Below are positions 1-64,000 of a stretch of DNA of 64,000 nt, one piece after another. A program made the translations under genes and the position numbers. The stretch is from Lachnospiraceae bacterium. Its GTDB lineage: Bacteria > Bacillota > Clostridia > Lachnospirales > Lachnospiraceae. The DNA lies in NCBI GenBank assembly GCA_021770785.1, contig JAETQH010000008.1, positions 1 to 64,000 of the forward strand, given 5' to 3'. Below the pieces are notes generated by a model. It ran no database searches, was not told where the DNA came from, and saw only the letters and a list, made by a program, of their open reading frames with translations. Every line of letters starts with the position of its first letter. Positions within the stretch are counted from its first letter, which is position 1.

Positions 1-761
1 CCCTTACCGTCCTGTGAGATACAATGGTAAGGGTGTGTTCCTTTGGTATTGATTGCCGTTACTTTACAGGTGCTTGTTACATCTTTCCGTTTGGCTGCCT
101 GTGCTGCCGTAGAGGAAATATAAACTGGTCCGCCTATGAATGTTACAATATCATTTTTGCCGATTGTTCCACCGCCTGCGTTTCCTCCGCCTGTGTTTCC
201 GTTACTTCCTCCTTTGTACGATATTCCCAATGTCTTTAAGATACCTTTAGCGTATGCTATACCAAAGCCTCTCTGTTCTGCCAATGTGTCCGCCTGTGCT
301 GCGTCCGCTCTGTTGTCTACAAATACGCCCTCGCAAATAATGGACGGTGCTTTGATACAACGGATAAATCCAAAGTAATCAGACCCGGACGAATTAAGGC
401 GGGTTTTTAATCCCCTGCTGTTCTGTCCGATTGCCTTTACCTCCGCTTCAATATTCTTTGCAAGGGTCTTAGATGTACCGCCTTTGTGATAATGGTAAAC
501 CTCGAATCCGTCCCCGCCCCCGGCGTTGTTATGAATATCAACCGCCAAATCCGGGTTAAATGCGTTGCACTCTCTGATTTCCTCGGTCAAAGGGTCGTTT
601 TCATCTACTGTACGGCTCATTTTTACCGTTACGCCGTTCGCCTGCAAGTAATCACGGCAAGCCAACGCCATATTAAGATTTACATCTGCTTCCTTGATGT
701 AGCCGACCGCTCCCGGGTCGCTTCCTCCGTGTCCTACTCCTAAAAATACTTTCTTTGCCAT
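1..761 (-). CDS. N-acetylmuramoyl-L-alanine amidase (endolysin), C-terminus cut by window
   Basis: My translation from the ATG at 759-761 is open to the window edge. It begins MAKKVFLGVGHGGSDPGAVG and shows the Amidase_3 zinc ligands: His in GHGG (about residue 11), Glu about residue 24 and His in DIHNNAG (about 79). The catalytic Glu is in CEGVFVDN. Amidase_3 enzymes cleave the amide bond between muramic acid and L-Ala in peptidoglycan. A Gly/Asn-rich linker then leads into an SH3-like module that closely resembles one inside the tail protein at 9160-10485. AGGAGG precedes the start. It lies just after two holin-like genes, so it should act as the lytic enzyme. Confidence 0.93.
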   Translation of the reverse strand, partial: MAKKVFLGVGHGGSDPGAVGYIKEADVNLNMALACRDYLQANGVTVKMSRTVDENDPLTEEIRECNAFNPDLAVDIHNNAGGGDGFEVYHYHKGGTSKTLAKNIEAEVKAIGQNSRGLKTRLNSSGSDYFGFIRCIKAPSIICEGVFVDNRADAAQADTLAEQRGFGIAYAKGILKTLGISYKGGSNGNTGGGNAGGGTIGKNDIVTFIGGPVYISSTAAQAAKRKDVTSTCKVTAINTKGTHPYHCISQDGK

Positions 762-775
762 AGGGCATTACCTCC

Positions 776-1159
776 TTAAATGTTTATATTGTTTAAATCA
801 ATGGGTATATCCTTTGTTTCCTCGGGGTATCCCTGTTTGATTTTAATAATGTTTTCTGCCTTGGCTTTCCAACAATACAAGGCAATTACTGTTGTTGTGG
901 GCGTGGCTATATAGGTAGCCAAAACCCCGAATTGTGAATAGTCTATAAGCGTTACTTTGATACCGACATACAGACCTATAAAGTAAGTAAAAAGGACTGC
1001 CACTAAAACGGCTTTCGTGAAGTTCGGTTTAGGTATTTTTCTTTTCCCCTCCGCTTTTAACTTCTTATAAAGCCTGTTTTTATTGGCAATCCTAAATAAC
1101 AGGTAAAATACAAAGAATCCAAGGACTACGCCAAGGATTCCGCATATTAGATATTGCAT
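776..1159 (-). CDS. Small membrane protein of the lysis module (possible holin)
   Basis: I chose the ATG at 1157-1159 (starts MQYLICGILGVVLG) because GGAGGAAAAAAGAAT precedes it; a longer in-frame reading has no ribosome site and overlaps the next gene. The 127 residues carry an N-terminal membrane helix, a basic loop (KLKAEGKRKIPKPN), then two further hydrophobic stretches (about residues 48-70 and 80-100) and an acidic tail. The family is not recognised. Size, topology and position directly before the amidase suggest a holin or antiholin, which is inference. Confidence 0.6.
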   Translation of the reverse strand: MQYLICGILGVVLGFFVFYLLFRIANKNRLYKKLKAEGKRKIPKPNFTKAVLVAVLFTYFIGLYVGIKVTLIDYSQFGVLATYIATPTTTVIALYCWKAKAENIIKIKQGYPEETKDIPIDLNNINI

Positions 1160-1173
1160 ATTCTTTTTTCCTC

Positions 1174-1482
1174 CTAATCCTGCCCGTGTGCCTTTTGGTT
1201 TATGTGCTTTTCCACTTTCCCGATTGCTTCCGTCACGGGTCCGTTGCACCCCTGCTCTTTCAATCCTTTTAAGCAGGCAAGAATAGCGTATGTGAGTAAG
1301 CACAATTCATCTTCCATACTCTTAATATCTTCCTTTTCCTGCTTTCTCAACTCTTCAATATCCTTTGTCTGCTTTTCCTGCTGCTGAAACCACTTGATAG
1401 CCTTATAGGCAACCGCACCTATGGCGGATAATGCACCTAAAACGCTTGCAATGGTTATAATTGTTGTGCTGTCAATATACAT
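1174..1482 (-). CDS. Holin-like protein with one membrane segment and coiled coil
   Basis: This 102-residue protein has an N-terminal transmembrane helix (about residues 6-28, rich in Ala/Ile/Gly), a charged coiled-coil region (QQQEKQTKDIEELRKQEKED) and a conserved-looking end with LKGLKEQGCNGPVTEAIGK. Proteins with this ending are common beside endolysins in Clostridia phages, where they are usually left as hypothetical or holin. It lies six bases after the reverse transcriptase stop and starts the lysis cassette. Confidence 0.7.
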   Translation of the reverse strand: MYIDSTTIITIASVLGALSAIGAVAYKAIKWFQQQEKQTKDIEELRKQEKEDIKSMEDELCLLTYAILACLKGLKEQGCNGPVTEAIGKVEKHINQKAHGQD

Positions 1483-1487
1483 CTGCG

Positions 1488-2564
1488 TTATTCCTTTCTG
1501 ATAAATAATTGGTTAAGGCTCTGCCGTAGTCCGTAACTATCGCAATGTGACAATATGCCACGGTATGACGCTATGGAACGCTTTAGCCTTTCCTTGCTTT
1601 CCTCCCCTGCCCTTACCCTCTCAATCTGCTTTTTCAGATTCCGCTTGATTTTTACCGCCGTTTTCTTCTTTAGTTTGCGGTGGGTCGCCCAAATCCTGTA
1701 ACCCACAAAATCAATACCTGTGCTACAAGGTCGTATAGCAGTTTTCTTATTGAGGTTTAGACGCAAGTTTTCATCTAAGAAAATTTGTATCAGTTCCTTG
1801 ACCTCCGCCAAATACTTTTTATCGTGGTGCAATATGATAATATCGTCCATATAACGTATGTAGTAATGCAACCCCAACTCATGCTTGGCGTATTGGTCTA
1901 CCTCATTCAGATAGATATTTGCGAACATTTGAGAGGTAAGGTTGCCTATCGGCATACCTTTATCACTAAGCCGGTCCGATACCTCTACTTCGTCCGGCTC
2001 TTTCCCTAACGGCAACCCAAACTTGGTAGAATCGCAATTTATAATCTTCTCCAATAGGTCAAGCAGTCTTTTATCCTTTATCCTGCGTCCTAAAATCTTT
2101 AATAAAATTTCATGGTCTACCCTGTAAAAATACTTGGATATATCCATTTTCAGATAATAGTACCGCTCCGGCTTCCTTTCAGTCTGCCGTAACCAATACT
2201 GCAACCTGTCCGCTGCCTTATGCGTTCCCTTGCCCCTCCTGCAAGCATAGGAATCATAGATAAAGGACTTTTCATAAATAGGGAATAACTGCCGATACAC
2301 CGCCCATTGTACTATCCTGTCTTTGAACGGTAACGACATAATAAGCCTTTTCTTAGGCTCATATACATAAAACGTATGGTAGTGTCCTACCTCATACGTT
2401 CCGTAAATCAAGTGATTCTGAATATCTATTAAATGCTCTTCGTAGTCCGCATTAAAAATCAATACATCATCTCTGTACCGTTTTCCTTTTCTTGCTTCCT
2501 CCCAAGCCTTATGCAGATTTTCAAAATCGTATATCTTCTCGTAGATATTTTTAATGCTTTGCAT
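1488..2564 (-). CDS. DGR reverse transcriptase
   Basis: This 358-residue reverse transcriptase has first catalytic Asp in KMDISKYF (residue 141) and the YMDD box at residues 238-241. Its motif 4 is IGNLTSQ (about 206-212), ending in SQ as in DGR enzymes rather than the SP of group II intron and retron enzymes. With Avd it makes adenine-mutated cDNA from the template repeat, which replaces the variable repeats. It stands directly downstream of the template at 2784-2896, the standard Avd-TR-RT order. The start is an ATG (cat at 2562-2564) with a modest GAGG upstream. No maturase or endonuclease domain is present, as expected. Confidence 0.96.
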   Translation of the reverse strand: MQSIKNIYEKIYDFENLHKAWEEARKGKRYRDDVLIFNADYEEHLIDIQNHLIYGTYEVGHYHTFYVYEPKKRLIMSLPFKDRIVQWAVYRQLFPIYEKSFIYDSYACRRGKGTHKAADRLQYWLRQTERKPERYYYLKMDISKYFYRVDHEILLKILGRRIKDKRLLDLLEKIINCDSTKFGLPLGKEPDEVEVSDRLSDKGMPIGNLTSQMFANIYLNEVDQYAKHELGLHYYIRYMDDIIILHHDKKYLAEVKELIQIFLDENLRLNLNKKTAIRPCSTGIDFVGYRIWATHRKLKKKTAVKIKRNLKKQIERVRAGEESKERLKRSIASYRGILSHCDSYGLRQSLNQLFIRKE

Positions 2565-2742
2565 TTTTCAAACCTCATTTATATAAAAATGTGCCGTACA
2601 AACCTACTAAGTTTTTAACCCTTTCGGACGTGACATATATAAATCTTTTCGGCTTACGCTTACTAACTGTCTTTACGGCAATACAATCTTCTTCCCGGAT
2701 TCCCGGGAATGGAAAATAACCCCTTTAACCCTTTTGTACTGT

Positions 2743-2764
2743 CCTTACGGTCGTAACCGTAAGG
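2743..2764 (-). other. Hairpin in the TR-RT spacer RNA
   Basis: CCTTACGG and CCGTAAGG form an 8-bp stem around a 6-nt loop, just downstream of the template repeat. A second 12-bp palindrome (ATTCCCGGGAAT) lies at 2699-2710. In the Bordetella phage DGR the RNA between TR and RT is needed for cDNA priming, so structure here is expected. The role of these particular stems is inferred. Confidence 0.5.
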
Positions 2765-2783
2765 CTTCTTGACATAGGGGCAG

Positions 2784-2896
2784 AGCGGAGCGGAAGCCTA
2801 CGTTGTCGTTAGAGTTGGAACGGACGTTATTCAAGTTGAGAGCGGACGGCCCCGAATTGGAAGTATTGTTGAACGCCGACCCACGGATAGGCAACC
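2784..2896 (-). repeat. DGR template repeat (TR)
   Basis: These 113 bp in the Avd-RT intergenic region align without gaps to 3439-3551 (VR1) and to 40786-40895 (VR2). Read on the minus strand it contains runs of AAC/AAT codons (Asn in one continuous frame), the usual template design for adenine mutagenesis. VR1 differs at 14 positions, 12 of them template adenines. VR2 differs at 15, all template adenines. The low-coordinate end (AGCGGAGCGGAAGCCTACG on the plus strand) is unchanged in all three copies and is GC rich, as expected for the initiation-of-homing segment. Confidence 0.96.
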
Positions 2897-2929
2897 ACCG
2901 TAACTTTATGATTATTTCCCAATGTATTT

Positions 2930-3343
2930 TTATTTCTGCTTTTCCCTGCTGTTTACCCATTCCATATAACCGCCAATCATACGACCGATTTCGTCTACCT
3001 TTTTAATCCACACTTCCCAACTATGGAAGTCAAGGCAAGGTTTTTGTTTCGGGTATAGTTTCGGGTCTTTCGCAAGTCGTAGCAGATTTCTTAATACATC
3101 TATCTCAATATCCAAATCCTGTAAGGTTGTTTTCTTGTAATACTTCTTTTCAAGACGTACCGCCAATTCCAACGCTGCATACATAGAACGCCTTATATCT
3201 CCTGCCAATACATACCGTTCCGTCCTCGGAAAACCCGTTAATTTCGGATTTCCGTATAGTATCATTTCGTAGATTTTCTCTTTTATCTCAAATTTTTCAT
3301 TCCCGTTATGTTTCTGCTGTCCGTCTTGTTGTATCTCTTCCAC
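2930..3343 (-). CDS. avd: DGR accessory protein Avd
   Basis: This 137-residue, basic and helical protein matches the Avd four-helix-bundle pattern: an N-terminal helix with KIYEMILYGNPKLTGFP, then RTERYVLAGDIRRSMYAAL, then a DLDIEIDVLRNLLRLA helix and a C-terminal KVDEIGRMIGGYMEW helix. Avd forms a pentamer that binds the reverse transcriptase and the TR RNA. It lies directly upstream of the TR and downstream of the variable protein. The start is GTG at 3341-3343 with a GGGGG ribosome site. Confidence 0.92.
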   Translation of the reverse strand: MEEIQQDGQQKHNGNEKFEIKEKIYEMILYGNPKLTGFPRTERYVLAGDIRRSMYAALELAVRLEKKYYKKTTLQDLDIEIDVLRNLLRLAKDPKLYPKQKPCLDFHSWEVWIKKVDEIGRMIGGYMEWVNSREKQK

Positions 3344-3380
3344 GTTTTCCCCCTGCTTTGCTGATAGAATTTTGCTATAA

Positions 3381-3402
3381 AGGGTGTGCTATCGCACACC
3401 CT
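3381..3402 (-). repeat. Hairpin downstream of VR1 (GATA tetraloop)
   Basis: AGGGTGTGC and GCACACCCT form a perfect 9-bp stem around a 4-nt loop that reads GATA on the coding strand. It lies 22 bp beyond the stop of the variable gene and 36 bp beyond the VR1 end. The second target has an equivalent hairpin at 40724-40743. In Bordetella phage BPP-1 an 8-bp stem with a GRNA tetraloop downstream of VR raises homing efficiency, and GATA fits GRNA. Confidence 0.8.
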
Positions 3403-3423
3403 ATCAGTTATTCAGTATTCAGT

Positions 3424-4467
3424 TTACAGTTCGCAAAAAGCGGAGCGGAAGCCTACGTTGCCGTCAGAGAGGGAACGGACGTGATTCAAAGCGAGAGCGG
3501 ACGGCCCCGAACGGGAAGCATCGCTCAACGCCGACCCACGGATAGGCAACCTTTCGCCGTGGTTTCTTACCCAAATATTATCATTTCCGTATGTTGCGGA
3601 TTCTTCCGGGAATACCCCTAACGCAATCAATAGTTTAGGAATACTTACGCCATTTGCTGCCGTAAGGTTTTTAAACGGAATATTCCTATATCCGTCCCCG
3701 CTTGTAGGATACTGTACCGTTGTGTTGATTCTAAGTCCAGCACTTGCACTTACTTGGTCAATTTTTAAAGTTCCTGCCGTTCCCGGCTCTACCAATCTTC
3801 CGTCCGGCATAATTGCTTTCCATAAGGTGCTTTCTGCCGACATATCGCAATCAAGTTTCATGCAGTTACCGTAAGGAATAATCTGTATTTCTCCGTCAAC
3901 AAGGCGTAATCCACCGGTCCACTCCCAAAGGTTGCCGTTAAGGTCTGCAATGCCTGCCGAATCGTGATTATGATACCATGTAGCCGGTCCACTTCCTGTA
4001 AGTGTCCTCTGTGTTTCTCCCTGTGGCATAATCCCGTGTTCGTAAGCGTGGTAATAATCCTTGCCGTAGTTCGTGTTTCCGTGCGGTACTGTACCCATTT
4101 TCTGTGATAACAGATTAAGCAGGGCAAAAACCCCTGTTTGGTTTAAATGCCAACCGTTGCCCTTTTTCTTGCAGGCTGCTACGGCTTGGTCGAATGTGAT
4201 ATAGTTTCTCGGTAACTTCATACCTAAAGAATATGCCCGGTCATTTTCTACAATATTGGTAAACTTGGATACATATATAGCGTTCTTTTCCTCTCCGTCC
4301 ACGATAAAGAACGGTAACACTTCATTTGTACCGCCTGTGATAATATCGGCGTATGTCATTTTCGGAACGCCTACCATAATGGACGGCATACCAATATCAT
4401 CATAAATAACCTTGTTTCCTGCCCCAAACTGTGCAACCGCACCCTGTAAATCGTCAAAATTTGCCAT
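3424..4467 (-). CDS. DGR variable protein 1 (FGE/C-type-lectin fold), tail tip
   Basis: This 347-residue protein of the formylglycine-generating-enzyme-like/C-type-lectin type has motifs such as GNLWEWTGGLR and a C-terminal GFRSAF, as in DGR targets. VR1 encodes about residues 306-343, including LPIRGSA and VGFRSAF as invariant frame with variable residues between. It follows the tail fibre genes and precedes Avd, so it probably forms the receptor-binding end of the virion. AAGGAGG precedes the ATG. The N-terminal DDIGMPSIMV resembles DDRGIPSIMV of the second target at 40750-41748. Confidence 0.93.
   Translation of the reverse strand: MANFDDLQGAVAQFGAGNKVIYDDIGMPSIMVGVPKMTYADIITGGTNEVLPFFIVDGEEKNAIYVSKFTNIVENDRAYSLGMKLPRNYITFDQAVAACKKKGNGWHLNQTGVFALLNLLSQKMGTVPHGNTNYGKDYYHAYEHGIMPQGETQRTLTGSGPATWYHNHDSAGIADLNGNLWEWTGGLRLVDGEIQIIPYGNCMKLDCDMSAESTLWKAIMPDGRLVEPGTAGTLKIDQVSASAGLRINTTVQYPTSGDGYRNIPFKNLTAANGVSIPKLLIALGVFPEESATYGNDNIWVRNHGERLPIRGSALSDASRSGPSALALNHVRSLSDGNVGFRSAFCEL
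3439..3551 (-). repeat. DGR variable repeat 1 (VR1)
   Basis: Gapless match to the TR at 2784-2896 with 14 differences. Twelve are at template adenines (thymines on the plus strand). Two are not: G to A at 3490 and G to C at 3527 on the plus strand. It covers the last codons of the variable gene and ends 13 codons before its stop counted from the outer VR edge. Confidence 0.95.
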
Positions 4468-4487
4468 TGTATTTTATCCTCCTTAAA

Positions 4488-4838
4488 TTAAATTAACGCC
4501 CACAATGTAAGCGTACATTTTTTCATATCAAACGGTAACGCCCTGCGTTCCGTAATCGGGTTGCCGTCCTCGTCCTCCTGCCCGGTGTCTACAATTTCGT
4601 ACTCCCTTGCAGGGATTGTAACCTGTGCCACATACTCCCTTGCTTCGGTATTTACGCCAACAGTCAATCCGTCCTGTGTATCCTTGCAAATGTCAAGCGT
4701 TACCTCTTCGTCACGCTCCCTTGTTTTGAGGTTTACCATAAGTTCATCATCTCCGAAAAAGATTTTAGAACCCGATACCTCGTAAGCGATTTTCTCGCCC
4801 TCGTTTTTCTCTGCTACAATAATCTTTGCTGCTGCCAT
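4488..4838 (-). CDS. Hypothetical phage tail-region protein, 116 aa
   Basis: Beta-rich soluble protein with a central EVTLDICKDTQDGLTVGVNTEAREYVAQVTIPA segment interrupted by short charged stretches (described here only in part) and an acidic QEDEDGNPITERR loop that resembles a proline-free hairpin. I do not recognise the family. It lies between the tail fibre block and the DGR target and touches the next upstream gene at base 4838, so it is translated as part of the tail operon. It may be a small fibre-associated or chaperone protein; this is inference from position only. Confidence 0.75.
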   Translation of the reverse strand: MAAAKIIVAEKNEGEKIAYEVSGSKIFFGDDELMVNLKTRERDEEVTLDICKDTQDGLTVGVNTEAREYVAQVTIPAREYEIVDTGQEDEDGNPITERRALPFDMKKCTLTLWALI

Positions 4839-5011
4839 TATCTCTTACCTCCCATTCTCTGTAACTGTCTGTATGCTTCCTGCGAACGTACCGCAATATG
4901 TTCCGCTGCTTCCCTCTGATTGGCACTTGCCGACCCACTAACGCCGTAAGCCTTTAATACGGCTTCCGTCTGTGCCTTTCTTTCGTCATTCTTGATAATT
5001 ACGTTTGCCAT
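4838..5011 (-). CDS. Hypothetical small phage protein, 57 aa
   Basis: I chose the ATG at 5009-5011, preceded by GGAGGTTACGCATA. The start overlaps the stop of the upstream gene by one base (TAATG), which points to translational coupling. The product is helical and charged, with QREAAEHIAVRSQEAYRQLQ as its core. No family is recognised. Position implies a tail-fibre accessory protein. Confidence 0.7.
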   Translation of the reverse strand: MANVIIKNDERKAQTEAVLKAYGVSGSASANQREAAEHIAVRSQEAYRQLQRMGGKR

Positions 5012-5505
5012 TATGCGTAACCTCCTTGTACGGTGCATTTTACGGATACTGTCTTGGCGGCCCCGGTATACTCAATCTTAAAACCGTTCAACTGCTTATC
5101 GGTTATCTTAATTTCGCCTATACCGCCTGCGTCCTCTGTACTCGCTTCCACGAATACGGTATAGTCCAAGTTGCCCCTTGGCGTTTTGAGTGCAAGGGTT
5201 TTCTTGGAATTGTTAAAAGGATACTCTTTTGAATTGGTTAAGGTTGCTTCTACAATCTCGCCTGTAAGTCCTGCAATCCTGCTTTCCGCCATTGTAACCT
5301 TTAAAAATGCAAGGTTGGCAACCTCCCCGCTTGCTAATATCCTTTCTTCCAAATCGTTAAAATTCTTTGCGTTCTGCGGTGTACCCTCCTGTATTACTTC
5401 GCCCTCTACGGCTTCGTGGGTAATTGTCCCGTCTGCGTTTTGCACTTCCTTATAACGGTTGGAATACTGCGTTACATGGTCTTTCCAAATTTTAAATAAT
5501 CCCAT
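5011..5505 (-). CDS. Phage tail fibre-region structural protein, 164 aa
   Basis: The protein begins MGLFKIWKDHVTQYSNRYKE, then an EGTPQNAKNFNDLEERI segment found in many Clostridia phage fibre or collar proteins, followed by a beta-rich C-terminal half. It lies directly downstream of gpI-related genes, where P2-like phages encode tail fibre components. Family assignment is by resemblance only; the exact virion role is unknown. Confidence 0.7.
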   Translation of the reverse strand: MGLFKIWKDHVTQYSNRYKEVQNADGTITHEAVEGEVIQEGTPQNAKNFNDLEERILASGEVANLAFLKVTMAESRIAGLTGEIVEATLTNSKEYPFNNSKKTLALKTPRGNLDYTVFVEASTEDAGGIGEIKITDKQLNGFKIEYTGAAKTVSVKCTVQGGYA

Positions 5506-5511
5506 TTCCTG

Positions 5512-5817
5512 CTATTCCTCCTTAAAATTAAAACTGAAACGATACAACACGCCACGTTGTACGCCCTTTAATTTGATTGCTTCGGTCTTTTCCGCCCACA
5601 ACTGATTAGAAATATCATATAACTGTATTTTCGTAACCGTTGTTTGCCCCGATACTTCCGGGGTAATGGAAATGCTTAACGCTACCCTGCCGTCTTTCAG
5701 ACGTTCCCGGCTCTCAATCTTTGCCTTATGCAGAGTACCGTTATACTCGACCTTGGCGTAAGCAATGTTTGTTTCAATGAATTTCTTGAAACTCTCAAAG
5801 GCTCTTTCTGTCAGCAT
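5512..5817 (-). CDS. Hypothetical tail protein, 101 aa
   Basis: I chose the ATG at 5815-5817 (MLTERAFESFKKF) because GGAG lies at a good distance upstream; a longer reading overlaps gpI without a ribosome site. The protein has an N-terminal amphipathic helix followed by beta strands (RVALSISITPEVSGQTTVTK). Family not recognised. It sits between gpI and the fibre protein, so it probably takes part in baseplate or fibre attachment. Confidence 0.65.
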   Translation of the reverse strand: MLTERAFESFKKFIETNIAYAKVEYNGTLHKAKIESRERLKDGRVALSISITPEVSGQTTVTKIQLYDISNQLWAEKTEAIKLKGVQRGVLYRFSFNFKEE

Positions 5818-5845
5818 TTCTTTAATCTCCTTTGCTTTTATTTGC

Positions 5846-7054
5846 CTATAACCGATTGCTACCGCAACGCTTAACCTCATATTGGTAACTTTCGGTATCT
5901 GCCGTTGTTGTCATTCCTTTATCAGATACCCCCGATTCCGTATTTTGGTAAGGCTCTGTGCCTGCCTTTGCCCGTCCTGTCATATCCGCATTATAGGCAT
6001 ACTGCCCGGCTTCGGTATCTGCCGTTGTTTCTATGTCCTGCAATGCAAGTATGGTATTTCTTCTCGGCGTTGTTCCTGTAAAGGTATTTTCAAATACATA
6101 GGCTATAACCTCCGTTTCTCCGACTGCTGCCACGTCCGCCGAATCAAATAAAATATTTCTGTCCGGCTTTGTGCCTGCAAGGTCGGAATCAAACGTATAC
6201 GCCTGTCCTGCTGCCGTTGCCGTTACTGTTTTGCTTTCCGCACCGCCCACGGTATCCGTATAAGGTTTTGTGCCTGCCCTGTATTCTCCTGTCTGCCCTG
6301 TCGTATAGTCATATCCCTGTGTGTCCGAATCGGTCACAATATCGCTATCCTGCGTGGCAAACACTATATTTCTGTCCGGCTTTGTGCCGGTCCGCACAAA
6401 CTCCGTCATAAATCCTGCTGCCTGTGCGTTTATGCTGATAACGGCATTTGCTACCGCTCCAACCGTATTTCTGTAAGGCTCTGTGCCTGTCTTTAACTGC
6501 CCTGTCATTGGTGTAGAAAATAAAAAATACTCCGTTTGTGGCATTACTACCACGCACATAGAGCATTGATAATACAAACCGTCCAAGTGTGCGGTTAGGC
6601 GTTTGTAAATGTCAACCGTCTTTACAATCTCGTCATAGTCTGCTTCCACCCTTGATTTTGTTGTGTCAAGCACGATACGGAAACGGAACGGCTCGCCGTT
6701 ATAATCAAACCATTCCTCGATTTCGCTTTGCGGGTGGATACCCCCTAAAGCCATTTCGACCGCTGCCTTTGTGCCTAATTTCTGATGTACCCTTACGCTA
6801 TCCCGGATAATTGCCCTTTTCGCTTCTATCGGATAATCGTAGTCGTACCAATCAACGTGCAAATCATAGGCTAATACGTCAAGCCATGTTTCGCTTAACT
6901 CCTCAATATTGGCGTATATGATATTTTTCCTTGTTTCCTCGGCAGTTATATGCAGTTCCTCCGCAATCAACCGGCCCAAGGCAAGCATACTTTCATCTTG
7001 CTTTAATGCAGGCGGAAACGTGGTTAAAAAATCAGCGTCCTTTATTTTATTCAT
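5846..7054 (-). CDS. Tail protein I (P2 gpI family) with C-terminal repeats
   Basis: The first about 200 residues match the P2 gpI baseplate family: LTTFPPALKQDESMLALGRL, LSETWLDVLAYDLHVDWYD and KRAIIRDSVRVHQKLGTKAA. gpI sits at the baseplate edge and links to fibres. The rest is at least six tandem units of roughly 30-40 residues, each with a [TA]GT[KE]P[YD]RN-like core followed by a Thr/Asp-rich strand. The ATG at 7052-7054 overlaps the end of the gpJ gene by 8 bases, the usual coupled J-I arrangement. One parS-like palindrome (6321-6337) lies inside the repeat region. Confidence 0.88.
   Translation of the reverse strand: MNKIKDADFLTTFPPALKQDESMLALGRLIAEELHITAEETRKNIIYANIEELSETWLDVLAYDLHVDWYDYDYPIEAKRAIIRDSVRVHQKLGTKAAVEMALGGIHPQSEIEEWFDYNGEPFRFRIVLDTTKSRVEADYDEIVKTVDIYKRLTAHLDGLYYQCSMCVVVMPQTEYFLFSTPMTGQLKTGTEPYRNTVGAVANAVISINAQAAGFMTEFVRTGTKPDRNIVFATQDSDIVTDSDTQGYDYTTGQTGEYRAGTKPYTDTVGGAESKTVTATAAGQAYTFDSDLAGTKPDRNILFDSADVAAVGETEVIAYVFENTFTGTTPRRNTILALQDIETTADTEAGQYAYNADMTGRAKAGTEPYQNTESGVSDKGMTTTADTESYQYEVKRCGSNRL
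6321..6337. repeat. parS-like palindrome copy 1
   Basis: GTGTCCGAATCGGTCAC, inside the gpI repeat region, where the coding strand reads VTDSDT. Identical copies lie at 14977 and 36431, with near-identical ones at 20327 and 29379. Arms GTG-CCGA and TCGG-CAC pair around a central base. Confidence 0.7.
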
Positions 7055-8192
7055 CTTCCATGCCCCCAAAAGCCACATTGCAGTTATTCACGACCGCAAC
7101 GCTTCCCTTGGCAATCTCCGTAAATGCAGGGGCGGTAATTTCCACCCTTTTTATGCCGGATTCCATAAGCATAGCATTAAAATAGGACGGGTTAATATCC
7201 CGCCCCATTTTAGAGGTCTGCCATAATATATAATTTTCTACCGCCAATTCCACCGCCTGCTTGATTTCCTTGGTGCTTGCTGCCTTATCTGTGGCTATAT
7301 AGTATTTTATGTTTATATCAAATTGTACCGTTGTAGGTGCTGCTACCGTTACTTTGTCCGTCATTGGTCTTATATCGTCCGCACTCAAATACTCCTGTAC
7401 CCTGTCTATCAATTCTTTATCCGGCAGTTCCCCGTTATATAGCATAATTCTTATATCTGCAACGCCCGGCGTTGGACTTTCTGCGGATACGTCACTAATT
7501 CGTGATGATACCGACTTGGCGTGATAGGCATAACTTCCACGAGGTCCGGCGGTTGTCCTTGATTCCTCGCTTTCCCTCATGCGGTTATATAATGCCGTGT
7601 CGCTTTCCTCTTCGCTTCCGCCCGCCGTTTTGGTCGTGTTTGATACCTCTTTGAAATATAAAAATTCATCTGATACCAATTTATTAACCTGTCCGGGCAA
7701 AAATCCATTTCCTGCCGTTCCTGCCTGCGTACATACCGCCGATACCTCGGCGTAATTTTCGCCTGCCTTGAATATCAGATACCCGGTTGTGATAAAATTG
7801 ATATATCCGTCTACCGTTACTTCCAATTCGTCCGTAATAATATAATCTTCCGTCAAAGTGGTTGTAATATAGAATCCAAGCGTTGTACTTGCCGTTGTCG
7901 GCTCTAGCCTGTATGTGTTATGGAATATCTCACTAAGGGAATCCAAATTAGTACCCTCGGCGTATCTTGGTAAATTCTGTTTCGCCGATTCATTTATCCC
8001 TACCCTTTCCTGTACTATCACGCTTGCAAGCCAAAGGATAAATGCCCTTACGGGGTCCGCCGGGTAAAGCGTCCGCCCTGTGATTTCCTCATACCCTGCT
8101 ATGAGTTTATTTACCAACGCTTCCGTGTCGGTATCCACAAACTCAACCTCGGGTAAATTACTCGGTATCTTCCTCGTTTCCGTATTCTCCAT
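7047..8192 (-). CDS. Baseplate protein J (gpJ/gp47 family)
   Basis: This 381-residue protein has the features of baseplate J: an N-terminal LWLASVIVQERVGINESAKQ helix, GTNLDSLSEIF, the conserved AVCTQAGTAGNGFLPGQVN and SRTTAGPRGSYAYHAKSVS segments, and an AAPTTVQFDINIKYYI strand. It forms the wedge ring of contractile tails together with gp25 (8158-8499) and gpI (5846-7054), which flank it. It overlaps both neighbours slightly. Confidence 0.93.
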   Translation of the reverse strand: MENTETRKIPSNLPEVEFVDTDTEALVNKLIAGYEEITGRTLYPADPVRAFILWLASVIVQERVGINESAKQNLPRYAEGTNLDSLSEIFHNTYRLEPTTASTTLGFYITTTLTEDYIITDELEVTVDGYINFITTGYLIFKAGENYAEVSAVCTQAGTAGNGFLPGQVNKLVSDEFLYFKEVSNTTKTAGGSEEESDTALYNRMRESEESRTTAGPRGSYAYHAKSVSSRISDVSAESPTPGVADIRIMLYNGELPDKELIDRVQEYLSADDIRPMTDKVTVAAPTTVQFDINIKYYIATDKAASTKEIKQAVELAVENYILWQTSKMGRDINPSYFNAMLMESGIKRVEITAPAFTEIAKGSVAVVNNCNVAFGGMEDE

Positions 8193-8499
8193 ATACTTCT
8201 ACCTCCACTATCGGCTTTAATACGCCCCTTACATAATCTACGGCAAAATCTATATTTACGATTTCCGCCCTCGGCTCGTATTCCTCGGTCTTATCGTATA
8301 AGTCCGTGGTAATTAAAGCCTTTGCCGTTTCCAACGGTTTATCTATGTAGGCTGCGTTTAATCCTAATGCCCGGTCAAGCGGTATGTCGTACTCTATGGA
8401 CGAATATAAAAACCAAAGATTTTGTATGACTTCCTCGTACACCGTGCCGGGTGCTAAGTTTACCTGTTGATTTTTCGTTGTATCTATCGTGTAACCCAT
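8158..8499 (-). CDS. Baseplate wedge protein, GPW/gp25 family
   Basis: A 113-residue protein with a helical VYEEVIQNLWFLYSSIEYDIPLDRALG segment, then an EPRAEIVNIDFAVDYVRGVLKPIVEVEV strand pair, resembling the gp25-like wedge family (P2 gpW). It lies immediately before gpJ, as in P2 (W-J-I), and overlaps its start by 35 bases. Confidence 0.85.
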   Translation of the reverse strand: MGYTIDTTKNQQVNLAPGTVYEEVIQNLWFLYSSIEYDIPLDRALGLNAAYIDKPLETAKALITTDLYDKTEEYEPRAEIVNIDFAVDYVRGVLKPIVEVEVYGEYGNEEDTE

Positions 8500-8506
8500 A
8501 TCCTGC

Positions 8507-8905
8507 CTACCTTTCTGCGTATTCCTCTAGGGAAATGTTGCTTTTTGCTATCAGCAGGTTTCCTTTATTGTCGAATCTCTCGTACTCTTTTGAGTGGGAA
8601 GTAATGACCCACTTTTTACCGTACTTTTTCCCTCCGATAACCAGCGTAAGGATTTTTCCCTTTTTTCGGTACTTGTCTATTTTGTTCTGCATACTCCGGG
8701 GATTTACCCCCAAAAAAGCAGACAGATAAATAGAAAAACTCGCCGTGTCGTTATCGTTGTACTGAAACTCTAGTAAAGGCTTTTTATTGTGCCGTGTATG
8801 CTTTGCGTAGTTGGTTTTACTGTCTATTTTCAACCCCTCAAAGGTCTGTATCGTATTGGCTGATACCGTAAAGACAATATCCCCAAGTGTTCCAATCTTT
8901 GCCAT
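8507..8905 (-). CDS. Phage tail protein (P2 gpU family)
   Basis: This 132-residue protein starts MAKIGTLGDIVFTVSANTIQ and contains HTRHNKKPLLEFQYNDNDTASF and ALNVNPR-like FLGVNPRSM, matching gpU-type tail proteins. In P2-like tails gpU is involved in tail completion. Its ATG abuts the stop of the gpV-like gene. Confidence 0.82.
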   Translation of the reverse strand: MAKIGTLGDIVFTVSANTIQTFEGLKIDSKTNYAKHTRHNKKPLLEFQYNDNDTASFSIYLSAFLGVNPRSMQNKIDKYRKKGKILTLVIGGKKYGKKWVITSHSKEYERFDNKGNLLIAKSNISLEEYAER

Positions 8906-9159
8906 TAAATACCTCCTAAAATAAAACCGTCGCCCTCTCCGTCCGGCTTAAAGATACATAATACCCATTGCCCGACTTTAGGTATCCACGGCTCTAGTCC
9001 TTTTGGCGGATTCTGTACTATCTTCAAATCTCCCGTTACTATCCCTTGGTCTTGTATCTTTATCCTTGCCGTCATTTTCCCGGCGTTTACGCTGCTTACT
9101 ATGCCTACCCTTACTATGTCCTTTAATTCCTGTATATCGTTATCGTTAAACTGCTGCAA
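8905..9159 (-). CDS. Baseplate spike-region protein (gpV/Gp45-like), 84 aa
   Basis: A short protein with an OB-fold-like pattern, RVGIVSSVNAGKMTARIKIQ, LKIVQNPPKGLEPWIPKVGQ and VLCIFKPDGEGDGFILGGI. This matches the N-terminal OB domain of gpV-type baseplate spikes, but it is much shorter than P2 gpV (about 210 residues), lacking the trimeric beta-helix. It lies directly after the gpD-like gene. Confidence 0.72.
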   Translation of the reverse strand: MQQFNDNDIQELKDIVRVGIVSSVNAGKMTARIKIQDQGIVTGDLKIVQNPPKGLEPWIPKVGQWVLCIFKPDGEGDGFILGGI

Positions 9160-10485
9160 TCAATATCCCTCCAAACAACTGCGTAATTTAATCTGTGTCT
9201 TGTAACCGCCTGTAATGCTGTGTGTTGCCTGTTCTACTATGTATTTGCCGTTAAATTCGCCGTATCCGTAGACCCTAACCGTAATTCCTGCTACATAGTC
9301 CACATCTCCGACTAAGGTAAATTCCGCCGTTGTTTCGCCCTTATTCTTTGCTCTTAGGGATTTTCTCGCTAATTCCTGTGCTTCCGCTACGCTTGATACT
9401 TTCTGCTTTATTTCTAGTTTCTGACCGTCTGAATTGGCGTTCTCGGGCGTGTAGGTGGCTTCAATGGTTTTCTTTGTGTTCGGGTCTGTATAGATAACGT
9501 GACAGGACGAATAGGCGGTATCTGCGGTTTTGGTAGAGAAACTATAACTAAGTATGTTGCCCTTTCCTGCCTTTATCTTTTTGACTTCTTTCTTTTTTTC
9601 GTAATCGGCAGCGTCAAATAATACGATTGTTTTTGATGTAACCTTTAACGATATGCCCGCTTTCTTACACATCTTTTTTAAAAAGGCTATATCCGTCATA
9701 TTTACCTGTTCTTTCCGCTTATAAGTCGGGTTGGAATCAGATAAATACATAAATTTCATACCGTTACGCTTTGCAATCTTTGACCCCATATTTTTTAGGG
9801 TAGTGTTTTCCCAAGTCCTGCTATGCTTCGTCTGCCTTAACTCTGTCTTATAAGGTATGGAAGTAGCCTTTATGCTTAACTTTTGGGGCGGCCCCGTATA
9901 ACTTACTCTGTCAATCTCAAATACCCCGCAATCCAATACTTTATCTTTTCCGTTTGAATATGGGTTTTTCTGAATAACCATAGCGTGAATTTCCGTACCC
10001 TTAAAGGCTCTTTTCTCCGTTGCCTTTGTGGTCTTTTTGGTTGTAACCGTTTCGCCCTCCACATCTGAAGCGTTGACCCAACCGTAAACTTTCGCCCCGT
10101 CCTGTGAGATTAAATGGTAAGGGTGGGCGTTGTTGTTGGCTATGGTGCATTTACATTTACTTGCACCCCTCGTAACTGTCGGCTCTGCTGCCATTGAGGA
10201 TATATAAACCGGTCCTCCCTTAAACTGTACGATATTCCCTACCTTTACTTCCCCTTTTGTTGTGACGGTTTCCGTCTTGGTTTTTGCCGTTTTGTTCGTG
10301 TTTAGCCAATCTTTAATCCATTTTCCCTCTCTATCATCAAGCGATATGCTAATATCGTCCGTTTCGTCCTCTTCCTTGTCCGTGTAGGACAGGGATAACA
10401 AGTATTTTGACAGGTCTTTTGATATATCCCTGCCCTTGAAATAGAGTTTTACTGCCGTCCGCCTTGCTAACGTCTTATCACTCAT
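9160..10485 (-). CDS. Late control D / baseplate hub protein (gpD) with inserted SH3-like module
   Basis: This 441-residue hub protein shows KLYFKGRDISKDLSKYLLS and DDISISLDDREGKWIKDW at the N-terminus and IAFLKKMCKKAGISLKVTSK further on, as in gpD/gp27 proteins that link tail tube and spike. Residues about 77-148 hold an inserted module (VGNIVQFKGGPVYISS through NNAHPYHLISQDGAKVYGWV) that is the same SH3-like unit as in the endolysin at 1-761. The stop is 1 base from the gpV-like start. Confidence 0.88.
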   Translation of the reverse strand: MSDKTLARRTAVKLYFKGRDISKDLSKYLLSLSYTDKEEDETDDISISLDDREGKWIKDWLNTNKTAKTKTETVTTKGEVKVGNIVQFKGGPVYISSMAAEPTVTRGASKCKCTIANNNAHPYHLISQDGAKVYGWVNASDVEGETVTTKKTTKATEKRAFKGTEIHAMVIQKNPYSNGKDKVLDCGVFEIDRVSYTGPPQKLSIKATSIPYKTELRQTKHSRTWENTTLKNMGSKIAKRNGMKFMYLSDSNPTYKRKEQVNMTDIAFLKKMCKKAGISLKVTSKTIVLFDAADYEKKKEVKKIKAGKGNILSYSFSTKTADTAYSSCHVIYTDPNTKKTIEATYTPENANSDGQKLEIKQKVSSVAEAQELARKSLRAKNKGETTAEFTLVGDVDYVAGITVRVYGYGEFNGKYIVEQATHSITGGYKTQIKLRSCLEGY

Positions 10486-10708
10486 TTACCGTTACCCCTC
10501 CTTGCTTCCACGGTGGCAGGGAATCGGATACCTCTAATTCAATTTCCGGCAGAGTCAATACAACCCCTGCCGGAAAAATAAAGGTATCCTTATGCTCTAA
10601 ATTTGCCTTTATCAGAGTATCCATATACATTTCATTACCATAGGCTTTGTAAGCCACTATATCCCATGTATCCCCCGATATTGTCGTATAGGTGTTAAGC
10701 ATAAGCAA
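10478..10708 (-). CDS. Tail protein X (gpX, LysM-like)
   Basis: A 76-residue LysM-like protein: YTTISGDTWDIVAYKAYGNE, TLIKANLEHKDTFIFPAGVV and LTLPEI. In P2-like phages gpX is a small baseplate protein. It overlaps the tape measure stop by 14 bases and the gpD start by 8 bases. Two in-frame starts (ATG at 10706-10708 and the next ATG two codons on) are possible. Confidence 0.87.
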   Translation of the reverse strand: MLMLNTYTTISGDTWDIVAYKAYGNEMYMDTLIKANLEHKDTFIFPAGVVLTLPEIELEVSDSLPPWKQGGVTVNE

Positions 10709-13589
10709 CCCTAGCCTCCTGTTCTTTCTGTTCTTTCAGAATCGTTATAATGATTGTTCTTAACTTCTCTAAAAATTCCTCGTCATACTGCTGCAACTGT
10801 GCCTTGATTCCGCTTGTATCTCCTCCGGCTACCGTCACGCTCGGGGAATTGGTAACGTGGATTGTTATTGTACCCGCTCCGCCCATTCCAGCATTTACGT
10901 TGTTTGCCGTGTCTACGTTTGCGGCCCCTGCCATATTGTTAAAAATCTGTCCTGTCTGTGCTGCCGTAAATACTTTTCTTCCCGGTGCGTTGGTTATTAA
11001 CTCCGGTCCGTTCTCGCCTGCTATAAAGGTGCTTGGCGTTCTGTTTGTACCTTTGGCAAATTCCGGTATCTTCGGTATATTGATACCTTTACCGCCGATT
11101 CCCGGGACCCAATCCGGCACTTTCAACTTGTTAAGTCCGCTGATGACAGTATTTATAACCGATACAATCACTCTGAACGGTGCTTTGAATATCTCGCCTA
11201 GACCGCTGAATACTCCGCTAAAAATAGCCTTGACACCCTCCCAAGCCTGCGACCAATTACCCGTAAATACGCCTGTGATAAAGTCAATCAGACCTTGGAA
11301 TATCTGCATAACGCTACTTACAATATTTGCCACGCTTTGCAACGCCGTACCAAGCACATTAGCGAAAATCTCCGCCAATAATTGTATGACAGGCATTAAA
11401 GCCTGTAACAACTGCTGCAATACAGGTAAAATTGCCTGTATGATGTTTTGGAATATTGGTACAATTACATTAAGCAGGCTGATAAATACAGGTAAAACCG
11501 TATCTATAATCTGCTGAATAATAGGTAAGAGCGTTTGTATCAACTGAATTATGACAGGCAAAACCGCCTGTATAATCTGCGTGAGTATTGGTAAAATTGT
11601 GTTTACTAATTGAATAAAAATAGGTAAAACGCTTTGTACTATCTGCATAATGATAGGCAACAATGCAGATATAAGTTGCACGATAACGGGCAGTATTTCC
11701 GCTATCAGCGTTGCAAGTATCGGCAGTATCGCACTAATCAACTGCCCCAATACAGGCAGTATTGCCGTTATGAGCTGCCCTATAAGTGGTACAATCTGCA
11801 TAACCAAATCCGCAATCATTGGCAGTAACGGAAGTAATCCCGTCTGCAAGGTCGTTATGATTGTTGGTAGAACGCTTTTTAAGGTATCAAGCACTCCGCT
11901 ACCGCTTGTAAAAAATGCGTTTTTTATTGCCGTTCCAACTTGGGTAATAACTCCCCAAAGTTTATCAAATACAGCTAACCCCTCATCTCCAAAAGTCTTT
12001 TGTATAAATCCCCGCACCTGTTCCAAGTGGGTAGATACATAATAAATTGCACCGCCTACCGCTGCGATTATCCCGACCAATGGGCCAACGCTCCTTAAAA
12101 GTCCGCCAAACCCTCCCGTCATATTGCTTAGATATTTCGTGATACCTAAACCTTTCATAGTGGCAAAAGCCTTTTGCAGAGATAAGATACCACCCTTAAC
12201 GTGTAAAAATCCAAGTTTTGCGGTCAATCCTCCCACTCTCAACCCTGCCAATAACGCTACGGTCTTAGCAATAGTCTTTATCAGTTCGGGGTTATCTGCT
12301 AGTTTCCCTAATGTGTTTTGCAGGACAGACAGGGCGGAATTTGCTTTAACGCTTCCGTCCTCACTCACTCCAAGCATTTCTATAATCATGCCTTTAACCG
12401 TGCCTGCAATTTGCCCTGTTTTCCCTAAAATGTCATTCCATACTACCTGTGCCTGCCTGTTCTGTATAATCTGCTTGTTGTTTTCTTTAAAGGCATTGGT
12501 AGCGTCTTGGTATGTTCCTTGCAGGGTATCCATAATCAACTGATTTCTTTCGGCTTCCGACCCGCACGACTGTAAAGCCAAATTAAAATAATCCTCTGCG
12601 GATTCACACGCTTCTACGGCTTTATTCCATTCCTCATTAGCCTTTGTATTTTCTTTAAGTGTAACGCCGAATGTTTCGCCCTCTTTGCTCGCCCAATTTA
12701 TAGCGTCCGCAAATGAGCCTGTAATTGTTCCTGTCCTTGCTGTTTCGTTTGCCGATTCAATTAAACCCTCGATTGGAAGAGAATCGCCAAACGTGCCGTA
12801 TACGCCTGCTGCTATGTCCGTCCATTTTGATACGTCCGCTTCGCTTCGTGCCAACTTTGCTAGTAATTGGCTTGCTTCCGTTGCGGTATCATCATCTCCA
12901 AGAATTTTATAAAATCCTGCGTATGCCTGTTTGGCTGCGTCTGTGCTTAACCCTGCTGCTTGAAAAGCGGTGTTAAGTTTCGCTTGGTTGTTCCTGTATT
13001 CCTCGGTTGCTGCGTCTAACGCAAAAAACGACCCTGCAAGAGCCGTTACCGTACCTATCGTGCCTGCAATCTGCCCTTTTGTCTTAGAGATTGCTTCGCT
13101 ATTCTTATTCTGTTTTTCCGTTATTTCCTGTATTTTTTTCTGCGACTGCTCTAATCGTTCATAGTTCCGCCTTAATTCCTCGGTGTCACGTCCTAAGTTG
13201 TCCGTATCTATCCCAGCTTCCCGGAGGGTTTCGCTTAGGTCGTGTAATCTTTCCTCTTCCTTTGCCGTTGCGTCTTTTGCTTTCTGCAAGGCTTTTTCAT
13301 TTTCCTTTAACTTTTGCGTGAGTTCCGGCGTTGCCTGTCCTGTTTCCTCAATTTCTCTTGTAAGGCGTTCATGTTCCGCCTGTAACTCGTTTACTCTATC
13401 CCTGCTTTTGGCTACGGCGTTCTGCTGTTTCTGATATGCAGATACATCTTGTAATTTTTTATTTGCACTTGCTAAATCATTTTGCAAAACCCCCATTGTC
13501 TTTTGAGCATTTTTAAAAGACTGGGAAAAGTTCGGTCCTAATTTTGCCGACAACTGAAACAAAAACTCAAACGTCTTTCCTGCTGCCAT
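10695..13589 (-). CDS. Tail tape measure protein
   Basis: This 964-residue tape measure has an N-terminal coiled coil (to about residue 170), a Gly/Ala membrane-active segment (IAGTIGTVTALAGSFFALDA), a central domain, then an unusual array of about a dozen 11-residue hydrophobic repeats of the form LPxxxQLIxxI. It ends with a GPELITNAPGRKVF-type C-terminal motif shared by Firmicute tape measures. It fixes tail length and is delivered into the cell during DNA entry. It precedes gpX and follows the tail chaperone region. An AGG-type ribosome site precedes the ATG. Confidence 0.95.
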   Translation of the reverse strand: MAAGKTFEFLFQLSAKLGPNFSQSFKNAQKTMGVLQNDLASANKKLQDVSAYQKQQNAVAKSRDRVNELQAEHERLTREIEETGQATPELTQKLKENEKALQKAKDATAKEEERLHDLSETLREAGIDTDNLGRDTEELRRNYERLEQSQKKIQEITEKQNKNSEAISKTKGQIAGTIGTVTALAGSFFALDAATEEYRNNQAKLNTAFQAAGLSTDAAKQAYAGFYKILGDDDTATEASQLLAKLARSEADVSKWTDIAAGVYGTFGDSLPIEGLIESANETARTGTITGSFADAINWASKEGETFGVTLKENTKANEEWNKAVEACESAEDYFNLALQSCGSEAERNQLIMDTLQGTYQDATNAFKENNKQIIQNRQAQVVWNDILGKTGQIAGTVKGMIIEMLGVSEDGSVKANSALSVLQNTLGKLADNPELIKTIAKTVALLAGLRVGGLTAKLGFLHVKGGILSLQKAFATMKGLGITKYLSNMTGGFGGLLRSVGPLVGIIAAVGGAIYYVSTHLEQVRGFIQKTFGDEGLAVFDKLWGVITQVGTAIKNAFFTSGSGVLDTLKSVLPTIITTLQTGLLPLLPMIADLVMQIVPLIGQLITAILPVLGQLISAILPILATLIAEILPVIVQLISALLPIIMQIVQSVLPIFIQLVNTILPILTQIIQAVLPVIIQLIQTLLPIIQQIIDTVLPVFISLLNVIVPIFQNIIQAILPVLQQLLQALMPVIQLLAEIFANVLGTALQSVANIVSSVMQIFQGLIDFITGVFTGNWSQAWEGVKAIFSGVFSGLGEIFKAPFRVIVSVINTVISGLNKLKVPDWVPGIGGKGINIPKIPEFAKGTNRTPSTFIAGENGPELITNAPGRKVFTAAQTGQIFNNMAGAANVDTANNVNAGMGGAGTITIHVTNSPSVTVAGGDTSGIKAQLQQYDEEFLEKLRTIIITILKEQKEQEARVAYA

Positions 13590-13663
13590 TTACCCTCCTT
13601 TCCGGGCATAATAAAAGCACCTACATTTCTGTAAGTGCTTTACACGCCACAATTTCAAATATT

Positions 13664-14461
13664 TTATTTCAAGTAATGCCCGTACTTGTCTTTAAACTTT
13701 CCGGCTGCCACTCTGGCTATATCTGCAATCCAACCAATGCCAAATAACCCAACCGTACACAAGTACAGGATTCCCATACCTATTTTCCCAACGTAAAAAT
13801 GGTGTAACCCAATGTATCCGCCGAATAAGCATAGTAGTAATGCTGTCGATTTCTTTTTTTGGCTCGGCTCGGCTTTCCATTGTTCCATTATTTTTTTCAT
13901 TTCATCATCTGTAATTTCTTCATTCTGTTTCTCTTCTTCAAGCGTATAATAAAAATCGCTTAATAATACCCTTTCCGCCCTGTATGTTTGTCTTATATCT
14001 AATTCATTTATCAGTTTTTTTAACTCTCTAATATGCGGTATTATCTTTTCGGAATAATTTACCGTAGCATACTTTGATACTAATTTATCTGTTAATTGTT
14101 CAGAATTTTCCAATATCCAATCAATCATCTGTTGCTTTGTTGTTCCTGTGTTTGGTGCTATATCATACTGCCTTTTACTAAGTTCCGTAAATAGCGTGTT
14201 TCGACTATAATTTTTATCTAAAATGCACCGTGGGTCAGTTACATCTACCAAATAATTTTTATCTATGAGTATATTTACCTCTTCCGTTCTCCGTATATCA
14301 AAGTAGGAATCGTTATACCCGTGTGTTAATACGATTCCCTGTAACTTGTCCGCTACCTCTTTTGGCAGATTATCAATTTCGGCTAATAGTTCAAGGTATG
14401 TTACCCCACCACCGAAAATATGTTCGGTATTTTCGCTTTGTTTTACATTCTCCTGTTCCAT
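13664..14461 (-). CDS. TM2-domain membrane protein inserted in the tail operon
   Basis: I chose the ATG at 14459-14461 because GGAGGTACAAAAGC precedes it. The first about 190 residues are soluble and helical with no recognised family. The C-terminus is a TM2 domain: TALLLCLFGGYIGLHHFYVG and GIGWIADIARV, two helices with a short GxxGxHxFYxG turn. A TM2 protein is not a normal tail component. Its lower GC content and position between chaperone and tape measure suggest an accessory gene (moron), possibly acting at the host membrane during lysogeny; that role is inferred. Confidence 0.8.
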   Translation of the reverse strand: MEQENVKQSENTEHIFGGGVTYLELLAEIDNLPKEVADKLQGIVLTHGYNDSYFDIRRTEEVNILIDKNYLVDVTDPRCILDKNYSRNTLFTELSKRQYDIAPNTGTTKQQMIDWILENSEQLTDKLVSKYATVNYSEKIIPHIRELKKLINELDIRQTYRAERVLLSDFYYTLEEEKQNEEITDDEMKKIMEQWKAEPSQKKKSTALLLCLFGGYIGLHHFYVGKIGMGILYLCTVGLFGIGWIADIARVAAGKFKDKYGHYLK

Positions 14462-14523
14462 GCTTTTGTACCTCCTTGTGGTAAGATTTACTAACATCAT
14501 ACCACAAGAAAGTACATATTTCA

Positions 14524-15062
14524 TTATTGTTTTTTCTCTTCTTTGACGATTTCGTTATACTCCGCTATCCACGAATTAAATTCCCGAATCGTCCGGCTCA
14601 ACCAAAAATCCAAGCCTGTGTAAGTTGCCCTTGAAAGTAGCAGGCTGTTACGCTTAAACCACTTAACGGGATTTTGTTTTACAATCCCGTGCTTACTAAA
14701 AAATCCCTGCTTTTATTTTTGATTTTGCCAAAGTCACGGATAGGCAGACTTGATATAACGTCACTTCCTACGCCTGCTGCCCTTGCTGCCAAACGGTAGA
14801 GGAATGAGGTTGAAATTTCCGGGGATAATGCAAACTCTCCGACTGCTGCCATTTCATTTTCAATGGCTACAAGGTCGTCGCCTATCAGTTTTTCAAAGTC
14901 AAATACTAACTCTGTGTAAGTCTTATCCTCATATGTGTGAGGCTTCTGAAATTTATGCACATACGCCCCCTGCGGTGTGTCCGAATCGGTCACAACTGCA
15001 ACCTCCGCCTTTGCTTCCTCTGTCTTTTCCTGTGTGTTTTCTGTTTTCTTAATATCTTCCAT
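14524..15062 (-). CDS. Tail assembly chaperone, -1 frameshift product (gpE+E'/G-T type)
   Basis: The 128-codon frame contains T TTT TTA (14697-14703) six codons before its stop. Slipping back one base at this site opens a second frame for 57 more codons, ending at TAA 14524-14526, giving about 179 residues. The extension is basic and aromatic (NPVKWFKRNSLLL, LDFWLSRTIREFNSW). This is the layout of P2 E/E' and lambda G/GT, where a fixed fraction of ribosomes makes a longer tape measure chaperone. The position between tail tube and tape measure is as expected. Confidence 0.85.
14679..15062 (-). CDS. Tail assembly chaperone, unshifted form
   Basis: This 127-residue acidic protein has an unstructured N-terminus (QEKTEEAKAEVAVVTDSD) followed by an HKFQKPHTYEDKTYTELVFDF core typical of the P2-gpE-like tail assembly proteins. 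It coats the tape measure during tail polymerisation. The N-terminal linker contains a parS-like palindrome at 14977-14993. Confidence 0.88.
   Translation of the reverse strand: MEDIKKTENTQEKTEEAKAEVAVVTDSDTPQGAYVHKFQKPHTYEDKTYTELVFDFEKLIGDDLVAIENEMAAVGEFALSPEISTSFLYRLAARAAGVGSDVISSLPIRDFGKIKNKSRDFLVSTGL
14697..14703 (-). other. -1 ribosomal slippery site
   Basis: TTTTTTA on the coding strand, in the frame T-TTT-TTA, fits the X XXY YYZ rule. Frame check: the ATG at 15062 places TTT at 14702-14700 and TTA at 14699-14697. An inverted GGGATTGTAAAA/CAAAATCCC pair just downstream (about 14663-14690) could help pausing. Confidence 0.85.
14977..14993. repeat. parS-like palindrome copy 2
   Basis: GTGTCCGAATCGGTCAC, identical to the copies at 6321 and 36431. 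It lies within the disordered N-terminal linker of the tail chaperone, encoding VTDSDT. Confidence 0.7.
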
Positions 15063-15115
15063 TGTTCAATCCTCCATAATATGATTTTAGGTGGGAAAAG
15101 CACGGTTTCCCGTGC

Positions 15116-15634
15116 CTACTTCCCTAATGCTTTTCTTACATCTGCCAAGTAATCCTTGCCGTTGACAAAATAAATATAATTCAGCGGGTCAATTTCAAGC
15201 ATTTTCTTACCGTCAATGTATGTAGCGTAGTAACTTGTTGCGTATTCTCCGCTTACCTCCGCTGCTGCTGCCGTTGCCAACTTTCCGGGGTTTAATTTCT
15301 TTGGTGTCAGTATAAGGATATGTTTAACCTTTACGACCTCCGTAGTTCCCTTTACGGTGTCTTTCTGCTGTTGTGCCGCCCGTAAGTCAATATGGTGCTG
15401 TCTTGGCTCATGCAGTTTAATAGCGTTCGGCGTAACCGTCCTAAAATTAAGGGTCGTTGTCATTGCTTCGATTGCACCCAAAATAACGGATTCAATCTTA
15501 CCTCCAATGCCGGCCCCGCTGATTTCCTCGGTTATGTTTGAAATTTCCGGCAATGCAACCTCTGAAATACCCACATACTCCGTTGCGTCCTCATAAGTCG
15601 CAAATCCTATTACTGTTTCATCAATCTTTGGCAT
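15116..15634 (-). CDS. Major tail tube protein (P2 FII family)
   Basis: This 172-residue protein resembles contractile-phage tube proteins: VALPEISNITEEISGAGIGG, LGAIEAMTTTLNFRT and an HHIDLRAAQQQKD segment. It polymerises inside the sheath to form the DNA conduit. It lies 16 bases after the sheath gene, the usual FI-FII order. Confidence 0.92.
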   Translation of the reverse strand: MPKIDETVIGFATYEDATEYVGISEVALPEISNITEEISGAGIGGKIESVILGAIEAMTTTLNFRTVTPNAIKLHEPRQHHIDLRAAQQQKDTVKGTTEVVKVKHILILTPKKLNPGKLATAAAAEVSGEYATSYYATYIDGKKMLEIDPLNYIYFVNGKDYLADVRKALGK

Positions 15635-15649
15635 TTTCTCTTACCTCCT

Positions 15650-17116
15650 TTACGCTGCGAATAAGTTTTCAAGATAACTTGCGTCATATTCTAAGACAAA
15701 ATCAAGTTCCTTTGCAGGACTTGACGGTGTAAGGTAGATATGAAACCTTGCTTTTCCTGCCTTTAAATCCGTTTCGGTGTTCTCTTCCTCTAAAAACTCA
15801 ATTCGTCCACCTAAAATTATCTCGTCTGCCGTAAGTCCGTTAAGCCAAATATTAAGGCTGTCTACGACCGATTCTATCAGCCGTTTGTTAGTTCTGCGGT
15901 CAACCTTACCCCAAACGGACAGGATAACCGAATTTCCCACCCAAGCAAACATACGGCTTACGTTATAGAAGTAATCCGTAACATCTGTATTGGCAGGATA
16001 GCAGGCTGTTTCATTTCCCCACGACACAAACCCCCCTATAAAATTAAGGGCGGTAATAATGCCGTTTGCGTTAAGGTAATTCGCTTTGGTAAGGTCTAAC
16101 AATACCTCCGTACCGTCTGCTAATACCATTCCGTCAATCTGCATACTCTTGTTACTTGCCGATTCGCACGGCGTACCCTTGCCTAAATCCTCCGCTGCAT
16201 CCGTTTTCGCCATAAGCCCGGCTTGGTGTACTGACGCATGGTAAACTTTACCGCCAAGCGTATACATGGGCCACATAACCAACTGTGACGGCTGCGTAAT
16301 ATTATTTTCGTTTTTCCACTCCACCGCTTCCGTATATGTGGTTGCTACTGTTGTGTCAACGTCAATAAGTGCCTTGCCCTCAAATAGACCGTTGATATTT
16401 TCCGCTTTGGCTGCCATTACCGCTGCTACCTCGCTGTCGTGCGAAAAGTTCGGTGCAAGGAAGAGCGTAGGAATGACCAGGAATTTAGGGAAAACGGAAT
16501 CTACTAACTCAAAACCGCTTGATTTCTTGGTATTCACATCATAACCGCCGATAATATCCGCTTTTGTAACCTTTGTAGGGTCTACGGCGTTGTATTTTAC
16601 ATTGAGCGTTGCCGTGTCTGATGTAATCTTGCCCCCTGTGATACGCTCTAACCTTAATACACCGTCCGTATACAGTAAGTCGTAATCCACGCCCTTTTCA
16701 TATTCCTGTGTCAACGCTTCCTCCCCGTCATATCCTTTTACTACAACGGTATCCGTCAATGCTTCAAGTGGTAAATCAAGTGTACCGCCTGCCAACTGCA
16801 TATCTTCCGTTGTATCCCCTGCAAGGTGTCTTTTCGGGTCAAGCACGTTTACAATTACAACTGGTCCATTCTGATACAGTTTGAAGCTTGCGTAGATTTC
16901 TTCGCAAATATCGTACTTTTTCCAATCCTCACTATACCCCATTGCTTCTACGGCTTCGGAATATGAGGAAACATAAACAGGCTCGTTTACTTTACCGCCT
17001 ACTATGTGTGCCGGGGCAGTGCCTACAATAAAATGTATGCTGCTGTCGGCAGTTACGGGCGTTGACACGCTTGTAGCCTGTTTGCTCGCTTTCGCTCCGT
17101 GAAAAAAATCACTCAT
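15650..17116 (-). CDS. Tail sheath protein
   Basis: This 488-residue sheath protein has an N-terminal FHGAKASKQATSVSTPVTAD strand that exchanges between subunits, a GYSEDWKKYDICEEIYASF region, a central VFPKFLVIPTLFLAPNFSHD segment, and a C-terminal FAWVGNSVILSVWGKVDRRT and RIEFLEEENTETDLKAGKAR block conserved in sheath proteins. It contracts around the tube at infection. Confidence 0.95.
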   Translation of the reverse strand: MSDFFHGAKASKQATSVSTPVTADSSIHFIVGTAPAHIVGGKVNEPVYVSSYSEAVEAMGYSEDWKKYDICEEIYASFKLYQNGPVVIVNVLDPKRHLAGDTTEDMQLAGGTLDLPLEALTDTVVVKGYDGEEALTQEYEKGVDYDLLYTDGVLRLERITGGKITSDTATLNVKYNAVDPTKVTKADIIGGYDVNTKKSSGFELVDSVFPKFLVIPTLFLAPNFSHDSEVAAVMAAKAENINGLFEGKALIDVDTTVATTYTEAVEWKNENNITQPSQLVMWPMYTLGGKVYHASVHQAGLMAKTDAAEDLGKGTPCESASNKSMQIDGMVLADGTEVLLDLTKANYLNANGIITALNFIGGFVSWGNETACYPANTDVTDYFYNVSRMFAWVGNSVILSVWGKVDRRTNKRLIESVVDSLNIWLNGLTADEIILGGRIEFLEEENTETDLKAGKARFHIYLTPSSPAKELDFVLEYDASYLENLFAA

Positions 17117-17120
17117 TTTC

Positions 17121-17480
17121 TCAATCCTCCTTTGGTCGTGACAGGCTTAAAACGTCATTGTAATATTTATTCAGTATTGTACCTGTCTTTTTTACTTTTG
17201 TCTTGCACTCTGCAAGGCTTCCTGTTTCCACGATAAGCAGTTTTACCTGTGGAATCTTTTCCAATGTGTCCTTTAAATGCTCTTCGATACCCTCACGGCT
17301 CCCGGAAAATATGGTATTTTCAACTAAACCCGTCCTTGTTGTCGGTCCGATATAGATAAATCTACCCTCTGTGGTTTCCGTATTTGCCGTTTCCTGCGGT
17401 TTTTCCTCTTTAGGTGTAGAATTTACCGCCTTTTCATTTTCAACCGCCTTTTTGGCGGTCGTGCGTGTTCCTGCTGCCAT
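17121..17480 (-). CDS. Hypothetical tail-module protein, 119 aa
   Basis: The N-terminal 45 residues are a Lys/Glu/Thr-rich disordered stretch (KAVENEKAVNSTPKEEKPQ). The rest, GRFIYIGPTTRTGLVENTIF and IPQVKLLIVETGSLAECKTK, looks like a small alpha/beta domain. It is the gene before the sheath, four bases away, a place where many Clostridia myoviruses carry a similar protein of unknown role. Confidence 0.78.
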   Translation of the reverse strand: MAAGTRTTAKKAVENEKAVNSTPKEEKPQETANTETTEGRFIYIGPTTRTGLVENTIFSGSREGIEEHLKDTLEKIPQVKLLIVETGSLAECKTKVKKTGTILNKYYNDVLSLSRPKED

Positions 17481-17493
17481 TTTGGCTACCTCC

Positions 17494-17967
17494 TTACTCT
17501 AAATATTTCCTTACATCACGTTTTACCTTTTGCATTTCCCAAATAGTCATCATCTCGCCCACTTGGTAAACTTCCAAATCATCATCATAGATAACCGTTT
17601 CTATTGGTTTCTGACAGGAATAGCGGTCTACTATTACTGTGTCCTCTAACAACTTGGTTTCAAGTCTTGTAAGCAGATTTAAGCATTGTATATAATTCTC
17701 CTGCTTATCCTCGGCAAACGTCACACAAATAATACGCACCCTGCATACGCTCTCTTCATCATCTGTTTTCTTTGTAAGAAACTTTAAGAGTATGTAAGGT
17801 GCTGCTTTTTTCTCCGATTCCTTATCGGGAAGATTGCCTATAAAGACTTTTGGTGGTTGTTCTCCTGCTTCTGTTCCGTTCTCCGGGACTCTCGCAATCA
17901 AACGCATATCCTTTGTAATTTCCTCGCAATACTTTTGCAAAGATACCAATAGGTCTAATGGTGTCAC
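17494..17967 (-). CDS. Putative tail terminator/completion protein, 157 aa
   Basis: Begins MTPLDLLVSLQKYCEEITKD, then KVFIGNLPDKESEKKAAPYILLKF-like strands (partly quoted), RVRIICVTFAEDKQENYIQC and an LLTRLETKLLEDTVIVD helix. Length, fold pattern and position between the gpZ-like gene and the sheath fit tail terminator proteins. This assignment rests mostly on gene order. Confidence 0.65.
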   Translation of the reverse strand: MTPLDLLVSLQKYCEEITKDMRLIARVPENGTEAGEQPPKVFIGNLPDKESEKKAAPYILLKFLTKKTDDEESVCRVRIICVTFAEDKQENYIQCLNLLTRLETKLLEDTVIVDRYSCQKPIETVIYDDDLEVYQVGEMMTIWEMQKVKRDVRKYLE

Positions 17968-17969
17968 TT

Positions 17970-18608
17970 TTAACCTCCGTTTCCGCTCAAAAGCCTTTCA
18001 ATTTCATGCTCGATTCTCTGATTGATAACCTCGTTTACTCTGTCCTCCACCGTTTGTATAACCTCTTCATTGCCTACCATTTGCGGTACTGACGGGGACA
18101 GTAATTCCTTTATTGCTTGATTATGCTTATTTCTCCCAACTTTTCCTGTTTTTGTTGTGTATCTCTTGCCGGAATACACATTTTCTCGCCTTTCAAATAT
18201 TCCAACATGTCCTGTCCTCATTTGTGCTACAAACGTATCTTTTTTTCTCGTAAACGGCACTAAACTACTTGCTTTTAGGACTGCTGCACTCGGGGTTTTC
18301 CCTTGTTTTGGGGTGTTGGGGGAAACTTTAAATCGAATTAGCGGTATTACTCCGCCGGAAAATTCAATACTTCCTACGATTCCGTTATCGCTTTGGCTTA
18401 CGCTGTTGTATTTCATATATCCGCTACTTTTAAAATCTCCTGCGGAAATATGATACGTTTCCCTAACCGCCTTACTTGCTACCGTTCTTCCCGCCATTAG
18501 TCCTCTTGTTAAAGCAGGCTTTAATACCTTTTCTTCTGCATTTTCGATTCCTGCAAGAATAGCGTGTAGCCTGTCGGTTGTTTCTTCCGATACTTCTACA
18601 TCAATCAT
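17970..18608 (-). CDS. Minor tail protein Z-like (gpZ/HK97 gp10 group)
   Basis: This 212-residue protein resembles lambda gpZ: ALTRGLMAGRTVASKAVRET, YHISAGDFKSSGYMKY, a short GVIPLIRFKV segment and VAQMRTGHVGIFERRENV. gpZ-like proteins act at the head-tail interface. It shares base 18608 with the upstream head-tail gene. Confidence 0.8.
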   Translation of the reverse strand: MIDVEVSEETTDRLHAILAGIENAEEKVLKPALTRGLMAGRTVASKAVRETYHISAGDFKSSGYMKYNSVSQSDNGIVGSIEFSGGVIPLIRFKVSPNTPKQGKTPSAAVLKASSLVPFTRKKDTFVAQMRTGHVGIFERRENVYSGKRYTTKTGKVGRNKHNQAIKELLSPSVPQMVGNEEVIQTVEDRVNEVINQRIEHEIERLLSGNGG

Positions 18609-18943
18609 TATTCATCATACCTCTCTAGGTCTATGATTAACTCGTTGTACTCGTTTAGGACGTTGGTAATCTTAAAAAGGTCGCTGCCTATCCAAAACCT
18701 CATACCCTGCCTTGGCTCTTTTCCTAAGTCTTTTAACCGCACCCGGATAACAACAAATTTCCCATAGATACCCTCCGCATGGTCCCCTCCGCCGTTTCGG
18801 TCTTTGGTTTCCTCTGAATCAAATATGACGGGAATATTTTTATCTATCCCGTCACATCTGATTCTTTTTAACTGTGCAAATTCTTCCGTGTTGAAAAAAG
18901 TTGTGTCCAAGTCCTTATCAAGCATTTCCTTAAAGTTTTTCAT
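18608..18943 (-). CDS. Head-tail connector-like protein, 111 aa
   Basis: I chose the ATG at 18941-18943 (MKNFKEMLDKD), preceded by AGGCGGTGTGCT; longer readings run into the capsid gene. The product has TFFNTEEFAQLKRIRCDGID and an RFWIGSDLFKITNVLNEYN strand, a pattern seen in lambda FII/gp9-type head-tail joining proteins. It follows the capsid gene by 10 bases. Confidence 0.7.
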   Translation of the reverse strand: MKNFKEMLDKDLDTTFFNTEEFAQLKRIRCDGIDKNIPVIFDSEETKDRNGGGDHAEGIYGKFVVIRVRLKDLGKEPRQGMRFWIGSDLFKITNVLNEYNELIIDLERYDE

Positions 18944-18953
18944 AGCACACCGC

Positions 18954-20009
18954 CTAGCAGACGGTAGCAACAAACCAAGAATCCACTTCATGCGGTACGC
19001 AAAGAGGGGCTGCGGACAACTGTAAAAATCTTCTTGCCGGGCGTCTTTCTACCCACTGCTCCGGGATTCTCGCACCCTCGACTACCGCAATCGTCTTTCC
19101 TGCTTCGTCTACAATGCCGACCGCACCGTAATACATAGAGTAGGTGGCTTCGGTAGATAACAGGGCAACGATATTAGCAGGAAGTAACGGCTTATCCTCC
19201 GGCTTTTCCTTATTCGTCCAATTATCAAGATACCACTCGTTGTAGGTATAAATATCCATTCCCAACTCGTGGATAGTGCCAATGTATGTAGCACCGTTCG
19301 GCAGTTCTTTAGGGACGATAACCGCAACCTCAAAACGTCTTACGTCAAGCACTTTCTGTACTTCCTCGTCCTGTAAGAACGCTTCCAATGCGTCCGCACC
19401 CATAAGGCAGATATTGCAGTTTACAAAACCTGTTTTCTGTACCTGCTTACGCCAAGCCTTTAACTGTGCAATCTTACCGCCCTGCTTGGTTTTCCAACTG
19501 TCGGCGGTTTTAAGCGTTTCTCTGTTGGTAAACTGAAAATCAATCTCTTCCTGTAATACCTTGCCGTCCTTATCAAGAATCGGAATCTTGCCCGTAAATA
19601 ACGCCTGGCAGCACATCCACTCTTCACGGCGGGTAATCATCTCGTCCAGTTCGGTAAAATCACGCTGCATTTTCTCAACGGCTCTCTGATTGGGGGATTT
19701 ACCGTTATACAGGCTTTCGCCGGGGGTACGCTTCAAAATATCGTCCACCGTGGTAATCTTGTTCGGTGCTACAAGCGGTGGCTCGTAGGTGTTGGTCTGA
19801 TAACCCTCGTTGTCGATTGTCACACCGCCAATCTTTTTATGTACGAACGGTGCTAACTGACGGTTGCCCTTTTTAAAGTCAACGTCAATCTTCTGCGTGT
19901 CAAAAGTTTCCGTATTGCGGAAAAACGTATCTTTGATGAAAGTATGCACTTTCGGCATACGCTCCACTAATTTACCCATTGTCCTCGGGTCGTAAATGCT
20001 GATTGCCAT
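18954..20009 (-). CDS. Major capsid protein E (lambda gpE family)
   Basis: A 351-residue capsid protein of the lambda E family: ISIYDPRTMGKLVERMPKVH, FIKDTFFRNTETFDTQKIDV, FVHKKIGGVTIDNEGYQTNT and YTYNEWYLDN. It builds the icosahedral shell. The decoration protein and prohead protease lie directly upstream, so the module order is protease-decoration-capsid as in lambda C-D-E. AGGAGATAAAGAATT precedes the ATG. Confidence 0.95.
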   Translation of the reverse strand: MAISIYDPRTMGKLVERMPKVHTFIKDTFFRNTETFDTQKIDVDFKKGNRQLAPFVHKKIGGVTIDNEGYQTNTYEPPLVAPNKITTVDDILKRTPGESLYNGKSPNQRAVEKMQRDFTELDEMITRREEWMCCQALFTGKIPILDKDGKVLQEEIDFQFTNRETLKTADSWKTKQGGKIAQLKAWRKQVQKTGFVNCNICLMGADALEAFLQDEEVQKVLDVRRFEVAVIVPKELPNGATYIGTIHELGMDIYTYNEWYLDNWTNKEKPEDKPLLPANIVALLSTEATYSMYYGAVGIVDEAGKTIAVVEGARIPEQWVERRPARRFLQLSAAPLCVPHEVDSWFVATVC

Positions 20010-20028
20010 AATTCTTTATCTCCTTTTC

Positions 20029-20412
20029 TTATTCTCCGCCGTTCTCGCTCTGCGTTGCGGTTACTGCGTTGTCTGTGTCTACCAAGAAAATACCCAACTT
20101 TCTAAACGGTGCTTTATAATCCGCTGCCGTAGTTCCTGCGGGTACTTCGATAGAATCACCGAAAAACTGACCTGTAAGGTAGATTACTACCTCTTCGCCC
20201 GCTTCGGCGTTCTCTGCTGCCAAGCCGTAAACATCTGCTACGGTGTCTGACGTAACGGCTTTAATCTTTCCGTCCGTTCCAAGCACAACGGGCATAAGTT
20301 CAATGATTGTTTCGCCCTCTGCCACCGTGCCCGAATCGGTCACAACGGGATAATCCCCGGCGTGTACCATTTTAGGGTTGTAACTTCCTAACAATTCTTT
20401 TCCTGCTGCCAT
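20029..20412 (-). CDS. Head decoration protein (lambda gpD-like)
   Basis: A 127-residue protein matching gpD-type decoration proteins in size and order, with VTDSGTVAEGETIIELMPVV and YGLAAENAEAGEEVVIYLTG. Trimers of this protein stabilise the expanded capsid. A parS-like palindrome (20327-20343) falls at the N-terminal VVTDSGT. Confidence 0.87.
   Translation of the reverse strand: MAAGKELLGSYNPKMVHAGDYPVVTDSGTVAEGETIIELMPVVLGTDGKIKAVTSDTVADVYGLAAENAEAGEEVVIYLTGQFFGDSIEVPAGTTAADYKAPFRKLGIFLVDTDNAVTATQSENGGE
20327..20343. repeat. parS-like palindrome copy 3
   Basis: GTGCCCGAATCGGTCAC, one base different (position 4) from the consensus, at one of the non-pairing positions. It is in the decoration gene, encoding VTDSGT. 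Confidence 0.65.
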
Positions 20413-20428
20413 TCTTCCTTACCTCCTG

Positions 20429-21673
20429 TTAGTTTTTCTTCGGGTACATCTGGTCGATAATATCCCCGAACGGGTCCTCGCTCTTGCCTGTACCGCCTTT
20501 GTTGGATACCGGGTTTACGTCCTTAACGTGGGAATCGTCAATATCTTCCTCACGGTCGCTTAAAAACGCCTGCCCTGTCTTTTTCTGCTCTGCCACAATC
20601 TGCATTGCAAACGCTTCCGCACTTACAGGCTCTTCATACTTGGCTTTTCTTGCCAAGTCCTCAAAACCCGGCAGGGTAATATCATCAATCGCCTTGATTC
20701 TCGCCCTCTCTGCGTCTACTGCTGCCTTGCTTCCTGCTGCGTCTGTGCCGGCCCCTGCCAAAATCTCGTTTCTATACGCATTGGCTACGTCCGGGTGTTC
20801 CTTTTTAAACTCGTCCAATGTCATTTTCTTATCCTCCTTATTTTCTGCATTGGGTTTATTATTATGGCTATTGGCGTAGCCTAATAATCCTTTGGGTATT
20901 GTGTGAAAATCGCTGATACTGATAGGCACAGAATTAACAATAATTTTTTCTGCGTTTTCTACCTCTGTTTGCACCTCTGTAAACATAACGGCGGTACAAA
21001 ATCCTGCGTCTACTGCTTCCTGCCCTGTAAACCATGTACCCTCGTCTGCCATAAGCCTTTTAATTTCTTCCTCCGACTTATCCGTAACGGTCATATAGCA
21101 ATTAACAATAGACTGTTTGATTGTTTCCAATTCTTTTCCGATATTGGCTAAATCCGTAGTATTGTAATATCCAAGCAACCCGGCTAAAGGGTCGTGTATC
21201 ATAAATACGCCTGCTATGGAAATTTCGATACTGTCGCCTGCCATTGCTATAATCGTGGCAGCACTCGCACACCACCCGTCAATTTTTACGGATATTTTCG
21301 CCTTATGCTCTTTCAGACGGGTATATATCGCTACTGCTGCAAACACATCTCCACCGCCCGAATTGATACGCACGATAATTTCATCTACCGCACCAATGGC
21401 TTTAAGGTCGTTATTAAATTCTGCCGGGGTAATTTCATCTCCATACCACGAATACTCTGAAATTTCGCTATACAAAAAAAGTTCTGTGGTATTTTCCTCT
21501 TCGTTTTTAACAAAATTCCAAAATCTGTGTATCTCTGCTTTATTCCTCGGTTTCTTTCTCTGCCTGCCCTCCGTCATTGCCGGGGTTGGCGTTGTCCTTG
21601 TCGGGGTCGTGTTCCCTGTCTGATTCCGAATCCCTGTTATCCGTAGGGATTTTTTCAGCCTGCTGCCCTGCAT
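20429..21673 (-). CDS. ClpP-fold prohead protease (lambda gpC-like)
   Basis: The protease core runs from about residue 60. Conserved features are VRINSGGGDVFAAVAIYTRL, the nucleophile Ser in GWCASAATIIA and the catalytic His in MIHDPLAG. It trims scaffold and capsid parts during head maturation. The C-terminal region (about 270-400) is acidic and helical and may serve as scaffold, as Nu3 does inside lambda C. The ATG at 21671-21673 has a very strong AAAGGAGGT site, and the first 45 codons overlap the portal gene end. Confidence 0.9.
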   Translation of the reverse strand: MQGSRLKKSLRITGIRNQTGNTTPTRTTPTPAMTEGRQRKKPRNKAEIHRFWNFVKNEEENTTELFLYSEISEYSWYGDEITPAEFNNDLKAIGAVDEIIVRINSGGGDVFAAVAIYTRLKEHKAKISVKIDGWCASAATIIAMAGDSIEISIAGVFMIHDPLAGLLGYYNTTDLANIGKELETIKQSIVNCYMTVTDKSEEEIKRLMADEGTWFTGQEAVDAGFCTAVMFTEVQTEVENAEKIIVNSVPISISDFHTIPKGLLGYANSHNNKPNAENKEDKKMTLDEFKKEHPDVANAYRNEILAGAGTDAAGSKAAVDAERARIKAIDDITLPGFEDLARKAKYEEPVSAEAFAMQIVAEQKKTGQAFLSDREEDIDDSHVKDVNPVSNKGGTGKSEDPFGDIIDQMYPKKN

Positions 21674-23186
21674 TTTTTCCTACCTCCTTTAACAATTCCT
21701 CTTCTCGCTTACGCTGCTTCACATTCTTGTAAAAATCTGTGCCTGTAAGTTCCCTTGCTTCTCTTTCCCTTGTGGAATATCCGCCCTGTACCCTTAAATC
21801 CGCTGCCTGTACCTCTTTTGTCGGGTCTAACTGTCCGGCACTCGGTCCGCTCCATTCCGCCGAACAATAGGCAGATTTAATAATCGGGTCGGCAAAAAAG
21901 CCGGGTGCTTTGATTCTTCCCTTGGCTACGGCTTCGCTCAACCATTCCTCATAGATTGGTTGGCAAAAATCCGCCACAAACCACGCCCGGTACATCTTTA
22001 TGACCTTGAAAAACTCCAAGATAGCGGCCCTTGACGCTGAATAATTGCTGTTGAACGCCATAATGAGGATTTCATAAGGGATTTCCAACGCTGCCCCTAT
22101 CTGCTTGATAACCGCTATCACAAAGGGGTCAAAGTTTGAGTTTGGTCTGCCCGGATTAACCATATTTGCCTTTTCGCCCTCGCCCAAGTCAATGACTGCC
22201 CCGGGTGCAAGTTCAATACTGCCCTCGTCCTCTGCGTCTACCTGTAATTCCTCCGGCACGGCTTCCCCGAATGGCACATCATCACTTGCACTTTCTTTTT
22301 CAATGAACACGGTAAAAAGTCCGTTTATGACTGCTGCCAATACCTCCGCTTCCGTGTAGCGTCCTAACTGCTTTATCGTTTCAATGACAGGGGATAAAAA
22401 AGGAACGCCCCGGACTTGCCCGATACGCTCCCGATTCATAACGTGTAATATGTTTCTCCTGCCTGTCTTTTCTCCATACGCTGCGACCCTTACCCATTCC
22501 CTCGGGTTGCGGTCAACAAATGACAGCGGGTGGAATTTCGATATATGGTAGGCTACTACCTCCCCCGCTTCGTTCTTTTCCACTCCCTCACAAAACAAAG
22601 GATTTACCTTCTCTTTGTCCGGGGTGCTTATCCTGTCTGCTTCGATAAGTTCAATCCGCAAATCGTAAATGCTTCCTATCCTTTTTGACGTATTCATAAG
22701 TGCGAACGAATCGCCACTAAGCAGGGCATTAAGTAACGCCAACTGCTGCAACTGATAGAAGTTATCCAACCTCTCCATATCGCAATTTGTGGAATCCGCC
22801 CAATGTGCAAACTCCCTCTCTATGGTTTCCTCTAATTCCCTTGCCTTTTCCGGCGGAATCTTTAATATTTCCTCGTTTAAGGACGCTTTAAGGTGCAAGC
22901 CTACGCCTACGGTGTTTGTTCTTAGGCGTTTTACCGCTCCTGTGGCAATGTTAGACCCTCCATAGTACAAATCCCTTGACCTCTGCCGTAACGGGTCTAT
23001 ATTGTCCTCTATATCTTCCCTGTGGCTACCTCCGCCATGTGTCCAACCGATAACCGATTTTTTCGTACCGTTTGCCCCATAGTTTCCGTAACCGCTGTTT
23101 ACCATGCTTAATCTCTTCTTGGCAACTTCCCTTTTTAATGCTTTTTCCGGGGAAATTGTGGCTATTGCCCTGTCTAACAGATTCAA
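21540..23186 (-). CDS. Portal protein (lambda gpB family)
   Basis: This 548-residue portal has the lambda-family features: ALKREVAKKRL, DPLRQRSRDLYYGGSNIATG, LKASLNEEI, ALLNALLSGDSFALMNTSKR, EADRISTP and FNSNYSASRAAILEFFKVIK. Twelve copies form the DNA entry and exit ring. The start is a TTG at 23184-23186 preceded by AAAGGAGGT; no ATG fits the N-terminus. The C-terminal tail is Lys/Asp/Asn rich and overlaps the protease gene. Confidence 0.94.
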   Translation of the reverse strand: MNLLDRAIATISPEKALKREVAKKRLSMVNSGYGNYGANGTKKSVIGWTHGGGSHREDIEDNIDPLRQRSRDLYYGGSNIATGAVKRLRTNTVGVGLHLKASLNEEILKIPPEKARELEETIEREFAHWADSTNCDMERLDNFYQLQQLALLNALLSGDSFALMNTSKRIGSIYDLRIELIEADRISTPDKEKVNPLFCEGVEKNEAGEVVAYHISKFHPLSFVDRNPREWVRVAAYGEKTGRRNILHVMNRERIGQVRGVPFLSPVIETIKQLGRYTEAEVLAAVINGLFTVFIEKESASDDVPFGEAVPEELQVDAEDEGSIELAPGAVIDLGEGEKANMVNPGRPNSNFDPFVIAVIKQIGAALEIPYEILIMAFNSNYSASRAAILEFFKVIKMYRAWFVADFCQPIYEEWLSEAVAKGRIKAPGFFADPIIKSAYCSAEWSGPSAGQLDPTKEVQAADLRVQGGYSTREREARELTGTDFYKNVKQRKREEELLKEVGKNAGQQAEKIPTDNRDSESDREHDPDKDNANPGNDGGQAEKETEE

Positions 23187-23237
23187 AACCGTCCTAACCT
23201 CCTTTCATCTGTACTTTTGTGCTGGAAAATCCGCACG

Positions 23238-23282
23238 AAAAAAGCACCCTCGGAATATTTCTTACTTCCTCTTGGTGCTTTT
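23238..23282 (-). terminator. Intrinsic terminator upstream of the portal gene
   Basis: AAAAGCACC and GGTGCTTTT pair as a 9-bp stem with an inner GGAA/TTCC stem. On the minus strand it is followed by a run of six T. It lies between the promoter-like element at 23293-23330 and the portal start at 23186, so it would stop transcripts from that promoter unless read through. Confidence 0.75.
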
Positions 23283-23292
23283 GCTATTTTAT

Positions 23293-23330
23293 ATAATAAC
23301 ATAAAAAATCGGGCAATGGCGGGCAATCTT
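23293..23330 (-). promoter_or_regulatory. Late promoter-like element, copy A
   Basis: A 31-bp element (23300-23330) is identical to one at 27012-27042. It contains TTGCCCGCCATTGCCCG, a direct repeat with a 10-bp period, followed by an A/T tract ending in ATG. One base later comes TATTAT (23293-23298) as an extended -10 (TGtTATTAT). There is no consensus -35; the repeat occupies its place, as at activator-dependent or Q-type promoters. Confidence 0.7.
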
Positions 23331-23338
23331 TTATTTTT

Positions 23339-23575
23339 TTATAAATCCCTCGGTACAATCCTATAAACCCTGTTTCTGCCCTTGTTTTTGGCTATATTCT
23401 CCAATTCTGCCACTTTATTACTCCAATACTTTACTTGGTTGCGTATTTCGCTTAAATTCGCCCGTGTAAAGGATTTTCCGCCTATTGTATATGCTTGGTT
23501 GATTGCTACTTGGCTTTCGGCTTCAAGCCACATATCCAAGTGCTTTTTTGCTACTTCTAATGTAATTCCTGCCAT
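23339..23575 (-). CDS. gpW-like head-tail joining protein (DUF6148-type), 78 aa
   Basis: A small helical protein: ITLEVAKKHLDMWLEAESQV, then YTIGGKSFTRANLSEIRNQV and KYWSNKVAEL. The IGGKSFTRANL motif is typical of gpW/DUF6148 proteins encoded between large terminase and portal. gpW stabilises packaged DNA and joins heads to tails. Its ATG overlaps the terminase stop by one base. Confidence 0.85.
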   Translation of the reverse strand: MAGITLEVAKKHLDMWLEAESQVAINQAYTIGGKSFTRANLSEIRNQVKYWSNKVAELENIAKNKGRNRVYRIVPRDL

Positions 23576-25419
23576 TATGTGATACCTCCGCTTCTATTTC
23601 CCCTGCGTCTTGCTTTCCTCGGTGGGGTCTGTGTGTTTCCTGCTGCTTTTTGTGGTGGCTCTTTAAGGGTCAAGCCTGTAATCTCTATTGCTGCCTGTGC
23701 ATAATTCCGGCAGTCTAAAGGCTCGTTTCTCTTTGTTTCCCCTGTGAGTTCCCATACAAAGTACGGTCGCCCTTTTTTATACCTTAATACCTGTTTTTCT
23801 GCCGTCAATCCTTTAAAATAATCTTCGTCATACCCCCGAATATTATTATTTTCATCTTTCGGGAAGTGGCAGTATCCGGGGCCCTCTTCCTCAATCTGCA
23901 ATCTCTGTAATAACAGGGATTTACCCGTATCTACCCCAAGGGTAAATAAATACGTCTGTTCTCTGTTATTCTTTGACGGCTTCGGAATATATGGGCGGTC
24001 TGTGCCGTCCTTTCCTTTGATTGCAAATATCTTTCTTGCTGTTCTTGCCTTGCAGAATTTGTATACTTTGTTGGTAAAGTGTCCGCCCGAATCCATACAG
24101 GCACATATAATACGCAATTCCGTACCGTCTGCCTTTTTGAATTTCTGTAAAAGAAACTCGTCTAAGTTTTTCCATACCTCCGCCTGCTTCAAGTCGCCGT
24201 AAATTCTCTTGTATATAATACCGTAAGATTCATGCCCTACGCCCCAACCGACAACCTCTACCTCAAATCTATCGTCCTGTGTGTCGATTCCTGCGGTAAG
24301 TGCTATAACCTCTTCCGGCACTTCACAACGGTATTTTTCACGGCGTTTTAGTAAATCGTCCTTACTTGCCTTTTCGCCCTCTTCCTCCCAAGTCTGCCCC
24401 AACTCGGTATTAACCCAAGACTTCATAAGTTCGATATTGCCTTTTTTTAACGCTTGGTCTGCTTCAATAAATCCTTTTACTATCTTCTCCCAACCAAAAA
24501 ACGTAGACGCAAGAGAATTAAAATGGAATCCCCTTACTTTCCTGTTTGGGTATTTCGCTATATACCGCCCCTCGTTAAAATGGTCCTTCCATTCAACCTC
24601 TGAATGGATACAACCACATTTCGTACAGGCGTATGTAATGCTTTCTACCTCCCCGTCTGCGTCAATTTTGTATGTGAGATTGCCCCACTCTAACGGTTGC
24701 AATTCCCCGCAACTCGGACACGGTACATTCCACTCTTCCATTGTCGAATGTTCGTACTCCATTTCTATACGGCTTGCCCCTTTTACTGTCGGCGTGCTTG
24801 TGTCTACCTCTTTTCTGTTCCAATAGGTTGTAAGTCGTTTTCCTGCAAGTATCAGAGGGTCGCCCTCTGCCCCTGCGGTCGGCGGGTATGCGTCTATTTC
24901 ATCTGCAAGCAGGATACGGATAGGACGGCTACGCAATTCCGTAGGACTGTTTGCCCCTGTCATTGTGATACGTCCCCCCGGAAATGCCTTTTTAAAAATG
25001 GTATTACCGCTCGTCCTGCTCTTTTCGTTTATCTTATCCCTTAACGCCGGAGTATCCCTTACCATTGGCATAAGCCTATCTTTGCTCATGGTTTCTGCAA
25101 GCGATAAGGTAGGCTGCATACAAAGGATAGTACAAGGGTCATAGTGCATATAGTAGCCTATGGTGTTCAATAAAAAAGCGTCTGTTTTTCCCATTTGTGC
25201 AGCACTCATTACTACGACCTTTTCAACGGATATATCGGTTATAGCGTCCATAATCTCCCGCTGCCAAGGTGCTTTATCTGTGTTCCAATGTCCGCCTTTG
25301 CTGCCCGATTCAGAGGAAAGACGGCGGTATTTATCCGCCCATTGTGATAGCGTAAGGTCGGGTGGTGGCTCTAGTACCTTAAATATCCGATTGAAAAGGT
25401 CAATCGTTTCCCTCTTCAT
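23575..25419 (-). CDS. Terminase large subunit (lambda gpA family)
   Basis: This 614-residue protein begins MKRETIDLFN, at the ATG 25417-25419 preceded by GGAGGAAATTAAAGAAG. The Walker A-like SAAQMGKT is at residues 72-79, the Walker B-like ILLADEIDAYPP at about 160, and a zinc ribbon CPSCGE...CTKCGC at about 250-275. The C-terminal nuclease domain includes LTAGIDTQDDRFEVEVVGWG. It cuts and pumps DNA into proheads. It overlaps the terminase small subunit gene by 20 bases. Confidence 0.95.
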   Translation of the reverse strand: MKRETIDLFNRIFKVLEPPPDLTLSQWADKYRRLSSESGSKGGHWNTDKAPWQREIMDAITDISVEKVVVMSAAQMGKTDAFLLNTIGYYMHYDPCTILCMQPTLSLAETMSKDRLMPMVRDTPALRDKINEKSRTSGNTIFKKAFPGGRITMTGANSPTELRSRPIRILLADEIDAYPPTAGAEGDPLILAGKRLTTYWNRKEVDTSTPTVKGASRIEMEYEHSTMEEWNVPCPSCGELQPLEWGNLTYKIDADGEVESITYACTKCGCIHSEVEWKDHFNEGRYIAKYPNRKVRGFHFNSLASTFFGWEKIVKGFIEADQALKKGNIELMKSWVNTELGQTWEEEGEKASKDDLLKRREKYRCEVPEEVIALTAGIDTQDDRFEVEVVGWGVGHESYGIIYKRIYGDLKQAEVWKNLDEFLLQKFKKADGTELRIICACMDSGGHFTNKVYKFCKARTARKIFAIKGKDGTDRPYIPKPSKNNREQTYLFTLGVDTGKSLLLQRLQIEEEGPGYCHFPKDENNNIRGYDEDYFKGLTAEKQVLRYKKGRPYFVWELTGETKRNEPLDCRNYAQAAIEITGLTLKEPPQKAAGNTQTPPRKARRRGNRSGGIT

Positions 25420-25894
25420 CTTCTTTAATTTCCTCCTTAAACATTTCCTCAAAATTCGATAACTCGGTTAAGGCTTCTTTGATTTTCCCATTAAGGTATA
25501 AAAAAATCTTAGCCTTATCCGTCATTGTTGCCAACTTCTCCGCTTCCTCCGCCGGAATCGCACTTAAACGGCTCTTAAAGTTTATCAGCGTGGCGGTCAT
25601 TATCTTTTCTATGTCCTCCGCCTTGTGTAACTCTCCTTTTTTTACCGATAAATCCAATTCCTCATTAAGTCTTTTCGCTCTTGTGAGTTTTGCCCTCTCT
25701 TCGTTTAGGTCTACCGCTTCCTGTGTTTCCGGGTTGCGGTCCCTTAAATATCTGATGTATGCCCGGTTGGTTTCTGCCAATGAATATAAATTGCCTTGCG
25801 TGGTGTGTAAGATTCCTTTCTGTGTCAACCTCTCTACATTTTTGGGGGTCATATCTAGGAATTTTGCCACCGCATTTTTATCATAGAGTTTCAA
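25400..25894 (-). CDS. Terminase small subunit, Nu1-like
   Basis: The N-terminal winged-helix part reads DKNAVAKFLDMTPKNVERLTQ, with a wing GILHTTQGNLYSLAETNRAY, as in Nu1-type proteins. The remaining residues are helical (EERAKLTRAKRLNEELDLSV and EDIEKIMTATLINFKSRL). Nu1 binds cos and recruits the large subunit. It directly precedes the gpA-like gene, as in lambda. Confidence 0.85.
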   Translation of the reverse strand: MKLYDKNAVAKFLDMTPKNVERLTQKGILHTTQGNLYSLAETNRAYIRYLRDRNPETQEAVDLNEERAKLTRAKRLNEELDLSVKKGELHKAEDIEKIMTATLINFKSRLSAIPAEEAEKLATMTDKAKIFLYLNGKIKEALTELSNFEEMFKEEIKEDEEGND

Positions 25895-26056
25895 AATCCT
25901 ACCCCCTTAAAAAAATTTCCGCAATTTTGGAAGTTGATTTTTTGCCCCGGAATCTAGGCAGGTTTTGGGGTCACGGCACCCGCATAAAAATTTTTTATTT
26001 TTACAGTACCTTTTGACCGCTCCGCCTGCTGCCGTGGCGGTGTTTCTTTAAAAAAA

Positions 26057-26854
26057 TTATTCAATTAAATCTTTTTCCTCTTCGTCCTCATTGTATGTGT
26101 CGTTTATCTCTCCTGTTTCGGGGTCTACGTCATACTCTCCGCTTATCTTCTGTTTCATTAGTGCGTACCGCTTCTCTTCCAAGGATATACGGCGTTGCTC
26201 TAACTCATAAGACTTGATAGAATCCAACAACTTAATAATGCGTCCGTGTATTTTGTTTAGTTCTGCTTCTAACTTCATTGCTCTTTCAAATGCTGATGAT
26301 TTTATAGTGGTTTCCATAGCCATATCAAGAGGGGGAGTATTTCCGCCCTCTCCCTCTGTATACGCTGCGTAAGGGTCGCTATCCTCCGCCTTGCGTGGGG
26401 TACGCATTTCTACAACCTTGTCCGTGTATAACTGTCCTGTATCATCACTATTAAGGCTTGCTATACGTTTCTTTAGGTCGTTTTCTTTGGCTATAAGCGT
26501 CTGCAATTCCCTTAACATATTCTCTGACGTGTTGAGGGTAACGGATTCTATAAGGACCTTTTCTTCCTCCGTCAATTCGTCAAAATAGACCGTAGAATAT
26601 GCCCCGTGTGTTTCGGCGTTTCGGTTTCTCGGCGGGGCCCCGTGACCCTTGGCGTTTCGGTTTCCCTTTTGCCCTCCCCTTTTTTTAGGCTTGTTTTTTA
26701 ACTCTTCCTCCCACTTCCCTACACACTTCCATTTACGCACCTGTGAGGAATCTATACCCAAACTCTCCGCTATTTCGGACGGCTTCGCCAACCCCTCCGA
26801 ATCAAGAAAAATCTGCTTCGCTTTTTCTTTGGTTTCATTCACTTTTTTAGCCAC
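26057..26854 (-). CDS. PBSX-type terminase small subunit-like DNA-binding protein
   Basis: I chose GTG at 26852-26854 (reads VAKKVNETKEKAKQIF) because AAAGGAGGTTTGACC precedes it; the longer frame begins inside the leader hairpin. The N-terminus has an HTH (KPSEIAESLGIDSSQVRKWK), then a basic GGQKGNRNAKGHGAPPRNRN stretch, then coiled-coil parts. This matches PBSX/YqaS-like small terminases, yet a Nu1-like subunit is also present next door. It is the first gene after the late promoter-like element at 27005-27042. Confidence 0.78.
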   Translation of the reverse strand: MAKKVNETKEKAKQIFLDSEGLAKPSEIAESLGIDSSQVRKWKCVGKWEEELKNKPKKRGGQKGNRNAKGHGAPPRNRNAETHGAYSTVYFDELTEEEKVLIESVTLNTSENMLRELQTLIAKENDLKKRIASLNSDDTGQLYTDKVVEMRTPRKAEDSDPYAAYTEGEGGNTPPLDMAMETTIKSSAFERAMKLEAELNKIHGRIIKLLDSIKSYELEQRRISLEEKRYALMKQKISGEYDVDPETGEINDTYNEDEEEKDLIE

Positions 26855-26945
26855 GGTCAAACCTCCTTTCGTTTGTTTTTCCATTTTCCGCCGTTCCGTC
26901 CAATCGGAATTTACGCATTTTTGCAAAATTTCAAAAATGAAACTT

Positions 26946-26987
26946 AAAAGGCAGCAGGATTTAATACATTTTCTCCCGCTGCCTTTT
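26946..26987 (-). terminator. Intrinsic terminator in the leader of the packaging operon
   Basis: AAAAGGCAGCGGG and CCTGCTGCCTTTT form a 13-bp stem with one G-U pair on the minus-strand RNA, followed by a short T-rich tract. It lies 20-60 bases downstream of the promoter-like element at 27005-27042 and before the terminase gene, matching the layout at 23238-23330. Confidence 0.7.
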
Positions 26988-27004
26988 GGTATTTTCATTT
27001 TAGC

Positions 27005-27042
27005 ATTATATCATAAAAAATCGGGCAATGGCGGGCAATCTT
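27005..27042 (-). promoter_or_regulatory. Late promoter-like element, copy B
   Basis: Same 31-bp element as 23300-23330, here at 27012-27042, with the TTGCCCGCCATTGCCCG direct repeat. One base beyond it is a perfect extended -10, TGaTATAAT (-10 at 27005-27010). The element begins at the stop of the sigma-like regulator gene and heads the packaging and head operon. Confidence 0.75.
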
Positions 27043-27530
27043 TACTTTATGGCTTCGCCTATAATTTCGCTCCGTGATATATTTCTATTCCTTGCAAATT
27101 TTCCGCCCAAGACCTCTAAGGCTACGCACCTTATATTCTTGCTTTGCCGAACGCTATAACTAATTTGTTCCGCTATGCGTTCCCATTTTTGCCCCTTGAT
27201 ATAGAACCCGCAAATAATGGTTTTATGTACCGGGTTAAGTGTTGAAATTTCCTTTAAAATCTCCGTCCTAAGTTTTTTCAACCCTTTAATCCTCTTTTTC
27301 AGAGTTTCGATACTTTCCCTTGTGTCGGTTTCTGCTAATTTAATGGCAAGTAGAGCCGTAGAATCGGATAACTTGTTGCCGTGGGGCATACCGTCATACA
27401 CAACGGCCCCTAACGGATTATACCCGGCTTCGTACTGCTCTAGCCACTCACTCGCCACCTTAATATCAAGGTCAATGTACTTGTAAAATTTTAAGATTGC
27501 TTCCACTTCCGAATTTTTCATAAATTGCAT
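27042..27530 (-). CDS. Sigma-70 region 4-like late transcription regulator (ArpU/RinA/DUF1492 type)
   Basis: A 162-residue protein with N-terminal helices (EAILKFYKYIDLDIKVASEW), a middle coiled coil (IETLKKRIKGLKKLRTEIL) and a C-terminal HTH resembling sigma region 4 (HKTIICGFYIKGQKWERIAE then ISYSVRQSKNIRCVALEVLG). Proteins of this type precede terminase genes in Firmicute phages and switch on late transcription. The duplicated TTGCCCG element begins at its stop codon, so it is the best candidate to bind it. Confidence 0.8.
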   Translation of the reverse strand: MQFMKNSEVEAILKFYKYIDLDIKVASEWLEQYEAGYNPLGAVVYDGMPHGNKLSDSTALLAIKLAETDTRESIETLKKRIKGLKKLRTEILKEISTLNPVHKTIICGFYIKGQKWERIAEQISYSVRQSKNIRCVALEVLGGKFARNRNISRSEIIGEAIK

Positions 27531-27540
27531 ATCCTTTCTT

Positions 27541-27882
27541 TTATGGCGGTCTGTATTTTTCCGACCACTTGATATTTGCTACTGCTTTTCTTGGCTGTTC
27601 TGCCCTGCTACTGCTGCCGTGCCGTGTCCTCCTGTTTATGCAGGATTCGCAAATATCCTCTCTTTGTGGCAATACCTCTAAAATGCGTTCTGCTAATTCC
27701 TTTAAGGTATCCCATATATCAGAAAAGGCTTGCAATGCTCGATTGATTCTATCGCACGTTTCTTTTAGTTCTATGCCCCATATAAGGGATAGTGCCTTGA
27801 TTCCGTATTGTGTTTTCTCGTCTAACACTATCCCTTTAAGACTTATTCCGCCCTCCTTAATCTCCAAATAGTCCATATGCAC
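27541..27882 (-). CDS. Hypothetical phage protein, 113 aa
   Basis: Soluble protein with a central helical region (INRALQAFSDIWDTLKELAE) and one CESC pair (EDICESCINRRTRHGSSSR). The C-terminus is basic. I do not recognise it. It lies between ParB and the late regulator, 4 and 10 bases away, and is part of the same early operon. Confidence 0.7.
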   Translation of the reverse strand: MHMDYLEIKEGGISLKGIVLDEKTQYGIKALSLIWGIELKETCDRINRALQAFSDIWDTLKELAERILEVLPQREDICESCINRRTRHGSSSRAEQPRKAVANIKWSEKYRPP

Positions 27883-27885
27883 CGC

Positions 27886-29355
27886 CTAACTCTGTAAATA
27901 GGTCTGATATTCTTTTGTCTTACCCATTACCCATACAGATAAAGCGTTAGTTAGCCTGCTTTCCCATTCTTTAGGGCAGATATTATTATCTTTCTCCGCC
28001 TGTGTAAGAATGGTTTCCCTCACAACCTTTTGTATTAAGTTATACTGCCCTGTTCCGTACTTCTTTTGTATCCATTCCGTAAAGGATAATCCCTTTTCTT
28101 CCGGCTCGGGTACATACTCGGGGTAATCGCTCATATCCTGCTGCCCCGGTAAAGGGTCGTTATCCTCTTCCTCTGTGCCACCTGCTGCCTGTGGTTCATT
28201 CATACCGCTAAATACTCCGTCTGTTTCCTCTTCGGTGCTTTCCTGCTCTTCCTGTACCTCTTCCGGGGTATCATCATATGTCAAATCTCCGCTTTCAATC
28301 ATCAATTCCACGATTTCCGCAAGGTCGGCATACTCAATTACATAATTCTGCCATTCCTCATTGATAATTGTTAATCCCTCTGCCGAAAACCTGTATATAA
28401 AATGCCTGCCGTCCTCCAAGTTTATTTTTGAGCCTTTAAATGTCTTTTCAAAATGCTTCCTTATCGCTTTTTCTATGCCCGCTGCACCCTTGGCATTAAA
28501 TACCGCCCTGTTGACTTCGCCTTTAATAGCGTCAATGATTGCCTTTTGTGCCTGTTCTACCTGTTCGTCCGTGATTTCTTCTTTTTGTTCCTGTTTCACG
28601 TCCTTAATGTGCATTTCTCCCTTTTCCTCGTACTGCTGATAGGCTTTTGCCTGTTCCTGCTCATTCAGTCGGCTAAGTTCGTGTGCGGTAGAAATGCCGA
28701 TATTGCCCTTTTCCAATTCCTGCTTAAATTCCGGGGATAAGTTGTTGTCTATTGCTTCCATTCGTCCAATCTGTGTAGTGGACGTATTAAGCATTTGTGC
28801 CGCAATTTCACGGATACGCCCCATTCTTACCCGCTCTTCTTTCGGCTTATCCTTGTTTTCCTCCATAAGTGCCTTTTTATACTCTGTAAGCAGTTCTTTT
28901 AGTTCCTTTGCCTGCTGTACTTTTTCCCAATCGGTCAACTCCCTTGCGGTTGAATTTGTGAGGATAAGGCTTAGTTTATCCTTTATGGTGTCGGATTCAT
29001 GCTTGATACGGCACGGTACTTTTCTATACTCTTCCTTTCCCTCCCCTATCAGTTTCAACGCTGCCAATCTCCGGCGGTGTCCTGCGATAACCTCATACTT
29101 GCCGTGTGCTTCCGGCTTAACTACTAAATTCTGCTCTATTCCTCCCGATAACTCGATAGCGTCCGCCAATTCGTTTATGCCCTCTGTTGTGTAGAAATTA
29201 TCCTTACTCGGCATTAAATCCTCTACATCAAGCATTACTACCTCAAAGGGTGTACCCTGCCCCTCTGCCGGTCCTGCTGCTGTCTGTTCTTTTGTCTGTA
29301 CTGCTGCCCCTCTGCTTTTTCCGTTCAATAAATTATTAAGGTCAAATCCTGCCAT
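27886..29355 (-). CDS. parB: ParB/Spo0J-family partition protein
   Basis: The ParB N-terminal domain covers about residues 36-140: LMPSKDNFY, IELSGGIEQNLVVKPE and the CTP-binding arginine motif GHRRRLAA (92-99). An HTH region follows (REIAAQMLNTSTTQIGRMEA, then ISTAHELSRL). The C-terminal 250 residues are acidic, longer than in chromosomal ParB, and end in a possible dimer region. ParB binds parS palindromes and spreads as a CTP clamp. A parS-like palindrome lies 24 bases upstream of its ATG, and its ParA partner is at 30666-31418. Confidence 0.9.
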   Translation of the reverse strand: MAGFDLNNLLNGKSRGAAVQTKEQTAAGPAEGQGTPFEVVMLDVEDLMPSKDNFYTTEGINELADAIELSGGIEQNLVVKPEAHGKYEVIAGHRRRLAALKLIGEGKEEYRKVPCRIKHESDTIKDKLSLILTNSTARELTDWEKVQQAKELKELLTEYKKALMEENKDKPKEERVRMGRIREIAAQMLNTSTTQIGRMEAIDNNLSPEFKQELEKGNIGISTAHELSRLNEQEQAKAYQQYEEKGEMHIKDVKQEQKEEITDEQVEQAQKAIIDAIKGEVNRAVFNAKGAAGIEKAIRKHFEKTFKGSKINLEDGRHFIYRFSAEGLTIINEEWQNYVIEYADLAEIVELMIESGDLTYDDTPEEVQEEQESTEEETDGVFSGMNEPQAAGGTEEEDNDPLPGQQDMSDYPEYVPEPEEKGLSFTEWIQKKYGTGQYNLIQKVVRETILTQAEKDNNICPKEWESRLTNALSVWVMGKTKEYQTYLQS

Positions 29356-29743
29356 TTCTTACGCCCTCCTTTAATTCTGTGACCGAATCGGACACGTTTT
29401 TAATTTTTGATAGTACCGTTTTTATTTCTTCCTCTATTTCGCTTTTCTGCTTCATTATTGCTAATTTGACTTCCTGCCTATGGCTAAGTTCTGCTTTGAG
29501 TTCTGCATTTTCCTGTTTTAGCATTTCAAATTCATATCTTGCCTGCTCTTCGCTTGTTTTAAGCCTGTTGTACTCTTCTAAAGCGATTTCTACTGTCGGA
29601 CCCTTTACCTTAAATTCAATAAACGCCTTGTATTCGTCTAAAGGGATTTCCACCGTTGGAAATGTTTTTATTTGCTGATTCCAACCGCCTAATATTACTG
29701 TATCCTCCTTTGGTGCTTCTATATAATCATTATTATTTTTCAA
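29342..29743 (-). CDS. Hypothetical coiled-coil protein, 133 aa
   Basis: A tandem N-terminal repeat (TVEIPLDEYKAFIEFK and TVEIALEEYNRLKTSE) is followed by a long coiled coil (EQARYEFEMLKQENAELKAE onward). The final segment NVSDSVTELKEG contains a parS-like palindrome at 29379-29395. Family unknown. It overlaps the start of parB by 14 bases, so both are probably co-translated. Confidence 0.72.
   Translation of the reverse strand: MKNNNDYIEAPKEDTVILGGWNQQIKTFPTVEIPLDEYKAFIEFKVKGPTVEIALEEYNRLKTSEEQARYEFEMLKQENAELKAELSHRQEVKLAIMKQKSEIEEEIKTVLSKIKNVSDSVTELKEGVRNGRI
29379..29395. repeat. parS-like palindrome copy 4, beside parB
   Basis: GTGACCGAATCGGACAC on the plus strand. Read on the minus strand it is GTGTCCGATTCGGTCAC, the same as the other copies except the central base. 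It lies 24 bp upstream of the parB start, the position expected for a partition centromere. Confidence 0.75.
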
Positions 29744-29975
29744 TTCCTGCTTCCTCCATTTCTTTTTTTATCTGCTCTATTTCCTCGTGTGACTGTTTCC
29801 ACTTTGATATGTACCCCTCGCAATCCTTGGTATCTCTTAGTTTGCTGATTTTGCAACCTCCTGTATAAAACCGCATTTTTGATATATGCCTGCTGCAATT
29901 CGTATTATTGCAACGGTTATCACAAAATGTCGGGTAATTATCCGTGTTGACTATAATAATTGGTCTGCGTTCCAT
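29733..29975 (-). CDS. Small Cys-rich hypothetical protein, 80 aa
   Basis: Contains CDNRCNNTNCSRH and a later GGCKISKLRDTKDC, so Cys and His residues are spaced for a small metal-binding fold. The C-terminus is a helix (KQSHEEIEQIKKEMEEAG). Family not recognised. It overlaps the next gene by 11 bases in the early operon. Confidence 0.68.
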   Translation of the reverse strand: MERRPIIIVNTDNYPTFCDNRCNNTNCSRHISKMRFYTGGCKISKLRDTKDCEGYISKWKQSHEEIEQIKKEMEEAGIEK

Positions 29976-29978
29976 ATA

Positions 29979-30449
29979 CTACCTCCCCTCTGCGTAATCC
30001 TTGCACATTTCCGGCTCGGGCGTATCCACATTTACTATAATTGCTTCTATCCAAGGCAGACTATCCACCTTTTTTCTCATAATCGGTAGTGCTTCCTCGT
30101 CCGGCATTTCTTCATCTATTCCGCACTCTTCATAGTCAAATATCTTTTCAAAGATATATACTATGTCAGGGTCGCCTTGGTCGTATGTCAAATACTCTCC
30201 GTCATAATGCAAAAACTTATCTATGTACGCTTGCCCCAAACTGCCTAACCAACGCCCGCTATCCTCTCCTACCAAATCTGCGTCTACCATTGGCACAATC
30301 GGTAAATCCGGGTGCTTTCTTATCAGAGTAAATAACTCTTTTAAGTTATCCGCCTGCTTCTCTATCTGCTTTTTCGCCTTATAGATACTCTCCCTAAGTT
30401 CCTTGCTTACTTCCTGCGGACTTTTTATTTTTTCAAAATCTGCAACCAT
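29979..30449 (-). CDS. Hypothetical phage protein, 156 aa
   Basis: An N-terminal helical region (SKELRESIYKAKKQIEKQAD) precedes an alpha/beta part with HPDLPIVPMVDADLVGEDSG, WLGSLGQAYIDKFLHYDGEY and an acidic EECGIDEEMPDEEALPI tail. The pattern is seen in many Firmicute phages but no function is known to me. It sits directly downstream of the ParA-linked small gene. Confidence 0.72.
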   Translation of the reverse strand: MVADFEKIKSPQEVSKELRESIYKAKKQIEKQADNLKELFTLIRKHPDLPIVPMVDADLVGEDSGRWLGSLGQAYIDKFLHYDGEYLTYDQGDPDIVYIFEKIFDYEECGIDEEMPDEEALPIMRKKVDSLPWIEAIIVNVDTPEPEMCKDYAEGR

Positions 30450-30664
30450 TACCTGTACTCCTTTCCTGTTTCCTTATCCCTTAATACAATGCGTTCCACC
30501 AATTCAAACCCTGCAAGGCTGATTATCTGCTTTAGCATTGTAATAAGGCTTGTTACTGCTGCGTTGCGTTCTCTTTCTTCTCTTCTTTCCTCTTTGGTAA
30601 GCGTTCCTATTGCTTCGCCTGCCGTTGGGTCGGGGTATCCCTCTTTATTCCTGTATCCTCCCAT
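30449..30664 (-). CDS. Small hypothetical protein after ParA, 71 aa
   Basis: I chose the ATG at 30662-30664 (MGGYRNKEGYPDPTAGEAIG), preceded by GGAGGTATAGC; the longer frame overlaps parA extensively and is a shadow. The product has EERREERERNAAVTSLITML and FELVERIVLRDKETGKEYR. The GYPDPTAGEAI phrase occurs in many Firmicute phage proteins of unknown role. It starts 2 bases after the parA stop. Confidence 0.78.
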   Translation of the reverse strand: MGGYRNKEGYPDPTAGEAIGTLTKEERREERERNAAVTSLITMLKQIISLAGFELVERIVLRDKETGKEYR

Positions 30665-30665
30665 G

Positions 30666-31418
30666 CTATACCTCCAAATACTCTTTAACAAACGCCTTGT
30701 AATCCCTTGCGGCCCCGGAACGTGGGGAATACTCCATAAGGCTTTCATTGGTAAAAGTAACCTCGTCTGCTTTTTCCGTCCTGCGGATATGAGTTTTAAA
30801 GACCGGGTAACGCTGATTCTGTAACCATTCCTCCCCCTGCCTGCATACATCACGGTTATAGAACATTGTCACAAGGCAACCCCTCAATTTCAGTTTCGGG
30901 TTTAACTGCTTGGCGTTATTTATCTGCTCTTCCAATTCGTCCATACCGTCAAAGGCGTATCCGTCAATCTTAATCGGTATAATAACCTCGTCTGCTGCCA
31001 CAAGTGCATTGATAACGGATATATTTATATCCGGCGGGCAATCAATAATACAATAGTCGTATGCGTCCGCTACCTCTTCCAACTGATTTTTAAGTATTGC
31101 TGCCTGTTCTCTTTCCTCGTCCTTAATAACCATTAAATTAGCAGTCAAAAGGTGCATATTGGCAGGAACGGCATTTAATAAAGGATTCTGCGTTGTCTGT
31201 ATAACCTCCGTAATCCCTGCTTCCCCTGTCAGAATATCCGCAAGGCTTAAATTGTCATAACTCCATACTCCGCAAGCCTTGGATAAGTTGCCCTGCTTGT
31301 CGTTGTCAATGACTAATACCCTTTTACCGTAATCCTTGGCTAAGATATGAGCCATATTTACCGTAGTCGTTGTTTTGGCACAACCGCCTTTCATGTTGAT
31401 AACTGCAATCGTTTTCAT
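30666..31418 (-). CDS. parA: ParA/Soj-family partition ATPase
   Basis: This 250-residue ParA has the deviant Walker A KGGCAKTT (residues 10-17, with Cys instead of the usual Val or Thr), DNDKQGN as the A' box and IIDCPPDI as Walker B. It forms ATP-dependent dimers on nucleoid DNA and is stimulated by ParB. Here parA and parB are separated by four small genes, unlike most par operons, where they are adjacent. Confidence 0.93.
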   Translation of the reverse strand: MKTIAVINMKGGCAKTTTTVNMAHILAKDYGKRVLVIDNDKQGNLSKACGVWSYDNLSLADILTGEAGITEVIQTTQNPLLNAVPANMHLLTANLMVIKDEEREQAAILKNQLEEVADAYDYCIIDCPPDINISVINALVAADEVIIPIKIDGYAFDGMDELEEQINNAKQLNPKLKLRGCLVTMFYNRDVCRQGEEWLQNQRYPVFKTHIRRTEKADEVTFTNESLMEYSPRSGAARDYKAFVKEYLEV

Positions 31419-31678
31419 TCGCTTTTACCTCCTGTTAAAATTTTTTGCACTTCTGAAAAATTCTTTTTCTTAAATCCCCTTAGTATCCCTGCAAATATCG
31501 CCCCTGCCTGTCTGCCTAACTCTTTATTCATAAAAGCAAGGTCGCTTTGCGTGAACATCTTTTTTATATCCGGGTCATTGATAACCTTGGTTGCAAGAAT
31601 CAATTCCGTACCGCATAAGGTTTTAACTCCCTTTTTGAAATACGCCCTATCCTCCTGCGTCATTTCCACTTTTTGCAA
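31415..31678 (-). CDS. Hypothetical protein, 87 aa
   Basis: Short helical protein, QEDRAYFKKGVKTLCGTELI and FMNKELGRQAGAIFAGILRG. Its stop overlaps the parA ATG (ATGA type), suggesting translational coupling. It is of unknown family; it might be a par accessory factor by position only. Confidence 0.68.
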   Translation of the reverse strand: MQKVEMTQEDRAYFKKGVKTLCGTELILATKVINDPDIKKMFTQSDLAFMNKELGRQAGAIFAGILRGFKKKNFSEVQKILTGGKSE

Positions 31679-31967
31679 TCCGTTTTTCCCTCCTTGCCTG
31701 TCTGTATGTTTCCAATATCTTTTCTAATTGGTCTTGTACTGCTGCCGTGTCCTCGTTAAATATCCAAGGGAACAACTCGACCAATTCCATATACATGGTA
31801 TCTATTGCTATGCCGTTTGTGCGGTCAACGACCAACGCACCTACAAACTCATGTAGCAGGCTATACCATTCACGCCTACCAATATCCTTTATTGTGGTTT
31901 TGTCTATGTATATCCGCTTGCCGTATATGTAGCTGTAAAAATCCTCATAAATGCAGATACCGAACAA
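31647..31967 (-). CDS. Hypothetical protein, about 106 aa, start uncertain
   Basis: I favour the TTG at 31965-31967 because CAGGAGGTTATAGA precedes it. The same frame is open further upstream to about 32110 and reads sensibly, so an earlier non-ATG start is possible. The product has YSYIYGKRIYIDKTTIKDIG, LLHEFVGALVVDRTNGIAID and a basic helical tail (ILETYRQARREKRIAKS). Family unknown. Confidence 0.6.
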   Translation of the reverse strand: MFGICIYEDFYSYIYGKRIYIDKTTIKDIGRREWYSLLHEFVGALVVDRTNGIAIDTMYMELVELFPWIFNEDTAAVQDQLEKILETYRQARREKRIAKSGNDAGG

Positions 31968-32223
31968 TCTATAACCTCCTGTACTATTGCAGACTTTATA
32001 CAATACCCAACCTTTGGAAACTCTATAAAGCCTGCAATCACTTTTTCGGGCGGACCTCTTATCATAGAATCCACCGCCTTTCCCGGCATTTGTGATAGGC
32101 GTTGCAATTTTTCACATTAAAAAATTACGAAAAACCTGTTGACCGTCCGTACACTCTCTAGCGTGGTGTACCCGCTGCTATTTTTTCACTCTATCCCTGC
32201 TACGGCTATTGGCTTGCCCTCGT

Positions 32224-32250
32224 CAGAAAACAGGTTGCCGACCTGTTTAA
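32224..32250 (-). terminator. Terminator after the tRNA-like element
   Basis: AAACAGGT and ACCTGTTT form a perfect 8-bp stem with a 5-nt loop. On the minus strand it is followed by TTTTCTG, and it begins 3 bases after the tRNA-like 3' end, so the two look like one small RNA unit. Confidence 0.65.
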
Positions 32251-32314
32251 TGCACCGGGCGGGAATCGAACCCGCTCCGCAAGTGTTTCTTTGCTGCCCC
32301 TTGGCTTCCTGTGC
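32251..32314 (-). ncRNA. tRNA-like element (shortened, degenerate)
   Basis: The minus strand shows a perfect T arm, GCGGG-TTCGATT-CCCGC, followed by CCGGTGC and discriminator A. The 5' strand GCACAGG pairs with CCGGTGC at 6 of 7 positions. Between them are a mini D arm (GCC-AAGG-GGC) and a poor anticodon arm (GCAA/TTGC with an 8-nt loop). It is only 64 nt long, so it is not a normal tRNA. Its first base lies in the stop codon of the gene at 32314-32592. No CCA is encoded. Confidence 0.5.
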
Positions 32315-32592
32315 TAAATTTCAAAATTATTAGTTGCTATTGCAAAATCCTTTAATGCTTCGTGCTTACCGCAAATTTCATAGTATTCAGATACTAAATT
32401 CATTGCTTCGTATATGTGACCTGTCTTTGTAAGTTCTTCTACCAATTTTTCAATTCCACACCATTTATTCCCGTCGCCTTTTTCAAAACATAAATCCTGT
32501 AATTTATGAAATATCTCCGTTTTCCTAGCGTCCAATGCGGAAATTTCTTTATTCCACTCTGTGTATTTTTCTTTTAATTGTGCCTTTGTCAT
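32314..32592 (-). CDS. Hypothetical phage protein, 92 aa
   Basis: First gene behind the operator-controlled promoter at 32634-32662; CGGAGGTAATAAG precedes the ATG. It is a helical protein (QLKEKYTEWNKEISALDARK, IEKLVEELTKTGHIYEAMNL) with scattered Cys residues. Family not recognised. Its stop codon overlaps the tRNA-like element. Confidence 0.72.
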   Translation of the reverse strand: MTKAQLKEKYTEWNKEISALDARKTEIFHKLQDLCFEKGDGNKWCGIEKLVEELTKTGHIYEAMNLVSEYYEICGKHEALKDFAIATNNFEI

Positions 32593-32633
32593 ATCTTATT
32601 ACCTCCGTTTATTTGTTTTCCTTTGATGATTTT

Positions 32634-32662
32634 ATTATATACTTCCGTAAGTATAATTTCAA
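32634..32662 (-). promoter_or_regulatory. Sigma-A promoter of the early operon, operator in spacer
   Basis: TTGAAA (32657-32662), a 17-bp spacer and TATAAT (32634-32639) on the minus strand. The spacer and the adjoining bases form the perfect inverted repeat TATACTT-CCGT-AAGTATA (32638-32655). A protein bound there would block RNA polymerase, so this is very likely a repressed promoter. It leads into the 32592-27541 genes, including parA and parB. Confidence 0.82.
32638..32655. promoter_or_regulatory. Operator O1
   Basis: TATACTTCCGTAAGTATA, 18 bp, perfect 7-bp arms around CCGT. It covers the -35/-10 spacer of the promoter at 32634-32662. Confidence 0.78.
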
Positions 32663-32680
32663 CCCGGCAAATTCAACAAA

Positions 32681-32698
32681 TATACTTCCGTAAGTTTG
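32681..32698. promoter_or_regulatory. Operator O2
   Basis: TATACTTCCGTAAGTTTG, matching O1 on the left arm, centre and first half of the right arm. It lies 43 bp from O1. Confidence 0.68.
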
Positions 32699-32707
32699 TG
32701 CAATGTG

Positions 32708-32725
32708 TATACTTCCGTAAGTTTA
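32708..32725. promoter_or_regulatory. Operator O3
   Basis: TATACTTCCGTAAGTTTA, 27 bp beyond O2. It overlaps the stop of the gene at 32723-33010. Confidence 0.68.
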
Positions 32726-33010
32726 TTTGTTTCTTTCTTCCAACTGCTGCCGTTTTTCTTTCAGATATTCCATATATTCCCCATACGTCATATCCGGCGG
32801 TACTATTTTCTTCTGTATTTCCTGTGCCTGTTGCAACTTCTCCCTTAATACGGCTGCCTTTGATACCCTCTTAGGCTCTTCCTGCTTCGGCGGTGTTTCC
32901 GCCTTTATTCCTAACCGCCTTGCCTGCCTGTTCGGCTTATATTTGTTGTATGTAACCTTATTGCTTTTGGGGAACTGCTGCCCCTTTTTCCGCCTGCTCT
33001 TCTTTGCCAA
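32723..33010 (-). CDS. Hypothetical basic protein, 95 aa
   Basis: I chose TTG at 33008-33010 (MAKKSRRKKGQQFPKSNK) because AAAGGAG precedes it at 8 bases. Lys/Arg-rich N-terminus, then a helical region (VLREKLQQAQEIQKKIVPP) and YGEYMEYLKEKRQQLEERNK. It could bind nucleic acid, judging by charge only. It overlaps the upstream zinc-ribbon gene by 53 bases. Confidence 0.62.
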   Translation of the reverse strand: MAKKSRRKKGQQFPKSNKVTYNKYKPNRQARRLGIKAETPPKQEEPKRVSKAAVLREKLQQAQEIQKKIVPPDMTYGEYMEYLKEKRQQLEERNK

Positions 33011-33224
33011 CGCTACCGCTCCTTTCCAACTCTTCCGCAATTTCCTTTATGCTTTCCATACACTCCTTTATATTGGTGTCCGTTCCTGCTGTAATGCTTA
33101 GAATACCGCTTATCTGCTTTAACCGCTTTATCTGCTTCGGGTCAACTGCTGCCCTCTGTAAGCACTCGGGGCAGACTTCCACGACCTCCAACGCCTTTTT
33201 ACCGCATATATGGCACTTACCCAT
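32958..33224 (-). CDS. Small zinc-ribbon protein, 88 aa
   Basis: N-terminal CHICGKKALEVVEVCPECL gives two CxxC knuckles for a zinc ribbon. A helical segment follows (IKRLKQISGILSITAGTDTN, MESIKEIAEELE). Function unknown; such proteins are common in Firmicute phage early regions. Confidence 0.72.
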   Translation of the reverse strand: MGKCHICGKKALEVVEVCPECLQRAAVDPKQIKRLKQISGILSITAGTDTNIKECMESIKEIAEELERSGSVGKEEQAEKGAAVPQKQ

Positions 33225-33236
33225 ATTACCAACCCC

Positions 33237-33425
33237 TTATATCTGTATTTCTAATCCTGCTGCCACTCCGCACGATATTAAATAACTCATTAGCAGTACA
33301 AAGGCTGCAAAACCTACTGCTATAATAATCAGCACTATTAAGAATTTGATTAAGAACGGCTTTAACCTCTCCCTAACCCAATACTTAAATACTGTTTTAT
33401 AAAATGCTTTCGTTTTCTCTTTCAT
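33237..33425 (-). CDS. Small membrane protein, 62 aa
   Basis: A basic N-terminus (KTKAFYKTVFKYWVRERLK) precedes one long hydrophobic helix (FLIKFLIVLIIIAVGFAAFV) and a short second hydrophobic stretch. Family not known. The start overlaps the methyltransferase C-terminus by 29 bases. Confidence 0.65.
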   Translation of the reverse strand: MKEKTKAFYKTVFKYWVRERLKPFLIKFLIVLIIIAVGFAAFVLLMSYLISCGVAAGLEIQI

Positions 33426-34996
33426 CTGATACCTCCGCTAATGCGTCCAAAATCCCTAAATAGACCCTTTCCGCACAAAATACGCATATACTGTTACCTA
33501 TTGCCTTATAACGTGCCGTATCGGCTATTTCCGTGCCGTCTGCCCCGTATCTCGTCCAATCGTCCGGGTATCCTTGCAGGCGTTCACATTCTATCGGAAT
33601 CAATCGGCGTATGATGTAAACAACCTTTTGCACCGCCTTTTTCAGAATGTCTTTAATACTCTTAGTCTTGCTAGGGGTATTCTCCTTTGCCCTGTGGCTC
33701 TCGGCTACTATGGTTTCCGACCCTCCGCCGTAAGACCCCCCCCGCTGCCCTTAATGTGCCGTTAATTTCCGTTTCACGGTATCCGCCGTGCTGATTCTCT
33801 TCAAAGGCTCTTTTATCCGTTACTACTAAAGGCGTATCGCCCCTTATGGTATTATTCTGTCCTGCTGTCAATGTTCCGCTTGTATCGCTTTCCCTGTATC
33901 CGTGGTGCTGATATGCTTCGTAGAAAACGCTATGTACGTCTGCGGTCGTAAGTGTCGGGCAGGGTCCGCCGACTTCTCCAACTCCTAAACCGTTGCTTGC
34001 TTTATTCCGGGTCACTTCATCACGCAAGGGAATAACGCTTTTTTTCTCTATGAATACCGCTCCCCTGCCACCTGTCATAATGGTAGGTGCTTGACCCTCT
34101 TTAAATCCTAATCCTTTACCCTCTCCGCCTTGATTGTATGTAAATCCTGCTGTCGTCCTTTCTTCGTGCATAATACAAGGTATCTGACCGCCCGCACTTC
34201 CCATATTCTGCAAAAGCGTAGGGGATTTATCGGTAAATGTCCTTACCACGCTATCAGCGTGTGCAAAATCAAGACCTAAAACCTCCCCCCCTCGGCTACT
34301 TTCTGCTCTAAGGCTATCCGTAGGTTGTCCGGCAATTTCCGACCTTTCGCCTTTGCTCTTCGGAGAATACCCAAGCAGGCTTTCGGACTTAAATAATATT
34401 TCTCCGGCACGTTGTCCTCCAAAATCTCCGATAAGGTAGATTCTCTTTCTACGTTGGGGTACTCCCCAAAATTGAGCGTCAAGCACTCTCCAAGCGGTGT
34501 CAACTTCTCCCCCTCTAACCATTCCTGCGGTTGCCCACCTGCCACTTGCAGGCATTGGAATATTGGTTTTTGTGACTTTTTCAAGCACGGCTCTAAAATC
34601 TGCTCCGTTGGCTGATGAAAAAGCACCGGGTACATTCTCCCAAATAATGAAAGTTGGATATTTTCCATTTGTCGCTAACCTCATTTCGTCTATAATTCTT
34701 ATTGCTTCCATAAACAACCCGGACCGGTCGTCCTTTAGTCCTTTTCTTTGCCCTGCTATGCTCAAACCTTGGCACGGACTACCAAAAGTGATTATATCTA
34801 CGGGTTGTATCTCGTCGCCTTTTAACTCTGTCACGCTCCCAACGTGCATTACGTCCGGGAAACGGTATCTTGTAATATCAATGCAACTTTGCTCTATCTC
34901 GGCGGCCCAAATTGGCTTTATTCTGCCTGTAAGTGTTGCTGCATAGCAAAAACCGCCGATACCGTCAAATAGGCTACCTAATGTTAATTCCTGCAA
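33397..34996 (-). pseudogene. DNA cytosine-5 methyltransferase, frameshifted at a G8 tract
   Basis: The first frame (33671-34996) has the C5-methyltransferase motifs SLFDGIGGF (motif I, about residue 8), GSPCQGLS with the catalytic Cys (about 75), IWENVPG (VI) and QRRKRIYLIG (VIII). After a run of eight G (C on the plus strand, 33736-33743) this frame goes out of register and stops at 33671. Removing one G joins it to SYGGGSETIVAES and on to ERLQGYPDDW and YKAIGNSICV (motifs IX-X), ending at 33397 for about 532 residues. It may be phase-variable, truly broken, or an indel error. Confidence 0.88.
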
Positions 34997-35216
34997 TATT
35001 ACCGCCCCTTTCCTTTTGCTTCTTTTCCTCTTCTTCCGTTGTTATCAAACAACGGCTATCCGGCACTTTACCGCCAACTTTCCACCCTGCCCCACCGTCT
35101 AATATGGTTTTGTTTTCTCCGCACTCTGTTTTGTCAACTTTTACCGCCGTAACATTTAAAGGACACTCACAACAAAACATAGGCTTTTTATCCGCAATAA
35201 CCTTAATAATCCTCAT
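34974..35216 (-). CDS. Hypothetical protein, 80 aa
   Basis: I chose the ATG at 35214-35216 (MRIIKVIADKKPMFCCECPL). CCECP and a later CGENKT and SRCLITT give four or five Cys residues, perhaps for a metal site. The C-terminus is charged (EEEEKKQKERG). The family is not recognised, though similar small CCECPL proteins occur in Clostridia phages. It overlaps the methyltransferase start by 23 bases. Confidence 0.66.
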   Translation of the reverse strand: MRIIKVIADKKPMFCCECPLNVTAVKVDKTECGENKTILDGGAGWKVGGKVPDSRCLITTEEEEKKQKERGGNIAGINIR

Positions 35217-35506
35217 TCCTGCCAATCCTCCAATTTCTTAACCCTTGCTTGCAAGTTTGCTATGGTTACTTTCATTTCTTCAATCTGATTAGGCAATACG
35301 TCCGTATTCTCAAACATATAGAGTATTTCTACCGCTCGTACAGGGTCAACGCCTTTTTTAAGTCTTGGCTTTTTGGTCTTTGGGTCTATTTCTGTTAGCC
35401 TGCCACTTTTCAACTTTTTCTTTTTAGCAGGAGTGGCAGCAGGCAACGCCTTTTTCATAAGGCTATAATACGGAATCCCTGCCCCGGCTAATCCGTCAAG
35501 TCGCAC
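35213..35506 (-). CDS. Hypothetical basic protein, 97 aa
   Basis: Lys-rich centre (AKKKKLKSGRLTEIDPKTKK) and a C-terminal coiled coil (EEMKVTIANLQARVKKLEDW). No family recognised. It overlaps neighbours on both sides by a few bases within the early operon. Confidence 0.65.
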   Translation of the reverse strand: MRLDGLAGAGIPYYSLMKKALPAATPAKKKKLKSGRLTEIDPKTKKPRLKKGVDPVRAVEILYMFENTDVLPNQIEEMKVTIANLQARVKKLEDWQE

Positions 35507-35867
35507 TCTGCAACCCTCCCTCTGCCGTTTCTGTGTCTATCTCCTGCCCTGCTGCCGTCTGCTTTTCTTTTTCCTCCTGTATCTTCTCCCAAAGGATAGG
35601 CAGCAGGATTTTAGGGGCAATTAGCATATGTGCCGTTGTAGTGGCATTTACGATACGGTCGCACATCTGTATGTAAATTTCTGCTGCCGTAGCGGTGCTG
35701 ACCCATTCCGGCGTTTCTTTCTTTGCCTGCTTATATATAGGCGTTTTCCTGTATTTCTTAGCCAATTCCTCTATGATTTCCTTTGCACGGTCTGTAAAAT
35801 CTACCGTTCCGTCCTCTGCTACCTCTGCAATTCCCAACAACTCTATAATTAAGTCTTTATCACTCAT
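35496..35867 (-). CDS. Hypothetical protein, 123 aa
   Basis: Helical throughout: DKDLIIELLGIAEVAEDGTV, RAKEIIEELAKKYRKTPIYK, and IYIQMCDRIVNATTTAHMLI. The C-terminus is Glu/Thr/Ala-rich. Function unknown. The ATG overlaps the RecU-like gene stop by 8 bases. Confidence 0.68.
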   Translation of the reverse strand: MSDKDLIIELLGIAEVAEDGTVDFTDRAKEIIEELAKKYRKTPIYKQAKKETPEWVSTATAAEIYIQMCDRIVNATTTAHMLIAPKILLPILWEKIQEEKEKQTAAGQEIDTETAEGGLQSAT

Positions 35868-36465
35868 ATGCTACCTCCGCCATATTCTGTAAAAAGTGTA
35901 CCGCACCGTCAAACCTTACTTTGTATTCCTCTATATCCTCTGCCTTTAGGTACTGCCTACCGTACATCTCTTTCATATCACGCCACACATTCCAAGGGAT
36001 AAAGAAAAAATCATCTTGAATACAGATACATACACCACACAACGCCCCTAATCGGTTATGCTTTTCCAATACGTCCATTTGTGTATCTGTAAGCACATTC
36101 CGGGTTATCCTGTCTTTACTTGTCCGCTTCGCTTCAAAGACAATCGACCGACCTCCGTATAAGGTCCCTTGAAAATCGGGTTGTGCATGGGTACTAAAAC
36201 GTCCTGTAAATTCTCCCGTCCTGTGATTCTTGCTTGTCACACGGAACGGCTCGGGTGTTTTGTCTATCACGGCTATACTGTGCTGCTCGTACATCTTGCA
36301 CCCTGCCAATATTTCACGCTCAAAATGCTGTCCTTGGGCGTTATTTCTCCTGTTTTTGTACTGCTGCCTTAACCGTTCTTCGTCTACCGGGTTTTCCCTT
36401 GCCTGCTGCCACGCCTGCAATTCTTTTTCCGTGTCCGAATCGGTCACAATCCCTTGTGTTTTCAT
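35860..36465 (-). CDS. RecU-like Holliday junction resolvase/PD-(D/E)XK nuclease
   Basis: I chose the ATG at 36463-36465, preceded by AGGAGGTACAAGGGT. The core has RNNAQGQHFEREILAG, then the nuclease signature QPDFQG...SIVFEAKRT (Asp, then Glu-x-Lys), and FFIPWNVWRDM, matching the RecU resolvase family. Such enzymes resolve branched DNA before packaging. The N-terminal linker contains the fifth parS-like palindrome, giving VTDSDT. Confidence 0.82.
   Translation of the reverse strand: MKTQGIVTDSDTEKELQAWQQARENPVDEERLRQQYKNRRNNAQGQHFEREILAGCKMYEQHSIAVIDKTPEPFRVTSKNHRTGEFTGRFSTHAQPDFQGTLYGGRSIVFEAKRTSKDRITRNVLTDTQMDVLEKHNRLGALCGVCICIQDDFFFIPWNVWRDMKEMYGRQYLKAEDIEEYKVRFDGAVHFLQNMAEVAYE
36431..36447. 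repeat. parS-like palindrome copy 5
   Basis: GTGTCCGAATCGGTCAC, identical to copies 1 and 2, within codons 7-12 of the RecU-like gene (VTDSDT). Confidence 0.7.
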
Positions 36466-36710
36466 ACCCTTGTACCTCCTGTTAATTCCTGCCAAGGTGT
36501 CAACTGCATTTGCTTCTTTCCGTCTAATTCATAGAGGAAAGTAACCGTACCTCTTTTTACGCTATGTACTGCCAAAATATCTGTAATCGTCATAAGTGCC
36601 GTGCCTGCTTTTCTCGGGTATCCTGTGATAGCCATACCGTCTATTAACGCAACCTCTACCCGGTCGCCCAATTCATAAGGGCAATACGCCATAAATCCCG
36701 CTGCCTGCAT
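36462..36710 (-). CDS. Hypothetical protein, 82 aa
   Basis: I prefer the ATG at 36708-36710 (MQAAGFMAYCPYELGDRVEV), although an ATG at 36738-36740 is also in frame. The protein is beta-rich, ALIDGMAITGYPRKAGTALM, ITDILAVHSVKRGTVTFLYE, with an SH3-like look. Unknown role. Confidence 0.64.
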   Translation of the reverse strand: MQAAGFMAYCPYELGDRVEVALIDGMAITGYPRKAGTALMTITDILAVHSVKRGTVTFLYELDGKKQMQLTPWQELTGGTRV

Positions 36711-36711
36711 A

Positions 36712-37029
36712 TCAACAACCGCTCCTTTCCGTAATCTCATGTATTTTTAGTGTGTAATATTCTTTCCCCGGCTCTGCTCCCCACTCTTCCTTACCTGTTT
36801 TTACATCAAGGCTACATATCGCTACAAACTCGGGCCTACTGCTGCCGTATCCATTCCTAAAACGTATTTCCCTTTTATCGGTCCCTATTGGTATATGCGA
36901 ATTAGGGTACATATCAAATACTTTCTTAAATCGTGTCATATAATAAGGCTTTATTTCTCGGTATTCTTCGCCCTTTTCCCCGGAAAGAATCATATAAAAC
37001 CATTTTCCTTTTGTTGGCAAGGTCAACAT
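36712..37029 (-). CDS. ASCH/PUA-like domain protein, 105 aa
   Basis: The sequence LTLPTKGKWFYMILSGEKGEEYREIKPYY (shown here in the pieces KGKWFYMILSGEKGEEYREI and KPYYMTRF) is typical of phage ASCH proteins, with a FRNGYGSSRPEF motif and an EYYTLKIHEI C-terminal strand. ASCH domains are PUA-like RNA-binding folds; the phage role is unknown. Confidence 0.75.
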   Translation of the reverse strand: MLTLPTKGKWFYMILSGEKGEEYREIKPYYMTRFKKVFDMYPNSHIPIGTDKREIRFRNGYGSSRPEFVAICSLDVKTGKEEWGAEPGKEYYTLKIHEITERSGC

Positions 37030-37535
37030 TGCTTTTCCCTCCCCTCTATCATTTTCTTATAGCAATAGAGGGTTACTTTTACGTCCTCTAAAGAATCGTG
37101 AGCCTTAAACTCATATCCGTAATACTTTGCACACTTGCTAAGGCTCTGCCACCTGTACGAATCGTGGTAACTGTCATATTCTCCGTAAATCCTTGCAAAC
37201 ATAATCATAGGGTCAAGCCATTTCCCAGGGTCTATGTAGATACCGTATGCTTTCAAGAATGAATTTTCAAAGTCCGCATTGTAGGCTATTACATTGTCCG
37301 CCTTATTCAGAATGTCAAGCACCGTAGGCACATACCTTTCAAACGGTAACTCATTCATAACCATTAAAGGCGTGATACCATGTACCCTCTGTGCGTCCTC
37401 CCAACCGTCCTTATTGTTCGGTCTGCAATAAGTGTTAATCAGTACATTGCAATTTTCATCAATAATTGATACCTGTAAAACCTCGTCTATGCCTGCGGTA
37501 AATCCTGTTGTTTCAAAATCAATCGTTACTATCAT
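37023..37535 (-). CDS. DnaQ-like 3'-5' exonuclease (DEDDh)
   Basis: A 170-residue exonuclease domain: motif I TIDFETTG (Asp6, Glu8), motif II VIAYNADFE (about residue 100) and motif III HDSLEDVKVT (His about 148, Asp about 153). It removes 3' nucleotides and may serve phage replication or recombination. It overlaps the Cys-rich gene upstream by 17 bases. Confidence 0.9.
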   Translation of the reverse strand: MIVTIDFETTGFTAGIDEVLQVSIIDENCNVLINTYCRPNNKDGWEDAQRVHGITPLMVMNELPFERYVPTVLDILNKADNVIAYNADFENSFLKAYGIYIDPGKWLDPMIMFARIYGEYDSYHDSYRWQSLSKCAKYYGYEFKAHDSLEDVKVTLYCYKKMIEGREKQC

Positions 37536-38208
37536 CTGATACCTCCGTTTTTTTCATTTTCTGCCTTATAGTGTCCTGCAATTTCTTTTTCTTAACATTT
37601 TCCGGCTTACTATCTTTATAAGCCTGCTGTCTGCTTTTCCATTCTTCTATTGGCTCTCCTGCCATATACTCCAACTGTTGCATTGTGTCCGGGTTAAAAT
37701 TCATTGGTATACGCCCCTCTAACGCTCTTTTTATTAAATTCTTGGTGTTGTCGGAATCAACCTTGTATTTGTCACAAGTGAAGTAACTGTAATCAAAACC
37801 TGTTATCTTTTTGCTATATCCTGCGTGTACCCAAGGCATAGTATTACGCCTGTTTACTGGTCCGTCTGCCAACGTGCAATATATGGCGTTTTCATCTTCT
37901 ACATCATCATGGAAGTGATTAAAATAATGGCACGTTGCACATATCCCAAAACATTCTGTGGGTCTTACACTTCCACAATGTTCTTTGTACGCTTCGTGTT
38001 CTGTTTCCCACTCTCCTTTTTCATTGTTCCAAATCGCACATTTTCCCTCATATTTTCCTATTCTGCAAGGTCTTTCATATTTTCCCCTGCTACCATATTC
38101 AAAATTTTCTTCTGAACTCCTAAATTGACAATACTTACAATCTTTTTCCCAAATATCACTCGGAATGCTGTGTAACTGTCTTTCTTTTAATTCTTCTAAT
38201 ACGCCCAT
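37519..38208 (-). CDS. Cys-rich hypothetical protein, 229 aa
   Basis: Contains CKYCQF, CRIG, CAIW, EHCG, FGICATCHYFNHF and YCTLADGP, so at least one, perhaps two, zinc sites in the first 130 residues. The C-terminal third is basic and helical (KDSKPENVKKKKLQDTIRQK). The family is not recognised. Its ATG follows the Rep stop directly (TAAATG). Confidence 0.7.
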   Translation of the reverse strand: MGVLEELKERQLHSIPSDIWEKDCKYCQFRSSEENFEYGSRGKYERPCRIGKYEGKCAIWNNEKGEWETEHEAYKEHCGSVRPTECFGICATCHYFNHFHDDVEDENAIYCTLADGPVNRRNTMPWVHAGYSKKITGFDYSYFTCDKYKVDSDNTKNLIKRALEGRIPMNFNPDTMQQLEYMAGEPIEEWKSRQQAYKDSKPENVKKKKLQDTIRQKMKKTEVSDDSND

Positions 38209-39054
38209 TTAATCCCTCACTTTCCGCATTTTCAGATACACGCTCCACCCGGTATAATCGTTGTACTGAAAATCTATCTTTGTTGGTTCATACCCTTTAT
38301 ACTGCTTACGCCACACTTCTTTATCTTCCGGGGTCTTTGCCAACTCCCTTAACTTTCTGAAACTGTACTTATGGTCGTTTTTCTTTTCCCTTGGCTTTTT
38401 CAGATTCATAGAAGTAGACCATTTTTTACAACCCTTTTTTCGCTTATTGATATAATTTACTAATCCCTCTATGCCGTTTTCGTTCGGCTGCAACCTGTCA
38501 CAATTCACAAAGCCTAAATAGTCTACGGTTTTCCGATATTCCGGGTCATTCTGTGCCTTTTTCCAATTTATCCTTGTAGCACTCCACATCAACTCTAAAT
38601 CATCACGGCTTAGACCTCCGTTTATGATAATGTGGTGGTGGATTCTGACCGCCCTTGTAGTCTTGTCCTCCGGGTCTGTGTTTTCTCCCTCTTCGGGTGT
38701 ATACTCGGTAACAAGCATATATTTTAAGTCCTGCCCTGTTACCCTCTTCATTCTCCGTTTTACCCTGTCTAAATAGTTGTGTACGTTCCTTTCCGCTTCC
38801 TCTAGTGTTATGGGTAAATGCTCTTCGTTATAGGTTGCTGATATATGTAAATCATCTGCCCCAAAGTTGGTATTGGCTATCTGAACAAACCGCCGTTTAC
38901 TCCGCTTATCATTCAAATTTTTTTGAGCCTGTGAGGACTTCCCTTTTTTCTCCTGCCCCGCTTCCGGCATATTAGTAACAGGTACTATGTCAACCTCTAA
39001 ATATTTCTCTCCGCAATAAATCCTCTTTTCTCTTATGAAATTTTTTCTTGCCAT
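38209..39054 (-). CDS. HUH-type replication-associated protein (rolling-circle Rep-like)
   Basis: I chose the ATG at 39052-39054 with AAGGAGAGATAGT upstream. The product (281 residues) carries RIHHHIIINGG (His139-141), the metal-binding HUH motif, with a preceding KYMLVTEYTP strand and a later GLVNYINKRKKG segment that could hold the nicking Tyr. This matches the REP_ORF2/G2P-type replication proteins of Firmicute phages and plasmids. HUH enzymes nick one strand at the origin and stay bound to the 5' end. The long upstream intergenic region with hairpins may hold the nick site. Confidence 0.82.
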   Translation of the reverse strand: MARKNFIREKRIYCGEKYLEVDIVPVTNMPEAGQEKKGKSSQAQKNLNDKRSKRRFVQIANTNFGADDLHISATYNEEHLPITLEEAERNVHNYLDRVKRRMKRVTGQDLKYMLVTEYTPEEGENTDPEDKTTRAVRIHHHIIINGGLSRDDLELMWSATRINWKKAQNDPEYRKTVDYLGFVNCDRLQPNENGIEGLVNYINKRKKGCKKWSTSMNLKKPREKKNDHKYSFRKLRELAKTPEDKEVWRKQYKGYEPTKIDFQYNDYTGWSVYLKMRKVRD

Positions 39055-39117
39055 ACTATCTCTCCTTATACTATCCAAGCCGTAGACAGAATAAAGGGTA
39101 CATCAACCTAACCATAT

Positions 39118-39140
39118 ACATACATTCCGTAAGTATATAA
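39118..39140. promoter_or_regulatory. Operator-like half site upstream of Rep
   Basis: TTCCGTAAGTATA (39125-39137) repeats the centre and right arm of the O1-O3 operators. The left arm is degenerate (TACATT). It lies about 70 bp upstream of the Rep start. Confidence 0.5.
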
Positions 39141-39182
39141 TTTTATAAATGTCCTAGATGTTAATACCCCATACAAGGTCCG

Positions 39183-39219
39183 AAACGTGCCGATTTTTTC
39201 GCCTTTTGGCACGTTTTTT
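39183..39219 (+). terminator. Plus-strand intrinsic terminator
   Basis: AAACGTGCC and GGCACGTTT form a 9-bp stem, followed on the plus strand by a run of six T. No plus-strand gene precedes it, so it may end an unseen short transcript or insulate the promoter at 39232. Confidence 0.65.
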
Positions 39220-39231
39220 AAGGCTTCGTTA

Positions 39232-39260
39232 TTGACTTTTGGCAAGCCTTATAGTATAAT
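39232..39260 (+). promoter_or_regulatory. Plus-strand sigma-A promoter for a small RNA
   Basis: TTGACT (39232-39237), a 17-bp spacer and TATAAT (39255-39260). It is directed opposite to all prophage genes. Confidence 0.8.
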
Positions 39261-39266
39261 TTGAGT

Positions 39267-39343
39267 AGGTGTAAATTATTGCTATAAGGCAGTAATCGGG
39301 GCGTTTGCGTAAGCCACTACGCAAACGCCTTTTCTTTTTCCTT
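39267..39343 (+). ncRNA. Candidate small antisense RNA next to Rep
   Basis: Starting about 7 bases after the -10 box, the predicted transcript is about 75 nt. It has a 5' hairpin (TTATTGC/GCAGTAA) and a strong 3' terminator: GGCGTTTGCGT and ACGCAAACGCC pair as an 11-bp stem followed by TTTTCTTTTT. The 3' half is antisense to the end of the YopX-like gene (stop at 39317) and the whole is antisense to the operon leader before Rep. Counter-transcribed RNAs near rep genes control copy number in rolling-circle plasmids; that function is inferred here. It could instead be an origin structure. Confidence 0.68.
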
Positions 39344-39934
39344 TTCTCTGTAAATTTTTGTTGCAAAATCCGCCGTAAAATATCCGCCACAACCCTTATG
39401 TTTTGCCATATAACAGCACCCAAGCGTTATATGACCGCATTTTAAACAGGTCATTTTAAGGAACGGTAACGGCGTTTCCATAACGTCTAATGCAGGCAGA
39501 TATGGCACATCTAAGCCGTTTTCAACGTGGTATCTCATACCCTCTATAAACTCGGGGTAGTCTATCAGATTCCCGATTATCCTTATATCCTCCGCCTGTA
39601 ATGCTTCAATATCTAAAATCTCGCCGTTTATAATATCAACTGCCGTTTCCGTATCCTGTACGATAAAATAGCCTATTTCTTCCTCTGTTTCGTAAAGCAA
39701 AATATCATTTTCGTATATGTCACGTTTTCGCTTGTCAACCGCTACCGTCTGCCTGCATAATGTATCAGCACTTACGGCGTACACATTGGCACCCGGATAA
39801 CCGCCCTTGTCTATGTAATGACCCTCGGGGCGTACTTCCCCGCTCGGGTGTTTTGGCGGTGTGGTTATGTATTCGCCATATATCCATATGGGGCAAGGTG
39901 TGTTACTGCTTTTTGCCCTTGCTTTCACTCTCAC
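39317..39934 (-). CDS. YopX-like protein with C-terminal zinc motif, 205 aa
   Basis: YopX features: CPIWIYGEYI, RPEGHYIDKGG, VDKRKRDIYENDILLYETEE. The C-terminal part has CLKCGHITLGCCYMAKHKGC, a zinc-binding pattern. Start is GTG at 39932-39934. YopX proteins are widespread in Firmicute phages; their role is unknown. It overlaps the next upstream YopX-like gene by 32 bases. Confidence 0.78.
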   Translation of the reverse strand: MRVKARAKSSNTPCPIWIYGEYITTPPKHPSGEVRPEGHYIDKGGYPGANVYAVSADTLCRQTVAVDKRKRDIYENDILLYETEEEIGYFIVQDTETAVDIINGEILDIEALQAEDIRIIGNLIDYPEFIEGMRYHVENGLDVPYLPALDVMETPLPFLKMTCLKCGHITLGCCYMAKHKGCGGYFTADFATKIYREKEKEKAFA

Positions 39935-40388
39935 GCACCGCCCTTTCTGCTACCGTGTCTACAATTTCCATAAAGTGACAATCACACGCCCCCAAGGTAT
40001 CATCTACGCACGGCAATAACTGATGTATAATGCCCTCCGAATCAATCCAACGGAAAACAACCACGCCCGACAGCCTAACCTTAACCGTTTTCCCCTTAAA
40101 TCCGGGCAGGGCGTTATATTCCCTGTCTACGGTCGCACGGTCTACTACAAATTCCCTTACTTCTCCGTCTACTTTTAAGGTCGTTATATCGCCTGTGTAA
40201 ATATGTTTTCCGTGCCTGTCCGTATAATCCGTTTCCTCTCCAAGCGTTGCGGGGTTAATCTCGTAAAATTCCCCGTCCGGCGTTCCTATTTCTGCTATCT
40301 CTTCTGTTTCGTATCCGTATGAGGGCATACCATAAACCCATTCATAGGTTAATGTTGTCCTATTAAACGTCAAACCTCTATACTTCAT
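39903..40388 (-). CDS. YopX family protein, 161 aa
   Basis: Begins MKYRGLTFNRTTLTYEWVYG and has DRHGKHIYTGDITTLKVDG, the YopX signature (D.xGxxIYxGDI). It ends with a basic tail. Function unknown. It is the second of two adjacent YopX-like genes. Confidence 0.8.
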   Translation of the reverse strand: MKYRGLTFNRTTLTYEWVYGMPSYGYETEEIAEIGTPDGEFYEINPATLGEETDYTDRHGKHIYTGDITTLKVDGEVREFVVDRATVDREYNALPGFKGKTVKVRLSGVVVFRWIDSEGIIHQLLPCVDDTLGACDCHFMEIVDTVAERAVRESESKGKKQ

Positions 40389-40414
40389 AACTTGATACCT
40401 CGCTTTTTATATTC

Positions 40415-40699
40415 CTAAATCGAATCCGTTATAATTTCTTCAATGTCAAAATCGTAATTTTCCTTATTTTTCCTTGCTTTGTTTATCAATTCTTCTAAGT
40501 ATTCCTCTGCCCTGTCTTTGCTTAAAAATACTGCTATTGGTATATTTCTTCTGTCGTGGTAGTTATCAACTATTGCATACTTTGTGTATAGTGTTATTCT
40601 TTTATATACCGTGCAATTTTCACACGCTTTTTCAGAATCCCAATACTCGCAATATTCATCATTCCAATATTTACATAGTGGTTTTTCTTTTACTGCCAT
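40415..40699 (-). CDS. Hypothetical protein, 94 aa
   Basis: N-terminal CKYWNDEYCEYWDSEKACEN holds several Cys residues in a pattern that could bind metal. Then YAIVDNYHDRRNIPIAVFLS and a helical EEYLEELINKARKNKENYDF. AAAGGAACGGTAACA precedes the ATG. Family unknown. It lies just after the hairpin that follows VR2. Confidence 0.68.
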   Translation of the reverse strand: MAVKEKPLCKYWNDEYCEYWDSEKACENCTVYKRITLYTKYAIVDNYHDRRNIPIAVFLSKDRAEEYLEELINKARKNKENYDFDIEEIITDSI

Positions 40700-40723
40700 T
40701 GTTACCGTTCCTTTCTTTGTATG

Positions 40724-40743
40724 AGGGGTGCTATCGCACCCCT
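40724..40743 (-). repeat. Hairpin downstream of VR2 (GATA tetraloop)
   Basis: AGGGGTGC and GCACCCCT form a perfect 8-bp stem around TATC (GATA on the coding strand), the same loop and neighbouring CGATAGC core as at 3381-3402. It is 6 bp beyond the variable gene stop and 42 bp beyond the VR2 end. Confidence 0.8.
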
Positions 40744-40749
40744 AAACAG

Positions 40750-41748
40750 TTATTCAGTAATCAGTTTCCCGTTTACCTCATAAAAAGCGGAGCGGAAGCC
40801 TACGTCGACGCCAGAGCCGGAACGGACGCCAGACAAGCAGAGAGCGGACGGCCCCGAATGGGAAGTATTGTGGAACGCCGACCCACGGAGAGGCATATAC
40901 TTGCCCTCGGCAGCGTCAAACCACACATAGGTTTTACCCTCGGAATCTACCCGCATTTCCGGCACAATGCCTAAATCCCTTAACGCCTGCGGTATCTCGG
41001 ATAATTCAATCTTTAAATCCTCCCAAGATACGCCGTCATAGTCCGGGGTGTAGTCCTCGCCTGCTGCCTTGTCGGTAATCGTGATTTCCCCGCCCTCAAC
41101 ATTGACCCTCACGGTGCTTTTACTAAACTTATCTGCTATAATTCTCTGCCATTTCTTGCTATCCTTTGAAAGGTCACACCCTGCCAAGGCTGCGTCATTG
41201 TTCGGTATGTACTGCAAAATTCCGTTTACGATACGCAAGCCTGCCAACCATTCCCATATATTGCCGTTCATATCCGATACGCCGTATATGGTGTGGTCGT
41301 GATTCCATGTAGCCGGTCCGCTTCCTGTAAGTGTCCTGCCGTATCCGCACCCCTCACGGTCGCCCTGCTCGTCCTTATGGTAATAATCCTTGCCGTAGTC
41401 GGTATTGCCGTGTGGTAAAGTGTCCTGCTGCCTGCTCTGATTTAACAGGTATTCCCACTCTACGGCGGTCATTAAATGCCAACCGCTGCCCTTGGCTCTG
41501 CAAGCCTGTACCGCTTCGTCAAAATTGATATTTACGGTCGGGTCTACCATAGGCAGACTGTACGCCCTGCCGTTAATTACTTTGTTTGGATACTTGGAAA
41601 TATAGATAGCGTCCACTACCTTATCCCCGATTCTGAACATTGCCGGGGTTTCCTCCGTGTCCTTTGGTCGCATAAAGCGGACCATAATAGAGGGAATACC
41701 TCTATCATCAAAAATTACTACGTTGTTGTGTTCTACTGCCTTACTCAT
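40750..41748 (-). CDS. DGR variable protein 2 (FGE/C-type-lectin fold), early region
   Basis: I chose the ATG at 41746-41748, with AAAGGAGGACAAGCGGTA upstream. This 332-residue protein is a paralogue of the tail-tip target (N-terminal FDDRGIPSIMV, central GNIWEWLAGLR, C-terminal MPLRGSAF...VGFRSAFYE). VR2 encodes about residues 285-321, followed by an 11-residue tail. It is 37 kb from the reverse transcriptase and among early genes, so it is diversified in trans. There is no signal peptide. It may be a second, alternative receptor-binding part, or a protein acting in the lysogen. Confidence 0.92.
   Translation of the reverse strand: MSKAVEHNNVVIFDDRGIPSIMVRFMRPKDTEETPAMFRIGDKVVDAIYISKYPNKVINGRAYSLPMVDPTVNINFDEAVQACRAKGSGWHLMTAVEWEYLLNQSRQQDTLPHGNTDYGKDYYHKDEQGDREGCGYGRTLTGSGPATWNHDHTIYGVSDMNGNIWEWLAGLRIVNGILQYIPNNDAALAGCDLSKDSKKWQRIIADKFSKSTVRVNVEGGEITITDKAAGEDYTPDYDGVSWEDLKIELSEIPQALRDLGIVPEMRVDSEGKTYVWFDAAEGKYMPLRGSAFHNTSHSGPSALCLSGVRSGSGVDVGFRSAFYEVNGKLITE
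40786..40895 (-). repeat. DGR variable repeat 2 (VR2)
   Basis: Gapless match to TR 2784-2893 (offset 38002) with 15 substitutions, every one at a template adenine (plus-strand T). The low-coordinate end is identical to TR and VR1. Confidence 0.95.
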
Positions 41749-41829
41749 TACCGCTTGTCCTCCTTTATATTTTTTATCCCTCATACTATAAATTGCATAG
41801 TAAAAGGGGTGCTGCCTTTGCTTGTCCTC

Positions 41830-42033
41830 TTACTTTTTAGAATAAATCGAGTGTAGTTTTATGCTTCCTCTTTTCTTTATGCTTTCCTCTGTATGTAATC
41901 CCGTATCAAAGAACGCACAAAACGTAGTACCGCCGATAATACTAATTGCCACGATATACGCCCCGATATTGTGAAATTCGCACTTTTTCACGTTTCGGTA
42001 TGCTACCGTGTACTTTTCCGTCCTGCTTGCCAA
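41830..42033 (-). CDS. Small membrane protein, 67 aa
   Basis: TTG start at 42031-42033 with AAGGAGGGGAAACA upstream. A hydrophobic helix (NIGAYIVAISIIGGTTFCAF) is flanked by a basic N-terminus and a charged tail. Family unknown. Confidence 0.6.
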   Translation of the reverse strand: MASRTEKYTVAYRNVKKCEFHNIGAYIVAISIIGGTTFCAFFDTGLHTEESIKKRGSIKLHSIYSKK

Positions 42034-42085
42034 TGTTTCCCCTCCTTTCCTGCTGCCAATGCCTGTATTTCCTGCTGCTCTTCTT

Positions 42086-42220
42086 TTATATCCTGTGCTG
42101 CCTGCAATCCTCTTTCAGAAAATCCGCCGTAAGTTCCAATACTTCAAGGGGTAGGTATTCGTCTACAACCACACTACCGACCATATCCGCCAACTCCCTA
42201 GCCTTGCCCTCATTCGTCAC
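42086..42220 (-). CDS. Short hypothetical protein, 44 aa
   Basis: I prefer GTG at 42218-42220, with AAAGGA upstream, because it starts 2 bases after the HTH gene stop. A longer frame from 42301 lacks a ribosome site and overlaps that gene by 79 bases. The product is acidic and helical (EGKARELADMVGSVVVDEYL). Function unknown. Confidence 0.5.
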   Translation of the reverse strand: MTNEGKARELADMVGSVVVDEYLPLEVLELTADFLKEDCRQHRI

Positions 42221-42222
42221 GT

Positions 42223-42405
42223 TTACACCGTCCTTTGTGCTATCTCTGCCCGATAGGGTGTACCGCCACGCTTCAACTCTTTGTAGATAGTCTGACGGCA
42301 TACGCCGATAGTATCAGCAATAACTACGACCCTTTCGCCTTTTGCGGTCATTTCTTCTATTTTCTCCCTGTCCGTGTACCTTAACCGCTTATCTCCTTTT
42401 CTCAC
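42223..42405 (-). CDS. Small HTH protein, 60 aa
   Basis: GTG start at 42403-42405 after ATAGGAGGTGTAAGGAAAC. The helix-turn-helix reads REKIEEMTAKGERVVVIADT then IGVCRQTIYKELKRGGTPY, of the IS30/Hin (HTH_38) type. It is the first gene of the leftward prophage transcript, so it may regulate it. A link to the TATACTT operators is untested. Confidence 0.75.
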   Translation of the reverse strand: MRKGDKRLRYTDREKIEEMTAKGERVVVIADTIGVCRQTIYKELKRGGTPYRAEIAQRTV

Positions 42406-42440
42406 GTTTCCTTACACCTCCTATCGTTCAAATTAAAAAA

Positions 42441-42477
42441 GGAATGTGCCAAAAGTTTTAAACTCTTGACACATTCC
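42441..42477 (-). terminator. Boundary terminator 1
   Basis: GGAATGTG/CACATTCC with an inner AGTTT/AAACT stem, followed on the minus strand by TTTTTTT. It lies directly upstream of the first prophage gene. Confidence 0.8.
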
Positions 42478-42500
42478 CCTATAAAAGCGTATAAAAAAAA

Positions 42501-42537
42501 GAAATGCGATAGAGTTTAATAACTCTTGTCGCATTTC
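42501..42537 (-). terminator. Boundary terminator 2
   Basis: GAAATGCGA/TCGCATTTC with inner AGAGTT/AACTCT, followed on the minus strand by TTTTTTTT. It has the same architecture as terminator 1, 23 bp away, and together they insulate the prophage from host read-through. Confidence 0.8.
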
Positions 42538-42592
42538 ATTTTACAATGAAGCAAGTTTTTACACCATTTTTTTATCGGTACTTTCCCTATAA

Positions 42593-42634
42593 ATAGATAT
42601 GGTGGAGAGCCGGGAAACTCTCCACCATATCTAT
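42593..42634. terminator. 17-bp hairpin after cvpA
   Basis: ATAGATATGGTGGAGAG and CTCTCCACCATATCTAT pair perfectly around an 8-nt loop. It follows the cvpA stop by about 20 bases, so it probably ends the host transcript, although the T tract is weak. Confidence 0.65.
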
Positions 42635-42652
42635 GATTTACACGATCCATTT

Positions 42653-43351
42653 TTATTTCAGCATTATGGAAATTATAAGATTATTTTCGTAGAGGAACTG
42701 CAAAAGCGTGTTCTGATAGATATAAGAAATCAGCACTCCGCCCAATTCACTGGCGCTGCTTAAGGCAATCAGATAAAACGCAATCCACACCAGGATAACT
42801 CCATAAATTCCTCCTGCAAAAATACCCAATATTTTGTTAAGCCCATGAATAATTGGTATTTTGGACACTATGCCAAGAAGCTGCGAGATAAAATACACTA
42901 AAATCCATGCTGCAATCAATGCGATAAAAAAGGAAATTCCTTCTACCATAAATCCTGCCATTCCCTTCGCAATCTGGTCGTAGACCCCGCTGCTTTCCAA
43001 AAATTCATCCGCTGCAGCGCCCGTCTTTTCCAGAATATCATTTAAAACACCCTCCGGCAGGTTAAGCCCCAGTTCCGCCAAACTCTCATAGCCGGCATTT
43101 TGTCCCACCGCCTGTTCTGCACTTTTCTCCGCTGATTGCCGCACCTCATCCGCACAATACATCTCAATTTTCTCATAGAGAGAGGTGTGTTCCAGCAGAA
43201 AAGTATCAATATAGGGTGTCGCCCACATGACGAACACCAACACAATAATCCATGACACCAGAGAATAGATGGTACGGAGGAAGCCTCTCCGATAGCCCCT
43301 CATCATTTCACATATCAGTAACAACAGTACAATAATTAAAAACCAGTTCAT
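42653..43351 (-). CDS. cvpA: CvpA family membrane protein
   Basis: Typical CvpA layout: helix 1 (FLIIVLLLLICEMMRGYRRG), helix 2 (IYSLVSWIIVLVFVMWATPY), a soluble insert of about 70 residues, then two further helix pairs (FFIALIAAWILVYFISQLLG and ILGIFAGGIYGVILVWIAFY). The family is named for colicin V production; its true role is unclear. It lies 10 bases after the DUF5711 gene and ends the operon. Confidence 0.85.
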   Translation of the reverse strand: MNWFLIIVLLLLICEMMRGYRRGFLRTIYSLVSWIIVLVFVMWATPYIDTFLLEHTSLYEKIEMYCADEVRQSAEKSAEQAVGQNAGYESLAELGLNLPEGVLNDILEKTGAAADEFLESSGVYDQIAKGMAGFMVEGISFFIALIAAWILVYFISQLLGIVSKIPIIHGLNKILGIFAGGIYGVILVWIAFYLIALSSASELGGVLISYIYQNTLLQFLYENNLIISIMLK

Positions 43352-43361
43352 ATGTATCTCC

Positions 43362-44558
43362 TTATTTCAGCCTCACTTTTTCTGTCGCATCTTCCAATAC
43401 AAATGTATAATTCAATCCGGAGCCCCCCGGTATGATTTTGTAAATCGTTTCTTTAAATTCATGATGGAACTTATATATCCCTCTAATCGTGTAAATATCA
43501 CAGGTATTTTCATTCCGGATACAGATTTCATTATTGGAAAGAAACTCAATCGCCGTATATTCCATTGCAAAATCTTTTTCCATTACCAGGGTGCCCTTTG
43601 AATCATAAACACAAAGATGATTCGTCACCTCTTCGTCACCATTGCCAGTCACCACTCCAACGTAATCATGATTATAAAAGATACTTTTTACCTCTTTTTC
43701 AAAGGACACCTCCACTGACTGCTGGGGCTTTTGCGTTCCTTCAAAATAAAGCAGTCCGGAATCGGAAAACGCCACCAGCTTATCATCGGAGATAAATTCC
43801 ATTTCCGGAATCACCGTATCGTTAAAAGTACTCGCTCCCACCACATGGTCGATTTCATTCTGCCCCACCGAGCCAAAATTGTAAAAGGCAATGGTACTCT
43901 TTACCGTGCCGTCATTGATATCAAGCATGGATACCGCTAATTTGATGGCATCCTGTGAAAGGGCTATGGCAACGGGATATCCTTTTTTCTCTCCGTGAAT
44001 GGCTCCCTGCACAAGATTATTTCCCTCTTTATCATAAACTGCCACATATCCGGCTGCATCCTTTGTCATCAGCACCGCTATGGTTCCCTGGGCTGCAATG
44101 CGCACCTGCTCAATAGGCATGGTGGTTTCAATGCTGCTCTGTAATCCCTCGGGGGTAAGCGTGTAAATCATGCTGCCTTTTTTATCATAGATCGTCAGGT
44201 AGTTGCCGCAGATATCTATCTGTGGATTCGCCATTTCGTAGGTTTGATTCCAGATTAGCCCGTTGGAAGCATTGGTATACAGCGCTCCGTCGTTGCTGTA
44301 CTTTAAAATATTGTCCCTGAAATCTGCAAAATGCGTTGCCTCCGTATCCGACCGCTCCACGCTCTGGAGGATATCAAAACTCTCATAATGGCGCAGCGCC
44401 ATAAACAGTGCAACGCCCGCCGTCACCACTATGATTGCCAGCAGAATGCTTATCGTTCTTTTCGCTATTTTTATCCGGTGCTCCTTCAGTTTGCGCCGGT
44501 ATTCCTCCATGTCCGTCTGTGCAACCGTCCGGAACCCTCTTTTGTCCTTTTTTGCCAT
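43362..44558 (-). CDS. DUF5711 family protein, membrane-anchored propeller-like
   Basis: I chose the ATG at 44556-44558 (MAKKDKRGFRTVAQ), preceded by AGAGGAACT; upstream codons lack a ribosome site. One membrane helix (about residues 33-55) precedes an extracellular domain of repeated beta strands (GNYLTIYDKKGSMIYTL, GYVAVYDKEGNNLVQGA, HLCVYDSKGTLVMEKDF) that looks like a propeller. Such proteins are widespread in Lachnospiraceae; their function is unknown. Confidence 0.8.
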   Translation of the reverse strand: MAKKDKRGFRTVAQTDMEEYRRKLKEHRIKIAKRTISILLAIIVVTAGVALFMALRHYESFDILQSVERSDTEATHFADFRDNILKYSNDGALYTNASNGLIWNQTYEMANPQIDICGNYLTIYDKKGSMIYTLTPEGLQSSIETTMPIEQVRIAAQGTIAVLMTKDAAGYVAVYDKEGNNLVQGAIHGEKKGYPVAIALSQDAIKLAVSMLDINDGTVKSTIAFYNFGSVGQNEIDHVVGASTFNDTVIPEMEFISDDKLVAFSDSGLLYFEGTQKPQQSVEVSFEKEVKSIFYNHDYVGVVTGNGDEEVTNHLCVYDSKGTLVMEKDFAMEYTAIEFLSNNEICIRNENTCDIYTIRGIYKFHHEFKETIYKIIPGGSGLNYTFVLEDATEKVRLK

Positions 44559-44782
44559 AGTTCCTCTTTTCCCAATGATTAATGTATCCAAAGCCTGCCG
44601 AATATCTGCCTCTATGCTACGGCGCAGACATCCTATATCCTCCGGCAGTATCCTGTTTTTCCACATGATATCCTCTACCAGGGTAGCGCATAATCCGCCC
44701 TCGCTCTTCGCCGAAGTTGCGGGGATTTTTTCTCTCTAGCGCTCATTATATCATATTTCTCCCTTCTTTCATCTCTTTTTTC

Positions 44783-46435
44783 TTAATTTGGCAGTGTCAG
44801 GTACTGCCCTGCATAAATATCATTGGGGTCCTCGATATTATTTGCTTTGCAGACTTCGTCCATCATGGCTGTGGTCTGGTAAATTTTGCGGCAGATTGCT
44901 GCCAGGCTGTCCCCTTTCTGCACAATGTAGTATCCCTGTTTCAGGTAAGTCTGGGCTTCTGTCGATGCTGCCGTTGTATCTGTTCCGCCCGTCTGTGTTC
45001 CTGCCGAAACTCCGTCTCCCACAGAGTTTCCTGCGGCTCCGGTTTCCGATGAACCGTTTTCTGTCCCGTTCCCCGACGAATCGGCGGTTCCTTCTTTTTC
45101 CCCGGCTCCCGTAGATGTATCCCCTCCGGTTTCCGTGACTCCCGCTCCGGCTCCTGCGGCGCCTGTGGTTTCTGTTTCCTTTCCGGCGGAATCCGGGGTT
45201 GCCGTTCCGTTTCCGGAAGAATTTTCAATTGTCCCCGTAGAGATTGTATCCGTTCCCGCTACATCAGCTGTATTTCCGGCATTTTCCGGCGAAACTGCCA
45301 CCTGCTCTTTGGAAACTGCTGTTTCCCCGTTAGCTGTCTGTTCCCCCGCCGCATTCTGTTCTGACGTTTCCGCCGCATTCTGCTTCTCTACGTTTCCCTC
45401 CACCTGCTCTATCTTCACCTCTTTCGCCGTCTCCGCCGCTTCTTCCTCCGTGGACACCGCCTGGGTATTGATTTGCGCTAGCGCATTCTGCATGTCATTC
45501 ATTTTCTGATGATTCTGGTAGGCTGCAAAGCCCAGGACAAAAACCACTGCCAGCAGCACAAGAGACGGCGTAAAGGAAGGAACTTTCTCCTTTGCCTCCT
45601 CCCCTGCCAGCTGTTTTCTGTAGCTGCCCTCCCTGAGCTTTTGCTCCCCTCCGAAAAACTCTTTTCTCTTTTCCCCTCCTCCGAAAAATTCTGTGCGCTC
45701 CATTCTCCCGCTGTCAAAGGAGCTTTTCTGTTCCCGCTCCGGTTCTTCTAAGCTGCTCTGCTCAAAATAGATTCTTTCCTCTAAATCCAGCTCCTGCTGC
45801 TTTTTAGCAGGAACTTCCGTTTCAAATACAAAGATGTCCTCCCCGGAGTTTTCCTGCGGCGCCGGACTTTTTTCCTCCTGATAATCCAGTATCGCGGGAA
45901 TGCCCTTGCCGTAATATATGTAAAAACCATCTCTTCTATATAAATGATTGTTTCTGCTGCTGTAAAATGCTTCTTCCCGCTCCAGGGAATCCATGAGAAA
46001 CAATACCTGATGAATGCCTCCAAAATGATTCTGATGGAGTTTTTCAATCCTTCCGGTAAGATTCGGCAACTGGCCTTTGATATCCATCGCCCAGCCCACA
46101 ATTACCATATCGTCATAGTCTTTTTTCAGTTTTTTGTAGATATAACCCCAGGTATTGTCATTCCACTGGGGCAGCTCCCCGTCAAAATTGATTTCCTCTA
46201 ACCGGATTGCCCCCTCAATGAAGGTACACTGCCTGCCCGTAAAGTTTTCAAAGCGTCCCAGCAAAACGTACGCTGCTTTTTCTAGCTGCTCATCATAGGG
46301 ATGCATATATCTGTATACCCTGTCCTCCACGTAAATTCTATCGCCGATATCCGGTTTTCCAATCTGCTTGATATCCTTTGGTAAGACTTTTTCTTTTGTA
46401 GGTTCGTAGTCTTCCTCCCGGATGATTTCTATCAT
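44783..46435 (-). CDS. LysM-containing membrane protein, 550 aa
   Basis: The N-terminal about 190 residues form a soluble alpha/beta domain (GDRIYVEDRVYRYMHPYDEQ, TGRQCTFIEGAIRLEEINFD, FGGIHQVLFLMDS), seen in Lachnospiraceae. A linker, one membrane helix (PSLVLLAVVFVLGFAAYQNH, about residue 300), then a Ser/Gly/Thr/Glu-rich region of about 180 residues, and a C-terminal LysM (YYIVQKGDSLAAICRKIYQT to AGQYLTLPN) follow. LysM binds peptidoglycan, so the protein probably links membrane and wall, perhaps around sporulation or division; that is inference. Confidence 0.85.
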   Translation of the reverse strand: MIEIIREEDYEPTKEKVLPKDIKQIGKPDIGDRIYVEDRVYRYMHPYDEQLEKAAYVLLGRFENFTGRQCTFIEGAIRLEEINFDGELPQWNDNTWGYIYKKLKKDYDDMVIVGWAMDIKGQLPNLTGRIEKLHQNHFGGIHQVLFLMDSLEREEAFYSSRNNHLYRRDGFYIYYGKGIPAILDYQEEKSPAPQENSGEDIFVFETEVPAKKQQELDLEERIYFEQSSLEEPEREQKSSFDSGRMERTEFFGGGEKRKEFFGGEQKLREGSYRKQLAGEEAKEKVPSFTPSLVLLAVVFVLGFAAYQNHQKMNDMQNALAQINTQAVSTEEEAAETAKEVKIEQVEGNVEKQNAAETSEQNAAGEQTANGETAVSKEQVAVSPENAGNTADVAGTDTISTGTIENSSGNGTATPDSAGKETETTGAAGAGAGVTETGGDTSTGAGEKEGTADSSGNGTENGSSETGAAGNSVGDGVSAGTQTGGTDTTAASTEAQTYLKQGYYIVQKGDSLAAICRKIYQTTAMMDEVCKANNIEDPNDIYAGQYLTLPN

Positions 46436-46544
46436 GCCATTTCTCCTTTCTGAGGTCCTTTCTGTCCCTTTGGATGAAATGGTAGCACAGCCTGTCCAAA
46501 ATTTTTGGTGGATTGTGGTCCGTATTTCAAAAACTTTTCGACAA

Positions 46545-46594
46545 AAAAGGGAGGTGTCTGCCCTTATCCGAACGGCTTTGACACTTCCCTTTTC
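46545..46594 (-). terminator. Terminator after the transketolase genes
   Basis: AAAGGGAGGTGTC and GACACTTCCCTTT form a stem with one G-U pair; on the minus strand it is followed by six T. It is 10 bases past the transketolase C-subunit stop. Confidence 0.8.
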
Positions 46595-46603
46595 TTTTTC
46601 TTC

Positions 46604-47563
46604 TTATTTTACAAATGCTTTGACCTTTTTGTAGATTCCTTCTGCGTCGAGTTCATACTTATGAAGCAGTTCTAATGCCGGACCGGACTCTCCAAAGACA
46701 TCATTGACACCGATTTTTAAAACCTTTGTGGGTGCTTCCTCGCACAGCACATCACAGACAGCGCTGCCTAATCCGCCGATGACGGAATGTTCTTCCACGG
46801 TTACGACTTTTCCTGTCTTTAATGCGGATTTTACCACCAGCTCACGGTCAATAGGCTTAATGGTGTGGATGTTGATAATTTCCGCATGAATGCCGTCCGC
46901 CGCAAGCATCGCTTCCGCCTCCATGGCTTCTTTTACGCAAAGTCCGGTGGCAAAAATGCTGACATCACTTCCCTCTTTTAAGACAATGCCTTTTCCGATT
47001 TCAAATCGATAGGTTGCTTCATCATTAAAAACAGGCACCGCCAGACGCCCGAAACGGAGGTAAACAGGGCCCACATAGTCGTATGCCGCATGAACTGCTG
47101 CCCTTGCCTCCACATCATCCGCCGGGTTAATCACAACCATGCCCGGAATGGTGCGCATTAAGGCAATGTCCTCTAAGCACTGGTGGCTTGCTCCGTCCTC
47201 ACCCACGGAAATGCCCGCGTGAGTTGCGCCGATTTTTACATTCAAATGAGGGTAGCCGATGGAATTACGCACCTGCTCAAAATTTCTACCTGCCGCAAAC
47301 ATGGCAAAGGAGCTGATAAAGGGAACTTTTCCACAGGTGGCAAGCCCTGCTGCAATTCCTGTCATATTTGCCTCCGCAATACCAATATCCCAGTGACGCT
47401 CTGGGAAAGCCTTTTTGAAAATCCCGGTTTTGGTGGCTCCCGCAAGGTCTGCATCTAATACGATTAAATCCTCATGCTCTTTTCCTACTTCTACCAAAGC
47501 GTTGCCGTAACTTTCTCTGGTGGCAATCTTTAGCGTTTTCGCACTTTCTTTTATTCCTGACAT
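46604..47563 (-). CDS. Transketolase, C-terminal subunit
   Basis: This 319-residue chain has the pyrimidine-binding and C-terminal domains: ESYGNALVEVGKEHEDLIVL, DIGIAEANMTGIAAGLATCG with the catalytic Glu, GATHAGISVGEDGASHQCLE and KTGKVVTVEEHSVIGGLGSA. It works with the N-terminal subunit at 47551-48387 in the pentose phosphate pathway. The split form is common in Firmicutes. The two genes overlap by 13 bases. Confidence 0.94.
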   Translation of the reverse strand: MSGIKESAKTLKIATRESYGNALVEVGKEHEDLIVLDADLAGATKTGIFKKAFPERHWDIGIAEANMTGIAAGLATCGKVPFISSFAMFAAGRNFEQVRNSIGYPHLNVKIGATHAGISVGEDGASHQCLEDIALMRTIPGMVVINPADDVEARAAVHAAYDYVGPVYLRFGRLAVPVFNDEATYRFEIGKGIVLKEGSDVSIFATGLCVKEAMEAEAMLAADGIHAEIINIHTIKPIDRELVVKSALKTGKVVTVEEHSVIGGLGSAVCDVLCEEAPTKVLKIGVNDVFGESGPALELLHKYELDAEGIYKKVKAFVK

Positions 47564-48387
47564 AATGCTTCCCCCACTTTCTCTAAATCTGCCATTGCAA
47601 TCTCGTACTGCTCGTCATTCGGCGCCTTTCCGTGCCAGTCTACGGCATTTTCCATAAAGGACACGCCTTTTCCTTTTAAGGTTTTTGCAATGATGGCGGT
47701 CGGTTTGCCCTTTGTCTCTCTGGCTTCTTTAAAAGCAGCCCGGATTTCATCAAAATCATTTCCGTCAATGGTGATGGTATGGAAATTGAAGGCTTCAAAC
47801 TTTTTGTCAATCGGATAGGGGGAGCATACCTCATCCACCGTACCGTCAATCTGAAGATTGTTGTTGTCCACAATCACCACCAGATTATCCAATTTGCGGA
47901 AACCGGCCCACATAGCAGCCTCCCAAATCTGTCCCTCCTGAATCTCGCCGTCCCCACAGAGGGCATAGACACGGTAATCTTTTTTGTCAAATTTTCCTGC
48001 CGCTGCCATTCCTGCCGCCACGGAAAGCCCCTGCCCTAAAGAACCGGAGGACATGTCCACCCCCGGAATATGTTTCATATCCGGATGTCCCTGTAAATAA
48101 GAACCGGTATGGCGCAGCGTCACCAAATCCTCCTTCGGGAAAAATCCCCGCTCCGCCAATGCAGAATAAAGTCCCGGCGCTGTATGGCCCTTGGATAAGA
48201 CAAAGCGGTCACGGTCCGTCATTTTCGGATTTTTCGGGTCGACGTTCATTTCCTCAAAATACAGATAAGTAAAAATATCTGCGGCGGAAAGGGAACCGCC
48301 GGGATGTCCCGCCTTTGCGCTGTGTACCGCGGTTACAATGCTTTTACGGACTTCATTGGCTGTTTTCTTAAGTTCCAGATTTGTCAT
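47551..48387 (-). CDS. Transketolase, N-terminal (TPP-binding) subunit
   Basis: I chose the ATG at 48385-48387 (MTNLELKKTANEVRKSIVTA). The TPP motif is CGDGEIQEGQIWEAAMWAG followed by VVIVDNNNLQIDG; HTAPGLYSAL, SGSLGQGLSVAAGMA and the end FMENAVDWHGKAPN are also conserved. It transfers two-carbon units between sugar phosphates as a complex with the C-subunit. Confidence 0.94.
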   Translation of the reverse strand: MTNLELKKTANEVRKSIVTAVHSAKAGHPGGSLSAADIFTYLYFEEMNVDPKNPKMTDRDRFVLSKGHTAPGLYSALAERGFFPKEDLVTLRHTGSYLQGHPDMKHIPGVDMSSGSLGQGLSVAAGMAAAGKFDKKDYRVYALCGDGEIQEGQIWEAAMWAGFRKLDNLVVIVDNNNLQIDGTVDEVCSPYPIDKKFEAFNFHTITIDGNDFDEIRAAFKEARETKGKPTAIIAKTLKGKGVSFMENAVDWHGKAPNDEQYEIAMADLEKVGEALCQE

Positions 48388-48457
48388 AATGTGCCTTTTT
48401 CCTTTCTTGTTTTGTATCAATGAAGTGCTGTTCCCCTATGGAATGCACTTAACTGTT

Positions 48458-49054
48458 TTACAACTCGGTTCTGCCCTCAAGGGCACGAAGTAATGTCACT
48501 TCGTCAATATATTCTAAGTCACCGCCCACCGGGACACCGCTGGCAATTCTCGTCACCTTAATTCCGGTAGGTTTGATTAATTTGCTGATATACATTGCCG
48601 TGGTTTCTCCCTCCAGGCTGGAGTTGGTGGCAATGATAACCTCGTCTACCTCCTGCTGCAAACGCTGCATCAGTTCTTTCAGCTTAATGTCATTGGGTCC
48701 GATGCCAAGCATGGGGGAAATCGCTCCGTGAAGCACGTGATAGACACCCTCGTATTTGCCTGTCTTTTCATAGGCCGCAAGGTCTCTGGTATTCTCCACC
48801 ACCATGATAGTTTTATGATTTCTTGCACCGTCCCTACAGATGGGACAAAACTCCTCATCGGTGAGGGTAAAACATTCCTTGCAATAACGGACGTTTTTCT
48901 TAGCATCCACGATTGCCGAGGCTAAGCCTTCCACTGCATCTTCCGGCATGTTTAAGATATGGAACGCCAGACGCTGTGCGGATTTTGCACCGATGCCCGG
49001 CAATGCGGACAATTCCTGTATTAATTTACTGATTTGCCTGCTGTAATACTCCAT
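48458..49054 (-). CDS. recR: Recombination mediator RecR
   Basis: A 198-residue RecR: N-terminal HhH ([20 protein letters not shown]), C4 zinc finger ([16 protein letters not shown], about residues 57-72), Toprim domain ([38 protein letters not shown]) and the end [20 protein letters not shown]. It loads RecA with RecO/RecF. It is normally directly after dnaX-ebfC; here that pair is 11 kb away, at 60.2-62.3 kb. Confidence 0.96.
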
Positions 49055-49330
49055 GTTTTTCCTCTACTTCCATGATATCCTCTCAGTTCTCATAAACAGT
49101 CACTAAGAACGATACCTTCAAATAGTGTACGCCCTTTCTATATTAATGGATTCACTTGATTTTTACAAGGTTCTTTTTTAGAAATGGCCGAATAATCCCC
49201 CTCACATGTGCAAATGACACGAAAATGATACATTGAATGTGAATTTGATATAAAAGTTTTTATCCGCTTTATATAACTAATATAGAATGTTACTGTTTCA
49301 GGACATTACAAAACATGGATAAAAGAAAGG

Positions 49331-52300
49331 ATGAGAAAAACTATGAAAAGAATGAAACAGCTTCTCTCGTTTGCCCTATGTCTGCTGCTCGTAATCGGAT
49401 TATTTCCGGCGCAGGCATCTGCAGGTGCAAAAAAAGCAGTCAGGTCCGTTACTATCAGCAACGTGACCACCTCAACACTGGTCTTGAATCCCAGGCAGAC
49501 CTATAAGCTGAAAACAACCGTAAAAGTTACCGGAAAAGCCAGTAAGAAAGTTACTTACACCAGCTCCAACACAAAAGTTGCCACGGTAAACAGCCAGGGA
49601 AAAATTACCGCCAAAAAGAAGGGCACTGCCAAAATTACCGTCAGAAGTGTTTTTAACAAAAGCAAAAAGGCAACCTTTAAACTAATCGTCGGAACCCCCG
49701 TAAAAAAAATTACTCTAAGAAAGAAAAGTATTACCGCTTATGCCGGAAAAACTGTTACTTTAAAAGCGTCAGTTAATCCGTCAAATGCCAGCGTAAAAAA
49801 ATTATCTTATAAAACCAGCAACAAAAAGGTTGCCACGGTAAACAAATCCGGTAAAATCACCTGTATCGCAGAAGGTACCGCCAAAATTACTGTGACTGCA
49901 ACCGACGGCAGCAAGAAAAAAGCGGTCTGCACGGTGACCGTGAAGAAAAATCCAAATGACACTAATCCTACTCCGGAACCAGAACCTACTCCGGAGCCAC
50001 AGCCTACCCCGGAGCCTACTCCAGAACCTACTCCGGAACCAGAACCTGCTCCGGAACCAGAACCTGCTCCGGATGTCCCGGCAACGGATTTATCCTATGA
50101 GGGATATGAACTAAAATGGAGTGATGACTTTGAAGGAGATACCTTAGATTTAAACAGCTGGAACGTGGAAACCCACCAGCCGGGCTGGGTAAATAATGAA
50201 TTACAGGAGTATGTAAACTCTGATCAGAATATTTCCGTAAAGGACGGAAACCTAATTATCACCCCTATTAAAACAGTAGCCGAAAACGGCACTGTCAGCT
50301 ATACTTCCGGCAGAATCAATACCCAGAACAAACATGATTTCACCTATGGTTTATTTGAGGTGAGAGCTAAGGTTCCTGACGGACAAGGATATCTTCCTGC
50401 CTTCTGGATGATGCCTACAAACGAAAACCTGTATGGTCAGTGGCCCAGATGCGGTGAGATTGACATTATGGAGGTCATGGGACAAAATACAAAGAAAGCC
50501 TACGGTACCATCCATTACGGCAATCCCCACAGCGAAAGCCAGGGAACCTCTGTCTTAGATCAGGGCTCCTATTCCGATGAGTACCATACATTTTCCTGCG
50601 AATGGGCACCCGGATCCATCAAATGGTATGTGGACGGAATCCTTTACCATGAGGAAAACGACTGGTATTCCACCACAGTAGGACAGGGAACCATCACATA
50701 TCCCGCTCCCTTTGACCAGCCGTTTTATATGATTTTGAATCTTGCAGTAGGCGGAAGCTGGGTGGGAAACCCTGATGACACAACAGATTTTGAACATGCT
50801 GCATTTGTCGTAGATTATGTAAAGGCCTACCAGAAGAGCAGTTATGATGAAAATGTACAGAAACCGGAAAAAGTAGTAATCCTGCGTGATCCGGATGCCA
50901 ACGGCAATTATGTAAACAATGGAAATTTTGCTCTGGCAGAGGACCTTACCGATGATAACGACTGGGTATTTATGACAGCTCTTGGCGGTGATGCAGCAGC
51001 CTCTATCGCCGAGAACACTATGACCGTTAAAACCACTGGACAGGGCACCGTAGATTACAGCGTGCAGTTGGTTCAGGCGGGTATTCCGTTCGAGAAGGGC
51101 GCTACTTATCAGGTTTCCTTTGATGCCAGTGCCGCTTCCGACCGAAGCATGAAGACTGCCATCAAGGCTCCTGACCACGGTTATTCCGAGTACATGCCTT
51201 CAAAAACCGTAGCACTGACAACAGAAAAGCAAAACTTTTCCTATGAATTTAAAATGACCTCCGATTCTGATGCAAACGGAAGACTGGAATTTAATATGGG
51301 CGCTGCAGATTCCACTGCAAATATCTATATCAGCAATGTATCCATCAAGAAAATTAAGGAAGCAGACCCTAACGAAAAAGAAGTGAAAACCATTTTAGCC
51401 GACGGCAATTATGTATACAACGGAAGTTTCCGGGAAGGCACCAACCGCCTTGGCTATTGGGAAATTACAAACCAGGCGGGTGCCGACATTTTTGTTACCA
51501 ATACCAACAACCTGCGCCGTTTAAAAGTCACCGTCAGCAACGATGCCGTCCAAAAAGAAGGCGTCATTGTGGGACAGTCCGATTTAGCTTTCACCGCAGG
51601 AAAAGCCTATGAATTAAGCTTTGACGCTGAGGCAGATACTCAAAAGCCTATGACCGTAATTGTGGGCGGCAATGAATTTACCGCAAACCTCACCACAGAG
51701 GAAGCCAAATACACCTTTAAGCTTCCTGCTGATACGGTATTTACCAATCAAAATATCGCCTTTTATATGGGAACAAAGGGAACTATCTATCTTAACAATG
51801 TCAGACTGGTGGAAGATTCCCTCATAAAGAACGGTTCCTTCGATGCAGGTACCGCCGGATACGAATGGTATGCAGATTCCTCTGCCGATGCCAGCTATGT
51901 GGTAGACAGCCTGACAGAAGATAATGCCATGGACATTACCATTAAGGACACCGGGGATCAGGATTGGAAAATCCAGTTAAAGCAAAATAACATTGAATTA
52001 GTAAATGGGCAGTGGTATACCCTGACCTTTAAGGCAAAATCTGACCTTGCACGAAAAATCCGTGTGGTAATGCAGGGTACGGAGGCGAAGGATTGGGCTG
52101 TTTATTCCGGTGAAAATATTGTTTCCCTGACAAATGAGTATCAAATCTTTACGAAAACCTTCCAGATGAAATCTGCCACTGACCCGGAAGCATTTTTAAG
52201 CATCTGCCTCGGAAAGATAGACGAGCTGATTACCACACAGCACCGGGTATGTATTGATGATATCAGTTTAGAGAAAACAGACGCACCGGAACAGCCGGTT

Positions 52301-52786
52301 TCTCCCGCCGGCGTTAATTTACTCACCAACCCGGATTTCTCCGACAGCAGCGATGAGATGACCGGCTGGACAGAAACGATTGCAAACTGGGACGCTACTG
52401 TAACCGCCGATGCTTACCATACGGTTTCTGACGGTGCCATCACTTACCACATCAGCAATGCAGGTACTGAGGACTGGCACGTTCAGTTAAAGCAGAACAA
52501 AATTTCGTTGGAGAAGGACTGCACTTACACGGTAAGCTTTAAGGTAACATCCACCAAAACCCGGACTATACTTTCAGGTGTAATGAGCACCAGCTACTCC
52601 ACCTATGGTTCCGGTTCACATGACCTTGCCGCAGGAGGAGAAACAGCGGTCTCTTACGAGTTTACTATGAACGACAACGACCCCGAAGCTGACTTTTATA
52701 TTTCCATGGGAAAAATTAAGGACGTTGACACACCCTCTTCTGACATTACAATCTCAGATCTTTCGATTGTAAAAAACGCGCAATAA
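49331..52786 (+). CDS. Secreted GH16 beta-glucanase with Ig-like and CBM modules
   Basis: Signal peptide about 1-32 (LLSFALCLLLVIGLFPAQAS). Two BIG2 Ig-like domains follow (YTSSNTKVATVNSQGKITAK and YKTSNKKVATVNKSGKITCI), then a Pro-Glu-Thr linker (about 218-250). The GH16 domain spans about 258-510 with GEIDIMEVMG, nucleophile Glu376 and acid/base Glu381. Four carbohydrate-binding-like modules (CBM4/9 type; e.g. VYNGSFREGTNRLGYWEIT) occupy the rest. It would cleave beta-1,3 or mixed-link glucans outside the cell. It is on the plus strand, opposite to most neighbours. An alternative start is 12 bases further on. Confidence 0.94.
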   Translation: MRKTMKRMKQLLSFALCLLLVIGLFPAQASAGAKKAVRSVTISNVTTSTLVLNPRQTYKLKTTVKVTGKASKKVTYTSSNTKVATVNSQGKITAKKKGTAKITVRSVFNKSKKATFKLIVGTPVKKITLRKKSITAYAGKTVTLKASVNPSNASVKKLSYKTSNKKVATVNKSGKITCIAEGTAKITVTATDGSKKKAVCTVTVKKNPNDTNPTPEPEPTPEPQPTPEPTPEPTPEPEPAPEPEPAPDVPATDLSYEGYELKWSDDFEGDTLDLNSWNVETHQPGWVNNELQEYVNSDQNISVKDGNLIITPIKTVAENGTVSYTSGRINTQNKHDFTYGLFEVRAKVPDGQGYLPAFWMMPTNENLYGQWPRCGEIDIMEVMGQNTKKAYGTIHYGNPHSESQGTSVLDQGSYSDEYHTFSCEWAPGSIKWYVDGILYHEENDWYSTTVGQGTITYPAPFDQPFYMILNLAVGGSWVGNPDDTTDFEHAAFVVDYVKAYQKSSYDENVQKPEKVVILRDPDANGNYVNNGNFALAEDLTDDNDWVFMTALGGDAAASIAENTMTVKTTGQGTVDYSVQLVQAGIPFEKGATYQVSFDASAASDRSMKTAIKAPDHGYSEYMPSKTVALTTEKQNFSYEFKMTSDSDANGRLEFNMGAADSTANIYISNVSIKKIKEADPNEKEVKTILADGNYVYNGSFREGTNRLGYWEITNQAGADIFVTNTNNLRRLKVTVSNDAVQKEGVIVGQSDLAFTAGKAYELSFDAEADTQKPMTVIVGGNEFTANLTTEEAKYTFKLPADTVFTNQNIAFYMGTKGTIYLNNVRLVEDSLIKNGSFDAGTAGYEWYADSSADASYVVDSLTEDNAMDITIKDTGDQDWKIQLKQNNIELVNGQWYTLTFKAKSDLARKIRVVMQGTEAKDWAVYSGENIVSLTNEYQIFTKTFQMKSATDPEAFLSICLGKIDELITTQHRVCIDDISLEKTDAPEQPVSPAGVNLLTNPDFSDSSDEMTGWTETIANWDATVTADAYHTVSDGAITYHISNAGTEDWHVQLKQNKISLEKDCTYTVSFKVTSTKTRTILSGVMSTSYSTYGSGSHDLAAGGETAVSYEFTMNDNDPEADFYISMGKIKDVDTPSSDITISDLSIVKNAQ

Positions 52787-52799
52787 AAAATATTCTTTG

Positions 52800-52848
52800 C
52801 TTCGCAGCTGTGATTTCATGCTATACTGAATGTATCACAGCTACGAAG
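52800..52848 (+). other. Hairpin between the GH16 and DUF6062 genes
   Basis: CTTCG-c-AGCTGTGAT pairs with ATCACAGCT-a-CGAAG: 14 bp with one mismatch and a 19-nt loop. No T run follows, and it lies just before the DUF6062 ribosome site (AGAGAGGAACTTTCT), so it may be a leaky terminator or a leader structure. Confidence 0.55.
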
Positions 52849-52861
52849 AGAGGAACTTTCT

Positions 52862-53632
52862 ATGAAAGAAAATATTGCAACCATTCCGCTGATGGATGCC
52901 TTTAATGCCAAGGATGAATGTCCTTTCTGCAATTTAGAGCGCAAGGCGGAACAGCACGCCATCTCCTTTATCCTAGGCTCTGCCTACATGGAGGATGATA
53001 TCCGGGAAAAAACAGATGCCACCGGGTTCTGCCGCCATCACTTTAAAATGATGTACGACTATGGAAACCGCCTGGGAAATGCCCTTATTTTAAGCACCCA
53101 CCTGAAAAAGCTCAACGCAGAGCTGACAAAAGAGATGAAGGCTTTTACCCCTGGAAAGTCCAGTCTGCTCAAACGCATGAAAAAGACAGATACCACCGCT
53201 GATACCACACCGCAGACAGCCTTAGGGGCATGGATTTCAGAAAAAACCAAAAGCTGCTATGTCTGCGACCACTTTAATCAGATTTACGGGCGTTATCTGG
53301 ACACCTTTTTTGATTTATATCAGAAAAACGGGGAATTCCGCCAGCTGTTTGCGGAGAGCAGAGGCTTTTGCCTGCCCCATTTTGGGGATTTGATTGAGAC
53401 AGCGGAAAATAAGTTAAGTGACGCCCAGCGGAAGGAGTTTTATCCACAGGTATTTTCCATGATGCAGGAAAATTTAGACCGCCTGCAAAAGGAGGTTTCC
53501 TGGTTTGTGGAGAAAAATGATTACCGCAATAAGGACAAGGACTGGGGTACTTCCGCCGACAGTATCCAGCGGGCGATGCAGAAATGTGCCGGAGGATATC
53601 CGGCAGATGAAGTGTTTAAGGCAAAATTGTAA
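52862..53632 (+). CDS. DUF6062 family protein, 256 aa
   Basis: Contains ECPFCNLERKAEQHAISFIL, GFCRHHFKMMYDYGNRLGNA, CYVCDHFNQIYGRYLDTFFD and GFCLPHFGDLIETAENKL. The paired CxxC and CxxH motifs suggest metal or cofactor binding. The family is common in Lachnospiraceae and has no known function. It is read from the same strand as the glucanase. Confidence 0.83.
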   Translation: MKENIATIPLMDAFNAKDECPFCNLERKAEQHAISFILGSAYMEDDIREKTDATGFCRHHFKMMYDYGNRLGNALILSTHLKKLNAELTKEMKAFTPGKSSLLKRMKKTDTTADTTPQTALGAWISEKTKSCYVCDHFNQIYGRYLDTFFDLYQKNGEFRQLFAESRGFCLPHFGDLIETAENKLSDAQRKEFYPQVFSMMQENLDRLQKEVSWFVEKNDYRNKDKDWGTSADSIQRAMQKCAGGYPADEVFKAKL

Positions 53633-53638
53633 TGTAAG

Positions 53639-53690
53639 AGAGCTGTCGCTTTCACGAGTGAACATTCGTGAAGCGGCAGCTTTATTTTTG
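53639..53690 (+). terminator. Terminator after the DUF6062 gene
   Basis: AGCTGTCGCTTTCACGA and CGTGAAGCGGCAGCT form a long stem with a small mismatch, followed by TTTATTTTTG on the plus strand. Confidence 0.78.
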
Positions 53691-53702
53691 GTGTTTGCCC
53701 TT

Positions 53703-53800
53703 TAAATCATCCAGATTGGAACGATGTAGTTCTCCATCTTTCTGGCTTCTGCTTCCTCTAAATCAAACAGCTGGCTCTGCAGCTCTGTGCATAAAAAGCA
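53703..53800 (-). pseudogene. C-terminal remnant of a minus-strand gene
   Basis: The minus strand reads CFLCTELQSQLFDLEEAEAR then KMENYIVPIWMI before a TAA at about 53703. There is no start and the frame is lost beyond about 53800. It looks like the tail end of a displaced gene; no family can be given. Confidence 0.35.
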
Positions 53801-53884
53801 CCTAAGAATAAACCCAAGGGCTATCTAAAAAAGAGCCATTGTTTAAGTAAAAACTTCCACAATAGCTCTTCCATTCCGCTTTTT

Positions 53885-54007
53885 CTAGTATGGTTGTAAA
53901 TTAGAAATAGCGCAAGCTCCACAAGAACTCATATTGATAATAAGTTCTTCTTCCTGCTTTTCTTCCTGCTTTTCTTGTTTCTGAAGTTCTACTTCTCTCT
54001 TCTCCAT
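53885..54007 (-). CDS. Candidate RiPP precursor peptide, 40 aa
   Basis: ATG at 54005-54007 after GGGAGGTGGCATT. The leader is almost entirely Glu, Lys and Gln (about residues 2-22), followed by LIINM and the C-terminal part SSCGACAISNLQPY with two Cys separated by Gly-Ala. A charged leader with a short Cys-containing tail is the shape of a radical SAM-modified peptide precursor. Two radical SAM/SPASM genes and an exporter lie just upstream on the same strand, beyond an IS110 element. The peptide class is not assigned. Confidence 0.65.
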   Translation of the reverse strand: MEKREVELQKQEKQEEKQEEELIINMSSCGACAISNLQPY

Positions 54008-54449
54008 AATGCCACCTCCCTATATAGTCAAGTATTTTTTCCTTATTTTTTAAGGAATTTGGGTTTCATATCTCAGATGAATGAGCCAAAGTAATGGACA
54101 TTTCTCAGTATCTGGTACAAAAATAGTGGTATCAGGGTACACGAAGTAAAACGTCCTTTGTTTTCGTTTTACATGGCCTTGTGTATGCCCTTCCCTCTAC
54201 GGCGACGTACCTCCCGTGTCTACCAGGATCACCTCACATTTCTGGAGGGTCCTAACTTCCTTCGTTCCGCCTGTCCATAACCAGGGTGTCAGCTTAGCTC
54301 CTTCTCAGGGTCATGCCCTATGGTGATAATTCCTGCCGACTACTGGCTCATTCTTTGTATTAATTCTTACTGACTTGTTTTGCATGTTTCCCTTGCCGGC
54401 ACCTTTCGGTGGACGTTTCCCCAGTTTGTTCCTCCATGCTTTCAGCTTT

Positions 54450-54512
54450 CCTGTTACAGCTGAATTCAACTCTCAGAACATCCTTCTAAAAATTCAATTC
54501 AACTGTAACAGG
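54450..54512 (-). ncRNA. Large hairpin in the IS110 non-coding end (bridge RNA candidate)
   Basis: On the minus strand CCTGTTACAGTTGAATT pairs with AATTCAGCTGTAACAGG: 17 bp with one G-U pair, around a 29-nt loop. IS110 bridge RNAs consist of a stem-loop plus two loops that pair with target and donor DNA. In the IS1111 group they lie 3' of the transposase, as here. Assignment as bridge RNA is inference. Confidence 0.5.
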
Positions 54513-54544
54513 GCATTTCTCTCTTTCCTTTATCCTTCAGCTTC

Positions 54545-55831
54545 TTATGCTCCCTGCAGCTGTGGTCGCCTGATGTCATTTACCAGCTTCTCAGCATCAT
54601 AATCTACACCCTTTGTCAGAATTGTGTAGAATACCCTCAGTATCTTACAGGCTACTGCAACCACTGACTGCATCTTCTTTAGTGGATTCACCTTACGTGT
54701 TCGGTAATACTCATGTATTTCCCGGAACTCTGCATTCTTTCCTATCAGGGATATCGCAGCTTCGTACAGCACATATCTCAGCCGTTTCCTTCCCCGGTAG
54801 CTGATCCGGCTTTCACCATTATGCTTACCGGAATCATTTGCAACGATTGCATATCCTGCCAGCTTCTGCAGCTGTTTTGGGTTGTCAAAACGTCCAATGT
54901 CTCCCACCTCTGCAATAAAGCCACTGACTGTCACCAGCCCGATTCCCTTGATTTCCATAAGTTTATCTACATATGGGATCTCTTTCAGTTTATCTTCTAT
55001 GCCCTGAAGCAGTTCCTCCAGCCTTGACGCGTATACATCCATGTCATTCAGCAGATTTCTAAGCTCTATCCGTGCAGCTTCTGGTGCCTCCTTACTGCCA
55101 ACGCTATGCTCCGCGGCCGATACCAGAGTCTTTGCCCTCTTCATTCCAGCGCCTCTCAGCTTTGCGTCTCTCCAAATCCGGTTTATACCTTCTGCTCCCA
55201 GCTTACTGATGTCCTCCGGGAGCGGTGCCACCTTCAGCACCATCCGTCCGCTGACCGCCTTTAAATCCCCATAAACGTCTTTATATTCAGGAAAGTAGAT
55301 GGAAAACCATCTGGCAATCCGATTCTTAATCCTTGTAAGCTCCTCCTGCGTTTGAAATCGCAGGTTCGACAGGCTTCTGATCTCTGCATAAATACCGGTC
55401 GGTATGTAAGGGTAGGAAAACCGCCCTTCATTGACCAACGCTGCGATTGTTTTGGGATCCTTTCGGTCATTTTTGTTGGGATTGTTGTCATCCAGTTCCT
55501 TCGACTTCTTGACATGGTGCGGATTTACATGTACAGGCTTCATTCCGTTGTCCTGCAGGAACTTTCCCAGAGCAAACCAGTAGTGACCGGTTGGCTCCAT
55601 GCCGGGGATTACAGCGGTTTTACCATGCTTTTCTGCAATATCCTCTATCCATGCCTTGAATGTCAGGAAACCGGCTTCTGTGTTACTGAACTCCAATGGT
55701 TTCTTCGAATATTCATAATTTCGCCAGTCAAATGCTCTGGCATAATGAGTCCCGCTACCGACATCGATACCAACAATCAGAGTTTTTTCAGTTATGGATG
55801 CAATTTTTGCGTTTTGTGTGTTACAATTCAT
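54545..55831 (-). CDS. IS110-family transposase
   Basis: I chose the ATG at 55829-55831 (MNCNTQNAKIA), with AGAGGTATCTAAA upstream. The RuvC-like N-terminal domain has VGIDVGSGTHYARA (Asp), PGMEPTGHYW (Glu) and the DRKDPKTIAAL Asp pair. The C-terminal Transposase_20 domain has IKGIGLVTVSGFIAEVGDIG and KLAGYAIVANDSGKHNGESR. The family recombines DNA guided by a bridge RNA. Length 428 residues, within the family range, apparently intact. Confidence 0.95.
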   Translation of the reverse strand: MNCNTQNAKIASITEKTLIVGIDVGSGTHYARAFDWRNYEYSKKPLEFSNTEAGFLTFKAWIEDIAEKHGKTAVIPGMEPTGHYWFALGKFLQDNGMKPVHVNPHHVKKSKELDDNNPNKNDRKDPKTIAALVNEGRFSYPYIPTGIYAEIRSLSNLRFQTQEELTRIKNRIARWFSIYFPEYKDVYGDLKAVSGRMVLKVAPLPEDISKLGAEGINRIWRDAKLRGAGMKRAKTLVSAAEHSVGSKEAPEAARIELRNLLNDMDVYASRLEELLQGIEDKLKEIPYVDKLMEIKGIGLVTVSGFIAEVGDIGRFDNPKQLQKLAGYAIVANDSGKHNGESRISYRGRKRLRYVLYEAAISLIGKNAEFREIHEYYRTRKVNPLKKMQSVVAVACKILRVFYTILTKGVDYDAEKLVNDIRRPQLQGA

Positions 55832-56003
55832 TTTAGATACCTCTCTGTTCAATAAGATTTTTTACTAACCGTGCAAAGTCAGTAATCTTATTTTTACACT
55901 GAGGTATTTTTTTCTCAACCTTCTTTCTTGGAATTCCCTATATTTGAATTATACAGGAAGCTCCTTATTTTTTTATTTTAATGAACTTTTAAAATCCAAA
56001 GTC

Positions 56004-57166
56004 TCATTCATGTAAATATATTTTCAATAATTCTGGAATTACAATATCAAAATAATTTTTTTGACAGTTAGAACCAAATCTACAATCTCCATAACAGATA
56101 GGTAAATATTTACATTCTCTACAGTTGTCTTTTACATTATAACTTTTTTTCTTGAAATTGTCTATACATTTTCCTAAGATTTCCTTAAAATTTCCATTAC
56201 AATAATAAACATTATTATTTGCATCTATTACATAATGATGCTTATTTTTTCCGGCACATATTGAACCATGATTTCCGCCTATCTTACTATATTGATACAC
56301 TCCTTTTTCATATAGAATTTTTGAATACTTTATAATAATCTGACTTTTTTCCAAAGGACTATATGTATCTGGCTCACGTATACTTATTGAATACTTTGCT
56401 TGAATATTATTAGATTTTAGTGTATCAAGCATATCTCCTATTCCATAAACATCTGAGTCTACTACAATATTTATTAGCAAATCTATTTCATTCGATATTT
56501 TTGATAAATTGGTTACAATTTGTTTATATCCATTGCTTCCATTTTTCATTTCTCTGCGCTTATTATGACACTCTTCATTACCATCTAATGTTACTTTTAT
56601 TCTTCTTAATCCTATTTTTTTCCAAACAATAACATCTTTTTCTTTTAATAAAAACCCGTTAGTAACAATATCAAAAACAAATTTATTTCCATATGTCTGA
56701 TATAAAATATTTGACAAATCAAATATCGCTTTTTTATTTAGCAAAGGCTCTCCGCCATAATATATTACACTGATTTTTTTGTAACTATATAACGAACATC
56801 TTTCCTGTATAAAATTAATTATATATGTATAATCGTTTAAATCATTGCTTTTAAAAACATTCCCATCTTCATAACAATATACGCAACGACAATTACATTT
56901 ATTTGTTACTAAACCATTACAACAAGTTCTTCACTAAAATTTGTTGTTTTTAAAAATTCGTTTACTACTCTTTGACTTTCGTCAATTGTGTTCTTATCTT
57001 CAAAAATAATTCCATATTCTAACATCTTATCTTTTAATTGCTTACTCACGTTTCCCTTTAAAACTTTTTGATGCACACAAACATATTTTTTCGAAAATAA
57101 ATTATATATGGTTACATAAGAGTCTTTAGGATAATTTTCTAAATAAACGTTATATCTTGAGTACAT
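56004..57166 (-). pseudogene. Radical SAM/SPASM peptide maturase, frameshifted
   Basis: The first frame (56909-57166, 85 residues) resembles the N-terminal recognition domain of SPASM maturases and ends ...EELVVMV. The second frame (56004 to about 56930) has no usable start but continues with VTNKCNCRCVYCYED (CxxxCxxC cluster), YYGGEPLL and a C-terminal SPASM region (CNGNFKEILGKC, CRECKYLPICYGDCRFG). Adding one T near 56913 would join them into a continuous protein of about 387 residues. So this is one gene broken by a one-base deletion, or a recoding site or sequencing error. Confidence 0.82.
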
Positions 57167-57180
57167 ATCAATATCTCCTT

Positions 57181-58275
57181 TTAATAATTTGCATCTAATC
57201 TATGTAAACAATATGGACTTTTTCCATACAAATTTTTATTTTTTCCATATACTAATGCTCTGCACCAAACCATACACTGATATTCACAACCACTACATTC
57301 TTTTATCACTCTAAATTTTTGCATAGGTGATGATTTCCATAATTCTTCCCAAGACTGTAAAAATACATTGCCACAATAAAATTCCTTATTAGCTTTAAAT
57401 AACGGACATGGATAAACATCTCCATTGTTATCAATGTAAATTTGAGTAGTTCCTGCTTCGCATATCAAAAATCTCTTTGGAAATCCAGTATTTATATATC
57501 TAATTTTGTCAAATTGATAAAATATATTTATCTTATCTCTATATTGTTCACGCAAATCATATAAATCGCCAAACATCTTTTTTATATTCATCTCATATTC
57601 ATTCATATCCTCATCTTTTAAGCCACCAACAAAAATTTCTACTCCGAAACGTACACTCGGAATTTCATAAGCAACTAATTTTTTAATAAGATTTTCAACT
57701 CTCGAAATATCTATTACTTTCATCATTACAGTTATCATAACATTATACGATTTTTTCACTAACATCCTTGCATTTTTTATCACATCATCAATATAAGAGA
57801 GATTTTCCCACACATTATTTAAACTAATCTGAAATGTTAAATTTTCTTTTGGTATATCTTTTAATTCCAATTGATTTAGAAGTTTGCCATTGGTTAAAAC
57901 AGTTTGATTTATGCCACATTTATTTGCTTTATTCAAAGCTTGTATAAATATATCCCGTAATAAAGGCTCTCCTCCTGTCCATGTTATATTCATAATTCCT
58001 TTTTCATTGCATAACTCAATCAATTGAAATAATTGCTCATCAGACATATCTTTTGTTTTACTATTATCATGTGCATAACAATATGAACAATTTAAATTAC
58101 ACATACTTGTTAATCGAATGTGAGCTAACATTGGTTTTTCCATGCACACAACGTTATCATTCATTTTTCCAACAGGAACAGCAGTAAATATAACTTTTCC
58201 ATTTTCTAAACGTTTTAATCGAATTTTTTCTTTTAAATTATCATCATAAATTTCTCTTAAAATTTTTTCTTTCAT
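57181..58275 (-). CDS. Radical SAM/SPASM peptide maturase
   Basis: I chose the ATG at 58273-58275 (MKEKILREIYDDN), after AGAGGTTTGATT. Its 364 residues contain the SAM-cluster motif CNLNCSYCY (Cys59, 63, 66), WTGGEPLL, VLTNGKLL and a SPASM domain (CEAGTTQIYIDNNGDVYPCP, CSGCEYQCMVWCRA) for auxiliary Fe-S clusters. Enzymes of this kind install thioether or C-C links in peptides. It follows the ABC transporter by 34 bases and precedes the frameshifted second maturase by 14. Confidence 0.9.
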   Translation of the reverse strand: MKEKILREIYDDNLKEKIRLKRLENGKVIFTAVPVGKMNDNVVCMEKPMLAHIRLTSMCNLNCSYCYAHDNSKTKDMSDEQLFQLIELCNEKGIMNITWTGGEPLLRDIFIQALNKANKCGINQTVLTNGKLLNQLELKDIPKENLTFQISLNNVWENLSYIDDVIKNARMLVKKSYNVMITVMMKVIDISRVENLIKKLVAYEIPSVRFGVEIFVGGLKDEDMNEYEMNIKKMFGDLYDLREQYRDKINIFYQFDKIRYINTGFPKRFLICEAGTTQIYIDNNGDVYPCPLFKANKEFYCGNVFLQSWEELWKSSPMQKFRVIKECSGCEYQCMVWCRALVYGKNKNLYGKSPYCLHRLDANY

Positions 58276-58309
58276 AATCAAACCTCTACTAACATCTAGC
58301 ATTATATTA

Positions 58310-59947
58310 TTAATCGTTCTTTTTTCTTTTTAGCACTCCTTGCTTAACTTCATAGACTTTATCAAAATCATTCATATATGCACCAAACGTATCATGTGTC
58401 ACAATTATAACCATACACTTTAAATCTAAAAGCAATTTCATAATTGCTTCTGTAGTTTCAGAATCTAAACTGGAAGTAATTTCATCAACTATAAGCAAAT
58501 CATATCTTCTTATTATTAGGCGTGCCAAAGCAATTCTTTGAAGTTGACCTCCTGATAAATTTTTAATGTTTTCACTAATAATTGTATCAATTCCATTTTC
58601 CAATGCAGCTACAACCTCGCACAAACCAACTTGTTCCAATACGCTATTTATCATCGTGTCTGAGTATTGTTCATATAAGCATATATTATTTCTAATCGTA
58701 TCATTAAATATATATGGTGTCTGTGATACATAGCCAATAGAATATTTACTTTCAGAATACTGCATTATTCTATTTTCATTATCATAAAACAATATTTCAC
58801 CTGAATATCCTTTTAAATTTCCGCACAAAATCTTCGCAAGAGTTGACTTTCCAGAACCACTCTCTCCAATTAGTGCTATTTTTTCATCTTTTTCACATCT
58901 GAAACTAATATCATTCAAAACATTTTCTTTAGAATTATCATATGTAAACTGCACATTTTTAATATCGACTTTTGCAAGGTGACGCTTTTTTAAATTTTCA
59001 AATTCTTCCTTTTCATCTAAGTTCATTAATATTTCTATTTTTTCTCTTATTTTTACAGACGCCTTCAATCTTGCACAATTTTGTGCTATGACTTGACACG
59101 GTGCAGTAACGAAATTCGATAAGTTTGTTGCAGCCACCATATATCCTAAAGATATTTTTCCTTTTAGCACCAAAAGCATACCAAACATAAGTACTAAAAA
59201 AAATAAACTATTACTTAATAATGAAGATAATGTAATTGAATAATTAACCGTTTTTTGAAATTTGTATTCACTATTTGCTAATTTTTGAGCATGTTCCTTA
59301 TTTCTTTCTCCAAATAAATATTGCACCCGAAAGTTAGAAATAACTTCATAGCCATTTAAAATCTCTGTAGTATTTCTCACATATTCTTCAGATTTTTGCG
59401 AAAAGTTTATCCGACTTTGTTTTAAACGTTTTTCTAAAATTTTAGGAAGAATCAATGGTGCAATTGCTGCGATACATACAAATAGTAACATTGTTGGATC
59501 AATATAAATATACATACATAACGCAAAAAATAACATCATTCCATATGTAATTATTTGATATAAAGAAGAAAAATAATCATCACTTAATATTTTCATATCG
59601 TTTGTCAAAAGAGAGAGATCTGCTGTGCTACTAGAAGCGCTATATTTTTTCATACTTCTCTTTAAAATAGCCTCCATTGAGCAATCTCTTAAATACTTAA
59701 TGGATTCACTTTGTAATTTTGAATAAATATTTCTTGAAATCGTTTCCGTCACAAATGATATTGAAATAAGTATTAGCCCTAAAATTAAGTACTTAATTAC
59801 CTCCTTCTCTCCGCTAGCATCAATAATCCATTGTAATATAAAAGATTTTAAAGGTGCTACAAATCCTAATATTAAAGTAATCATTAAAAAACCTATAAAA
59901 GCTATTTTTCTTTTTTTAAAATAAGAACTTACTGTTATTTTTTTCAT
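58310..59947 (-). CDS. ABC transporter, fused membrane and ATPase domains (peptide exporter)
   Basis: A 545-residue half transporter with five or six membrane helices (about 15-290) and an ATPase domain with Walker A GESGSGKST, Q-loop SIGYVSQTPYIFNDTI, signature LSGGQLQRIALARL, Walker B LLIVDEITSS and the H-loop IVTHDTF. There is no N-terminal C39 peptidase, so leader removal would need another protease. It heads the operon with the radical SAM genes, pointing to export of a modified peptide. Low GC content relative to the flanking dnaX operon suggests transfer. Confidence 0.9.
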   Translation of the reverse strand: MKKITVSSYFKKRKIAFIGFLMITLILGFVAPLKSFILQWIIDASGEKEVIKYLILGLILISISFVTETISRNIYSKLQSESIKYLRDCSMEAILKRSMKKYSASSSTADLSLLTNDMKILSDDYFSSLYQIITYGMMLFFALCMYIYIDPTMLLFVCIAAIAPLILPKILEKRLKQSRINFSQKSEEYVRNTTEILNGYEVISNFRVQYLFGERNKEHAQKLANSEYKFQKTVNYSITLSSLLSNSLFFLVLMFGMLLVLKGKISLGYMVAATNLSNFVTAPCQVIAQNCARLKASVKIREKIEILMNLDEKEEFENLKKRHLAKVDIKNVQFTYDNSKENVLNDISFRCEKDEKIALIGESGSGKSTLAKILCGNLKGYSGEILFYDNENRIMQYSESKYSIGYVSQTPYIFNDTIRNNICLYEQYSDTMINSVLEQVGLCEVVAALENGIDTIISENIKNLSGGQLQRIALARLIIRRYDLLIVDEITSSLDSETTEAIMKLLLDLKCMVIIVTHDTFGAYMNDFDKVYEVKQGVLKRKKND

Positions 59948-60167
59948 TATGCTATCACCTCGTTATACTTTTATATTTCGCAACCATCTATGAAACTACG
60001 TTTATTCAACATATAAAAAGTTACAATCTGTCCTAGTGTCTTGTCTCAGTTTTTTGAAACCCTCCATATTGAGGCTGGTAAAATGCACATAGTGTATTCT
60101 CTCCTTCATCTGCTCTACGGTGATATTTTCCTTAGACTCAATCCGTTTTGTCCCCAAAAGACAAATC

Positions 60168-60209
60168 AAGGGCTGCCGCGCAACCCCTTGTATCTGCGTC
60201 ACAGCCCTT
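60168..60209 (-). terminator. Hairpin after ebfC
   Basis: AAGGGCTG and CAGCCCTT pair as an 8-bp stem with a GC-rich loop; the minus strand continues with a T-rich GATTTGTCTTTT. It lies 20 bases past the ebfC stop and probably ends the dnaX-ebfC transcript. The rest of 59948-60228 holds no gene I can support. Confidence 0.6.
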
Positions 60210-60228
60210 CTCTTCTCATCCGGATTTT

Positions 60229-60576
60229 TTAGAACATTCCGCCTAAGCCGCCCATTCCTCCGGTAATTTTCGCCATAGAGTTAGAGGAAACCTCTTCTAA
60301 CTGGCGGAGCGCCTCGTTGGTGGCCGCCATGATTAAATCCTCTAACATCTCAATATCATCCGGGTCAACCACTTCCTCGGATAATTTCACCTTTGTGATT
60401 TCCTTTTTGCCGGAAATGGTTACTTCCACTGCACCGCCCCCTGCGGTAGCCGTAATCTCTTTTTCCTCTAATTCTTTCTGTGCCTCTTCCATCTGACGCT
60501 GCATTTTCTGCGCCTGCTTCATCAGATTATTCATATTTCCCGGCATACCGCCCGGAAAACCGCCTCTCTTTGCCAT
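60229..60576 (-). CDS. ebfC: Nucleoid-associated protein EbfC/YbaB
   Basis: I chose the ATG at 60574-60576 after CAAGGAGGATTGAA. The 115 residues show the family core: [40 protein letters not shown], and [18 protein letters not shown], with a Gly/Met-rich end. It forms dimers that bind DNA. It follows dnaX, as usual, but recR does not follow it. Confidence 0.95.
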
Positions 60577-60687
60577 TTCAATCCTCCTTGTTTTGCGAAG
60601 CAAAATTCCTCTCTGCTGCCTTTGCAGAGTTTGCGCCCCTGCAGGAGCAAACATCTTTCATCAAGCGAAAGCTGTCGGATTTTCCTC

Positions 60688-62274
60688 CTAGAATTCTTCT
60701 TCCTCAATCTCAAAATTGATAAGCTGACGCAAATCCGGGTAGATTTCTCCGCTCGGATGCCCAGTATCATTTAATTTTACCAGAAGTTCCACTTCTTTGC
60801 CAAGTCTTTCTGCAATAATTGCCTTAAACTCATCCTGACAGTTAGAACGGTTCTCACTGATATAGCTGTAAGCATTCTCATCGTCATACACCAGAAGCAG
60901 GCTCTCCCCCGGTCCTAAAGAAGGTAAACCTTTCTTTAAATAATTTTTGGTAAGTCCTGTCATCTGAGAGAGGATCCCGTTCCAGTTGTTCACAATCTGT
61001 GTGATATCCTCCGGTATCGCCTTGGGAAGCTCCGCTTTCGGCATTTCCCCGTCAGGCTGCCCCGGCTGTCCGCTGTTTACTCCTCCCTGCCTGGCCGAAC
61101 CTCCCGGCGCCATCACCACACCTTTTTCTAATTTTTTTTCCAGGCTGTCCACCCGGTCAAGGAGGGAGGTATAATCTTTCTCCATCTCCGGTTTACAGAG
61201 CTTTATCACTGCTATCTCAATTAAAATACGTTTCTGTCCGGCATATTTTATCTGGCTGCCCAATTCAGAAAAGATACGGATATAGCGCATCAATATCTCC
61301 GTATCTACCATTCCGGCTTCTTCCTTTAGCAGGGCAAGATTTTCTGTGGAAATATCCAGCACATCCTCCATATCATCAGAACTTTGCACTAACATCAAAT
61401 TCCGCAGATACCATGTGAAATCTGTCACAAACTGCCCTAGCTCCCTGCCCTCTACCACCATCTCGTCAATGATGCCGATGGCTCCCGTAACATTTTTGTC
61501 TAATATCTGGCGGAGCAGGCGGCTGAAAATCTCAGTGTCCACCGCCCCTAGCGTCTCAAGCACCTTGTCATAGGTAAGCTCCTGCCCTAAATAAAAAGCA
61601 ATACACTGGTCTAACAAACTTAAAGCGTCACGCATGGAACCGTCCGCCGCCTTTGCCACATAGCGGATTGCCTTTTCCTCCACCGTGACCTGCTCTTTTT
61701 CCATCAGTTCCATCAGCCTTGCGGAAATGGTGTCGATAGAAATCCTGCGGAAATCATACCGCTGGCATCTCGATAAAATGGTAATGGGTATCTTGTGCGC
61801 CTCTGTCGTTGCTAAAATAAACATCACATAGGAGGGTGGCTCTTCTAGGGTTTTGAGCAACGCATTAAAGGCTCCTATGGATAACATATGAACCTCATCA
61901 ATAATATAGACTTTATATTTTCCCTCTGTGGGGCGATATTCCACTTCCTCCCGAATCTGGCGGATATTATCCACACCGTTGTTGGAAGCGGCATCGATTT
62001 CAATCACATTCATGGAACTGCCCGCCGCAATGGCTTTGCAGGAAGGGCACTCACCGCAGGGACTTCCGTCCACCGGGTGCTCGCAGTTGACCGCCTTGGC
62101 AAAAATCTTCGCAATGGTAGTCTTCCCCGTCCCCCTTGTCCCACAAAACAGATAGGCGTGACCGATACGGTCCGCCTTAATCTGATTTTTTAAAGTTGTA
62201 ACAATATGGTCCTGCCCCTTGACATCTTCAAACTCACTGGGGCGGAATTTACGGTATAGCGCCGTATATGACAT
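60688..62274 (-). CDS. dnaX: DNA polymerase III subunits gamma/tau
   Basis: 528 residues. Walker A GTRGTGKTT (45-53), zinc Cys set (CEHPVDGSPCGECPSC), Walker B YIIDEVHMLS and sensor-1/SRC ILATTEAHKIPITILSRCQR. It is the clamp loader motor and links polymerase subunits. The C-terminal tau-like part is shorter than in Bacillus. No internal slippery A run is obvious to me. Confidence 0.96.
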   Translation of the reverse strand: MSYTALYRKFRPSEFEDVKGQDHIVTTLKNQIKADRIGHAYLFCGTRGTGKTTIAKIFAKAVNCEHPVDGSPCGECPSCKAIAAGSSMNVIEIDAASNNGVDNIRQIREEVEYRPTEGKYKVYIIDEVHMLSIGAFNALLKTLEEPPSYVMFILATTEAHKIPITILSRCQRYDFRRISIDTISARLMELMEKEQVTVEEKAIRYVAKAADGSMRDALSLLDQCIAFYLGQELTYDKVLETLGAVDTEIFSRLLRQILDKNVTGAIGIIDEMVVEGRELGQFVTDFTWYLRNLMLVQSSDDMEDVLDISTENLALLKEEAGMVDTEILMRYIRIFSELGSQIKYAGQKRILIEIAVIKLCKPEMEKDYTSLLDRVDSLEKKLEKGVVMAPGGSARQGGVNSGQPGQPDGEMPKAELPKAIPEDITQIVNNWNGILSQMTGLTKNYLKKGLPSLGPGESLLLVYDDENAYSYISENRSNCQDEFKAIIAERLGKEVELLVKLNDTGHPSGEIYPDLRQLINFEIEEEEF

Positions 62275-62293
62275 TTTAATTTCCTCTTCTACA

Positions 62294-63367
62294 CTAGTCT
62301 CCGAAGCTAATTCCGGTGCGTTTTGCTTCCTTAATCATCTGGCTGTCCGGGTCAACGATTTTTAATTTTCCTGCCACCTCGCCTAACGGCACACGCTTTG
62401 TCTTGCCGTTTACCATGGCAATCATGTTGCCGTAATCTTCGTCCATAATGGCTTTTGCCGCCGCGGAGCCAAGTCTGGTGCAGAGCACTCTGTCGTAAGG
62501 ACAGGGGCTTCCGCCACGCTGGGTATGTCCCGGCACGGTAACACGGACTTCCACGCCTATCTCCTTAAATATCTTGTCCGCAATCTCGTAGGAAACAGAC
62601 GGATATTTTCTCTTTGCCACCTTCTCTTTGTATTCTTTCTTGGAAAGCGCAGCATCTTCTTTGGAGATTGCCCCCTCTGCCACCGCTAAGATGGTGAAGC
62701 CTTTTCCTGCCTTGGTACGTTTGTTGATGGCTTCAATTACCTTGTCAATATCATAAGGGATTTCCGGAAGCAGGATAATATCGGCACCGCCTGCCACTCC
62801 GGCATACAAGGTCAGCCAGCCCACCTTATGCCCCATGACCTCCACGATAAATACGCGGTTGTGGGATGCGGCTGTGGTGTGAATACAGTCAATACAGTCC
62901 GTGGCAATGTTGATGGCGCTCTGAAAGCCGAAGGTGACATCTGTGCCGTAAATATCATTGTCGATGGTCTTGGGAAGATGAATGATATTTAAGCCCTCTT
63001 CCCTCAAAAGATTGGCTGTCTTCTGGGTTCCGTTTCCACCTAAAATCACAAGGCAGTCTAAGTTTAATTTATAATAGGTAGATTTCATCGCCTCCACTTT
63101 GTCAAGTCCGTTTGCGTCCGGCACACGCATCTGTTTAAACGGCTGTCTAGAAGAGCCTAAGATGGTTCCCCCCTTTGTGAGAATGCCTGAAAAATCGGCA
63201 GATGTCAGGAGACGGTAATCTCCGTAAATCAATCCCTTGTATCCGTTTAAGAAACCGTAAACTTCCAGTCCGTCTACGTTTCCACTAAGTCCCTTTACCA
63301 CTCCCCGCATTGCCGCATTTAATGCCTGGCAGTCGCCGCCGCTGGTTAATAATCCGATTTTCTTCAT
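62294..63367 (-). CDS. pfkA: 6-phosphofructokinase
   Basis: I chose the ATG at 63365-63367 (MKKIGLLTSGGDCQALNAAM) because GGAGG lies 8 bases upstream; an ATG two codons earlier is too close to it. The PFK signatures are GGDCQALNAA, LGGNGTQKTANLL, LPKTIDNDIYGTDVTFGFQS and VPGHTQRGGSPCPYDRVL. The nucleotide-loop GGNGTQ and the PKTIDND Lys depart from the classic bacterial ATP enzyme (GGDGS, PGTIDND), so the phosphate donor is not certain. It lies upstream of dnaX in the same direction. Confidence 0.9.
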   Translation of the reverse strand: MKKIGLLTSGGDCQALNAAMRGVVKGLSGNVDGLEVYGFLNGYKGLIYGDYRLLTSADFSGILTKGGTILGSSRQPFKQMRVPDANGLDKVEAMKSTYYKLNLDCLVILGGNGTQKTANLLREEGLNIIHLPKTIDNDIYGTDVTFGFQSAINIATDCIDCIHTTAASHNRVFIVEVMGHKVGWLTLYAGVAGGADIILLPEIPYDIDKVIEAINKRTKAGKGFTILAVAEGAISKEDAALSKKEYKEKVAKRKYPSVSYEIADKIFKEIGVEVRVTVPGHTQRGGSPCPYDRVLCTRLGSAAAKAIMDEDYGNMIAMVNGKTKRVPLGEVAGKLKIVDPDSQMIKEAKRTGISFGD

Positions 63368-63495
63368 CTGCATTTCCTCCTAACAAACATTTTCATTGCC
63401 AATATCTGACCGGCTTGTAATACCTATTTAAAATATTACCCTTTTCCATGATATTTTGCAATATTTGAAGAAAGAAAGATTTGTAGATTTTTCTT

Positions 63496-64000
63496 CTATA
63501 TCACCTGAAATCCAACTTCTGTCTTTTCCGTTTCTCCCTCCACAGAAATCACAAGTTTCCCGGCGCCGGGCAGTCCCTTTGCCCTTACCACCGCCAGCAG
63601 ACCGCCGTGATAGGTTTCCCATGTCTGCGAATCATAAGAGGTCACCGGCTGCGGGTCAGCGCTTCCCATGGCAAGCAGTTCGATACTGCCCTCCACCGCA
63701 GCCGTAATGCGCCGCTTTTCCGTCAGAATTTCCTTTCCGTTTTCGTCCGTCAGCCGGATTGAGACAAAAGCTAACTCCTCCGAACCTGCGTGGACTTCCT
63801 GTTTAAACGTCTCTGCCGACAGATGAACCTCCTCTCCACAAGTGGCAAGTGCAAAGCTGCCGACAGGCTTCCCGTCCCTATAACCGACAGCAGTCAGCGC
63901 CCCAGGCTCATACGCATGACGGAACGTAGCCACAAAACCATGTTCCCTGCCGGCAGGTTTCCTTCCCAGGGAAACTCCGTTTAAGAAAAGCTCTACCTCT
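63496..64000 (-). CDS. GH2 beta-galactosidase, C-terminal part (cut by window end)
   Basis: The frame is open to the window edge and reads EVELFLNGVSLGRKPAG then FVATFRHAYEPGALTAVGYR, the C-terminal beta-sandwich (DUF4982-like) of GH2 glycosidases. The remaining residues are an Ig-like domain with FVSIRLTDENGKEIL and WETYHGGLLAVVRAKGLPGA. The catalytic domain is outside the window. It may cleave host-derived or dietary beta-galactosides. Confidence 0.82.
   Translation of the reverse strand, partial: EVELFLNGVSLGRKPAGREHGFVATFRHAYEPGALTAVGYRDGKPVGSFALATCGEEVHLSAETFKQEVHAGSEELAFVSIRLTDENGKEILTEKRRITAAVEGSIELLAMGSADPQPVTSYDSQTWETYHGGLLAVVRAKGLPGAGKLVISVEGETEKTEVGFQVI

Follow-up and report, generated by a model that had tools for sequence, protein, structure and literature searches.

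A prophage with ParA, ParB and five dispersed palindromes

The window analyzed here is the whole 64,000-nucleotide stretch of a Lachnospiraceae contig and carries a prophage of this gut bacterium with genes for ParA and ParB; all window genes named below lie on the minus strand. parA (30666..31418) encodes 250 amino acids with the deviant Walker A box KGGCAKTT (Pfam AAA_31, E 2.2e-49), and parB (27886..29355) encodes 489 amino acids that pass the cut-off for Pfam ParB_N (E 1.8e-7) and resemble Noc and Spo0J by sequence. In the structural model of ParB (mean pLDDT 62, with residues 41-250 in blocks of 65-91), the best Foldseek matches are Noc and ParB, and KorB structures also match at a lower level. 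With a deviant Walker ATPase and a ParB that combines the ParB_N fold, the CTP box and a helix-turn-helix, the pair is of the ParABS type. Each of the 34 ParB ORFs in the comparison contains the G-x-R-R-x-x-A (CTP-binding) box; this box was also one of the steps by which the ORFs were selected. Neither the window ParB nor any of the 34 ORFs has the consensus motif for ParA binding described in PMC12704722, but this is not decisive, because the ParBs of mobile elements, including the group of P1 ParB, are described there as almost always lacking it. A replication-initiator-like gene (38209..39078; Pfam REP_ORF2-G2P, phrog_3584) often accompanies parAB and the palindrome described below, and its product may serve lytic replication.

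The initial annotation had reported five copies of a 17-bp palindrome dispersed over this region, and all five were recovered where it placed them. The sequence GTGTCCGAATCGGTCAC is found at 6321..6337, within a baseplate gpI-like gene (5846..7078), at 14977..14993, 69 nt into a tail assembly chaperone gene (14679..15062), and at 36431..36447, 48 nt into a RecU-like gene as listed with a TTG start (35860..36495). The third copy in order, GTGCCCGAATCGGTCAC (20327..20343), lies 69 nt into a head decoration gene (20029..20412). The fourth, GTGACCGAATCGGACAC (29379..29395), is the same imperfect palindrome in the opposite orientation with an altered center; between parA and parB, it occupies the 3' end of a small coiled-coil ORF (29342..29743) and adjoins parB as had been noted, at a distance of 23 bp upstream of the ATG rather than 24. 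Four of the five sites thus lie no farther than about 75 nt from the start of a gene. The genes had been described as five different, unrelated ones; Pfam supports the assignments over cut-off for gpI (Tail_P2_I, E 3.9e-23) and RecU (E 6.6e-17), whereas the chaperone (Phage_TAC_7, E 0.00017) and decoration (HDPD, E 0.00094) matches fall below cut-off and the fifth ORF has sub-threshold coiled-coil matches only. Neighboring sites are 5.3 to 9.1 kb apart, and the five extend over 30 kb. When the pattern GTGNCCGANTCGGNCAC was searched with up to two mismatches, five matches were obtained, all of them exact, versus 0.06 expected from shuffles, and none of 100 shuffles reached five matches. The two arms pair throughout in every copy except at positions 4 and 14.

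Homology to three relatives ends near position 42551, which places the right end of the prophage, joined to host genes, at 42500..42551; by analogy with the relatives G033, G034 and G036, one copy of a 16-bp target duplication would be expected at 42552..42567. These three prophages have inserted next to different host genes by means of an IS30-type transposase and are flanked by 16-bp target duplications. A left junction with the second duplication copy was sought in the host assembly (246 contigs) and not found, nor was an integrase or transposase found in the window prophage or a relative of the G034 transposase in the same assembly; in an assembly of so many contigs, these absences say little. 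Among 32 site-bearing records, 20 were checked and 17 encode a serine or tyrosine integrase domain that passes the cut-off. Since the relatives integrate by transposase or integrases, ParABS is added to integration and does not replace it. The non-integrated replicon that defines a phage-plasmid was not seen: G033, G034 and G036 are integrated and the right end of the window prophage is joined to host genes. Inside a host chromosome, segregation machinery such as that of the integrated relatives should be needless.

Conservation of the palindrome as DNA

Within the window, all five copies are read in one frame, three times as VTDSDT and once each as VTDSGT and VSDSVT. An acidic peptide motif shared by the proteins might then yield the repeats as a by-product. 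The initial annotation had preferred selection on DNA and proposed looking at synonymous positions in related phages, and alignment with relatives bears this preference out. Where the residue is kept, the site codons are identical in 113 of 114 cases, as compared with 2248 of 3290 (0.68) outside the sites in the four genes aligned, where synonymous positions vary. The base after the 3' edge of the site is variable in all four genes, and the one preceding the 5' edge is a T in every aligned row except one, so the edge of conservation is sharp on one side only. Site 2 is identical in all five relatives aligned, site 3 in six of seven (one change in G006) and site 5 in seven of eight (one change in L160). 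Site 1 is identical in G007, G033 and G034; the alignment places no site in the gpI frame of G006, and a one-mismatch copy is located at 44363 of that genome, just past the frame. A copy at the place of site 3 is also present in a Tissierella decoration homolog with 44% protein identity.

The claim that the reading frame is always the same is true of the window and becomes a preference across the family. Among 77 distinct copies (counted with a slightly wider pattern at chosen loci, with the longest covering ORF of at least 80 codons taken as a heuristic), 50 are in the VTDSDT frame, 17 and 6 are in the other two frames, and 4 have no covering ORF; in L007, a copy spans the stop codon of parA. 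Given the codon conservation, the copy across a stop codon and the copies in other frames, a shared peptide motif was rejected, and its probability as the source of the repeats is close to nil.

Association of the palindrome with ParB

To the extent that the palindrome serves ParB, it would be expected near related parB genes. We compared 34 loci of ParB relatives that were found without using the site, in three sets of 14 loci, 15 loci and 5 phage records. An exact copy is present at 25 of the 34 loci among the matches listed, versus 0.0013 expected: at 13 of 14, at 10 of the 15 among the matches listed in a genome scan, and in 2 of the 5 phage records. It lies no more than 100 bp upstream of parB, often within 60 bp, at 10 of the 14 loci and at 7 of the 15 among the matches listed. 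For the genome scan, an alignment of 18 ParBs proved too diverse and six closer ParBs were used as the query (at least 15 loci among the matches listed), and the scan therefore favors closer relatives. The nine loci without an exact copy comprise three at 32-36% identity from the genome scan, three of the five phage records, which are weak matches, and L162, L163 and L142. The site of L162 has one mismatch and that of L163 is a variant; L142, whose ParB is 67% identical, is a 4.3-kb fragment.

The site recurs near parB genes whose products are about 31-47% identical to that of the window, and this recurrence near divergent genes links the palindrome to ParB. A palindromic site near parAB is conserved along with ParB. 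When 38 window proteins were compared with 16 loci, just ParA and ParB had relatives at every locus, and at L016, L112 and L120 no other window protein was found; the phages that bear the site may have little else in common. No copy was detected in four phages that have a related virion module and no ParAB. A Sporomusa relative has an altered yet symmetric palindrome at the same place. When stretches were collected by the site first, 93 of 120 showed no ParA or ParB. Covariation of the recognition helix with the site was considered and found unconvincing, with no clear helix difference between ParBs of CCGA and TCAA sites.

Many copies across the host chromosome would have spoken against a partition role, and a search of whole genomes found no exact copy outside prophages or parB-bearing contigs. 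In the 5.0-Mb host assembly, the sole further exact copy lies in a second prophage, in front of its parB, such that all six exact copies belong to two parAB prophages. In seven host genomes (about 36.6 Mb), all 23 exact copies are on a contig with such a parB locus. A spread over the host chromosome was rejected for exact copies on these grounds. With up to two mismatches, the host assembly gives 11 matches versus 9 for a reversed control, so only exact copies are informative host-wide. One-mismatch copies are present on contigs C201 and C202 of the host assembly; the former, which falls on a C-P-N-W-S-H stretch of a tail sheath gene, looks coincidental and was rejected as a site. Five copies with window-like spacing are found in three of the seven host genomes, and G007, G033, G034 and G036 have five each, G007 and G036 being the same prophage. 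P. alvei has a single exact copy per parB, so the array is not universal.

Function of the sites and comparison with known systems

The initial reading of the palindromes as parS is strongly supported by these comparisons. The five palindromes, most of them within genes, are very probably docking sites of the prophage's own segregation protein, and we hold with high confidence, on comparative grounds, that they are sites of its own ParB. That they also have a partition-type function is likely, with somewhat less assurance. By analogy with known ParBs, each 17-bp site would be an entry point at which ParB dimers form CTP-dependent clamps, which then slide onto flanking DNA; given the spacing of 5.3 to 9.1 kb, most of the array region would be a few kilobases at most from a loading point. 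The clamps would thereby present the phage genome to the ParA ATPase on the nucleoid. This would most likely take place on extrachromosomal phage DNA, be it after infection, after excision or during replication, and copies would be kept or positioned as a result. The site adjoining parB may also give autoregulation. Whether segregation of extrachromosomal copies is the main role is evenly balanced. The integrated relatives speak against the lysogen needing partition, and such phages may have an extra episomal phase.

The same ParB sites could instead organize phage DNA only in lytic replication, in positioning or as an aid to replication or packaging, with no stable plasmid state. The integrating relatives (17 of 20 records checked with integrases; transposase and 16-bp duplications in three hosts) favor this, and the actin-like AlpAC of the integrated prophage CGP3 is a precedent (PMC4446434), whereas the ParABS of cluster A mycobacteriophages serves an extrachromosomal lysogen (PMC7157519); we consider a purely lytic role possible yet rather unlikely. 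Less probable still is that ParB mainly regulates transcription and, by spreading from the five dispersed sites, keeps the integrated prophage silent, with ParA as partner or bystander. Analogues of such silencing are KorB of RK2 and the stoperators of phage L5. The KorB matches below Noc and ParB, the sites near gene starts and the missing standard ParA-binding motif agree with silencing, which would also account for use in an integrated prophage; the sites are intragenic, however, a ParA with a deviant Walker box occurs together with ParB at each of the 16 loci compared, and several relatives have a single exact copy. It is very improbable that the sites are bound instead by a different phage protein co-occurring with parAB, for instance the Rep-like one. 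A REP_ORF2-G2P-like protein does accompany parAB in L007, the Paenibacillus loci, Tissierella and Cormatin, but L016, L112 and L120 have no Rep relative at 1e-6 in stretches of 12-14 kb and yet have parA, parB and the site. Furthermore, phage Toutatis has a Rep relative (25%) and neither ParB nor a copy in 45 of its 54.7 kb, and a copy lies close to the start of parB. More broadly, we tentatively raise the idea that chromosomally integrating Firmicutes phages widely maintain a full ParABS with a genome-wide, codon-embedded parS array for a task other than plasmid inheritance, e.g., ParB clamps that coat the integrated or replicating phage genome and compact, silence, mark or position it as a unit.

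A recent survey reports many uncharacterized ParB-like proteins on plasmids and prophages (PMC12704722), and candidate target sites are now supplied for one group of them. In the literature covered, which left out preprints and most subscription journals, no title or abstract opening among the papers listed describes these sites, and a full-text search with four 11-base site cores gave no phage or ParB paper by title. One palindrome class is common to phages or prophages of Lachnospiraceae, Paenibacillus, Tissierella, Clostridium and Flavonifractor; by it, such phages may be recognized from sequence and their ParB sites predicted.

Chromosomal ParB/Spo0J and Noc share with the window ParB the N-terminal fold, the G-x-R-R-x-x-A box, the helix-turn-helix region and single palindromic sites; the window ParB differs by its long variable C-terminus, and its site is unlike the consensus TGTTTCACGTGAAACA (PMC10197239). 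Faecalibacterium phage Lagaffe is similar as a myovirus of about 48 kb with a DGR, an IS30-family transposase as integrase and direct-repeat flanks (PMC5883640), and its transposase is 55% identical to that of G034, but neither a ParA nor a ParB relative was detected in it at 1e-3, nor a site when up to one mismatch was allowed. Flavonifractor phage Cormatin, which appears with its chromosomal coordinates in a list of induced prophages (PMC10197239), has no integrase in its annotation. Its ParA and ParB are 42% and 31% identical to those of the window, and of its four palindromes, which belong to the class of the window sites, one has the core CCGA and three have the core CCAA; no window virion protein was matched at 1e-6.

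The centromeres of phage N15 are dispersed over its genome. The analogy with N15 drawn by the initial annotation is fair, in that several palindromic sites lie on one phage genome, and the five dispersed sites, as putative ParB sites, would form an N15-like distributed centromere. SopAB of N15 is likewise a ParA/ParB-type pair with four palindromic ParB sites, IR1-IR4 (PMC7205306). In contrast, N15 is a linear plasmid prophage and the relatives of the window phage are integrated; the window sites are 17 bp, of another sequence and mostly inside codons. Cluster A mycobacteriophages (RedRock and others) also carry ParABS with more than one parS locus, although parS of RedRock consists of clusters of 8-bp direct repeats and the window sites are single palindromes (PMC7157519). 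In that cluster, parABS replaces the integration cassette as an alternative to integration (PMC7157519), whereas it coexists with integrases or a transposase in the lineage of the window phage, where the role of a partition system in an integrating phage becomes testable.

Site structure and constraint on the DNA

Five palindromes of 17 bp had been placed by the initial annotation at 6321, 14977, 20327, 29379 and 36431, and all five positions were confirmed in the window sequence. Each site consists of a central A or T between one GTGACCGA arm and one GTGTCCGA arm (the latter replaced by GTGCCCGA in the 20327 copy), and each is a palindrome with a single broken pair, at positions 4 and 14. Shuffled sequence is expected to hold 0.06 matches at two mismatches, and five were reached in 0/100 shuffles.

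Between about 771 and 42.5 kb, the window can be aligned piecewise with three relatives (G007/G036, G033 and G034), with nucleotide identity of roughly 70–91%. Codons were compared in four genes that hold a site in frame and have 4 to 8 relatives each. The residue is kept at 114/118 site codons and the codon is that of the window in 113/114 of those, versus 2248/3290 (0.68) identical codons in the rest of the same genes; the relatives share kinship, and the counts are given without a P value. The initial annotation had proposed to check whether the sites persist at synonymous positions in related phages; the codon comparison shows that selection acts on the DNA of the sites. The third base of the motif's last codon falls outside the 17-mer and is variable in each of the four genes (ACA or ACG). 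Directly 5' of the palindrome, all aligned rows but one have a T, a base that may be part of the site. Conservation equal to that of the site is reached by 8/397 five-codon windows in gpI, where the record G006 does not align, and by 1/114, 0/113 and 1/190 in the other genes.

A Tissierella phage, with 44% identity in its decoration protein, also has the decoration-gene copy. Among 77 distinct copies read with GTG-N-CC-R-A-N-T-Y-GG-N-CAC, where the constancy of the fixed letters follows from the pattern itself, T, A and C all occur at position 4 but G does not, both strands counted. The reading frame of these copies is mixed (50, 17 and 6, with 4 lacking an ORF); a common frame, claimed initially for the five window copies, holds in the window and is a preference over the wider set.

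Association of the site with ParB

A search that starts from ParB is a fair test of the link between site and protein because the site plays no part in finding the loci. The window ParB retrieved 14 IMG/VR loci, of which 13 carry an exact site, within 100 bp upstream of parB in 10; L140 has a one-mismatch copy within that distance, L135 and L141 have the exact site 632 bp upstream, and L142 has no exact site in the locus. A six-sequence ParB alignment retrieved at least 15 loci from GTDB genomes, and the exact site is found in 10 of the 15 listed, within 100 bp upstream in 7. L162 carries a one-mismatch site, L167 combines a two-mismatch copy near parB with an exact copy in the decoration gene, and L163 (Sporomusa) has, at the position next to parB (9949–9965), the altered palindrome GTGTTCAATTTGAACAC, which has kept its symmetry; no exact copy was found in L169, L171 and L172 (ParB 32–36% identity). 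Of five phage records matched weakly by ParB, two have exact copies; variant-class palindromes number four in L189 and one in L190, and L191 has no copy of either kind. Together, the exact site occurs in 25/34 ParB-first loci among the matches listed, versus 0.0013 predicted from base composition, the loci being partly dependent (L139 and L161 are identical in sequence; L165, L166 and L168 come from a single strain).

Scanning IMG/VR with the exact pattern returned at least 120 stretches. Of those listed, 27/120 encode a relative of ParA or ParB; the remaining 93 include some chance matches and some stretches that perhaps stop short of the par genes. Where parB is readable, upstream copies mostly begin 32 to 56 bp before its start (242 in L083), and a few are internal to the gene, at 33 to 57 bp (L076 and L112, exact; L026, L105 and L120, one or two mismatches). 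At up to one mismatch, every one of the 32 viral records has a match, 24 of the records having been found by the site itself, and the reversed pattern has no such match in the same records.

ParA and ParB are the only window proteins, of 38 compared, with relatives in all 16 loci examined (3.5 to 35 kb each; copies of this or the CCAA class occur in 14, the exceptions being L163 and L169), and the only two with relatives at all in L016, L112 and L120. A frequent third member is the replication-initiator-like protein (REP_ORF2-G2P, phrog_3584; 38209–39078), whose gene is often found alongside parAB and the site. Four phages related through the virion module, Lagaffe, Toutatis (45 of 54.7 kb), EalM-137 and Shimadzu, show neither the site at up to one mismatch nor ParA/ParB at 1e-3. 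The window ParB has a ParB_N domain, a G-H-R-R-R-L-A box and a predicted HTH region, and the best Foldseek matches of its model (mean pLDDT 62) are Noc, ParB, Spo0J and KorB; a consensus ParA-binding motif (PMC12704722) is absent from it and from all 34 ParB ORFs compared. From sequence, the palindromes are very probably ParB loading sites.

Host genomes and integration

The exact pattern has 6 copies in the window's own assembly (4.99 Mb, 246 contigs), five in the window prophage and one on contig C72, where it belongs to a different prophage (ParA 51%, ParB 40% identical over the aligned part); there it spans the stop codon of parA, and its end is 19 bp upstream of the parB start. This second parAB prophage (L007, L186) lies on a contig that also has serine recombinase and tyrosine integrase domains. 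At two mismatches, 11 matches in this assembly versus 9 for the reversed pattern were obtained, so inexact host matches are background. In seven host genomes (~36.6 Mb, L164 left out), 23/23 exact copies are on a contig bearing a ParB locus, and the reversed pattern has 0. The whole-genome search suggested initially thus places exact copies only in parAB prophages or on ParB-locus contigs. Lachnospiraceae B63 (G033), Roseburia sp. 1XD42-69 (G034) and D16-51 (G036) each have five copies at intervals of 5.3 to 9.8 kb, a spacing similar to that in the window (5.3 to 9.1 kb); G035 has three, G038 and G039 one each, and P. alvei DSM 29 three, one for each parB.

The right end of the window prophage is at 42551, where homology to the three relatives ends and gives way to different host sequence. 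No left junction was found in the assembly, so integration is seen at one end only. The three relatives are integrated: in G033, G034 and G036 the opposite end follows a transposase ORF (HTH_38 and rve, the latter below cut-off), 16 identical bases lie on both sides of each prophage, and the neighbouring host genes, read by eye, differ. The G034 transposase is 55% identical to the IS30-family integrase of Lagaffe, a published precedent of IS30-type integration (PMC5883640), and has no relative at 1e-20 in the window's assembly. L181, L176 and L180 are Lagaffe-like Lachnospiraceae phages with an IS30-type transposase, 16-bp target duplications and different host neighbours. Among 20 of the 32 site-bearing viral records, PF00589 is over cut-off in 7 and PF07508 in 11, 17/20 in all; neither is found in G002, G007 and G016, nor on contig C42 of the window's assembly. 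For the G007 prophage, the transposase is present in host contig G036.

Read by eye, a diversity-generating retroelement occupies 1488–2564, 2930–3343, 3424–4467 and 40750–41784 (reverse transcriptase, Avd-like ORF, two putative variable proteins); the second variable protein is ~37 kb away, and short stretches of both genes cross-match in relatives. Also by eye, an ORF at 54545–55852 resembles an IS110-type transposase, and a low-GC island (0.26–0.28) at 56004–59947, with two radical SAM-like ORFs and one ABC transporter-like ORF, is possibly a peptide-modification cluster.

Role of the array and known systems

We give about even chances to segregation of extrachromosomal phage copies as the main role of the array. 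Organisation of lytic replication is a less probable role, and silencing is an improbable one. The best system for experiments is the Flavonifractor phage Cormatin, listed as an induced prophage (PMC10197239), which encodes ParA, ParB and a Rep-like protein and carries four palindromes of the same class.

N15 already provides an example of a phage whose ParABS has several palindromic sites. As far as our literature searches can tell, three things are new: the parS class itself, the placing of its copies within codons of virion and recombination genes, and its occurrence in phages that integrate. Published accounts describe parABS in place of integration in cluster A mycobacteriophages (PMC7157519) and, in Lacachita, take ParB without integrase to indicate a plasmid prophage (PMC10286716). 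The surprising part is that, unlike in cluster A, parABS and integration are present together in this phage lineage.
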